This document shows, one piece after another, positions 1 through 34,121 of a stretch of DNA of 34,121 nucleotides. This stretch comes from an uncultured Roseibacillus sp. Lineage in GTDB: Bacteria > Verrucomicrobiota > Verrucomicrobiia > Verrucomicrobiales > Akkermansiaceae. How positions within the stretch are numbered: position 1 is the stretch's first letter; each line of letters begins with the position of its first letter. Position numbers and translations under genes: made by a program. The stretch covers positions 1-34,121 of the forward strand of contig CALFBF010000154.1 of the NCBI GenBank assembly GCA_937949965.1. The letters are read 5' to 3'. The notes beneath the pieces were generated by a model. The model saw only the letters and a list, made by a program, of their open reading frames with translations, ran no database searches and was not told the DNA's origin.

Positions 1-453
1 TCCACAGCGCCACAGATTCGTTATCCTGATTGTTATGGAATTGATATGTCCGAGATGGGCAAGTTTATTGCCTTCCGAGCCGCTGAGAGTCTTCGTAAGA
101 AACGAGGAGAGGAGGCTCTTCTCGAGAAAGTTTACCTGCGTTGTCAAGAAGAACTCAAGAAGCCAACAGAGGAGAGAGTGAATGCGGTGCAGGAGGTTTA
201 TGAAGGCCTTAGCACAGAAGAGATTTCAGCTGAGATTGCACTATTAGTGACACCTGATGATATGAGTTGGACTGGGGAAATAGAGATTATTTATCAAACA
301 ATCGAAAACCTTCATAGCTCGATTACTCAAGAGTCTGGCGATTGGTATTTCACCGGGAACTACCCAACTCAAGGGGGCGTCGGAGTCGCGAATCAGGCCT
401 TCATTCATTACTACGAAGGCAAGGTTGGTCGCAGTTACGATCTTCCTTCATGA
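1..453 (+). CDS. purF: Amidophosphoribosyltransferase, C-terminal part (5' end outside window)
   Basis: PurF makes phosphoribosylamine from PRPP and glutamine, the first committed step of purine synthesis, in the cytoplasm. Only the C-terminal 150 codons are present. The open frame runs from base 1, and the residues before the first internal ATG (46) read PQIRYPDCYGIDM, the conserved PurF stretch, so the gene enters from the left and the ATG at 46 is not its start. The rest (YQTIENLH, GDWYFTGNYPT, NQAFIHYYEGK) matches, from memory, the long PurF variant of Bacteroidetes and relatives, which has a C-terminal extension. The N-terminal glutaminase domain cannot be checked. The gene ends TGA at 451-453 and overlaps the convergent gene's stop by 6 bases. 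No terminator was seen between them. Confidence 0.88.
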   Translation, partial: STAPQIRYPDCYGIDMSEMGKFIAFRAAESLRKKRGEEALLEKVYLRCQEELKKPTEERVNAVQEVYEGLSTEEISAEIALLVTPDDMSWTGEIEIIYQTIENLHSSITQESGDWYFTGNYPTQGGVGVANQAFIHYYEGKVGRSYDLPS

Positions 454-852
454 TTGCGAGGTTGTGGGAGAGTTCCTCCTCCGTTTTTCCGCAATCGCAA
501 CCACTAGGAACCAGCCACCGACGAGGATGAGAGCATCGACCTCGTTCGGCTTTTGAGTCGTCTTATTCATTTGTGAAGGCACCGCAGTCGCTCGCCAGAG
601 AGCGCTTATCTCGAAGTTACCGACCTCGTCCTGCATACGGAAGACGGCCGATCCGAGACAAAAACCGACGATGCCCGGTAAGAGCCAGCTCGGGGGTTGC
701 CACTGAATCAGGGTGAAGCTGAGCACAGCGGCAGCGAGATAGAAGAAGATCCAGAACCAAGCGTCGTGGTTGCCGTATTGGGCGGCGTCGTTGAACTGCC
801 AATACATGGCGAGCAGAAAGAGACTGCCGAGGGTGATTTTTGCGATTTTCAT
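448..852 (-). CDS. Small membrane protein, TMEM220-like family
   Basis: A 134-residue integral membrane protein of unknown function. I chose the ATG at 852 (MKIAKITLGSLFLLAMYW) because it opens directly into a first membrane helix and has a GGGAGG on its coding strand about 12 bases upstream; a longer frame to 951 would add a hydrophilic 33-residue leader with no support. About four hydrophobic segments are visible. The QFNDAAQYGNHDAWFWIFFY stretch resembles the 'QyNDPDp..W...Y' signature of the TMEM220 family, which gives the name. The gene is convergent with purF and overlaps its stop. It has no obvious partner on its own strand. No role can be assigned; it could equally be an unrelated four-helix protein. 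Confidence 0.62.
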   Translation of the reverse strand: MKIAKITLGSLFLLAMYWQFNDAAQYGNHDAWFWIFFYLAAAVLSFTLIQWQPPSWLLPGIVGFCLGSAVFRMQDEVGNFEISALWRATAVPSQMNKTTQKPNEVDALILVGGWFLVVAIAEKRRRNSPTTSQS

Positions 853-972
853 GCTCAGACAGTGCCTCCCTTGCTCTCTTCCGTCAACGGGGAGGAAAGA
901 GGGAAGTGTTGGGGTTGCGGTGGGTTGAAGAAAAGCATTTTGCCTGCGCAAATCTAAGGTAAAGTCCTGCTC

Positions 973-1437
973 ATGGCTGAGGTGAATGTTCTCTTTGTGT
1001 GCACGGGTAATACCTGCCGTAGCCCGATGGCCGAGGGGCTTTTTCGTCAGGCTGCGGAGGGGATGGGCTATACTGTTTCTTCGGCAGGTGTGGCGGCCTA
1101 TGGTGGTTCCCCGGCCAGCCCGGAAACGGTAGAGATCTTGGACACCAATGGTGCTAGCTTAGCGGGCTTTGGGAGCCGTCAAGTCTCGGAAGAGATTCTG
1201 GCAGACGCGAGTCATGTCTTTTGCCTAACGAGTAGTCATCGAGAAATCTTGGAGCAGCATTTTCCCGAAATGGCGGATAAGTTCTATCTCGTGACCGAGT
1301 TTGCTGAGATTGATGGCCAAGTGGGACGAGATATCAGTGACCCGATCGGCTGTGGAAGAGAGGCTTATGCACAAGTCGCCGACCAGTTACAGCAGTCGAT
1401 GGTGGGGATTCTTGGTTTTCTTGCTCTCAAAAAGTAA
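973..1437 (+). CDS. Low-molecular-weight protein phosphatase, YwlE-like
   Basis: A 154-residue cytoplasmic phosphatase of the LMW-PTP fold. The P-loop is at the N-terminus: C10-T-G-N-T14-C15-R16-S17, with C10 as nucleophile and R16 binding phosphate. The general acid is D123 in the late ISDPIG motif. From family knowledge, Thr rather than Ile/Leu at the position of T14 marks the protein-arginine phosphatase YwlE, as opposed to tyrosine phosphatases. The gene lies just before a RpiB-GlyA protein, recalling the Bacillus order ywlE-ywlF(rpiB)-ywlG-glyA. It starts at the ATG giving MAEVNVLFVC; only an AAGG about 16 bases upstream resembles a ribosome site. A tyrosine-phosphatase role remains possible. 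The 138 bases to the next gene contain a weak inverted repeat (1440-1446/1458-1464) and nothing else seen. Confidence 0.9.
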   Translation: MAEVNVLFVCTGNTCRSPMAEGLFRQAAEGMGYTVSSAGVAAYGGSPASPETVEILDTNGASLAGFGSRQVSEEILADASHVFCLTSSHREILEQHFPEMADKFYLVTEFAEIDGQVGRDISDPIGCGREAYAQVADQLQQSMVGILGFLALKK

Positions 1438-1575
1438 GCTGCGAACGCAGAATCGACGTTCGCAAGCAGGGATGATTTTGCTCTTATCGGAGTTGAAACT
1501 TGCGCGAAACTCGCTTTTCGCCATTGCCTTTCCGGTCTGATCGGGGCAGGGAGGGGGGGACAAATTGTCGATTCT

Positions 1576-3258
1576 ATGAGTGAGGTAACATTCCCGAATT
1601 TGCGCGTGGCCGTAGGGGCCGATCACGGTGGTTTAGAAATCAAAGCTGCCTTGATGGCTTGGCTCGAAAAGGTTGGTTGCACGGCACAGGATTTCGGCAC
1701 CAAGGAGGAGGGCTCTGTCGATTACTCCGACTTTGCCAATGAGGTTTGCCGCGCGATGACCGATGGCCGTTTCGACTTCGGCATTTTGGTCTGCAAGAGC
1801 GGTATTGGAATGTCGATCAGCGCCAATCGTTGGCATGGGATTCGTGCCGCGAAAGTCAACAGCGTCGAAGAGGCTGAAGTCACTCGTTCGCACAATGATG
1901 CCAACGTGCTTTGCCTCGGGAATATGTATGCTTCTCCTGAGGAAGCGGTCGTGATGGCAGAAGCTTTTCTCAAAATGACCTTCGAAGGCGGACGCCACGA
2001 GCGCCGTCTCATCAAGGGCTCCGGCAGCCGCATTGCGGTGACTGATGGCAAGGTCTACGACATCATCGCCGGGGAGCATGCTCGCCAGCGGAGTCACGTT
2101 GAGCTCATCGCTTCCGAAAACTTTGCCAGCCCCGCCGTCATGGAGGCGCAGGGCTCGGTCCTCACCAACAAGTATGCCGAAGGCTATCCCGGCAAGCGCT
2201 GGTATGGCGGATGCGAAGAGGTCGATAAGGTCGAGTCTCTCGCTATCGAGCGCGCGAAGGAACTCTTTGGTGCGGAGCACGTCAATGTGCAACCTCACTC
2301 TGGGAGTCAGGCTAACACGGCTGTTTACTTTGCGGTTCTCAAGCCTGGGGATCGTATTCTGACAATGGACCTCGCGCATGGAGGTCACTTGACTCATGGG
2401 CATCCTGCCAACTTCTCAGGTCGCCTCTACGATGTCGTCCATTATGGTGTCACCGAAGGCGAAGAGACCATCGACTACGATGCTCTCGAAGCACTTGCTC
2501 ACGAGTGTAAGCCCAAGCTCATCACCAGTGGGGCCAGCGCCTACTCTCGTGTTATCGACTTCGAGCGTATGGGCAAAATTGCGAAAAGCGTGGGGGCCTA
2601 TCTCATGGTCGACATGGCTCACATCGCCGGTTTGGTAGCCGCAGGCGTTCATCCTAGCCCCGTGCCACATGCCGACTTTGTGACCTCAACTACGCATAAG
2701 TCCCTCCGTGGCCCTCGCGGTGGCATCATCCTTTGTAAGGAGGAGCACGCGAAGAAGATTGATGGTCGCGTCTTCCCCGGTGTCCAAGGGGGCCCTCTCA
2801 TGCACGTTATCGCGGCCAAGGCGGTTTGCTTCGGTGAATGCCTTAAGTCTGGTTTCCAAGAATACCAGGAGCAGGTTGTGAAGAATACTTCTGCTCTCGC
2901 CAATCGCCTCGCTAGCCACGGACTGCGCATCGTTTCTGGTGGCTCCGAGAACCACGTTTTCATGGTCGACCTTCGTCCCATTGATATCAATGGCAACGAG
3001 GCCAGCATCACTCTTGATAAGGTGGGCATCACCGTGAACAAGAACGCCATTCCTTTCGACACCGGGAGCCCGATGAAGCCGAGCGGAATTCGCATCGGGA
3101 CTCCAGCGGTGACTACTCGCGGGATGAAGGAAGCCGACGTCGAGCAAGTGGCAGACCTCATCTACGAAGCCCTCACCAAGAAGGACGACGAAGCTGCGCT
3201 CAAAGACATCCAGTCCCGCGTCTTCGCCTTCAATAAAGCCTTCCCGATGCCTTACTAA
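1576..3258 (+). CDS. glyA: Fused ribose-5-phosphate isomerase B / serine hydroxymethyltransferase
   Basis: One 560-codon frame encodes two enzymes. Residues 9-147 are RpiB (ribose-5-P to ribulose-5-P): GADHGG at 14-19, the CKSGIGMSI loop with catalytic-type C73, H106-N-D in the SHNDAN motif, and phosphate-binding arginines around 140-144. Residues 158-560 are SHMT, a PLP enzyme converting serine plus tetrahydrofolate to glycine plus methylene-THF: ELIASENF at 176-183, D346 in the VDMAHI motif, and PLP lysine K375 in [12 protein letters not shown]. Both halves keep their key residues, so both activities are plausible. The linker (about 148-157, [10 protein letters not shown]) is only ten residues and SHMT loses a little of its usual N-terminus. 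No stop or frame change is seen at the junction. lpdA follows after 39 bases. Confidence 0.95.
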
Positions 3259-3297
3259 AATTAGGCCAACTGAAAAACGAACAAACTTTTTAAGACT

Positions 3298-4674
3298 ATG
3301 TATGATCTCATTGTAATTGGTGGCGGCCCTGCTGGCTATATCGCGGCGATTCGCGCAGGCCAGTTAGGTAAGAAAGTGGCTTGTGTCGAAGTCGAGCGTC
3401 CCGGTGGCACTTGTCTCAACTGGGGTTGTATCCCGACCAAGGCTCTTCTCAAAAATGCTCATCTCTATCATCAGATGAAGCATCAGGCTGCCGACTTCGG
3501 CATGAAGTTCGATAATCTCGAATACGATTGGTCGAAGGTCGTCAGCCGCTCTCGTGGCGTTGCCGACCGTCTAGCAGGTGGAGTGGAATTTCTCTTCAAG
3601 AAGAACAAAGTCGATTACCTAAAAGGATTTGGTTCTCTCGAAGGCCCCGGTAAAGTGGGTGTGGAAAAAGACGGCAAAAAAGAAATCCACGAAGCGAAGA
3701 ACATCATCATCGCGACCGGATGTAAGCCGCGCGAATTACCTCCCTTGCCCTTCGACGGGAAAGCGGTGCTCTCCTCTAAGGACGCCATGATTCTCAAAGA
3801 GCAGCCCAAGTCGATGCTCATCATCGGTGCGGGTGCTATCGGAGTCGAGTTTGCCTACGTCTACAATGCCTTTGGCACCGAGGTGACTCTCGTGGAGATG
3901 CAATCTACTATTCTTCCCGTAGAAGATGCCGAAGTTGGGAAAGCGCTTCAGAAGTCTTATAAGAAACTCGGGGTGAATTGCCTCACCGACACCAAGGTCA
4001 CTCAGTTCAAGAACAACGGAAATAGCGTGACGCTCACTGTTGAGAATAAGAAAGGCACGCAGGACCTCACTGCGGATACCTGTCTTGTCGCCATCGGCGT
4101 GGCCCCCGTCCTACCGGGAGGAGCGAATCCTGATCTCGATGATCGTGGCTACGTGAAGATGAACGAGCGCTACGAGACCAGTCAGAAGAATGTTTACGTG
4201 ATTGGGGACATCAATGGTCCTCCTTGGTTGGCTCACACCGGTATGTTCGAGGCCGTTCAGTGTGTGGATGGCATCTTTGTCGAAGGTCACACTCCGCGTC
4301 AGGTCGAAAACTTCCCAGGCTGCACCTATTGTTATCCCGAAGTTGCTTCCGTTGGTAAAACAGAAGAAGCGCTCAAGGAAGAGGGAGTCGCCTACAAGGT
4401 CGGTAAGTTCCCCTACCAAGCTCTCGGAAAAGCACAGGCTATCGGCGAGACCGAAGGTTTTGTGAAGCTTCTCTACGGTAAGGAGCACGGCGAACTTCTT
4501 GGTGCTCACATCATTGGTGAGAACGCCACGGACCTCATTGCTGAGATGGGACTCGCGCTGGAGATGGAGCTCACCACTGATGAGATCCACGGCACCATTC
4601 ATGCCCACCCCACCATTGCGGAGGCTATTCACGAGGCGACTCTCGATGCCGATGGTCACGCCCTCCACTTTTAA
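3298..4674 (+). CDS. lpdA: Dihydrolipoyl dehydrogenase (E3)
   Basis: A 458-residue flavoprotein disulfide reductase that reoxidises dihydrolipoamide with NAD+, as the shared E3/L subunit of 2-oxoacid dehydrogenases and the glycine cleavage system. It has an FAD-binding GGGPAG near residue 8, the redox pair C39/C44 in GGTCLNWGCIPTK, an NAD-binding GAGAIG at 178-183, a second FAD motif (YVIGDINGP) and the C-terminal active-site dyad H437/E442 in HAHPTIAEA. Length is normal. Lying 39 bases after the SHMT fusion, it may be co-transcribed, and a glycine-cleavage role is a reasonable guess, although no GcvP/T/H or E1/E2 gene is in the window. No Shine-Dalgarno sequence precedes the ATG. A hairpin terminator follows. 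Confidence 0.96.
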   Translation: MYDLIVIGGGPAGYIAAIRAGQLGKKVACVEVERPGGTCLNWGCIPTKALLKNAHLYHQMKHQAADFGMKFDNLEYDWSKVVSRSRGVADRLAGGVEFLFKKNKVDYLKGFGSLEGPGKVGVEKDGKKEIHEAKNIIIATGCKPRELPPLPFDGKAVLSSKDAMILKEQPKSMLIIGAGAIGVEFAYVYNAFGTEVTLVEMQSTILPVEDAEVGKALQKSYKKLGVNCLTDTKVTQFKNNGNSVTLTVENKKGTQDLTADTCLVAIGVAPVLPGGANPDLDDRGYVKMNERYETSQKNVYVIGDINGPPWLAHTGMFEAVQCVDGIFVEGHTPRQVENFPGCTYCYPEVASVGKTEEALKEEGVAYKVGKFPYQALGKAQAIGETEGFVKLLYGKEHGELLGAHIIGENATDLIAEMGLALEMELTTDEIHGTIHAHPTIAEAIHEATLDADGHALHF

Positions 4675-4712
4675 GCGGTAACAATGGGTTGTCCGACTTG
4701 GACGAATTTTTT

Positions 4713-4750
4713 AAGAAGTGTCGGGCGGGTTTCTCGTCCGGCACTTCTTT
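4713..4750 (+). terminator. Hairpin terminator after lpdA
   Basis: Left arm aagaagtgtcgg (4713-4724) pairs with ccggcacttctt (4738-4749) with one G-U pair and a 13-base loop. The 3' T tract is short (cttcttta), but a TTTTTT also precedes the left arm, so it may act in both directions. It lies 38 bases after the lpdA stop. Confidence 0.7.
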
Positions 4751-4758
4751 ATTGAGCG

Positions 4759-4947
4759 ATGAATCTTTCGAATTACCAGTCCATGGACCCACATCTTCTC
4801 GTGGGTCTCGTTAATACCGAGCTCCGTAATCATGCGAGTAGTTTACAAGACCTCTGCCGGACTCATGATCTAACAGAGTCTGAGCTTATTGGACGTCTTG
4901 CTCAGGGCGGCTACGAATGGCGTCCAGAGCAGAAGCAGTTTCGTTAA
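4759..4947 (+). CDS. DUF4250 domain mini-protein
   Basis: A 62-residue soluble protein that matches, from memory, the whole DUF4250 family: MDPHLLVGLVNTELRN, then SLQDLC, then LTESELIGRLAQGGYEW and PEQKQF at the end, in the family's usual order and length. The fold looks like a small helical, HTH-like unit (the 'L..LC....L....L...L...GY.Y' pattern), but the family's function is unknown and none is assigned here. The gene starts 9 bases after the lpdA terminator hairpin, so the terminator may separate it or permit read-through. No Shine-Dalgarno sequence is seen. Downstream lies the inverted-repeat cluster. Confidence 0.78.
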   Translation: MNLSNYQSMDPHLLVGLVNTELRNHASSLQDLCRTHDLTESELIGRLAQGGYEWRPEQKQFR

Positions 4948-5000
4948 CTTTAGGTAACGTAAGGGAGCGCGGGCTTTCAGCCCGTCCCACTGCAATCACA

Positions 5001-5045
5001 GCTCCAAAGGAGCGCCTGGATACCAGCATATCCCGCAGGGCTATG
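5001..5045 (+). repeat. Middle repeat, left copy
   Basis: Begins gctccaaaggagcg, continues ctggataccagcat and ends cagggctatg. It matches the reverse complement of 5210-5264 almost completely but lacks about 10 bases near its right end. Confidence 0.8.
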
Positions 5046-5069
5046 GCATAATAATAAGCGTCAATCTAG

Positions 5070-5092
5070 AGGTCTGAAAGACCGGAGGATGC
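5070..5092 (+). repeat. Inner repeat, left copy
   Basis: aggtctgaaagacc followed by ggaggatgc. The hairpin core ggtct-gaa-agacc is inverted-repeated at 5166-5189. Confidence 0.75.
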
Positions 5093-5165
5093 GCTTGGGC
5101 CCAGACAGACAGAATGAGTCACTTGGAGGTGCTCGTTTTTCTTCTGAAGGCGTATCTATGGAGAT

Positions 5166-5189
5166 GCATCCAGCGGTCTTTCAGACCTT
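5166..5189 (-). repeat. Inner repeat, right copy
   Basis: The reverse complement reads aaggtctgaaagacc then gctggatgc, matching 5070-5092 apart from a few bases. Confidence 0.75.
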
Positions 5190-5209
5190 GGAATTTCTAC
5201 TGATGGGAT

Positions 5210-5264
5210 CATAGCCCTGCGCTTTGCTTCGGGCTATGCTGGTATCCAGACGCTCCTTTGGAGC
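5210..5264 (-). repeat. Middle repeat, right copy
   Basis: Inverted copy of 5001-5045 carrying an extra segment (around gaagcaaagcg on the reverse strand). Its inner part, catagccc...gggctatg, forms its own hairpin. Confidence 0.8.
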
Positions 5265-5503
5265 TTTGGAACGGATTTAGATGCTTCTGAGATTTTCTAT
5301 GAATTGCTGGACGAATGAGACTCTTTATCGAAACCTTGTTGCCGTTATAGGGTTGTAAAGAGTCTAAGCACTGCGGGCGCAGAAATCTGCACTTCATCTC
5401 TTGATAAAGTTATTTCTTCTTTTTAAATCGCGTGGATTCGAGCGTGTTCTCGCTGCCATTACCTACCGTTAGGGCGGACTGAAGTCCGCGCTCACTCCCT
5501 CAT

Positions 5504-8068
5504 CTAACTCGATGATTTCTTGGCCGCTTTTTTGGCAGACTTGCGAGGCGGGAACTCGAATCCGATTTTGCCATTACTGCTGTCCAAGGTGAGGTGGGCC
5601 GAGAAGGGGCGTTTGGTTCGCTTCGAGACGAAGCCGGGGATGAGTCCCGTTTTTCCTTCCGAGAGAAGCTTCATTACTTCCTCCTTAGGGAGCTCTTTTT
5701 GCAGAATCGTCTTACCAAGTCGGAAACCATCGGGGCTTTCAGATGGCTTGAACTCCGGGACGTGGAAGGCCTTTTCTGTTTCGTAGACTTTGATCTCTGC
5801 GTTCTCGCCAGCAATAACGACGGTGCCGGCGAGCATGTCATCAGTGAGGTCTTCTGCTGATTCGGGTTCGTCACTGTCGAAGACGAAGCCCGTCTTCCAC
5901 TTACCGAGTTTACCCGTCTTGGAGACCTGCTGCTTCAGCTCCAAGGCTGCTGAGAATGGCTTGTTGAAGCGCGACATGAAGCCGTCTTGTTCTTCGAGGA
6001 ATTTGGAAGTGAAGAGGGTCTTGGCGTCCTCAGGTTTGAGTTCCTTACCCGCGATATACTTCGTGATGCGGAAGCCACAATCAGGAGTGCGGCATTCGTA
6101 GGTCGCATCCGTGGTCTTCAGTCCTTCAGTGCCACAGTTGGGGCAGATGCAGTCGAGGTCGGGGAAGCTCCGATTGACCATCATGGTCATGTGCTTTTGG
6201 GCGCGAGCAACGACGTCTTCGGTGAAGTCGACAATCTCTTTCATGAAGACTGTCCGCTCGAGCTTACCTTGCTCCATCTGTCGCAGCTTCGCTTCCCAGT
6301 CTCCGGTCATGGAGGGAGAGATGAGAGCTTCCACTTTCATTTCTTCTAACAGCTCAATGAGACGGAGGGCTTTGCCAGAGGCATAGAGTTCGCGTGCTTC
6401 ACGAGCGACATACTTTTGTCGAATGAGACCCTCAATAATACTCGCGCGAGTAGCCGGAGTGCCGAGGCCGCGCTCGGACATCGCTTCGCGGAGTTCGTCG
6501 TTGTCTAACAGTTTTCCTGCGCCTTCCATCGCGGAGAGGAGGGTGGCTTCATTGTAGCGAGCGGGAGGATTGGTCTGTTTGTCTTCGCGAGAGATTTCAG
6601 AGAGTTTGGCTGCTTCGTCTTGTTCGACTGGGACGAGTTCGTCTTTGCCAGCGGCTACTCCAAGGGAACGGCCGTAAACGGCAAGCCAGCCCAATTCGAC
6701 GAGGACCTTACCGTCGGTGCGGAAGGTGTCGCTGTGCCCAGGAGTGGGGATGGTGGTGAGACGCTTGGTGACTTCGAAGACGGCATGAGGATAGAAGACG
6801 GCGAGGAAGCGCTTGGTGACGAGGTCGTAGAGTTTGCCCTCTTCTTCGGACAGCTTCACCACCCGGCCAGTGGGAATGATGGCGAAGTGATCGGAGACCT
6901 TGGCATTATTAAAGACCCGTTTCTCGAAGCGGATTTGACCTTTCTTGATGGTGTCTTCGGCCCACTGCGCGAGGGGATGGGAAGAGTTCTTAATGTCCTC
7001 GGTGATGGTTTTCACGTTGGGAAGATAGTCTTCCGGGAGATAGCGCGAGTCGGTCCGAGGATAGGTGAGCATCTTGTGGCGCTCGTAGAGGGCCTGCGCC
7101 AGCTGTAGGGTGCGGCGAGCCGAGAAACCGAAACGACTGGATGCTTCCCGTTGTAGGGTGGTGAGATCGTAGAGTTGGGGAGAGATTTGCTTCTGCGGCT
7201 TTTTCTCCTCACTCACGGTGCCGGTCTGTCCGGTGCAGCGTGCGATGATGGCATCAGCATCTTCGGTTTTCCAGATACGTTCGGCACGCCCGTGCGGCTT
7301 GTCCTCTTGCTTTTGGAAGTCGAGGTCGACCCACTTGCCTTCGTATTGTCCGGCCTTCACGTCGAAGGTGGCGTGCACCTCATGGTAGGGCTCGCTGACA
7401 AAGGCTTGGATTTCGCGTTCGCGCTTGGCGAGAATGGCCAAGGTCGGCGTCTGCACGCGACCAGCTGCGGTGATATTAAAGCCACCGTGGCGTGAGCGGA
7501 AACAAGTGAGTGCGCGCGTAGAATTAAGCCCGACGAGCCAGTCCGACTCCGAGCGGCACTTTGCGGCGTCACGGAGAGGCTCCATATCGGTGCCCTCGCG
7601 TAGTTTTTCCCAAGCATCTTGGATGGACTTGGTGGTCATCGATTGCATCCAGAGCCGTTTGACGGGCTTCTCGATTTTGCCGATTTCCATGATGTATTGA
7701 AAGATGAGTTCACCCTCACGGCCGGCATCACAGGCATTGATGATGAGGTCGAAGTCCTTCTTTTTGGCCAGAGAGAGGATGTGCTTGAGACGGCCTTCCG
7801 ATTGCTCGATGGGCTGGAGCTCGAAGTCATTTGGGATCGCGGGGAGAACGTCGAACTTCCAAGGAAGATTCTTTCCGTTGGGTCCGGTGGGCATCTTGAG
7901 CTCGACGAGATGACCGACAGCCGAAGTAATGGCGGCATTCTCGTTTTCAAAGAATTGAGCATCGCGGGATTTCCCCTTCTTCTCGAATTTACCGAGGGTG
8001 GGGGCAAGGGCGCGGGAGAGATCGGTAGCAACCGATGGTTTCTCGGCAATGATTAAAGTTTTGGCCAT
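5504..8068 (-). CDS. topB: DNA topoisomerase III (type IA)
   Basis: An 854-residue type IA topoisomerase that relaxes or decatenates DNA through a single-strand break with a 5'-phosphotyrosine link. The Toprim domain is at the N-terminus: E9 in IIAEKPS and DAGREGE at 114-120. The catalytic tyrosine is Y336 in LTYPRTDS. The GRVQTPTL motif (203-210) and the late [12 protein letters not shown] motif are also present. After the core there is a four-cysteine zinc ribbon (CICPNCG ... CRTPDCGF, about residues 655-680), a topo C-terminal repeat ([18 protein letters not shown]) and a Lys-rich tail ([12 protein letters not shown]). It is longer than E. coli TopB (about 650 residues) because of this C-terminal part. 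It is the last gene of a reverse-strand group with DUF2851, dprA and a zinc-ribbon gene. No Shine-Dalgarno sequence is seen. Confidence 0.95.
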
Positions 8069-8136
8069 CTGACGCGGTGACTTAACGGACGAAACGGCGC
8101 TTTTGCCAAGGATTTTTCGTTAAAGTGGCAAGAGAA

Positions 8137-8418
8137 TCAGAGTTGCGAGGGGTGTTGGTATGATTTGTTGCCATTATTCGGAGCTTGCGCAGCGGGTCGG
8201 AAGCGTCGTCGATCGAAGCTATTCTTGAGGTAAACGACTTCTTCTTGAATCTTGAGAGGTGGTTCTGGAGTAGAATTCTGAATTTCTGCCTTAAGTTCTA
8301 CCTGAATTGGAGTCTGACAATGGGGGCAAGGGCCAGTCGCTACGGTTTGTTGGATCGTGAGCCGAACCCCGCAAGAGGGACAGGGGAAAGCAAGTTCGAT
8401 GGGATGATCGTGCGACAC
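8137..8418 (-). CDS. Small zinc-ribbon protein, unknown function
   Basis: A 93-residue hydrophilic protein. An N-terminal zinc ribbon has two CxxC pairs, C13-P-S-C16 and C31-P-H-C34, separated by 14 residues, followed by a charged region (KAEIQ...EPPLKIQEE) and a basic, Gln/Asn-rich tail with no recognised domain. The start is GTG (8416-8418), 6 bases after the dprA stop; no ATG in frame keeps the zinc ribbon intact, so coupled translation with dprA is likely. Being placed between dprA and topB suggests a nucleic-acid-related role, but that is only inference from position; such ribbons also bind proteins or simply structure a small protein. Confidence 0.75.
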   Translation of the reverse strand: MSHDHPIELAFPCPSCGVRLTIQQTVATGPCPHCQTPIQVELKAEIQNSTPEPPLKIQEEVVYLKNSFDRRRFRPAAQAPNNGNKSYQHPSQL

Positions 8419-8424
8419 TAGCTA

Positions 8425-9552
8425 CTACTTAAGGACTCGAACGTAACGTTGGCCAGCGATTTGTTTGGCAAGACCTTTCATCTCCAGACCAAGTAAAGTG
8501 GCTGAAACGGTGTGAATGGGCTCTCCGACTTGCTCGGCGAGTTGGTCCATGGTGACTTCCTGACTACTTAGTTTGGTCAGCAAGCTGGTCTCGATCTCTG
8601 TTAGTAGAGGCCGCACGGTTACTTTGGGGGTTGCTGCCGTTGCTTGGCTCTGAGGTAGAGAGGGCCTTGCGTTTGCGAAAAGAGGGAGATCTTGTAAATC
8701 GCTCAGGATGTGGTTCGGCTCTGATACCAGTATAGCACCATCGCGGATGAGATCGTGGCATCCTTCCGATTGCGGGCGGTCGACGGGGCCGGGGATAGCG
8801 TAGACGGAGCGGCCAGCCTCCGCAGCCATTCCCGCAGTGATGAGCGAGCCCGATCGCCGAGGGCATTCGGCCACGAGTAAGGCGCTAGCCCAGTTAGCAA
8901 CGATGCGATTGCGCTGGGGAAAGGTTTTCTTGTCCGGGGGCTGGCGTAGAGGGAACTCACTCACGACGGCACCGTTCCCATTAGCGATGCGATCAGCAAG
9001 TTCCCGATTTTGGCTAGGGTAGAGATGGAGGAGTCCTGATCCGAGAACTGCGATAGTGCGTTGACCAGCATCAAGTGCGGCGAGGTGGGCTTCGGTATCA
9101 ATCCCGAGCGCGAGACCCGAGATAATGGTGTAACCCGCTCGCGCCAGTGCTTGTGAAAACTGCCGCGTGACACTGCGGCCGTAGTGAGTACAGCGACGTG
9201 AACCGACGACGCCGATAGCATGATGATCGGCAGCGGTGATTTCGCCACGGATGTAGAGTAGTAGTGGTGCATCGGGACAATGTGCAAAGAGAGAAGGCCA
9301 GAGCGGAGAGTCGCGAGTGAAGATGGAGATGCCGTGTTGCTCACAGAGAGCGAGTTCGGCTTCGGGGTCGGTATACTTCTGCCACTCTGAGATGATAGTG
9401 GCCCCTTCTGGTCCGATGCCTTGAACCGATTGCAGCGTAGTTCGCGATTGCTTAAGAATGGTTTCCGCATCGCCGAATTTTTCTAACAGCCTCCCTACTC
9501 GGATGGGTCCAATTTTTGGCAGCGCATTCAGGGCGAGAAGGGCAGTGAGCAT
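8425..9552 (-). CDS. dprA: DNA-processing protein DprA (Smf)
   Basis: A 375-residue DprA/Smf protein. In naturally competent bacteria this protein protects incoming single-stranded DNA and loads RecA; it is also conserved in bacteria not known to be competent. An N-terminal helical, HhH-like part (LPKIGPIRVGRLLEKFG and VQGIGPEG) is followed by the Rossmann-like DNA-binding domain: VGSRR at 116-120 with Y124-G, SGLALGID at 145-152, GSGLLHLYP, FPQRNRIV at 211-218, and SGSLITA at 234-240. The C-terminus is a winged-helix DML1-like domain (LTEIETSLLTKL...). Length is typical. DUF2851 is 32 bases upstream and the zinc-ribbon gene starts 6 bases downstream. No competence genes are in the window to show whether uptake occurs. 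Confidence 0.95.
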   Translation of the reverse strand: MLTALLALNALPKIGPIRVGRLLEKFGDAETILKQSRTTLQSVQGIGPEGATIISEWQKYTDPEAELALCEQHGISIFTRDSPLWPSLFAHCPDAPLLLYIRGEITAADHHAIGVVGSRRCTHYGRSVTRQFSQALARAGYTIISGLALGIDTEAHLAALDAGQRTIAVLGSGLLHLYPSQNRELADRIANGNGAVVSEFPLRQPPDKKTFPQRNRIVANWASALLVAECPRRSGSLITAGMAAEAGRSVYAIPGPVDRPQSEGCHDLIRDGAILVSEPNHILSDLQDLPLFANARPSLPQSQATAATPKVTVRPLLTEIETSLLTKLSSQEVTMDQLAEQVGEPIHTVSATLLGLEMKGLAKQIAGQRYVRVLK

Positions 9553-9584
9553 AGTAAGAGGTTCGGTTCGTCAGGGATAAGTTG

Positions 9585-10934
9585 TTACCAAGTAAGAAGC
9601 TGTTCAGGGAAGGGGCACTGCTCGCAATCGGAGTGATCTTGGAGACAAAAATCCTGATAGATCTGTAACAGCCCTTGTTGTTGCCATGCTTTCTTCAGGA
9701 AAGAGGCTTTCTCGGGTCGATCTCCAAAGAGCCGATAGGCCGCCCGTTTAACTCGTTCTGAGGGGGCGGTTCCCGCCAGCTTGGCGTAGCTTGGCCAATG
9801 CGTGTGCGCGTCTTCTGCGAGTTGAAGGGGATAGATGATATTAGCAAGGAAATCCTGCCCCCGCTGTTTCCCGAAGAGGGCAATTGGGCGTGTACTTGGC
9901 TTGGAGGTGAGAGTGTAATGATAGTTCCAAAAGGGATCGTCGCTCTCCATGATTTTCTTGAGAAAAGCGGGAGGAGATTCGCGTGAGAGCTTCTCAACCG
10001 TAGGCCAAGAGCGCAGTAAGCTTGCGAGAGCTGCGATGCGCCGCTGGGGATGATTGCTGGGCCTCACTCCTGCCAGTCTCCAGGGCAATGATCGCGGGTC
10101 AGGGTGGGGCCGGTTCTTCCACCAGCTCGACCACAGTTCGGACAACCATTGATGAGACTCCTCGGGAGCCGATTTTGGCAAATCAGGCGCTAAGAATCCC
10201 GCTAACCCAAATAGATAAGCACTACGATCCAGCGGTGGGAGATTTCGTAGTTGTGCGATTGGAGCCCGTTGCGCAAGCAGAGTCATCGCGAGTTGATTCT
10301 GATGATAGCCCAAGGCATTGGCGAGAGCCTGCCAGAGAGCCTGTGCATAACCGTGTGTTTCTCGGACACAGAGGAAGTGATTCGCCTTCAACTGCGCGCG
10401 GTGCAGCGCCGCTTTTTTAATTAAATCTTCCACGCGATTGGGAGCCATCTGTGAGAGTGGGAAAGAACAGCGACCTCGTGTGACGGGTGCTTGCGAAAGT
10501 GGGGGTGGAAAGAGGGTATCGAGTCGCTCCGAAGGGATACGAACTTGAGGGACTTCACGGTGCTCACTGGTTCGGATAAAAGTCGTTCGCGAGGAAGACT
10601 CGATTGAGAGATGAAGGACCACCTCATCGAATTCCGAGTTAGTAGCATGACCGTGGCTCTCCCAATCGCTCGGTTTGGTATCGAGCTCAATGGGGCCGGT
10701 GAGTAGCTGTCCCGCAAGATAGATAGCACAGTTCAGGAAGTCCGGCCCAGGACCATGGTTCCATTCTCCAAATTGCCGAATCGTGACCTTACGTCCATCT
10801 GTCGTCAAAAACTCTCGCCCGAAGTGCCCAGCGAAGAAGAGAGATTGAAGCTCGATCTCATTCTTGAAATGTGCCCCTCTTTCCCCAACCCAACCGCGTT
10901 GTGCGGCAGATAGGAATTGAGAATAGGAAGGCAT
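9585..10934 (-). CDS. DUF2851 family protein, possible nuclease-like fold
   Basis: A 449-residue protein that I recognise as DUF2851. The N-terminal signature is intact: FGEWNHGPGPDFLNCAIYL (55-73), then GPIELDTKPSDWESHGH (80-96), then FDEVVLHLS. The middle is helical and rich in Leu, Arg and Trp. Near the C-terminus C430, C437 and C440 form a metal-site-like cluster (DCEQCPFP). The family's function is unknown. The order P64-D65 ... E83-x-D85-x-K87 resembles the PD-(D/E)xK nuclease core, and the gene heads a reverse-strand group with dprA and topB, so a DNA-processing role is a reasonable hypothesis but unproven. No signal peptide, membrane helix or Shine-Dalgarno sequence is seen. The 106 bases to its right presumably hold the group's promoter. 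Confidence 0.85.
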   Translation of the reverse strand: MPSYSQFLSAAQRGWVGERGAHFKNEIELQSLFFAGHFGREFLTTDGRKVTIRQFGEWNHGPGPDFLNCAIYLAGQLLTGPIELDTKPSDWESHGHATNSEFDEVVLHLSIESSSRTTFIRTSEHREVPQVRIPSERLDTLFPPPLSQAPVTRGRCSFPLSQMAPNRVEDLIKKAALHRAQLKANHFLCVRETHGYAQALWQALANALGYHQNQLAMTLLAQRAPIAQLRNLPPLDRSAYLFGLAGFLAPDLPKSAPEESHQWLSELWSSWWKNRPHPDPRSLPWRLAGVRPSNHPQRRIAALASLLRSWPTVEKLSRESPPAFLKKIMESDDPFWNYHYTLTSKPSTRPIALFGKQRGQDFLANIIYPLQLAEDAHTHWPSYAKLAGTAPSERVKRAAYRLFGDRPEKASFLKKAWQQQGLLQIYQDFCLQDHSDCEQCPFPEQLLTW

Positions 10935-11040
10935 ATAGCGATAAGTTTTTCAAGTTTTCTCAAAATCGCAAGGAAGAAAACGTTCAGATGAACTATAAAA
11001 ATGTTCGGGCTTCATTCGCTTGTGCGAGTGAGAATTCTAC

Positions 11041-11361
11041 TCAGCCTAAAAGAGCTTGCGCCGCAGTGACCGAATCTAACAAAAGAGCTTCCAGATCTGT
11101 TGTGGGAACGACCGCTAAGCCGGCTTTACAGGCGGTTTCTAGCTGGCGGAGTTCTTCGGAGAGTTTGGAAAGTCCAAGGGTCGCTGAAGAGCCAATGAGT
11201 TGATGATAGGCAAGGCCAGCTTCCTTTAGGTTTCCTTCCAGAAGAGCTTGCTCGGCCTGGGCGAGACGTGTTTGAGCATCAACGGTGAAATCGGTAAGAA
11301 TTTTTAGGACAAGGTCAGGTGCATCGCTGGCAATTCCTTGCAGTTGTTTCGGATCGATCAC
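11041..11361 (-). CDS. Stand-alone Hpt phosphotransfer protein
   Basis: A 106-residue all-helical histidine-phosphotransfer domain protein. The phospho-acceptor is H53 in AYHQLIGSSATLG; the usual Lys of the HxLKGSS motif is Ile here. The second helix (LSKLSEELRQLE) fits the family. Such proteins carry phosphate between a hybrid kinase's receiver domain and a final response regulator. This one is divergent, by 58 bases, from a response regulator/H-NOX/hybrid kinase operon whose kinase has an internal receiver domain, exactly the arrangement that needs an Hpt. The start codon is GTG (11359-11361); no Shine-Dalgarno sequence is seen. The pairing with these neighbours is inferred from position and domain logic. 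Confidence 0.85.
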   Translation of the reverse strand: MIDPKQLQGIASDAPDLVLKILTDFTVDAQTRLAQAEQALLEGNLKEAGLAYHQLIGSSATLGLSKLSEELRQLETACKAGLAVVPTTDLEALLLDSVTAAQALLG

Positions 11362-11378
11362 GGAGGGGATTATGCTGT

Positions 11379-11406
11379 TATTATTTAAGGTAAAATAATA
11401 TTATTT
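11379..11406. promoter_or_regulatory. AT-rich palindrome in divergent promoter region
   Basis: The 58-base gap between the Hpt gene and the response regulator holds three copies of the 8-mer tattattt in alternating orientation (11379-11386, reverse at 11393-11400, forward at 11399-11406). The last two form a perfect 14-base palindrome, aaataatattattt. It is well placed to be a shared operator or promoter element for both genes; the binding protein is unknown. Confidence 0.45.
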
Positions 11407-11419
11407 CAAAGATAACAGA

Positions 11420-12775
11420 ATGGGAAGCAGGAGATCACAATTAATTGTTGCAGATGATGATCGCACGATTCGTCAGCTATTGGAGTTCCATGGTAAGAAG
11501 GCTGGCTTTGAGGTCCTAGCTGTTGCTGATGGTGAGGAAGCGATGAAGTTGGTTTCCGAGCAGACCGAGGTGATTCTTCTCGACCTCAATATGCCTGGGA
11601 AGGATGGGTTCGAATGTTTAGACGATCTTGCCAAAGCTCAGTTGAAGCTACCTGCAATCGTTCTCACTGCAGATCAGGATATTCAAGATGCGGTCAAGGC
11701 GATGAAGCTGGGAGCGTTTGATTACATCACCAAACCTTTCGACCCAGACGAGCTGATCGCCGTACTGCTCAACGCGAAACGACTGAGTCTTGCGCAGCGA
11801 GAAAACGAAGATTTGAGGGAGGAAATTGGCGGGCCCAGGGCCGAGGTCTTCATGATTGCGGAGTGCGATGAAATGAAGGATATCGCGCGGAAGGCCGCGA
11901 AAGTGGCCAAAATTGATTCAACCGTCTTGATCACGGGAGAAAGTGGCGTCGGCAAAGGCGTGTTGGCACGGTATCTTCATTCTCTAAGCGGTCGTTCGAG
12001 CCAGCCTTTTGTGACGGTGAGTTGTCCCACTCTGCCGAGAGAGTTGTTAGAAAGTGAACTCTTTGGTCACGAGAAAGGAGCGTTTACGGGAGCGGTGAAG
12101 CGTCGCATAGGCAAAATAGAAGCAGCTCAAGGAGGGACTCTCTTCTTGGATGAGATCGGGGATCTTCCTTTGGACTTGCAGCCGAAGTTCTTGAACTTCT
12201 TGCAGGATCAGGAATTTCAACGGGTCGGAGGAGAGAGCACTTTGCAGGCGGATGTGCGAGTGATTGCAGCTTCCAATGTCGATTTCGAGCAACAGGTCAA
12301 AGACGGGAACTTTCGGCAAGATCTCTACTATCGACTGAGTGTAATTCCTTTCGAACTGCCTCCTCTTCGCGAGCGAGTAGATGAGCTCCCAGCTCTCTGT
12401 GAGGCTCTCTTGCAGAAGGTTGCCAAACGGCAGCAGAAGGCTGTGAGCCTAAGCGCGGAAGCGGCAGAAATGCTCTTGAGCTATGATTGGCCGGGTAATG
12501 TGAGGCAGTTGGAGAATGTGCTGGAGAGAGCGTCGGCCTTTTGCGAAGAAGGGGTGATTCAGGTAGAAGATTTACCGCGAGAAGTTCGACAAGAATCACA
12601 AGGGGAAGACTTGGCTCTCGCCGGATTGGGCGGGATCACACTTGCCCAATTAGAGGTGCAGGCCATCAAGCAAACGCTGTCTTTGTGCAAAGGAAATAAA
12701 GCAAAAACAGCGAGACAGCTTGGGATCACCGAGAAGTCAGTTTACAACAAGATGAAGCGCCACGGTCTGTCCTAG
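11420..12775 (+). CDS. NtrC-class sigma54-dependent response regulator
   Basis: A 451-residue transcriptional activator with three domains in order. The receiver (about 7-120) has acidic residues D12-D14, phospho-acceptor D55 in LLDLNMPG, T83 and K105. The AAA+ sigma54-interaction domain (about 143-370) has Walker A GESGVGKG (173-180), an intact sigma54-contact loop GAFTGA (220-225) and Walker B TLFLDEIGDLP (240-250). The C-terminus is a Fis-type HTH (KAKTARQLGITEKSVYNKMK). When phosphorylated it should drive ATP-dependent opening of sigma54 promoters. It is the first gene of an operon with H-NOX (21 bases later) and a hybrid kinase. The overall architecture recalls HnoC of the Vibrio/Shewanella NO network. 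I found no convincing sigma54 promoter nearby, so targets probably lie elsewhere. Confidence 0.93.
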   Translation: MGSRRSQLIVADDDRTIRQLLEFHGKKAGFEVLAVADGEEAMKLVSEQTEVILLDLNMPGKDGFECLDDLAKAQLKLPAIVLTADQDIQDAVKAMKLGAFDYITKPFDPDELIAVLLNAKRLSLAQRENEDLREEIGGPRAEVFMIAECDEMKDIARKAAKVAKIDSTVLITGESGVGKGVLARYLHSLSGRSSQPFVTVSCPTLPRELLESELFGHEKGAFTGAVKRRIGKIEAAQGGTLFLDEIGDLPLDLQPKFLNFLQDQEFQRVGGESTLQADVRVIAASNVDFEQQVKDGNFRQDLYYRLSVIPFELPPLRERVDELPALCEALLQKVAKRQQKAVSLSAEAAEMLLSYDWPGNVRQLENVLERASAFCEEGVIQVEDLPREVRQESQGEDLALAGLGGITLAQLEVQAIKQTLSLCKGNKAKTARQLGITEKSVYNKMKRHGLS

Positions 12776-12796
12776 CGTTCCAACTCACTCAAAAAT

Positions 12797-13339
12797 ATGA
12801 AAGGCGTTATCTTTACCACCTTCCTAGAAATGGTGGAAAACAAGTGGGACTACGATCTGGTTGATCGAGTTGTCGAAAAGGCAAATCCACCTTCGGGAGG
12901 GAGCTATACTGCGGTTGGAACCTATGATCACTCGGAGGCCGTTAGTCTAGTGGTCGCACTGAGTGAGGAAACGAGTATCCCTGTCGGAGATTTGCTCAAG
13001 GCTTTCGGTGAGCATTTGTTTGGGATCTTGATTAATGCTCACCCTCAGTTTGAAGCTGGGGTCGAGCATCCTCTTGATTTCCTGCAAGGGGTCGAGCGTT
13101 ACATTCATGTGGAAGTGCGCAAACTGTATCCCGATGCCGAACTCCCTCGCTTTGATTGTGAGCGGCTTTCGAATGATGAGTTGTTGATGCTTTACTCCTC
13201 GGTCCGGCATTTGGAGGATTTGTGTGAAGGTCTGATCCGAGGTTGTGTGAAGCGCTTCGCGCGCGACTGCACAATTGAGCGAGAAACCCTCGGAGACGGA
13301 CGGGAACAATTTACGATTTGTCTAACAGCCATTGAGTAA
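12797..13339 (+). CDS. H-NOX haem nitric-oxide sensor
   Basis: A 180-residue haem protein of the H-NOX (HNOB) family that binds NO and transmits the signal to a partner kinase. The domain fills the gene: MKGVIFTTFLEMVE at the start, SGGSYTAVGTYD (33-44), proximal haem ligand H104 in ERYIHVEVRKLYPDAELP, and the haem-propionate motif Y133-S-S135-V-R137. In my recalled alignment, the position of the O2-stabilising Tyr140 of the Thermoanaerobacter protein is Leu142 here, which suggests an NO-selective, O2-excluding sensor. The gene lies between a response regulator and a hybrid kinase; its stop is immediately followed by the kinase ATG, pointing to coupled translation and a direct sensor-kinase pair. 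Confidence 0.93.
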   Translation: MKGVIFTTFLEMVENKWDYDLVDRVVEKANPPSGGSYTAVGTYDHSEAVSLVVALSEETSIPVGDLLKAFGEHLFGILINAHPQFEAGVEHPLDFLQGVERYIHVEVRKLYPDAELPRFDCERLSNDELLMLYSSVRHLEDLCEGLIRGCVKRFARDCTIERETLGDGREQFTICLTAIE

Positions 13340-15007
13340 ATGGATGAGACTCAAAAATGGGAGAAGAGGCTGCAGCGTGAGCGAACCGCACGTAAGGAAG
13401 CAGAGCGTCTGTTAGAAGAGAAGAGCTTGGAGCTCTATGAGCTGAATATTCAGCTACAAGAACAGGTCCAAACTCAAGGAGATGAGTTAGTTCGGAGGCA
13501 GGCTCTTGTTGAATCGATCTTTCGCTCCGCCATGGATGGCATCATTCTTCTGGACGGGATGGGCAGGATTATCGAAGTCAATGATGCCGCTATCCGGATG
13601 CTTGGATATTCACGTAAACAGTTGGTTCGTCGCCGTGTTTCGAGTTTGTTGGCGACCGGGGGACGCCCTGCTGCAGTGCGGGCTTTTCGACAAGCGCTGC
13701 AAATCGGCTACTGTCGTCATGAAGGAGATCTGAGGAGAGTCGATGGTTCGGTTTTCCCGGCGGAAGTGGTCGGGAGTGGCACCGAGGTCGGTGGGGAAAA
13801 AGTAGTGATCGGGATCTTCCGTGATATAACTAATCGAATCCGGACCTTAAGCGATTTGAAAATGGCACGGGATGACGCGCAACGGGCGAATGCTGCCAAG
13901 TCGCTTTTCTTAGCTTCGATGAGCCACGAGATTAGGACTCCGCTTAATGGCATTCTAGGCTTCACGGAGATGGTTCTCGATTCGGCTCTCACCGCAGAGC
14001 AACGGGGACACCTGCAACTGGTCACGAGTAGTGGGAAAATGTTGCAACAGATCATTGATGATATCCTGGATTTTTCCCGCATCGAAAGTGGCCGCATGGT
14101 GATCGAGCATCGAGCTTATGCGGTGGCAGAGATGCTACGAGAGATGCATGTTTTTCACGAGCAGGCTGCAGCGGAGAAAGGATTGAGTCTAGCCCTCGCG
14201 ATCAGTGATCGGTTCCCAGAACGGGTTGTGGGTGATGTCACTCGTGTTCGCCAGATTTTATCCAACCTTGTTGCCAATGCGATCAAGTTTACCAAAGATG
14301 GTGGGGTGGAGATTGCTGCTGATTGCGACGGTCAGAATCTCGAAATTTCGGTGATGGATTCGGGGATCGGGTTTGATGATGAGATTGCGGAATCGCTTTT
14401 CGAGGCCTTCTCTCAGGCAGATGCTTCGACCACTCGGAAGTATGGTGGCACGGGGCTGGGTCTCGCCATTTGTCGGCAGCTTGCTCAGGCGATGGATGGC
14501 CGTATTGAAGCGGAAGGAAGAACCGGGGAGGGCGCTCGCTTTCTCTTTACCTTTCCTTTTATTGAGGAAGAGGGGCAAGAGGATGAGGCTTCTGTAGCGG
14601 CTCAAAAAACAAAAGCAGAGAAGCCTTTGCTCAAAGGACGAGAGGTTTTGGTTGCGGAAGATAACCCCATTAATTCACAGCTTATCACCCTTATGTTAGA
14701 GAAGATTGGGATCGTGCCTCGAGTAGTGGAGACTGGCGTGGAAGCGCTCGAAGAATTGAAGAAAAATTCTCATTACTCGGCAGTCCTCATGGACCGATAT
14801 ATGCAGGATATGGATGGGATCGAAGCGACGCAAAGAATTCGATCTGGTGAAGCTGGCGAAGAGGCCAGAAGGATCCCGATTATTGCGGTTTCGGCAAGTG
14901 CGCTGCCCGAGGATCAACAGCTTTGTCTCGACGCAGGGATGAATGCCTTCTTACCAAAGCCTCTCAAAAGCGAAGACCTTTTGAGTCAACTCAAAGCCCT
15001 TGAGTGA
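13340..15007 (+). CDS. Hybrid histidine kinase, H-NOX partner
   Basis: A 555-residue cytoplasmic kinase with no membrane segment. In order: an N-terminal coiled coil (1-50), a PAS domain (about 53-165, ending IGIFRDITNR), a HisKA domain with phospho-acceptor H196 in SMSHEIRTPLNG, a HATPase domain with N-box N309/N313, DSGIG (340-344) and GGTGLGLAI (369-377), then a receiver (about 434-555) with D441, phospho-acceptor D485 in VLMDRYMQDMDG, S518 and K540. The extra receiver implies a multistep relay through an Hpt protein, which is encoded at 11041-11361. The ATG (13340) directly abuts the H-NOX stop with no spacer. The gene converges on the GT39-like gene with only 13 bases between stops and no hairpin seen. 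Confidence 0.95.
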   Translation: MDETQKWEKRLQRERTARKEAERLLEEKSLELYELNIQLQEQVQTQGDELVRRQALVESIFRSAMDGIILLDGMGRIIEVNDAAIRMLGYSRKQLVRRRVSSLLATGGRPAAVRAFRQALQIGYCRHEGDLRRVDGSVFPAEVVGSGTEVGGEKVVIGIFRDITNRIRTLSDLKMARDDAQRANAAKSLFLASMSHEIRTPLNGILGFTEMVLDSALTAEQRGHLQLVTSSGKMLQQIIDDILDFSRIESGRMVIEHRAYAVAEMLREMHVFHEQAAAEKGLSLALAISDRFPERVVGDVTRVRQILSNLVANAIKFTKDGGVEIAADCDGQNLEISVMDSGIGFDDEIAESLFEAFSQADASTTRKYGGTGLGLAICRQLAQAMDGRIEAEGRTGEGARFLFTFPFIEEEGQEDEASVAAQKTKAEKPLLKGREVLVAEDNPINSQLITLMLEKIGIVPRVVETGVEALEELKKNSHYSAVLMDRYMQDMDGIEATQRIRSGEAGEEARRIPIIAVSASALPEDQQLCLDAGMNAFLPKPLKSEDLLSQLKALE

Positions 15008-15020
15008 AGCTGCTCTGTGA

Positions 15021-18000
15021 CTACTCGCTGAAGCTACCCGGCTCCTTACGAAAGGCATGGTAGTGTCCGAGATTTTGGTCCCATAGATAGACGTGCCAGA
15101 GGTAGGATCGATACACTAGGCGACAGTTCTCTCGAATGAAGAGCTCTTCACGAGCAGAGGGGTATTCCCATCGAAGATTACGTTTTCGGGAACGAAATTT
15201 TTCGCGATTGAGCAGAATCCACACTCGCTCATCTTCGGCAAAGATTTCTTGCAGTTGGCCGATGCGGTTAATCACTTTGGCATCGCCGTTGCGGTCGCGG
15301 AGGAGCCCCTCATCAGAGTAAGTGAAGTCGTAGAGAATGGGGACGACCAAATCGTAATCGACCTGGCCCAGCTCCATCTTGGCGGCATGAGGATGGGGTT
15401 CGGTGATCATGACTTTATCCTCATCGCGCATGTTCGCCTTCACATAGCGAAGCCCGGAGATAGGGTCTCCTAAAATCTTTTCCTGGTAAGAGCCCGGAAT
15501 GCGCCAAGGGCTCCAAGTCAGAAAGACGACGATTGCGGCGAGATTGCGGAGGAATCGGGCTCCTTGTGGATTTTGGGTCCATCTCCCGAGAAGCTCAAAT
15601 GCAACCCACATCCCATGGCAGCCTAACATAATCCAGAGTGCGATGAGGGTGTATTGGTAGCGGAAGCTGGGGGACGTGATGAGGAGATTGAGAAAAAGAA
15701 TCCCCGCCAAGAGGGCCACGTGAAGAGCGATGAGACGACGGAAACCCGTTCGTAAGGAGTAGGCCAAGCTTAAAAACCAAAACACGGATAAGGAAATGTG
15801 AAGCCGCGAATAGCCAATGAACATGGAGAAGAGATTGCCAAGTTCCCAGAAATTAGGCGAGATGGTGGCTTCGACATTGGGGGAAACTCCGACCGGGCGG
15901 GTCAGGCATTTCATCTGGAAGAGAAGGATATTGATCGCGACCGCTGCGGCAGTCACCCCGAGGGCGAGAATGGATTTGAGCTCCCAGCGCCATGGGACAT
16001 CACGACCAAAGAGAACGTAAAGTACGACGAGGATAGGAATAAAAGAGATCGAAATCTCTTGGCTCAAGACCGCGAGACCAAAGCAGAAGATGGCGAGAAC
16101 CCTCCACTTGGCACTCTTGCCAATGATGAAGCCTCGGATGAAAAAATCGATGAGGAGTAAGAGGAAGAGCTGTTGTTGCTGATAGAAGCGGGCGATGTGT
16201 CCGGTGAAGATGAGAAAGGGATGAATGGCAAAAAAGAAAGTCGCAATCGAAGCAACCCAACGACTGTGATAGTAGGTGCGAGCCATACGCCAGACGACCC
16301 ATGCAGTCACGAGCGAGGTGAGGACGGTAACCATCCTCAGCACCCATAAATTCGCGCCAAATAACCAAGCGGCCAAGCCTGCTAGGTAGTGATAAGCAGG
16401 GCTTCGACTGTACCAGATGTCTTTCCCAATTTCGGGAAGCCCAGTTTTCGCGATTGAGGTGACGGCTTGGATGGAGGCGTATTCATCATCGTCGATCGGT
16501 TGCTCAATCACACGATAGCCGCGGAGGACTAGGCAGAGAGCAAATAAGGAGGTGAGAATGACCCAGGAGGGAACCTGCCAGCGAGGAGTGATTTTTTTCC
16601 CGCGTAACAAAGCGAAGACCATTCCCGTTAGGAGGGCGAAGACAAGGTAAGTCCAAGCCCAACTTTCGGAGCGATACCAGAGCGATTCACTGCGCTCAAA
16701 AAGGGAGAACTTGATCACTAAGGAGAGGCTGAGAGTGATGAGAAAACCCAGTGCAAAGTGGTCTGCAAAAATCCATCGTCGCCGGATCAGCAGGAGACTG
16801 CCAAAAGCCAAAACTGCAGTCACGAAAGCGCTCCGTTTCCAGGAATGGGAAGTTCGTTGTTCTCCGATGTATTTCAGTCTGGGGAAGTGTGTTCCCGGTC
16901 GCGCAACCAGGGGGTTAGCTTGGAGTTCAAGAGTACGTCCCTGCCATTCACTGCGCCATTGGTTATCGGTGCGGAGGGGTTGGGTGTTCCCATCTTTGGT
17001 CAGGATTTCCCCGTCGAGCGCAATGGCTACCTGACGGCTGCGCCGATATCCGAGATTAGGTTCTTCCAGAACGCGTAGTCGAATCTGGTTTTTCCCTTTC
17101 TTGAGAACGGGCCCAATGCCGAAGCCGTGTAATTGTTCTCCACCCCGATCCCTCAGAACCTCGGGAGGGATTCGCCAGAAAGGCTCTTCTAACACTCCAT
17201 AGGGGTCATAGGTTGTCGCTTTGGGATCATCTGGGTCAGCACGGTCGTCGAGAAGTTCTCCCGCCGTCGTCGCGCGGTCGCGGTCCTTCGTGCGATTGAG
17301 GGTATTGCGGTAACGTTTGAAGTCGTTTTCGGTAGGGTCTCCGTGCCGTGGATTCTCGAAGCGATACCCGACCAATGCACTTGCGGTCTCATCGGGATCG
17401 AGAAGAGTGGGGAAGACTTCGAGGGGACGCCGTCCCATCCACTTGACCATCCAGCCGCCATCAGAGAGTCCTCTCGGTTCTCGCGAAGGGGGCTGAATGG
17501 CGACCTCATTGACGTAGAGCATGTAGGGTGCTCGGCTGGCTACCTTTACCCAAGCATCTTGGACCGCTTCTTCTTGATTCCATTCGTAGAGGAAGTCCTG
17601 TCCGGTAGATTCCCCATTACTGGCATCCAACTCGGTGGCCACCAACCATTCGCCGGTGAACTTTTGTTCGAACATCCCACGGGGCACAAAGGTAGTATGT
17701 GAACCCGAGAAGCGCCGCCCGACGATGGCGTGGTCCCAGTGGTCAATATTGGTGCCAGTTCGCACCCATTCCGCTTGCCCGATTTCCTTTGGGACGGGCT
17801 CAGCTTTCCAACTGGTATTCGAGTTGAGCGAAATGATCTCTCCATTTTCTAACTCGATTTCTCCCGTCAGCCGAAAGGCGACTCCTGCCCAACGAGCTTC
17901 CGTTTCGACCGAAATGGTATTGTCGCCAGGTTGTAAACTTTCTCGAATATCGAGAAAGGTAGGGACACGGTGATTTGCGTGCCCGGTCCATTGATACTCC

Positions 18001-18386
18001 CGTGGGAAGTTGTAGGCTACGGCGGGGTTACTGGTTACCACTCGCTGGCCGGATTCGGTGAGACCGTTTTGGAAGGGGCGTGTTGCTCGCCAGTAATCAG
18101 TTGCCCCCACGGTGTTTCCGTTGAGAGCGAGTTCCCAGCCGCCTTCGCATGCAATACAGAGCCAGGCATGGCGCACTTTTCCTGCTAGAAAAAAATCTTT
18201 GCGGAAGCAGCCAGTGCGCTGGTTTTCGTCTCGGACGCGAATCCATTGGCTATTACTAGGAAAATCGTAAATACGGCCGGGCGGCTCGGATGGGGCGATC
18301 GCGTTGCCTACCGTCCAGATGATCGCTCCTATCGCTAGTGCGATGAGTGCCGCAGACTTTAGCGATGTGAGAGCGTGCTTTTTCAT
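15021..18386 (-). CDS. GT39-like membrane glycosyltransferase with large N-terminal extracytoplasmic region
   Basis: A 1121-residue inner-membrane protein. Residues about 10-30 are a membrane helix. Residues 31-515 are predicted outside and contain beta-sandwich-like stretches (LCIACEGGWELALNGNTVG at 76-94; APYMLYVNEVAIQPP at 286-300; a third around 430-470) resembling jelly-roll modules at the front of rhamnosidases. Helices near 518-536, 543-562, 576-594 and 607-623 lead to an acidic D632-D-D-E635 loop, the usual place of the catalytic Asp/Glu in GT-C enzymes of the GT39/ArnT type, followed by many further helices. Residues about 1000-1121 are soluble. Such enzymes transfer sugar from a polyprenyl-phosphate donor to an acceptor outside the membrane. 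It is the last gene of the eight-gene group and lies 3 bases after its upstream neighbour. Substrate unknown. Confidence 0.82.
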   Translation of the reverse strand: MKKHALTSLKSAALIALAIGAIIWTVGNAIAPSEPPGRIYDFPSNSQWIRVRDENQRTGCFRKDFFLAGKVRHAWLCIACEGGWELALNGNTVGATDYWRATRPFQNGLTESGQRVVTSNPAVAYNFPREYQWTGHANHRVPTFLDIRESLQPGDNTISVETEARWAGVAFRLTGEIELENGEIISLNSNTSWKAEPVPKEIGQAEWVRTGTNIDHWDHAIVGRRFSGSHTTFVPRGMFEQKFTGEWLVATELDASNGESTGQDFLYEWNQEEAVQDAWVKVASRAPYMLYVNEVAIQPPSREPRGLSDGGWMVKWMGRRPLEVFPTLLDPDETASALVGYRFENPRHGDPTENDFKRYRNTLNRTKDRDRATTAGELLDDRADPDDPKATTYDPYGVLEEPFWRIPPEVLRDRGGEQLHGFGIGPVLKKGKNQIRLRVLEEPNLGYRRSRQVAIALDGEILTKDGNTQPLRTDNQWRSEWQGRTLELQANPLVARPGTHFPRLKYIGEQRTSHSWKRSAFVTAVLAFGSLLLIRRRWIFADHFALGFLITLSLSLVIKFSLFERSESLWYRSESWAWTYLVFALLTGMVFALLRGKKITPRWQVPSWVILTSLFALCLVLRGYRVIEQPIDDDEYASIQAVTSIAKTGLPEIGKDIWYSRSPAYHYLAGLAAWLFGANLWVLRMVTVLTSLVTAWVVWRMARTYYHSRWVASIATFFFAIHPFLIFTGHIARFYQQQQLFLLLLIDFFIRGFIIGKSAKWRVLAIFCFGLAVLSQEISISFIPILVVLYVLFGRDVPWRWELKSILALGVTAAAVAINILLFQMKCLTRPVGVSPNVEATISPNFWELGNLFSMFIGYSRLHISLSVFWFLSLAYSLRTGFRRLIALHVALLAGILFLNLLITSPSFRYQYTLIALWIMLGCHGMWVAFELLGRWTQNPQGARFLRNLAAIVVFLTWSPWRIPGSYQEKILGDPISGLRYVKANMRDEDKVMITEPHPHAAKMELGQVDYDLVVPILYDFTYSDEGLLRDRNGDAKVINRIGQLQEIFAEDERVWILLNREKFRSRKRNLRWEYPSAREELFIRENCRLVYRSYLWHVYLWDQNLGHYHAFRKEPGSFSE

Positions 18387-18389
18387 CTC

Positions 18390-19751
18390 TTAAAGCCCCT
18401 TTGATTCTCGGCGAGCTTCTGCCGCTGCTAGGGTGTTTCCGGCTTCCCATTCTCCTTGGGCGAGGATGAGCCATGAAGTGGCTAGGACGCCGCGTTTGTC
18501 TTTCCGCAAGTAGGGCTGATAGAGTTGTGCGATTTCCTCGCGACGACGGCGGTTATTTGCGAGATCTCCGATTTGTAAGCTGGTGAGTTGATGGTGGAAG
18601 CGAGCCTGGATAGCGACCGGTTCCAGTTCGCAAATCCTGCCAAACTGCTCGTATGCTTGCGGGAGGCGACCAGAGTTAAAGTCATCGATCGTGACCCTCA
18701 TCCAAGTCCGGGCCAGCTCTCGTTGCCATGCTCGCGGAAGATGCTCTCGTTCTCGATCCAGATCCGCGAGGCGCTCCTTGGCACGAGATCCGTATCCTTC
18801 GTTCTCGAGTTTCCAAACCTGATAGAGGATGGCACAAGGACTCTCTTGCGCAATGAGAGTTTCCATCCGACCTCGTTGTAGAATCAGGGTGGTGTCAAAG
18901 CTTAGCGCGGGCATCCATCGCTCGGCTTTATCGAGATGATCTAGGCAAGGTTGATACTTTCCTTGTAAAGCAGCAGCCTTCGCATTGCGGAGTTGGGAGC
19001 CAGCTTGCAGCACTGGCAATAGCGCTGAGCTTACCACTAGGAGGCTAGTACAGGCGAAGGCAATGGCCGCTGTTTTGAGGAGCTTACGGCGTCCTTTGTT
19101 TGCTCTTCCTTTTAATAACCCAAAGGCTCCCATCCCGAGCGCGGCAATCCCCAACCAGGCCATAAACCATCCCCGACCGACAAACTGGGAAAAGGCGGGA
19201 TTGAGCCCGAACCACCAGATGATTTCTGGAATTTCTTCAATTCCAAGAGTGGTTAGAGAATCCATCGGAGTTCTGAAGGCACCCAAAAAGATGGGTGGGT
19301 CCTGCATATTCACTCCCAGTTGAATGTCGTTGTAGCGCTCCGAATGTGCACGGTAAACGTCACCTCCCAGCCAGGTGAGATTATCGTGTTGCTGTTGTAG
19401 CCACGCTGCGTCGCCAGAGGTCTTTGCGTCTTGTACGGTGACCCATTGGGGATACCACCAGAGCAGGGGGAAGACGATCATTGACCAGATGAAGGTCCAA
19501 GCCAGATAGGAGTGAAAACTCCGAAAATTCCCTTTGGAAAAACCAACTCCAATGACCAAAATCCAGCCCAAGATCGCGGCGATGAGTCCTCCCTTAAAAA
19601 ATGAAGTGACCTCAGCGTCTCGGACCGTTGGCACGATGGTGCCTTCGCTTACTTCCCAGCCAGTTGGGAGTGTGAACCAGTCTTGAGAGAGGGATGCTGC
19701 CATGAGGAGCATTCCTGTTAGAAGAACGCCAAAAGCAGCCAGTCTAGCCAT
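18390..19751 (-). CDS. Membrane protein with helical (TPR-like) C-terminus, unknown function
   Basis: A 453-residue protein. About five hydrophobic helices lie in the first 250 residues (for example near 4-24, 52-70, 80-98, 195-215 and 228-248), with a Trp-rich loop (WLGGDVYRAHSERYNDIQ and following) probably outside. Residues 250-453 are soluble, helical and Arg/Glu/Leu-rich in a way that suggests TPR-like pairs (for example ALQGKYQPCLDHLDKAERW), so this part likely binds proteins. I do not recognise a named family. The start overlaps the HlyD-adaptor stop by 8 bases, and the GT39-like gene begins 3 bases after its end, so the three are surely co-translated and may form one complex. The function, perhaps scaffolding of the export or glycosylation machinery, is inference. 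Confidence 0.75.
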   Translation of the reverse strand: MARLAAFGVLLTGMLLMAASLSQDWFTLPTGWEVSEGTIVPTVRDAEVTSFFKGGLIAAILGWILVIGVGFSKGNFRSFHSYLAWTFIWSMIVFPLLWWYPQWVTVQDAKTSGDAAWLQQQHDNLTWLGGDVYRAHSERYNDIQLGVNMQDPPIFLGAFRTPMDSLTTLGIEEIPEIIWWFGLNPAFSQFVGRGWFMAWLGIAALGMGAFGLLKGRANKGRRKLLKTAAIAFACTSLLVVSSALLPVLQAGSQLRNAKAAALQGKYQPCLDHLDKAERWMPALSFDTTLILQRGRMETLIAQESPCAILYQVWKLENEGYGSRAKERLADLDREREHLPRAWQRELARTWMRVTIDDFNSGRLPQAYEQFGRICELEPVAIQARFHHQLTSLQIGDLANNRRRREEIAQLYQPYLRKDKRGVLATSWLILAQGEWEAGNTLAAAEARRESKGL

Positions 19752-21168
19752 GGCTTTGATAGTCGAATTCGCTCTCTTTGGTAATCTCGATTAGATCCCC
19801 TTCGCGGAGAATCCAATGTCCTGTGACGATGACTTTTTCATCTGGTTCAATCCCAGAGAGAATCTCAGCAGATTGATCGTCGACGATGCCTACTTTTACT
19901 TCACGTGCTTCCCAGCTCTGATCGGGGCCGGGAAGATAGACCACACCCGCGCCAGCAGAGATAGAGAGCAAGGCGGCTCTCGGAATTGCGATTCCTTTTC
20001 TTTTCACGGTGAGACGGCCAAATCCAGTCATTCCCATCGCAATGGGGAAGGTTTCCACTTTTTCGGTGAACTGTAAGCGAGCTCGGAAGGTTGCGGCCCA
20101 TTCCGGTGCTCCTGAACCACGCGGTCGTAGTGGTCGGGAAATTTCGGGACCACCCTCGTTGAAGCTGACCACTGGGGTGAGACGTTCCACAATTGCTGGC
20201 ATGGAGACTCCTGGATAAGCCTCAAGGCGGACTTCGCCTGTTTCGTCTTTTCTAACAAATCCGAAGTCAGCTTGATCGAAGAAGGCATCAAACCAGAGTC
20301 CGCTCACAATGACGAAGCCCGGCTTACCCGGGTCAGGATTGTATTCTCCTTCTTTGATGAGCACTCGCTCGATAATTCCGCTCGCGGGAGCACGGACGAG
20401 ATAGTTCTTAAGCTCAAGCTGCCGGTGGGCGACAGCCTCCTCGGCATCGCGCACGGCATTGCGTGCGATTTCTAGACTCTTGATCACTCCCTCCTCGGCC
20501 ATTCCCATTCGGAGCACGGCCTCGCTCAGTTGTTGTCCGGAATCCGCAAAGTCTTTCTCCGCATCTAACAGTGCAGTCTTGGCAACTAGACCTGCTTGGT
20601 AAGCCTTCCGCATACGGTCTACTTTTTCGGTGGCCAATTCGTACCGCTCTTTTTCTGCTGCCAGATTAACGCTCTCCATCTTGGGGCGTTCTTGGGCCAG
20701 GACATAGGCGGAGCCTGATTCGACCCGGGCCAGCTCGGCTTTAGCCGTTGCCACCGCCAGTTGAGCACTAGCCAGCTTAATGTCGGCAAACTCGTGGGAA
20801 AGCTCTGCCATGATCTCTCCTTTTCCGACGTAATCTCCTTCTTTGAAGTGAATCTTCTCGATGGATGATAAGGGAATCACGGGCACGAGAACGGGATCGC
20901 TGGAGCAGACTCCTTCTCCCATGACATATCTCGTAAACTCTCTCTCTCCGGCTTGGGCGGTGGTCACGGGGAGCGGTTTTCCCAAACGGCGCATCATCGC
21001 GGGATAGCCGAGATTAGAGGAATACATTTTCGTCGCCGGGCTTAGGTAGCTTGGCAGGAGGACGAAGTATCCCATTGTGATAATGAAAATTCCGAGGATA
21101 AGCCCACCAATCAGCAGGCCCTTATTGTCTCTAACAAGACCGGAAAGAATGGATAAACGGGAGCTCAT
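19744..21168 (-). CDS. HlyD/RND-type periplasmic adaptor (membrane fusion protein)
   Basis: A 474-residue adaptor protein. One N-terminal membrane helix (about 17-38) anchors it. A first lipoyl half (about 78-125, including IHFKEGDYVGKGEIMAELSH) leads into a long helical hairpin (about 125-255), then the second lipoyl half (LVRAPASGIIERVLIKEGEY), a beta-barrel part (SGLWFDAFFDQADFG) and a membrane-proximal domain (IPRAALLSISAGAGVVYLPG ... DEKVIVTGHWILREGDLIEI). Adaptors of this kind join an inner-membrane pump to an outer-membrane channel. No RND or ABC pump is in the window; the only candidate outer-membrane partner is the NodT-type gene at 31057, on the other strand. It overlaps the next gene by 8 bases. 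Its substrate could be a protein, glycan or small molecule. Confidence 0.88.
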   Translation of the reverse strand: MSSRLSILSGLVRDNKGLLIGGLILGIFIITMGYFVLLPSYLSPATKMYSSNLGYPAMMRRLGKPLPVTTAQAGEREFTRYVMGEGVCSSDPVLVPVIPLSSIEKIHFKEGDYVGKGEIMAELSHEFADIKLASAQLAVATAKAELARVESGSAYVLAQERPKMESVNLAAEKERYELATEKVDRMRKAYQAGLVAKTALLDAEKDFADSGQQLSEAVLRMGMAEEGVIKSLEIARNAVRDAEEAVAHRQLELKNYLVRAPASGIIERVLIKEGEYNPDPGKPGFVIVSGLWFDAFFDQADFGFVRKDETGEVRLEAYPGVSMPAIVERLTPVVSFNEGGPEISRPLRPRGSGAPEWAATFRARLQFTEKVETFPIAMGMTGFGRLTVKRKGIAIPRAALLSISAGAGVVYLPGPDQSWEAREVKVGIVDDQSAEILSGIEPDEKVIVTGHWILREGDLIEITKESEFDYQSHG

Positions 21169-21216
21169 GATCGGAGGGGGAAGTGCACTCTCACTGAGTA
21201 TAGTTTACCGATATAA

Positions 21217-22212
21217 TTACTTAATGTAAGTTGAATTGTTGCGGATTGTGTTCGCCTTTAGCTTGCACAAAAGATGGCTAAGGCTCAGTGCGGTGAGTTC
21301 GGCTGCGATTTGTAGGACGCGCCACAAAACGGCTACTGCCATGGCCTCTGGGATGCTCATGTGGGTAGAAAGAAAAAAAGTGATCCCTGCTTCTCGGACC
21401 CCGATTCCGCCAGGAACCCCGATAGCAAAGAATCCAATCAGCCAGGCGCTGCCATTTGTGGCGGCGGCGGAACCCCAATGATAGCTGCCGGGTTGTACTG
21501 CCTGCACAAGGAGCATTAACAATGCGGCGTGGGCGGCACAGAGAGCGAGGTAACTCCCCAAAGCACGTATGAGGGGAGAGAGGTGCCATTTCTGCATTTG
21601 GAGGGGTGCGAGTTTTCTCAAAATGATCCTCCGTATCGGAGGAGCTGCAAAGAGAATGCCCCCTCCGACTACTGCCATAGAGAGCACAGTCCAAGTTAAC
21701 CATGGCGTGGAGTTCTCTTCGCTAGTAGTGCTTAATTTTTGCTGAAGCTCATTGAGCAAGGAAGGATCTAACAAAAATCCGATGCCTGCAATGATCATCC
21801 ACGCGCCAATGGTGAGCAGAAGTTCTCCCACGAGGCTGGCTCCCGCAAGTGCTTTTGGGATGCCGATCTCTGGTGCTTTCACAATTCGAGAAGCATAGCC
21901 CCAAATCCCTCCTGGAAGCCACTTCAGGGCCTCAGACTGAATCCAGATGTGAGTTGCTTGGCTACGACTTCCTTGCCAACCGAGAGCCCTCAGGACATCG
22001 GCCCAGATCGAAGCATTCAGCACTGTGTAGAGGAGTAATCCAAACGCGACTAAGGCGAGAGAACCGGGATGTGCCGAGCTCGCGGCGGCGAGCACTGCGG
22101 GAAGGTTTTTGAATAAGGCAAAAAGCGGGATTCCAATCGCGCAGATGAGAAGGAGAGCTTTCCCAATGAGGAGCCCTTTGGAGCGGAGTGGTTTGTGTGC
22201 GGGCGTTGCCAT
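21217..22212 (-). CDS. LPG_synthase_TM / UPF0104 family membrane protein
   Basis: A 331-residue polytopic membrane protein with roughly seven or eight helices. I recognise the family by the late motif FAIGVPGGIGVREAGITFF, and by WADVLRALGW with ALKWLPGGIWGYASRI earlier. The family includes the flippase half of MprF and AglD-like proteins linked to polyprenyl-linked sugar metabolism. I chose the ATG at 22212 (MATPAHKPLRSKG); the longer frame to 22308 would overlap the end of the FG-GAP gene and adds a polar leader. It begins 10 bases after that gene ends and is followed after 48 bases by the HlyD adaptor. Flipping of lipid-linked sugar for the GT39-like enzyme is a plausible but unproven role. 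Confidence 0.82.
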   Translation of the reverse strand: MATPAHKPLRSKGLLIGKALLLICAIGIPLFALFKNLPAVLAAASSAHPGSLALVAFGLLLYTVLNASIWADVLRALGWQGSRSQATHIWIQSEALKWLPGGIWGYASRIVKAPEIGIPKALAGASLVGELLLTIGAWMIIAGIGFLLDPSLLNELQQKLSTTSEENSTPWLTWTVLSMAVVGGGILFAAPPIRRIILRKLAPLQMQKWHLSPLIRALGSYLALCAAHAALLMLLVQAVQPGSYHWGSAAATNGSAWLIGFFAIGVPGGIGVREAGITFFLSTHMSIPEAMAVAVLWRVLQIAAELTALSLSHLLCKLKANTIRNNSTYIK

Positions 22213-22222
22213 TGAGTGGGAT

Positions 22223-23626
22223 CTAGGGAAGAACGCGGAGTCGATAGAATTTTCGAGCCTCTTTGATGGCGTCGCGATCGAGATAAGAGTTGGCGGAGAT
22301 CTGACCACTCAGTGGGGTCCAGTCTGTAAGATTGACTGAAGAGTAAATCTGGTAGGCCTTACCAGCCTCAGAAATCCAATTCAAATGGACATCTTGCCCC
22401 GAAATTGAGATTTGGAGAACTGGTGCGCTCACTGGCGCGAGATCAAAGATAATGGCCGATCCACTTTGAGAACCATTCGGGTCTGCTTGTGGAATACCGG
22501 CTACAATCAGTTGATTGGTAACTCCGACCGTTTGCCCGAGGAAATCTGAGGGGGCGGCCTTGCTGCGTTGAAGTTTGGTCTGGAATTCGCCATTCCGCTG
22601 AAAAACAAAGACTGCTCCGGCTGCTCCTATCTCGTTCTTATCTGCAAAAAAGGCCCCGATAGCGATCCGGCTACCGATGGAAACGGAAACTCCAAAACGT
22701 GCTCCGCGCTCATCAGTTGGTGGGGAGAGTGTTGCTACTAAGTTTCTCGTATTAGCGTCGAAGAGGTAGGCGCGACCTACTCCGGGGAGGGTGTCTTCAT
22801 CATTATCATCGTAATTCGAAGCACCAATCACGAGGAGCCCATCAGCGATGGCAACCGATTCCCCAAAAGTGTCTCCTGCCGAACCATCTGGAGCTACTAA
22901 TTTAGCGATTTGAGCTCCGCTGTTGGCATCGAAGAGGTAGGCTGCCCCAGAATCAGCTCCGGGCGCATTTGCAAAAGTAGCTCCTACGACAATCGTGCCG
23001 TTATCGATTGCGAGAGCACTCCCAAATTGGTCGAAGAGAGCGCCATCGTTGGCTACGAGTTTATGCTGCTCTTGCCCCGATGTCGTGAAGACGTAAGCAG
23101 CTCCCTGGTTTTCTCCGTCGTCACCGTCTTTCCACGCTCCCACGATAATGTGATTCCCGTCGGTAGCGACAGCGTTTCCGAAGTTATCTCCGGCCGCCGC
23201 GTCAGAGGCAGTGAGTTTTATTGGCTCGTAGCCTTCGTTGTGCACTTGGGTAAGGTCGAAAATCCAGGCTGCTCCAGAGCCATCTCCGTTGTCGTCATCA
23301 TCGGGTACACCTATGATTGCGAGATTTCCTTTTAGCGATACCGAGCTTCCGAAAGCATCTCGTTCGACACTATCGGGAGCATTTAATTTGACGATTTCCT
23401 CTCCACTGAGAAGGTCGATGAGATAGGCCGAACCCGATTGGCGACCGAAGTCGTCATCGCCTGTTGATCCGACTAGGGCTCGAGTGCCGTCAACCGCCAG
23501 CGCCTGGCCAAAGCGGTCAAGCGCTGCGCCATCATCGGCTTGGAACTCTCGCTCAATTTGGGCAGAGACAAGGACCGACGGTAAGGCCACTGCGAGCAAG
23601 AGAATCAGGAGAGGGGATGCTTTCAT
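22223..23626 (-). CDS. Secreted FG-GAP seven-repeat protein
   Basis: A 467-residue exported protein. A signal peptide covers about residues 1-22 (MKASPLLILLLAVALPSVLV, cleavage near VSA-Q). Seven FG-GAP repeats can be counted by their 'FG.(S/A)V....' cores: DRFGQALAV, DAFGSSVSL, DNFGNAVAT, DQFGSALAI, DTFGESVAI, ARFGVSVSI and DFLGQTVGV. Seven repeats fit a seven-bladed beta-propeller with Asp-rich, Ca2+-type loops, as in integrin-alpha-like proteins. The C-terminal 70 residues (VHLNWISEAGKAYQIYSSVN ... FYRLRVLP) are a small beta domain often seen at the ends of Verrucomicrobia surface proteins. It begins 12 bases after the TSP3 protein gene ends. Role at the cell surface is likely; ligand unknown. 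Confidence 0.88.
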   Translation of the reverse strand: MKASPLLILLLAVALPSVLVSAQIEREFQADDGAALDRFGQALAVDGTRALVGSTGDDDFGRQSGSAYLIDLLSGEEIVKLNAPDSVERDAFGSSVSLKGNLAIIGVPDDDDNGDGSGAAWIFDLTQVHNEGYEPIKLTASDAAAGDNFGNAVATDGNHIIVGAWKDGDDGENQGAAYVFTTSGQEQHKLVANDGALFDQFGSALAIDNGTIVVGATFANAPGADSGAAYLFDANSGAQIAKLVAPDGSAGDTFGESVAIADGLLVIGASNYDDNDEDTLPGVGRAYLFDANTRNLVATLSPPTDERGARFGVSVSIGSRIAIGAFFADKNEIGAAGAVFVFQRNGEFQTKLQRSKAAPSDFLGQTVGVTNQLIVAGIPQADPNGSQSGSAIIFDLAPVSAPVLQISISGQDVHLNWISEAGKAYQIYSSVNLTDWTPLSGQISANSYLDRDAIKEARKFYRLRVLP

Positions 23627-23638
23627 TAGGTGAGTCTG

Positions 23639-26600
23639 TTAGAAGTCTCCATTTTGCTCTCCGCTGTAGCCATCGACTCCGTCCCACTCGGTCGTCGGAT
23701 CGAGAGAGCCCTGATAGTATCCGCCGCCCCCGATGCTGTAAGCTTCCAGAGCAGGGGTGAATTGAATCCAGAGATCAGCGAAGTCTGAATCACTTGCGCT
23801 TTCATTTGGTCCTACTTCACTGCGGCTAATATCCTCCACCATGACGAGAGTGGAGTCCCCATCACTGAAGGTGAGATACTGGTCTTGAGTGCTAGGATTA
23901 GCATTAGTCATTGAGAAGAGAGGCTGTCTCCGAGTCTCATCACCGTTACCATGAGGGGTGTATCGATGGGGATTGTTAGTGAAACGATCGAACCGATTGT
24001 GTGGAAGAATTGCGAGCAAGACTTGCTTCCCCGCTAGACCAAGTGACTGAGGGTTAAAGGTCACTTGCGATCCTTCGACTACCGTTCTGTTGTCTAAGAG
24101 AGTCACCGCGTTCTCACCCGCGATAGCGCGGAACTGCAGAGTGCGGGGATCGACTTGGGCCATGATGTCATAGTCTACTAAAGCGAGGGTAAAGTCGAGT
24201 TTACTTCTATCTCCTAATAGCTCGATTGTTATTGGACCTGCGGTTGGTAACTTGAAAAAGTCTGCCGAGATTTCATAATCTGAATGATTCCAGCCGATAT
24301 CAGTTAGGACCTCACTCACTGCGGAAGAAGCCAAGCCTGAATCACCGAACTGCAAAGTAGCGGGTGCGGTGGGCACGATTTCTACCATGAAGATGACGTC
24401 GTTGAAGTCATTGTCTCGTCCCGCGAAGATTTGATCTTCAAAGGAAACAATAAGGGGGTTGTTAGAAATATTGATTTGGCTAGCGATCAACTCCAATCCT
24501 CCTGGGTTTAGATAAGAGTCTTGATGGATTTTGGTGATTCCTCCGCGCCCTCCATCTGCGACGAGGCCAAAACGGAGCTCGGTCTCGGCAGGTAGGATAC
24601 CAAGGCTGGCGGTCGAGCCAGGGATCAGTGGAGCAGTGGGTCCAGTGCCATATTTCTCCCAGAAAACAGTCCAACTACCGTTAGGATCGGCCGCATTATA
24701 CCACGCCACCGAGTTCACGTTCTTGGCTCCGTCATAGATGACGGTCACGAAGACTTCGGAGTCAGCTTCCAGGAAGAACCGCTCTTCGTCGAAGCCACGC
24801 TTCTCCTCCTCCAATGGGATTCCGTCAGTGTTGCAGTTTAGTTCATACTTCACTTCGTTCCAGATCTCGCGAGCATATTGGTAGTAGAGAGGATCGACCC
24901 CGTAGTTGCGAATCTGGGCCTCGCTGAGCTCGAACTCGATGATGTTGTCGTCCAAGTTGCACAGCGCGCAATCGTCTTCAAGAGTAGGGATACCGTCGCC
25001 ATCATCATCAATGTCGAGGAAGTTAGGGATGCCGTCGCCGTCTGAATCCAGAATGGTGCCGTTGTCGAGAATCTCGTCTGCATCGGCAACGCCATCGCTG
25101 TCGGTATCTGTATCGAGGTGGTTAGGGATGCCATCGCCGTCGAAGTCATCAGTGCCTTCATCACCATTCTTGATGCCATCGTTGTCTTGATCACGATCAT
25201 CGAAGTTATCGAGATAGTTCGCGATTAAGTCGCCATCGGTATCGCCCAATCCATCCACTCCGTCGAGCAAGCCGTCATTGTCGGCATCATTGTCGAGGAA
25301 GTTAGCTAAGCCGTCTTCATCAGCATCTCCGGTGAGCTCGACATCGTCAGTCAGGCCATCTCCGTCGGAGTCTTGATCAAGGTGGTTCGGGGTGCTGTCG
25401 CCGTCAACGTCGAAGACATCAGGTATGCCATCTCCATTACGATCAGTATAGTCGGTGATAGAGCGGTCGCCCTCGTCTCCGTTGTCGATGGTGTCGGTCC
25501 AGTTACGGATGCCATCTCCGTCTTCATCGCCATTGGGATTGCAGGTTCCTCCTTCGAATTCATCAGGGGTGCCGTCGTTATCGTCATCGGTATCGGCTTC
25601 GTCATCAATACCGTCACCATCACTATCGACGACGAGGATGGCTTTGGGGCAGATGGTACCATCATTGATGCCAGTCTTCGGAGCGTTGGCAACCCACGTG
25701 ACTTGGCCATTGCTGAGGTTGACCCGGAAGGCTCCTGTTCCTTTATTATCGAATCCATAAACGGTGCCATTGAAGTCGCAGATGAGCGCGCCAAAAGTCT
25801 TTCCGTTATTTCCTATGATCGTCGTATTTCCGTTTGTGAGATCGACTTTGAAGAAAGCTCCTCGGCTGGTAGAACCATACATATTCCCATCCACGGGGTT
25901 ATAAGCGAGGTCGATTTCGGCTCCGCTTGGGTTTGGGGAGTGAGCGTGGCTCCGCACTACGGCGAGGGTTTCGACATCAATTCCGTAAATGCGACCACCT
26001 CCAGAGACCCAGTAAAGACCATCTGCGGCGAAGGTTCCCGCGACATAGGAACGAGGAAGACCGTCGATCAATCCGACCTTCGCAACGCTCCCGTCTGAGC
26101 CGATGCGTAATAGCTCTGGCGTGTTCTGAGTACGATTGAGACCGTAGATGTAATCATCCGCAGGGTTGTAGCCAATGGCATTGTAGTTCAAGCCATGATC
26201 GGTGTTTCCAAGGTTAATGAATACTCCTTGGGTCACATCGACGAGTGCGAGCTGAGTATTCGCGTTGTAAGATTCGAGCGCATATCCCGAGCAAGGGAAG
26301 GCGGGCTGGTGATCGATGTAGTCTGGGGTGCCGTCGGCATCGGTATCGAGAAACCCTTCTACGGAATCGAGGAGACCGTCGTTGTCGGAATCGGGATCGA
26401 GATAGTTGGGGGTGCCGTCGTCGTCGCTATCGAGCGTTAATGATTCTTCTTCATTCCAGAGACCGTCGCCATCGGCGTCTTCTCCTGGCGCATCAGGGGT
26501 ACCATCATTATCAGAGTCACTATCCTCGTGGTCCGGGATGCCGTCACCGTCAAAGTCTCCGCTTCCTTCACGGTAGTCTTCGATCTGGTCGTTGTCGGAG

Positions 26601-28438
26601 TCGAGATCAACGAAGCCGGATTGTCCGTCGTTATCGAAGTCATTCCCACCATCGAGGCGGTCGGGAATGGTGTCGTTGTCCGAGTCGAGATCGAGGTAGT
26701 TAGGAAGCCCGTCGCCATCAAAGTCGGAAGCCCCCTCGAAAGAGTCGGCGAGGGTGTCGTTGTCCGAGTCCAAGTCGAGGAAGTTGGCCACGCCGTCACC
26801 ATCACTATCCGTGGTGAATGGAATGAACGAGATCTCATCTAGTCCAAAGGCCGTTTGTTGGACTGTCGTCTTCACACTGTGGATGGAGAGGGTGACTTGC
26901 GTGTCTTCTCCGTTCACGAAGGTGGCGTAGGTCCGGCTCCATTCTCCGAGTTCGCCCCCCACAACAGGGACGCCGAGGGAGACCCCATTGACTCGGAAGT
27001 CAAGTGCAGGCTCTCGATTGGTGAGCGCGCTTGCGACTGCGGCCGAGAAGACGTAGGTCATTCCCGGTTCCACGGTTGTCTCTTGGCTCCAGACTCGCTC
27101 ACCAGTCGTTGGTCCGGTCCAGATAACGAGCATCTTTCCGCCCCCGCTATAGTCACCGAAGGAGGCGAAATTTGCAGTGACGTCAGAAGGATCTTCCGCG
27201 ATTTCGAAGGCGCCTTCGGGTTGAGCTACTCCGTCATCAAGCTCACTGAGAGTTTGAGAATAACTGGTGGAGAATGCGTCCTTTCCGCTGGAGAAGTCAC
27301 CATTGATCACGAGCTCGCCTTGGCCTCCAAGGGCGAAGGCTTCGCGGTTGTTAGGAATGCCATCGCCGTCAGCATCCTTATCAACTCCATCCGGGATGCC
27401 ATCTTCATCTGAGTCGGAGTCTAGGAAGTTAGCGAGGCCATCACCGTCGTTGTCTGTGATTCCTTCCACGGAGTCTCTGAGCCCGTCATTGTCTGAATCG
27501 TTATCTTGGTAGTTGGCTAATCCATCTTCATCGGCATCATCAAGGCCTTCGCGTTCATCGCTGAGACCATCGTTATCACTATCAGGATCGAGGTAGTTTG
27601 GGAGGGCGTCTCCATCCCGATTTGCGGTTCCTTCGATGGCGTCGAGAAGTCCATCATCATCGCTATCAAGGTCTCGGTAGTTGGCCAGTCCGTCACGATC
27701 AGAGTCCTCCGCACCCTCGATTCTATCAGGGATGCCGTCGTTATCGGAATCCAGATCTTCGAGGTCAGGAGTTCCATCCCCGTCGGTGTCTGGAGTGACA
27801 TTGAGGTAGGTGCCGGCGGCGATGAGGTAGCATTCCACTCCGCTGATGCCTTTCCAGAACTCACTTCGGATCTCGATATGAGAGAGATCACTGAGCACGC
27901 GCAGTAGCTTGTCCTCGCTGGTGTCAAAACTCTCAGGCTCTATCGAGATGGAGTATTGGCAAACTTCGCCGAAGGCAGAGGGAGAGAGTTGGTGTTGCAT
28001 CACTCCGTGGCGCAAATCAATATTCACTTCGATTCCCGAGTTTGAAACGAAAGCAAGGTCGCGCGTAGTAGTTGTCGCCCACTCCAGATCCAGTGCTTTA
28101 GTGAGAATCCCGAAGTGAAATGTTTGGCCGTAGGCGGAAGAGAGATCGCCAGTCCACTTACTAAGCCGGAAGTATCCGAAGCCTGAGGTGTCGTCATGGA
28201 AGGAGACGGCGGTAAGACCTTGCACTGTTTCTGAAGCTAGCTGGCCGCCACGGCCTGTGAGCTGAGCGGTTGTGAGGTCAAGATCGGCAGTCTCGAGGAT
28301 GAGATCACCAGCGGCAAAGGCCGCGACGTCAGACTCGATTACGTCTGTTAGGTAATCTCCGTCAAGATCGTTGGCGGAGAGATTCGCCCCCCAGAGGTAA
28401 AGGGGGGAGAGAAAGACCCATTGTGAGAGAGTTTTCAT
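23639..28438 (-). CDS. Giant TSP3-repeat / DUF4114 calcium-binding surface protein
   Basis: A 1599-residue exported protein with a signal peptide (MKTLSQWVFLSPLYLWGANL). In order: a beta-rich N-domain (about 22-212); a TSP3 block of D.D.DG-type repeats (213-364); a carbohydrate-binding-like beta-sandwich (about 368-535, from GELVINGDFSSGKDAFSTSY); a second TSP3 block (543-709); a DUF6923-like propeller region (about 713-930, with NYNAIGYNPADDYIYGLNR); a third TSP3 block (937-1155); a DUF4114 domain (about 1160-1355, ending SFEDQIFAGRDNDFNDVIF); and a second, weaker DUF4114-like end near the C-terminus (VMVEDISRS ... DSDFADLWIQF). TSP3 repeats bind many Ca2+ ions. No PEP-CTERM or LPXTG anchor is seen; the C-terminus ends in a Gly/Tyr/Asp-rich tail. 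Probably an adhesin or matrix protein. It follows two glycosyltransferase genes. Confidence 0.9.
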   Translation of the reverse strand: MKTLSQWVFLSPLYLWGANLSANDLDGDYLTDVIESDVAAFAAGDLILETADLDLTTAQLTGRGGQLASETVQGLTAVSFHDDTSGFGYFRLSKWTGDLSSAYGQTFHFGILTKALDLEWATTTTRDLAFVSNSGIEVNIDLRHGVMQHQLSPSAFGEVCQYSISIEPESFDTSEDKLLRVLSDLSHIEIRSEFWKGISGVECYLIAAGTYLNVTPDTDGDGTPDLEDLDSDNDGIPDRIEGAEDSDRDGLANYRDLDSDDDGLLDAIEGTANRDGDALPNYLDPDSDNDGLSDEREGLDDADEDGLANYQDNDSDNDGLRDSVEGITDNDGDGLANFLDSDSDEDGIPDGVDKDADGDGIPNNREAFALGGQGELVINGDFSSGKDAFSTSYSQTLSELDDGVAQPEGAFEIAEDPSDVTANFASFGDYSGGGKMLVIWTGPTTGERVWSQETTVEPGMTYVFSAAVASALTNREPALDFRVNGVSLGVPVVGGELGEWSRTYATFVNGEDTQVTLSIHSVKTTVQQTAFGLDEISFIPFTTDSDGDGVANFLDLDSDNDTLADSFEGASDFDGDGLPNYLDLDSDNDTIPDRLDGGNDFDNDGQSGFVDLDSDNDQIEDYREGSGDFDGDGIPDHEDSDSDNDGTPDAPGEDADGDGLWNEEESLTLDSDDDGTPNYLDPDSDNDGLLDSVEGFLDTDADGTPDYIDHQPAFPCSGYALESYNANTQLALVDVTQGVFINLGNTDHGLNYNAIGYNPADDYIYGLNRTQNTPELLRIGSDGSVAKVGLIDGLPRSYVAGTFAADGLYWVSGGGRIYGIDVETLAVVRSHAHSPNPSGAEIDLAYNPVDGNMYGSTSRGAFFKVDLTNGNTTIIGNNGKTFGALICDFNGTVYGFDNKGTGAFRVNLSNGQVTWVANAPKTGINDGTICPKAILVVDSDGDGIDDEADTDDDNDGTPDEFEGGTCNPNGDEDGDGIRNWTDTIDNGDEGDRSITDYTDRNGDGIPDVFDVDGDSTPNHLDQDSDGDGLTDDVELTGDADEDGLANFLDNDADNDGLLDGVDGLGDTDGDLIANYLDNFDDRDQDNDGIKNGDEGTDDFDGDGIPNHLDTDTDSDGVADADEILDNGTILDSDGDGIPNFLDIDDDGDGIPTLEDDCALCNLDDNIIEFELSEAQIRNYGVDPLYYQYAREIWNEVKYELNCNTDGIPLEEEKRGFDEERFFLEADSEVFVTVIYDGAKNVNSVAWYNAADPNGSWTVFWEKYGTGPTAPLIPGSTASLGILPAETELRFGLVADGGRGGITKIHQDSYLNPGGLELIASQINISNNPLIVSFEDQIFAGRDNDFNDVIFMVEIVPTAPATLQFGDSGLASSAVSEVLTDIGWNHSDYEISADFFKLPTAGPITIELLGDRSKLDFTLALVDYDIMAQVDPRTLQFRAIAGENAVTLLDNRTVVEGSQVTFNPQSLGLAGKQVLLAILPHNRFDRFTNNPHRYTPHGNGDETRRQPLFSMTNANPSTQDQYLTFSDGDSTLVMVEDISRSEVGPNESASDSDFADLWIQFTPALEAYSIGGGGYYQGSLDPTTEWDGVDGYSGEQNGDF
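24971..25627 (-). repeat. TSP3 repeat block C (in-gene)
   Basis: Third Asp-rich block, more irregular than A and B and containing a few Cys residues (GGTCNPNGDEDGDG; DDCALC at its end). Boundaries are approximate. Confidence 0.75.
26311..26809 (-). repeat. TSP3 repeat block B (in-gene)
   Basis: Second Asp-rich block, with units such as DSDNDTLADSFEG and DFDGDGLPNYLD. Boundaries are approximate. Confidence 0.75.
27340..27790 (-). repeat. TSP3 repeat block A (in-gene)
   Basis: About six units of roughly 75 bases coding for DSDNDGLxDxxEG / DxDGLANYxD patterns. Asp codons vary between GAC and GAT, so the DNA repeat is imperfect. Boundaries are approximate. Confidence 0.75.
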
Positions 28439-28470
28439 AAGATTAAGGAGTTGGAGGTTAGTAGGGGCTG

Positions 28471-29712
28471 TTAGAATGTTTGCGGAATCACGTTTGTGAT
28501 GACTTCAGGTTCACCCTGATAGACATTCAGCGTGAGGCGGGCGCAGCGGTCCCAGTCGAAAAGAGTCTTGGCATGTTGATGCCCGCGACTACCCAGTTCG
28601 GTGGCAAGGCTGGGATTATTGAGAACGCGTAACACGGCTTCCGAGAGGGCTTTTGGATCTTTCTCTGGGACCAGAAGTCCGGTCTCATTATCGATGATGA
28701 CATCAACGATTCCACCGACCCTAGAAGCGACTACGGGCTTGCAGTTAGCAAGGGCCTCAATGAGGACGACACCCAATCCCTCGGTGTCTCCCTTATCATC
28801 ATAGATAGCGGGGTGGACGTAGAGATCGCACTTCTGATAGAGCCGCCCCAATTCTTCGTTGGAAACGAATCCTGCGAATCTAACAGATTTCTCTAAGCCT
28901 AGTTCTTGGGCCAGTTCTTGCCATTCTGCTTTGCGATCACCTTCACCGGTAATGACCAGATCGACATCGCGTTGGCGCAAGATTTCGGGCATGGCTTTGA
29001 GAAGGACATCGATGCCTTTGCGCTGAATGAGGCGTCCGCAGAATAAGAGTAGAGGTTTCTCGTTTTTCTCCTGTTTAGCTTCCGCTTGGTCGGACACGGT
29101 TGCTCCGTAGGGCACGACCCGGGCCTCGACTCCGCAGAGCCTTTTGACTTCAGCCTTGGTATGGGAGCTGTTAGCACAGACCTCGTCTGATTGCTTTAAG
29201 AAGAAGGTGAGGAGGTGACGGATGAGGGAATTATTACGAGCGAGAGCGAGCTCGGCACCGTGGCACATGGAGACCACGCGCACTCCAAGGAGCCACTTGG
29301 GAAGCAGCGCCCACAGACCATGGGGGAAAGGCCAATGGATATGGAGTACGCGTGTTCCATCCTGTATACACCACTTCAGTACAGAAAGAACGCCAGAGAG
29401 AAGATAAGGAATGGTCAAAAGCTGGAACCAAATGGAACGCACCTTACTCGGAGCACCGGCATCGTGGGTGAGGCATTCCAGTTGTGCGGGAGCATAGCGG
29501 ATTCTTCTCACAGAGATGCCGTCGATTGAGTGGCTCTTGATTCCGTGACAACCTGCCGCGTAGATTTTCAAGCTATCGAGGGAGCCGACCGTCCGGCTCG
29601 CCATTTCGCGCATCCACGGGACTTGATGATCATCTTGGAAGCGTGCGTAGGTCGAGGTCACGACCGCGACGCGTTGCTCGGTGTGAGCGTGAATTGAGGA
29701 TGATTTTTTCAT
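28471..29712 (-). CDS. GT4-family glycosyltransferase
   Basis: A 413-residue retaining glycosyltransferase of the GT-B fold, probably cytoplasmic or membrane-peripheral. The C-terminal Rossmann domain starts near 218 with FCGRLIQRKGIDVLLKAMPE (donor-phosphate R227/K232), followed by VITGEGD, FAGFVSNEELGRLY, and the E311-x7-E319 donor motif in DTEGLGVVLIEALANCKPVV. An N-terminal acceptor domain has VLHIHWPFPHG and SMCHGAEL. Such enzymes move a sugar from a nucleotide donor onto a lipid-linked or polysaccharide acceptor. It is the second gene of the eight-gene group, 27 bases after the GT2 gene and 32 bases before the TSP3 protein gene. Sugar and acceptor are not predictable from the sequence. 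Confidence 0.92.
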   Translation of the reverse strand: MKKSSSIHAHTEQRVAVVTSTYARFQDDHQVPWMREMASRTVGSLDSLKIYAAGCHGIKSHSIDGISVRRIRYAPAQLECLTHDAGAPSKVRSIWFQLLTIPYLLSGVLSVLKWCIQDGTRVLHIHWPFPHGLWALLPKWLLGVRVVSMCHGAELALARNNSLIRHLLTFFLKQSDEVCANSSHTKAEVKRLCGVEARVVPYGATVSDQAEAKQEKNEKPLLLFCGRLIQRKGIDVLLKAMPEILRQRDVDLVITGEGDRKAEWQELAQELGLEKSVRFAGFVSNEELGRLYQKCDLYVHPAIYDDKGDTEGLGVVLIEALANCKPVVASRVGGIVDVIIDNETGLLVPEKDPKALSEAVLRVLNNPSLATELGSRGHQHAKTLFDWDRCARLTLNVYQGEPEVITNVIPQTF

Positions 29713-29739
29713 GACTTTAAAGAGGTGAGAGTTGGGAAC

Positions 29740-30747
29740 TTAGGCGGCTAAGGTGACTGATTTCTCAGTTTGGTTACTGCGGACGAAGGGAGGCTGATGC
29801 TCACAGGAATCCGCCACTGGGACTTCATGATGTTCTTGCATGGTTTTGAAAACCTGGTGCTCGAGTTGGAGCCCCATGCCGATCGAGATCACGGCGGTCA
29901 TGAAAGACATCATCCCCATCGATGCGAGGAAGGTGCCGATGCTGATTCCTGCCAATGAGCAGGCGAGTCCGGCAACAAGCAAGAGACTGCCCACTACTCC
30001 GGAGATTAAGGCGATACGACCGAAGAAGTGGAGCGGACGATCGCGGTAGGTCTTCAGGAAGCTGATGGTGGTCATATCGAACAAGCCACAAAGGATGCGC
30101 TTCACTCCATACTTGCTCACTCCGAATTGACGGGGGTGATGTTGAACGACGAGCTCCGCAGTTTCATAACCTTCGAAAGAGGCCAGAGAAGGAACCATGC
30201 GGTGCATCTCGCCATACATCGGGATCTTTTCGATCACCTCACGGCGGTAGCACTTGAAGCCACAGTTGTGATCGTGGAGCTCCACTCCAACCAACTTGCT
30301 CAAGACGGCATTGAAGACTCGGCTGGGGAGGACCTTGTGCCAAGGATCGTAGCGCTTCTTTTTGTAACCGGTAACGATGCCATACCCTTCCTGAATCTTG
30401 TTCAAGAAGCGGGGAATCTCGGTGGGATCGTCCTGCAAATCGGCATCCATCGTGAAGACGACATCTCCAGTAGCTTGTTCATACCCGAGAGAGAGCGCAT
30501 CGGCTTTCCCCATATTCCGGCGGAAGCGGAAGGCGCGGACCTGATCGGGGTGAGCTTCTGCCAACCGGCTCATTTCCTGCCAGGTCCGATCTGTGCTGCC
30601 ATCATCAATGAAAAGCACCTCGTAGTTCAGCCCAAGCTGTTTCATTTGGGTAGCGAGGCCCTTATGGAGAATGGCAAGAGTCTCTTCCTCATTCATGGCT
30701 GGAATGATGAAGGAGACGGATTTGATAGTGATGTTTTCGAGTTTCAT
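29740..30747 (-). CDS. GT2 polyprenyl-phosphate glycosyltransferase (DPM1-like)
   Basis: A 335-residue family-2 glycosyltransferase with two C-terminal membrane helices (about 243-265 and 270-293). The GT-A core has SFIIPAMNEEETL (12-24), FIDDGSTDRTW (46-56), and the metal-binding DADLQDDPTE (101-110). The C-terminal hairpin places it with the dolichol/undecaprenyl-phosphate mannose or glucose synthases (DPM1/GtrB type) rather than with processive synthases. It would load one sugar onto undecaprenyl phosphate in the cytoplasmic leaflet. First gene of the eight-gene reverse group that ends with a GT39-like enzyme, which would use exactly such a donor. The ATG has no Shine-Dalgarno sequence. 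A 309-base divergent region lies to its right. Confidence 0.9.
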   Translation of the reverse strand: MKLENITIKSVSFIIPAMNEEETLAILHKGLATQMKQLGLNYEVLFIDDGSTDRTWQEMSRLAEAHPDQVRAFRFRRNMGKADALSLGYEQATGDVVFTMDADLQDDPTEIPRFLNKIQEGYGIVTGYKKKRYDPWHKVLPSRVFNAVLSKLVGVELHDHNCGFKCYRREVIEKIPMYGEMHRMVPSLASFEGYETAELVVQHHPRQFGVSKYGVKRILCGLFDMTTISFLKTYRDRPLHFFGRIALISGVVGSLLLVAGLACSLAGISIGTFLASMGMMSFMTAVISIGMGLQLEHQVFKTMQEHHEVPVADSCEHQPPFVRSNQTEKSVTLAA

Positions 30748-30821
30748 GATTTCTTGGCTTTATCTGATTTCTTTAATCACTCCACGTGCCAACTCGAATC
30801 AACCAATTCGTAACTCGCTTA

Positions 30822-30835
30822 TAAGTAGTTACTTA
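30822..30835. promoter_or_regulatory. Small palindrome upstream of GT2 gene
   Basis: taagta-gt-tactta, followed by an A run. It lies 75-88 bases from the GT2 ATG, a typical distance for a promoter or operator of the large reverse-strand operon. No clear -35/-10 pair could be fixed. Confidence 0.3.
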
Positions 30836-30879
30836 AAAAATAACTTCGTGTTCGTCCAAATTTGCCTTTTTGGAAAACA

Positions 30880-30927
30880 CGGTAATTTTTACCGAATTAG
30901 GTTTTTGATTGCCGAAAAAATTACCGG
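30880..30927. promoter_or_regulatory. Pair of related inverted sites in divergent intergenic region
   Basis: The 309-base gap between the GT2 and outer-membrane efflux genes (30748-31056) has no gene. It holds cggtaa-ttt-ttaccg at 30880-30894 and, in opposite orientation, ccgaaaaaattaccgg at 30912-30927; the reverse complement of the latter shares cggtaattttt with the first. Two similar dyads about 18 bases apart look like operator half-sites for a dimeric repressor that could control either flanking gene. Not matched to a known regulator. Confidence 0.4.
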
Positions 30928-31056
30928 GAAGAGGCAAGGGCCCAGTCAAAGAAAGAGCCCCATCGATAGTTTTTCTCTCCCACAAGTTGCTACCACTTTC
31001 CGCTCACTGATTCTAAACAAGACAAACGCCATCTGATATCGTATCCTAATGAAAGA

Positions 31057-32529
31057 TTGAAAAACAAGAGAGCTTTAGCATCGACTCGCCAAGAGAAATG
31101 GCAGTGCGGGCTCTTTGTATCCAGAAGAGTCGTTGTGCTCACCATGGTCGCAGTGACTTCGGGATGCTTCAAAGTAGGCCCAGACTATGTGGACCCTAAG
31201 CTAACCGTTCCGGGTGATTGGCGTTCCAGCGGAGAGGGGGTGGTTGAGAGAGACTACTGGACTGCCCGACTTGATGCCGATCAGCAGGCTACTCGCACTG
31301 GTGCAGAGCTTTGGTGGCGACGGTTTAATAACAAGACGCTCAACAAGCTCATTAGCCATGCTCAGGAACATAGCCCCACCGCTTATTTAGCCGAGGCACG
31401 GGTTCGAGAAGCACGCGCTCAGGTCAATGTCCTTCGTTCCGCTTGGTATCCTTGGGTGGGGACTCGCGATGAGGTTCAGCTTAACGAATCCCTAAGCCCT
31501 AACTTTTTCGCCTCTTTAGAAGCAGGTTGGGAAATTGATTTATTCGGGAGGACTGGCCGCGCCGTTGAGGCCGCTCAGGCCGAATGGGAAGGAGCGGCAG
31601 AATTAAAGCGAGACTCGATGGTCATCATCACTGCCAATGTCGCCACGAACTACATCGCGTATTGTGCTCTCAGAGAACGACTGATCCGAGCCGAAGAAGC
31701 GACCGGAGAATTTAGAGAATTATTCAAAGTCCTCGCCGGAAGAGTGGATGCTGGAGTAGCCCCCAGTAGCGATGCCCAAGAGATCGAGGCCCAGCTCCAA
31801 ACTAGAGAGACTCGCCTGCCACAACTCCGGCAAGAAATGGAAGTCGCTGCCATCCGTCTTGCCAATACCACCGGCATCTATCCCAGCGCGCTCGGAAGCA
31901 TTCTAGAACAGGAAAAAGGAATCCCCGAGTTTCGTCACAAAATCCTCCTCAGCACCCCGGCCAATATGCTGCGCAATCGTCCCGATGTGCGTCGAGAAGA
32001 GCGAAAGCTCGCCGCACAGACCGCACGCATTGGCTTAGCAGAATCCGATCTCTATCCCATCCTTTCCATTTCGGGAGCATTGAGCTGGGAGAGTCGTTCG
32101 AGTAGCGATCTTTTCAACCAAGTGAATCGGCTCTTCGGGTTTGGTCCTAAACTGAACTGGCGGATCTTCCAAGCCGGCCGCGTTCGTCATCGCATTGCGG
32201 AAGAGAAAGCTCGGACCGAAATCCGCCTCGCAAATTACCAACAACAAGTCCTCGACGCCGTGGCCGAAATAGAAATCGCCCTCACTCGACTCGAAACTGA
32301 GACCGAATATGCGCAAAAACTTTCCGACGCTGTCGCAGCGCATAAGAAGAATACGGAACTCACGAGAGAAAGCTACCTCGCTGGTTTAATCGATATTCGG
32401 AGAGCCCTCGATGCCCTCATCGACTACCACGACACTCGCGATGAAGAAGCCGCTGCCATCGGAAGAAAAGCAGCCTTTGCCGCCGCTCTTTTCAAATCAA
32501 TTGGCGGAGGACAATTAGCTCAACCCTGA
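31057..32529 (+). CDS. Outer-membrane efflux lipoprotein, NodT/OprM type
   Basis: A 490-residue TolC-like channel protein. The N-terminus has a basic region, a hydrophobic stretch (VVVLTMVAVT) and a lipobox ending TSGC37, followed by FKVGPDYVDP, the classic start of mature NodT-family lipoproteins, so it is probably lipidated and in the outer membrane. Two OEP repeats are visible (LWWRRFNNKTLNKLISHAQE ... ; the second half with NRPDVRREERKLAAQTARI). The start is TTG at 31057; no in-frame ATG upstream of the signal exists, and the ATG at 31144 would destroy it. It forms the exit duct of a tripartite efflux system, but no pump or adaptor is next to it; an adaptor gene lies at 19744-21168 on the other strand. 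Confidence 0.92.
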   Translation: MKNKRALASTRQEKWQCGLFVSRRVVVLTMVAVTSGCFKVGPDYVDPKLTVPGDWRSSGEGVVERDYWTARLDADQQATRTGAELWWRRFNNKTLNKLISHAQEHSPTAYLAEARVREARAQVNVLRSAWYPWVGTRDEVQLNESLSPNFFASLEAGWEIDLFGRTGRAVEAAQAEWEGAAELKRDSMVIITANVATNYIAYCALRERLIRAEEATGEFRELFKVLAGRVDAGVAPSSDAQEIEAQLQTRETRLPQLRQEMEVAAIRLANTTGIYPSALGSILEQEKGIPEFRHKILLSTPANMLRNRPDVRREERKLAAQTARIGLAESDLYPILSISGALSWESRSSSDLFNQVNRLFGFGPKLNWRIFQAGRVRHRIAEEKARTEIRLANYQQQVLDAVAEIEIALTRLETETEYAQKLSDAVAAHKKNTELTRESYLAGLIDIRRALDALIDYHDTRDEEAAAIGRKAAFAAALFKSIGGGQLAQP

Positions 32530-32610
32530 TTAACAACAGGTTGTAAAAAAACGGATTCCACTCATCCCACCCGTCGCCTGTTTCTTAGAGGTTCTTTTTG
32601 GCATGAATGA

Positions 32611-32656
32611 TATTTCATTAAATATGCTCAAATCATGATTAAATTTCATGATTGGA
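32611..32656. promoter_or_regulatory. Repeats upstream of amt
   Basis: The 181-base gap before amt contains a perfect palindrome aatcatgatt (32631-32640), followed by a second catgatt copy, plus nearby gcatgaatgatatttcatt. They may be operator sequences for nitrogen control, but they do not match a sigma54 -24/-12 promoter or the NtrC consensus that I know. Confidence 0.25.
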
Positions 32657-32710
32657 ATGAGATTCGTTCATTGTTACGCCGTAGGCGCATATCGTCCAGA
32701 AACACAAAAA

Positions 32711-34042
32711 ATGAATCAAGTTACGAAAAAAATAGGAGTGGGAAGCCTAGTGGCTCTTGCGGGAATAGGAGCGGCTTCGGCCCAAGAGGCGGGAGAAGTC
32801 GCCCAAGTAGCCATCGACACCGGGAACACCGCTTGGATGATCACCGCCACTGTCTTGGTTCTCCTCATGACCTTACCCGGTCTCGCTCTTTTTTATGGTG
32901 GTTTAGTGAGGGCCAAGAACGTCCTCTCCGTCCTTATGCACTGTTACGCCATCGCCGGGTTAGCCTCCGTGATGTGGGTCATCGGTCTTTACACCTTAGC
33001 TTTTGACGAAGGTAGCACCGGCTGGCTCGGTGGTTTTAGTCACTTTTTCCTCAATGGCATCGGAGAAGATTGGGAAAATGATTATCCCGAAACCGTGTTC
33101 GTCATGTTTCAGATGACTTTCGCGATCATTACCCCAGGGCTCGTTGTGGGAGCCTTCGTCGAGCGGATGAAGTTCGCAGCCGTGATGGTCTTCACTGCTC
33201 TTTGGTTGATTCTCGTCTACGCACCAGCCGTCTATTGGGTTTGGGGTGGTGGCATCATGGCCCAATGGGGAACCATCGATCTCGCGGGCGGTATCGTCGT
33301 CCATGCCACCGCTGGCGTATCCGCCCTCGTGCTGGCCAAGATGATTGGGCCGCGTAAGGAGTTCCCCAAGAGCCTCCAGCCACCGCACAGTCCTGGCCTC
33401 GTCATGATTGGAGCTTCTCTGCTCTGGGTCGGTTGGTTTGGTTTCAATGCCGGTTCCCAAGGGGGCGCTAGTGAGGCCGCGGGTATGACCATGCTCGTCA
33501 CTCACATCTCCGCCGCCACTGCCGCCCTCGTCTGGTGTATTGTCGAGCGTCTCAAGACTGGCAAAACCGGAGTAGTTGGCATCGCTACCGGTATGGTTGC
33601 GGGATTAGCGACCATCACACCCGCATCCGGTAATGTCGGGCCCATGGGCGCTCTCGTGATTGGCACCGCCGCAGGCGTGATTTGCTACTTCATGTGCGGA
33701 GTAGTGAAGAACAGCCTCAAAATTGACGACTCACTAGACGTCTTCGCCGTTCACGGTGTCGGCGGCATTCTCGGAACCATCCTAGTCGCCTTTCTCGGTG
33801 CTGAAGGCGTTCTCGGCGGCCTTGGCCTCTCCGCTGGCTCAGATGGCGAAACCTACTCCAGCATAGAGCAGTTGATCGTCCAGCTCAAGGCCCTCGGAAT
33901 CACCATCGTCTGGTCCGCCGTTGCTACTATTATCATCGTAATGATTATTCGGGTGACGGTAGGGTTACGGGTTTCAGAGGAAGCTGAGAACGAAGGACTC
34001 GACTCCGCCGAGCACGGCGAAACCGCTTACAATTTCGATTAA
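32711..34042 (+). CDS. amt: Ammonium transporter Amt
   Basis: A 443-residue inner-membrane ammonium channel. I chose the ATG at 32711 because it opens a signal peptide (MNQVTKKIGVGSLVALAGIG, cleavage near ASA-Q), whereas the longer frame from 32648 adds an unrelated 21-residue leader. About eleven helices follow. Family marks include FYGGLVRAKN (61-70), TPGLVVGAFVERMKF (141-155), DLAGGIVVHATAGVSALV with pore histidine H198, GWFGFNAGSQ (241-250) and VFAVHGVGGILGT with pore histidine H348. The C-terminus (GLRVSEEAENEGLDSAEHGE) matches the usual Amt tail that contacts PII. No glnK gene is seen in the window, though it could lie beyond it. A terminator follows. Confidence 0.95.
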   Translation: MNQVTKKIGVGSLVALAGIGAASAQEAGEVAQVAIDTGNTAWMITATVLVLLMTLPGLALFYGGLVRAKNVLSVLMHCYAIAGLASVMWVIGLYTLAFDEGSTGWLGGFSHFFLNGIGEDWENDYPETVFVMFQMTFAIITPGLVVGAFVERMKFAAVMVFTALWLILVYAPAVYWVWGGGIMAQWGTIDLAGGIVVHATAGVSALVLAKMIGPRKEFPKSLQPPHSPGLVMIGASLLWVGWFGFNAGSQGGASEAAGMTMLVTHISAATAALVWCIVERLKTGKTGVVGIATGMVAGLATITPASGNVGPMGALVIGTAAGVICYFMCGVVKNSLKIDDSLDVFAVHGVGGILGTILVAFLGAEGVLGGLGLSAGSDGETYSSIEQLIVQLKALGITIVWSAVATIIIVMIIRVTVGLRVSEEAENEGLDSAEHGETAYNFD

Positions 34043-34079
34043 CGAATCGGAGGCTAAAAGCCCCATTCACACTCAACCC

Positions 34080-34116
34080 AGGCCTGACGGAATCACCGAT
34101 TCCCTCAGGCCTTTTT
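34080..34116 (+). terminator. Rho-independent terminator after amt
   Basis: Left arm aggcctgacggaatc (34080-34094), loop acc, right arm gattccctcaggcct (34098-34112) with a single C-C mismatch, then TTTTT (34112-34116). Strong stem with a U tract, 37 bases after the amt stop. Confidence 0.9.
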
Positions 34117-34121
34117 CGTGT

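What the first reader, a model, noticed from the sequence alone, without database searches (positions are those of the whole stretch)
15021..30747. Eight-gene reverse-strand locus: candidate surface-protein glycosylation and display system
Eight genes run in one direction with gaps of 27, 32, 12, 10 and 48 bases, one 8-base overlap and one 3-base gap, so a single transcript is likely. The order is a polyprenyl-P sugar synthase (GT2), a GT4 enzyme, a giant TSP3/DUF4114 protein, an FG-GAP propeller protein, an LPG_TM-family membrane protein, an HlyD adaptor, a helical-tailed membrane protein and a GT39-like transferase. GT2 plus GT39 is the pair needed for protein O-glycosylation from a polyprenyl-P donor, and two exported proteins sit between them as natural substrates. 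I know of no named system with this composition. The gene order and motifs are seen; the joint function is inferred.
Basis: partly seen in the sequence, partly recalled or inferred. Interest (0 to 1): 0.75.

Follow-up and report, generated by a model that had tools for sequence, protein, structure and literature searches.

The report
Nitric-oxide-linked surface glycan assembly cluster
A set of neighbouring genes kept together in two bacterial phyla looks like a machine that builds a sugar coat outside the inner membrane and passes it to the cell surface, under the control of a likely nitric oxide sensor, and the tail of the sticky surface protein beside it was found at full length only in genomes that carry this machine.

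Summary
The eight reverse-strand genes are real, with the stated spacing, but belong to a larger unit. Relatives of the terminal GT39 enzyme were found in 36 loci of Verrucomicrobiota and Planctomycetota. HlyD, the TPR-tailed membrane protein P7 and GT39 follow in this order in all 32 loci that reach upstream of GT39, with one extra gene between HlyD and P7 in two. Among 78 relatives H-NOX occurs in 13 of 14 cluster genomes and 7 of 64 others. Upstream of GT2, 11 of 19 loci (window included) have a sigma-54-like site, shuffle mean 0.53; the window's own site is imperfect. GT2 is closest to ArnC; the GT39 core resembles ArnT and carries lectin-like domains. No pump family matched more than one of 89 neighbours. 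The giant protein's DUF4114 domain occurs in 10 of 14 cluster genomes, 0 of 64 others above 100 bits. Best reading: an H-NOX/sigma-54-controlled periplasmic glycan assembly and export machine with dedicated adhesins. Protein O-glycosylation remains a rival. Function is inferred.

The parts
29740..30747 (-). GT2, polyprenyl-phosphate sugar synthase (ArnC/GtrB-like) with two C-terminal membrane helices; first gene of the run
   Evidence: Pfam Glycos_transf_2 5e-32; ArnC structures E 5e-47, sll0501 (GtrB, name recalled) 2e-28; hydropathy segments at 245-263 and 273-291
30776..30791 (-). sigma-54-like -24/-12 site TGGCACGTGGAGTGAT, 44 bases upstream of GT2
   Evidence: sequence. The -24 half is canonical, the -12 half is degenerate, and it does not meet the strict pattern
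28471..29712 (-). GT4 glycosyltransferase
   Evidence: Pfam Glycos_transf_1 1e-47; found in 19 of 36 loci
23639..28438 (-). giant surface protein with Asp-rich (TSP3-like) repeats, DUF6923 and a C-terminal DUF4114 domain
   Evidence: C-terminal domain at full length only in cluster genomes of the sets searched
23642..24991 (-). C-terminal 450-residue DUF4114 domain (CTD)
22223..23626 (-). FG-GAP beta-propeller protein; genus-level accessory
   Evidence: Pfam FG-GAP_2 2e-83; relatives in the searched loci only in G002 and G003
21217..22212 (-). LPG_synthase_TM family membrane protein, candidate flippase
   Evidence: Pfam 6e-11; 25 of 36 loci
19744..21168 (-). HlyD/RND-type periplasmic adaptor
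   Evidence: 32 of 36 loci, all that reach upstream of GT39
18390..19751 (-). P7: membrane protein with C-terminal TPR domain, conserved WLQQQHDxxTWLGGD loop
   Evidence: no Pfam family; AlphaFold pLDDT 91.9; best fold matches are TPR proteins; 32 of 36 loci
15021..18386 (-). GT39/GT83-like GT-C transferase with about 500 residues of N-terminal lectin-like domains and DDDE motif
   Evidence: PMT_2 7e-12; core like ArnT TM 0.62-0.63 by target, N-terminus like lectin and GH78 domains at low TM; invariant D632-E635
31057..32529 (+). OEP/NodT-type outer-membrane channel, divergent from GT2
   Evidence: Pfam OEP 3e-36; outer_NodT 258.6 bits over cutoff 210; 14 of 36 loci
11041..11361 (-). HPt phosphotransfer protein
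   Evidence: Pfam Hpt 2e-10; HPt model hits in 17 of 36 loci, one of them (L092) inside a kinase frame
11420..12775 (+). NtrC-type sigma-54 response regulator
   Evidence: Sigma54_activat 9e-67, Response_reg 2e-27
12797..13339 (+). H-NOX haem-NO-binding sensor
   Evidence: HNOB 6e-38; closest solved H-NOX 6ocv E 6e-42, with the IHVEV-KLYP and YxSxR stretches aligned
13340..15007 (+). PAS hybrid histidine kinase
   Evidence: HisKA, HATPase_c, Response_reg, PAS

Best explanation
The locus encodes an H-NOX/sigma-54-controlled machine that assembles a glycan on the periplasmic face of the inner membrane and delivers it to the cell surface. Step 1 (inferred from family): GT2 charges a polyprenyl phosphate with a sugar. 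Step 2 (inferred): the LPG_synthase_TM protein brings the lipid-linked sugar across, with GT4 acting on the cytoplasmic side. Step 3 (fold shown by prediction, reaction inferred): the ArnT-like GT-C enzyme transfers the sugar onto an acceptor held by its lectin-like domains. Step 4 (linkage shown, contact inferred): P7, by its TPR domain, and the HlyD adaptor couple the enzyme to a TolC-like channel, so the product leaves without an ABC, RND or MFS pump. Step 5 (gene linkage and promoter-like sites shown, signalling inferred): H-NOX, the hybrid kinase, HPt and the NtrC-type regulator switch the run on or off at a sigma-54 promoter before GT2. In part of the Verrucomicrobiota, surface proteins with a shared C-terminal DUF4114 domain and varied other domains are the dedicated partners, most likely held at the surface by the glycan.
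For: HlyD, P7 and GT39 occur in this order in 32 of 32 loci that reach upstream of GT39, in two phyla (one gene intervenes between HlyD and P7 in L063 and L078), mostly with short gaps or overlaps. GT2, GT4 and LPG_synthase_TM are found in 20, 19 and 25 of 36 loci, many of them cut by contig ends. GT2 is closest to ArnC; the GT39 core is closest to ArnT and its N-terminus to lectins and GH78 domains. No pump family matches more than one of 89 neighbour proteins scanned (ACR_tran one). H-NOX: 13 of 14 cluster genomes against 7 of 64 others (p 4e-9), beside cluster genes in 10 of the 12 genomes whose H-NOX surroundings were seen. Sigma-54-like sites before GT2 in 11 of 19 loci, window included; shuffle mean 0.53, maximum 4 of 200 rounds; 11 of 19 GT2 regions against 11 of 131 other genes. 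RpoN is present in the own genome. DUF4114 CTD: 10 of 14 against 0 of 64 above 100 bits (p 8e-10). In a 288-genome phylum sample it is above 400 bits in the same 4 genomes as P7. Precedents, read as passages: HnoX, HahK, Hpt, SypG and syp polysaccharide (PMC12369376); DUF4114 as a Ca-dependent sugar-binding domain (PMC9109919); GT-C enzymes with carbohydrate-binding modules (PMC11127046).
Against: No initiating phosphoglycosyltransferase, polymerase of known type or Wza-like porin was found among the window genes scanned, and the acceptor is unknown. OEP is absent from the fetched Planctomycetota stretches. A pump encoded elsewhere is not excluded, and families matching a single neighbour were not all listed. 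Roseibacillus persicicus (G001) has no GT4 or LPG_synthase_TM in its locus. H-NOX was not found in 7 of 37 cluster genomes, some incomplete, and stands apart from the core in G008 and G026. The window's own -12 element is degenerate, and the strict sigma-54 pattern is not enriched in the window (2 against 2.05 expected, neither before a gene of the unit's start). Eight of 19 GT2 regions score below 10. Genomes are related, so the Fisher values overstate independence. The sigma-54 matrix was recalled, not fetched.
Confidence: 0.55

Rival explanations
1. Protein O-glycosylation and display: GT2 makes the donor, GT39 glycosylates the exported DUF4114-domain proteins, and HlyD with OEP moves them from periplasm to surface, with the DUF4114 domain as the recognition signal.
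For: The CTD is found above 100 bits only in cluster genomes of the sets searched, is beside cluster or H-NOX genes in 8 of 10 of them, and is joined to varied other domains (DUF6923, PA14, PKD, pAdhesive_15, Laminin_B), the pattern of a shared C-terminal signal. PMT_2 is the Pfam match of GT39.
Against: 24 of 37 cluster genomes, including all those named as Planctomycetota, lack the full-length CTD, so the machine seems to work without it. Lectin-like domains on GT39 point to a glycan acceptor. OEP channels of this kind usually pass unfolded or small cargo (recalled).
Confidence: 0.27
2. Lipid A or glycolipid modification: an ArnC/ArnT-like pair decorates a lipid, and HlyD with OEP delivers the glycolipid to the outer membrane.
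For: GT2 is closest to ArnC and the GT39 core to ArnT; an adaptor without a pump could carry a lipid.
Against: ArnT has no 500-residue lectin-like N-terminus (recalled). The link to DUF4114 adhesins and to a syp-like control cascade is not explained.
Confidence: 0.1
3. An ordinary RND-type efflux adaptor and outer-membrane factor that happen to lie beside glycosylation genes, serving a pump elsewhere.
For: The HlyD protein matches RND adaptors and the channel matches outer_NodT over its cutoff.
Against: HlyD, P7 and GT39 stay together in 32 of 32 loci across two phyla, and no pump family matches more than one of 89 neighbours.
Confidence: 0.04

Closest known systems
Three-component extracytoplasmic glycosylation systems (GtrB/GtrA/Gtr; ORF12 of GT136 in Citrobacter; mycobacterial Emb/Aft)
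   Same: Donor synthase on polyprenyl phosphate, candidate flippase, GT-C transferase; a carbohydrate-binding module on the GT-C enzyme as in GT136 and Emb (PMC11127046, passages)
   Different: Flippase of another family (LPG_synthase_TM); the transferase is locked to P7 and an HlyD adaptor; own outer-membrane channel; H-NOX/sigma-54 control
Vibrio fischeri syp polysaccharide locus with HnoX-HahK-SypF/LuxU-SypG
   Same: NO sensor, hybrid kinase, HPt and sigma-54 response regulator controlling a polysaccharide locus (PMC12369376, passages)
   Different: Control genes lie beside the biosynthetic genes; the biosynthetic genes differ, with no Wzx/Wzy/Wza set found among the genes scanned
XcsAB-TolC model of cyanobacterial cellulose export
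   Same: Membrane glycosyltransferase, HlyD-like adaptor and TolC with no classical pump; proposed and not proven (PMC12430437, passages)
   Different: The enzyme here is GT-C, presumably with a lipid donor, not a BcsA-type GT2 synthase; enzyme and adaptor genes lie together
ArnC/ArnT pair
   Same: Nearest solved relatives of GT2 and of the GT39 membrane core
   Different: Lectin-like domains, no other arn-type gene among the window genes scanned, different partners
SecA_DEAD-HlyD-Peptidase_M50 module of PVC bacteria
   Same: HlyD-domain proteins in Planctomycetes and Verrucomicrobia, sometimes with OEP (PMC4452313, passages)
   Different: No SecA or M50 family among window genes or among families matching two or more neighbours; glycosyltransferases instead

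Membership tests
Three-component periplasmic glycosylation system | Polyprenyl-phosphate sugar synthase of GT2 type with membrane helices | tested here: met
   (family and helices; activity not tested)
Three-component periplasmic glycosylation system | Dedicated flippase (GtrA/SMR or MATE type) | tested here: inconclusive
   The only candidate is LPG_synthase_TM; activity is not testable here
Three-component periplasmic glycosylation system | GT-C fold transferase | tested here: met
   Model pLDDT 78; ArnT 5F15/5EZM E about 1e-9, TM 0.62-0.63 by target, 0.33 by query
syp-type H-NOX-controlled polysaccharide locus | H-NOX, hybrid kinase, HPt and sigma-54 regulator linked to the glycan genes | tested here: met
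syp-type H-NOX-controlled polysaccharide locus | Wzx/Wzy/Wza-type polysaccharide assembly genes | tested here: not met
   None among the 18 window proteins scanned nor among families matching two or more of 89 neighbours; the rest of the genome was not searched
Tripartite efflux or type I secretion | Energised inner-membrane pump (ABC, RND or MFS) encoded with the adaptor | tested here: not met
   None among the 18 window proteins scanned; no such family matches more than one of 89 neighbour proteins, ACR_tran one
Tripartite efflux or type I secretion | Adaptor plus outer-membrane factor | tested here: met
   OEP in 14 of 36 loci
PEP-CTERM/exosortase system | PrsR-type regulator at equivalog level and an exosortase | tested here: not met
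   TIGR02915 402.4 bits, cutoff 502.6; no exosortase among the eight proteins scanned; genome not searched
XcsAB-TolC cellulose type | BcsA-like cellulose synthase | tested here: not met
   GT2 is ArnC/GtrB-like
Protein O-mannosylation (PMT) | Transfer of sugar to Ser/Thr of exported protein | not testable with these tools
   Pfam PMT_2 hit only

The most novel reading that the evidence does not exclude
HlyD, P7 and GT-C form a new class of trans-envelope glycan machine: a lipid-donor GT-C enzyme with its own lectin domains polymerises or extends a glycan in the periplasm, and the growing product itself, not a pump, is pushed through an adaptor and TolC-like channel. The machine is gated by an H-NOX sensor through a complete phosphorelay and a sigma-54 promoter, and in Verrucomicrobiota the DUF4114 domain is a dedicated C-terminal module that fixes varied adhesins to that glycan.
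Probability: 0.33. Interest if true: 0.82.

Novelty: new variant of a known kind. Interest (0 to 1): 0.63.

Why it matters
Verrucomicrobiota and Planctomycetota are common surface-living bacteria whose glycan and adhesin systems are little known. A GT-C enzyme tied to an HlyD adaptor and an outer-membrane channel without a pump would test the open idea, so far only modelled for cyanobacterial cellulose, that a synthase can feed an HlyD-TolC conduit directly. The linked H-NOX phosphorelay would make gas-controlled surface coating testable in cultured strains (Roseibacillus, Haloferula, Rubritalea). The DUF4114 domain gives a defined substrate or partner to assay.

Tried and rejected
Rejected: (1) the eight genes as the whole unit: OEP, HPt, NtrC-type, H-NOX and kinase genes recur. 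(2) FG-GAP as a core part: in the searched loci only in G000, G002 and G003. (3) A PEP-CTERM/PrsR system: the regulator is below the PrsR cutoff. (4) The SecA-HlyD module of PVC bacteria. (5) A sigma-54 site at 11328-11342 before the NtrC-type gene: the pattern was written one base too short between its halves, so its 6 matches (1.88 expected) mean nothing; with the right spacing there are 2 in the window, 2.05 expected, and none before GT2 or the regulator. The matrix gives only 3.1 before the regulator.

Led nowhere: sigma-70 promoter and terminator scans (4 found against 9.9 expected, 17 against 14.5). The profile of P7 against solved structures gave only weak matches to TPR proteins and to unrelated chains including a toxin family, taken as chance and not followed. 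Pfam found nothing in the extra 203-residue protein of G003. The two H-NOX loci of cluster-negative genomes that were opened (G016, G033; 2 of 7) show no HlyD, P7 or GT39.

Rows dropped before counts: 20 of 78 genomes had a match at E 1e-3; I count as cluster genomes only the 14 above 690 bits, and the six weak ones (G015, G022, G034, G037, G064, G070) as without. In one search, G063 and G069 (42-44 bits) are counted as without, six genomes with 45-60 bits over part of the domain (G027, G112, G204, G244, G279, G287) likewise, two with 26-40 bits (G359, G361). In one search, 8 of 12 matches were weak partial matches; the 4 of 530 bits or more are counted, the own genome among them. In one search a short GT2 piece of L067, which one search had included, was left out and the window added. 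The 89 neighbours were limited to 200-1300 residues within 7 kb before and 6 kb after the core. The genomes behind loci L062-L097 overlap those, so searches are not independent. The models were built from members found in the same loci.
Full report
WHAT IS THERE. The window is one contig (C154) of a draft genome of 2.73 Mb. The eight minus-strand genes exist at the stated places with the stated gaps. The flanks hold an OEP outer-membrane channel diverging from GT2 (31057-32529) and, converging on GT39, an NtrC-type regulator, an H-NOX protein and a hybrid kinase (11420-15007). An HPt protein lies opposite the regulator (11041-11361).

IT IS CONSERVED. Among 78 genomes (own included), 14 have the GT39 protein above 690 bits and 13 have P7; the two are adjacent in all 13. 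The fourteenth, G028, is cut inside GT39. A scan of named genomes gave 36 loci from Verrucomicrobiota (among them Haloferula rosea, Roseibacillus persicicus, R. ishigakijimensis and Rubritalea profundi) and Planctomycetota (Pirellulaceae, Schlesneria, Isosphaeraceae and others; phyla checked for four names). One, L088, is recorded only as uncultured bacterium. With family models on all 36 loci: GT39 36, P7 32, HlyD 32, LPG_synthase_TM 25, GT2 20, GT4 19, HPt 17 (one inside a kinase frame), NtrC-type 17, OEP 14, H-NOX 12. The four loci without P7 and HlyD begin inside GT39. Many other absences are contig ends. By estimated starts, P7 and GT39 overlap or lie within 68 bases in 32 of 32 cases, and HlyD and P7 within 49 in 29 of 31; in L063 and L078 one gene lies between HlyD and P7. 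The unit is sporadic: P7 in 4 of 288 genomes drawn from the phylum (own included) and 3 of 294 of Planctomycetota, the centre genome included.

CONTROL GENES. H-NOX occurs in 13 of 14 cluster genomes and 7 of 64 others (Fisher 4e-9, with the caveat of relatedness). In 10 of the 12 cluster genomes whose H-NOX surroundings were seen it sits beside cluster genes (G000, G001, G002, G003, G011, G024, G028, G031, G035 and G062); in G062 these are a second GT2, GT4 and LPG_synthase_TM set, and in G028 an OEP piece at a contig end. In G008 and G026 it stands apart from the core. In G065 it was not looked at. Two of the seven cluster-negative H-NOX genomes (G016, G033) were opened and show none of HlyD, P7 and GT39. 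H-NOX is found in 30 of 37 cluster genomes over both phyla, some matches partial. The window's H-NOX aligns over 164 residues with a solved H-NOX (6ocv), including the IHVEV-KLYP and YxSxR stretches; that these hold the haem is recalled.

SIGMA-54. Upstream of GT2 a sigma-54-like site scoring 10 or more occurs in 11 of 19 loci, window included, against 0.53 on average and 4 at most in 200 rounds of a home-made dinucleotide-keeping shuffle. In the earlier run, without the window and with one short GT2 piece, it was also 11 of 19, against 11 of 131 other genes (Fisher 2e-6). In the window it is TGGCACGTGGAGTGAT, 44 bases before the start codon, with a weak -12 half. The strict pattern is not enriched in the window, so the case rests on the comparison. 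RpoN is encoded elsewhere in the genome. The matrix was recalled.

THE MACHINE. GT2 is closest to ArnC (E 5e-47) and then to sll0501. The GT39 model (pLDDT 78, residues 302-415 unreliable) has a membrane core like ArnT (E about 1e-9, TM 0.62-0.63 by target, 0.33 by query), followed by oligosaccharyltransferases and AftA. Its N-terminal half gives the best E-values, to GH78 rhamnosidases and a fungal lectin (3e-12 to 1e-6), but at low TM (0.41 or less), so the match is of single beta-domains. The DDDE motif is invariant in 33 sequences. P7 (pLDDT 91.9) has five long helices in its first 262 residues, four of them marked by hydropathy, a conserved loop WLQQQHDxxTWLGGD and a TPR tail; the best fold matches are TPR proteins. 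By the positive-inside rule, applied by eye, the loop and tail are periplasmic. No pump family matches more than one of 89 neighbour proteins (ACR_tran one; single matches were not all listed). OEP lies with Verrucomicrobiota loci and not in the fetched Planctomycetota stretches.

THE SURFACE PROTEIN. The C-terminal 450 residues of the giant protein match above 100 bits in 10 of 14 cluster genomes and 0 of 64 others; two others have weak 42-44 bit matches (Fisher 8e-10). In 8 of the 10 it lies beside cluster or H-NOX genes; in G001 it is elsewhere, and in G030 the contigs are too short to tell. In the 288-genome sample the full-length domain is above 400 bits in exactly the four genomes that have P7, and six others have partial matches of 45-60 bits. 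Of 37 cluster genomes, 13 have it at full length or nearly so: 12 of Verrucomicrobiota, the window counted, and L088. None named as Planctomycetota has it; two have 26-40 bit partial matches. The proteins carry different other domains: DUF6923, PA14, PKD, pAdhesive_15, Laminin_B and Asp-rich repeats. G001 and G002 hold two such genes and G003 three. FG-GAP is found only in G000, G002 and G003 among the searched loci.

READING. What is shown: a linked, conserved set, its families, two predicted folds, promoter-like sites and two co-occurrence patterns. What is inferred: that it builds and exports a glycan, that H-NOX governs it, and that DUF4114 proteins bind or receive that glycan. Passages of four papers support the analogies: syp control by HnoX, HahK, Hpt and SypG, where HnoX inhibits the kinase (PMC12369376); DUF4114 as a calcium-dependent sugar-binding domain proposed to bind EPS (PMC9109919); three-component glycosylation with a carbohydrate-binding module on the GT-C enzyme (PMC11127046); and the unproven XcsAB-TolC model (PMC12430437). 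The machine exists without the full-length DUF4114 domain in 24 of 37 cluster genomes (some incomplete), so I rank glycan assembly above protein glycosylation; the dependence in the other direction keeps the rival alive.

NOVELTY. In the listings of ten paper searches I saw no paper on this gene set. They cover open-licence papers only, and I saw titles, abstract starts and passages, not whole texts. It works like a three-component glycosylation system under syp-like control. By the tests above it is not a member of the efflux, exosortase, cellulose or SecA-HlyD kinds.

Noticed in passing
window 1576-3258 (+): One open frame of 560 residues joins a ribose-5-phosphate isomerase B domain (LacAB_rpiB) and a serine hydroxymethyltransferase: a fusion of two enzymes.
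   Followed up: no
L111 13367-19600 (G062 C22): A second set of DUF4114 protein, GT2, GT4 and LPG_synthase_TM lies beside H-NOX and kinase on another contig of a genome that already has the cluster.
   Followed up: partly
L075 77-1165, L077 196-1287, L076 13413-13931, L081 13637-14113, L085 13264-14079, L086 8819-9340: In Planctomycetota, proteins that read as response regulators, some with an HDOD domain, recur beside the cluster.
   Followed up: partly
L075 13375-20490 (-): A 2372-residue protein with SdrD_B and SpaA-like domains lies directly after GT39 in a Planctomycetaceae locus without the full-length DUF4114 domain; possibly the local surface partner.
   Followed up: no
P0006 residues 339-361 and relatives in A5: The adaptor family has a nearly invariant stretch GGPEINRPxRPRGTGSPEWAATF; it might mark a docking surface for P7 or GT39.
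   Followed up: no
L106 10322-11941 (G003): An extra GT2 paralogue and a 203-residue protein without any Pfam match sit between OEP and GT2.
   Followed up: no
L107 1-5773 (G002 C129): Two genes related to the giant protein flank a second GT2 in one run, suggesting duplication of adhesin and donor-synthase genes.
   Followed up: no
L063 1840-2625 and L078 7073-7945: One gene is inserted between HlyD and P7 in each of these two loci, on opposite strands.
   Followed up: no
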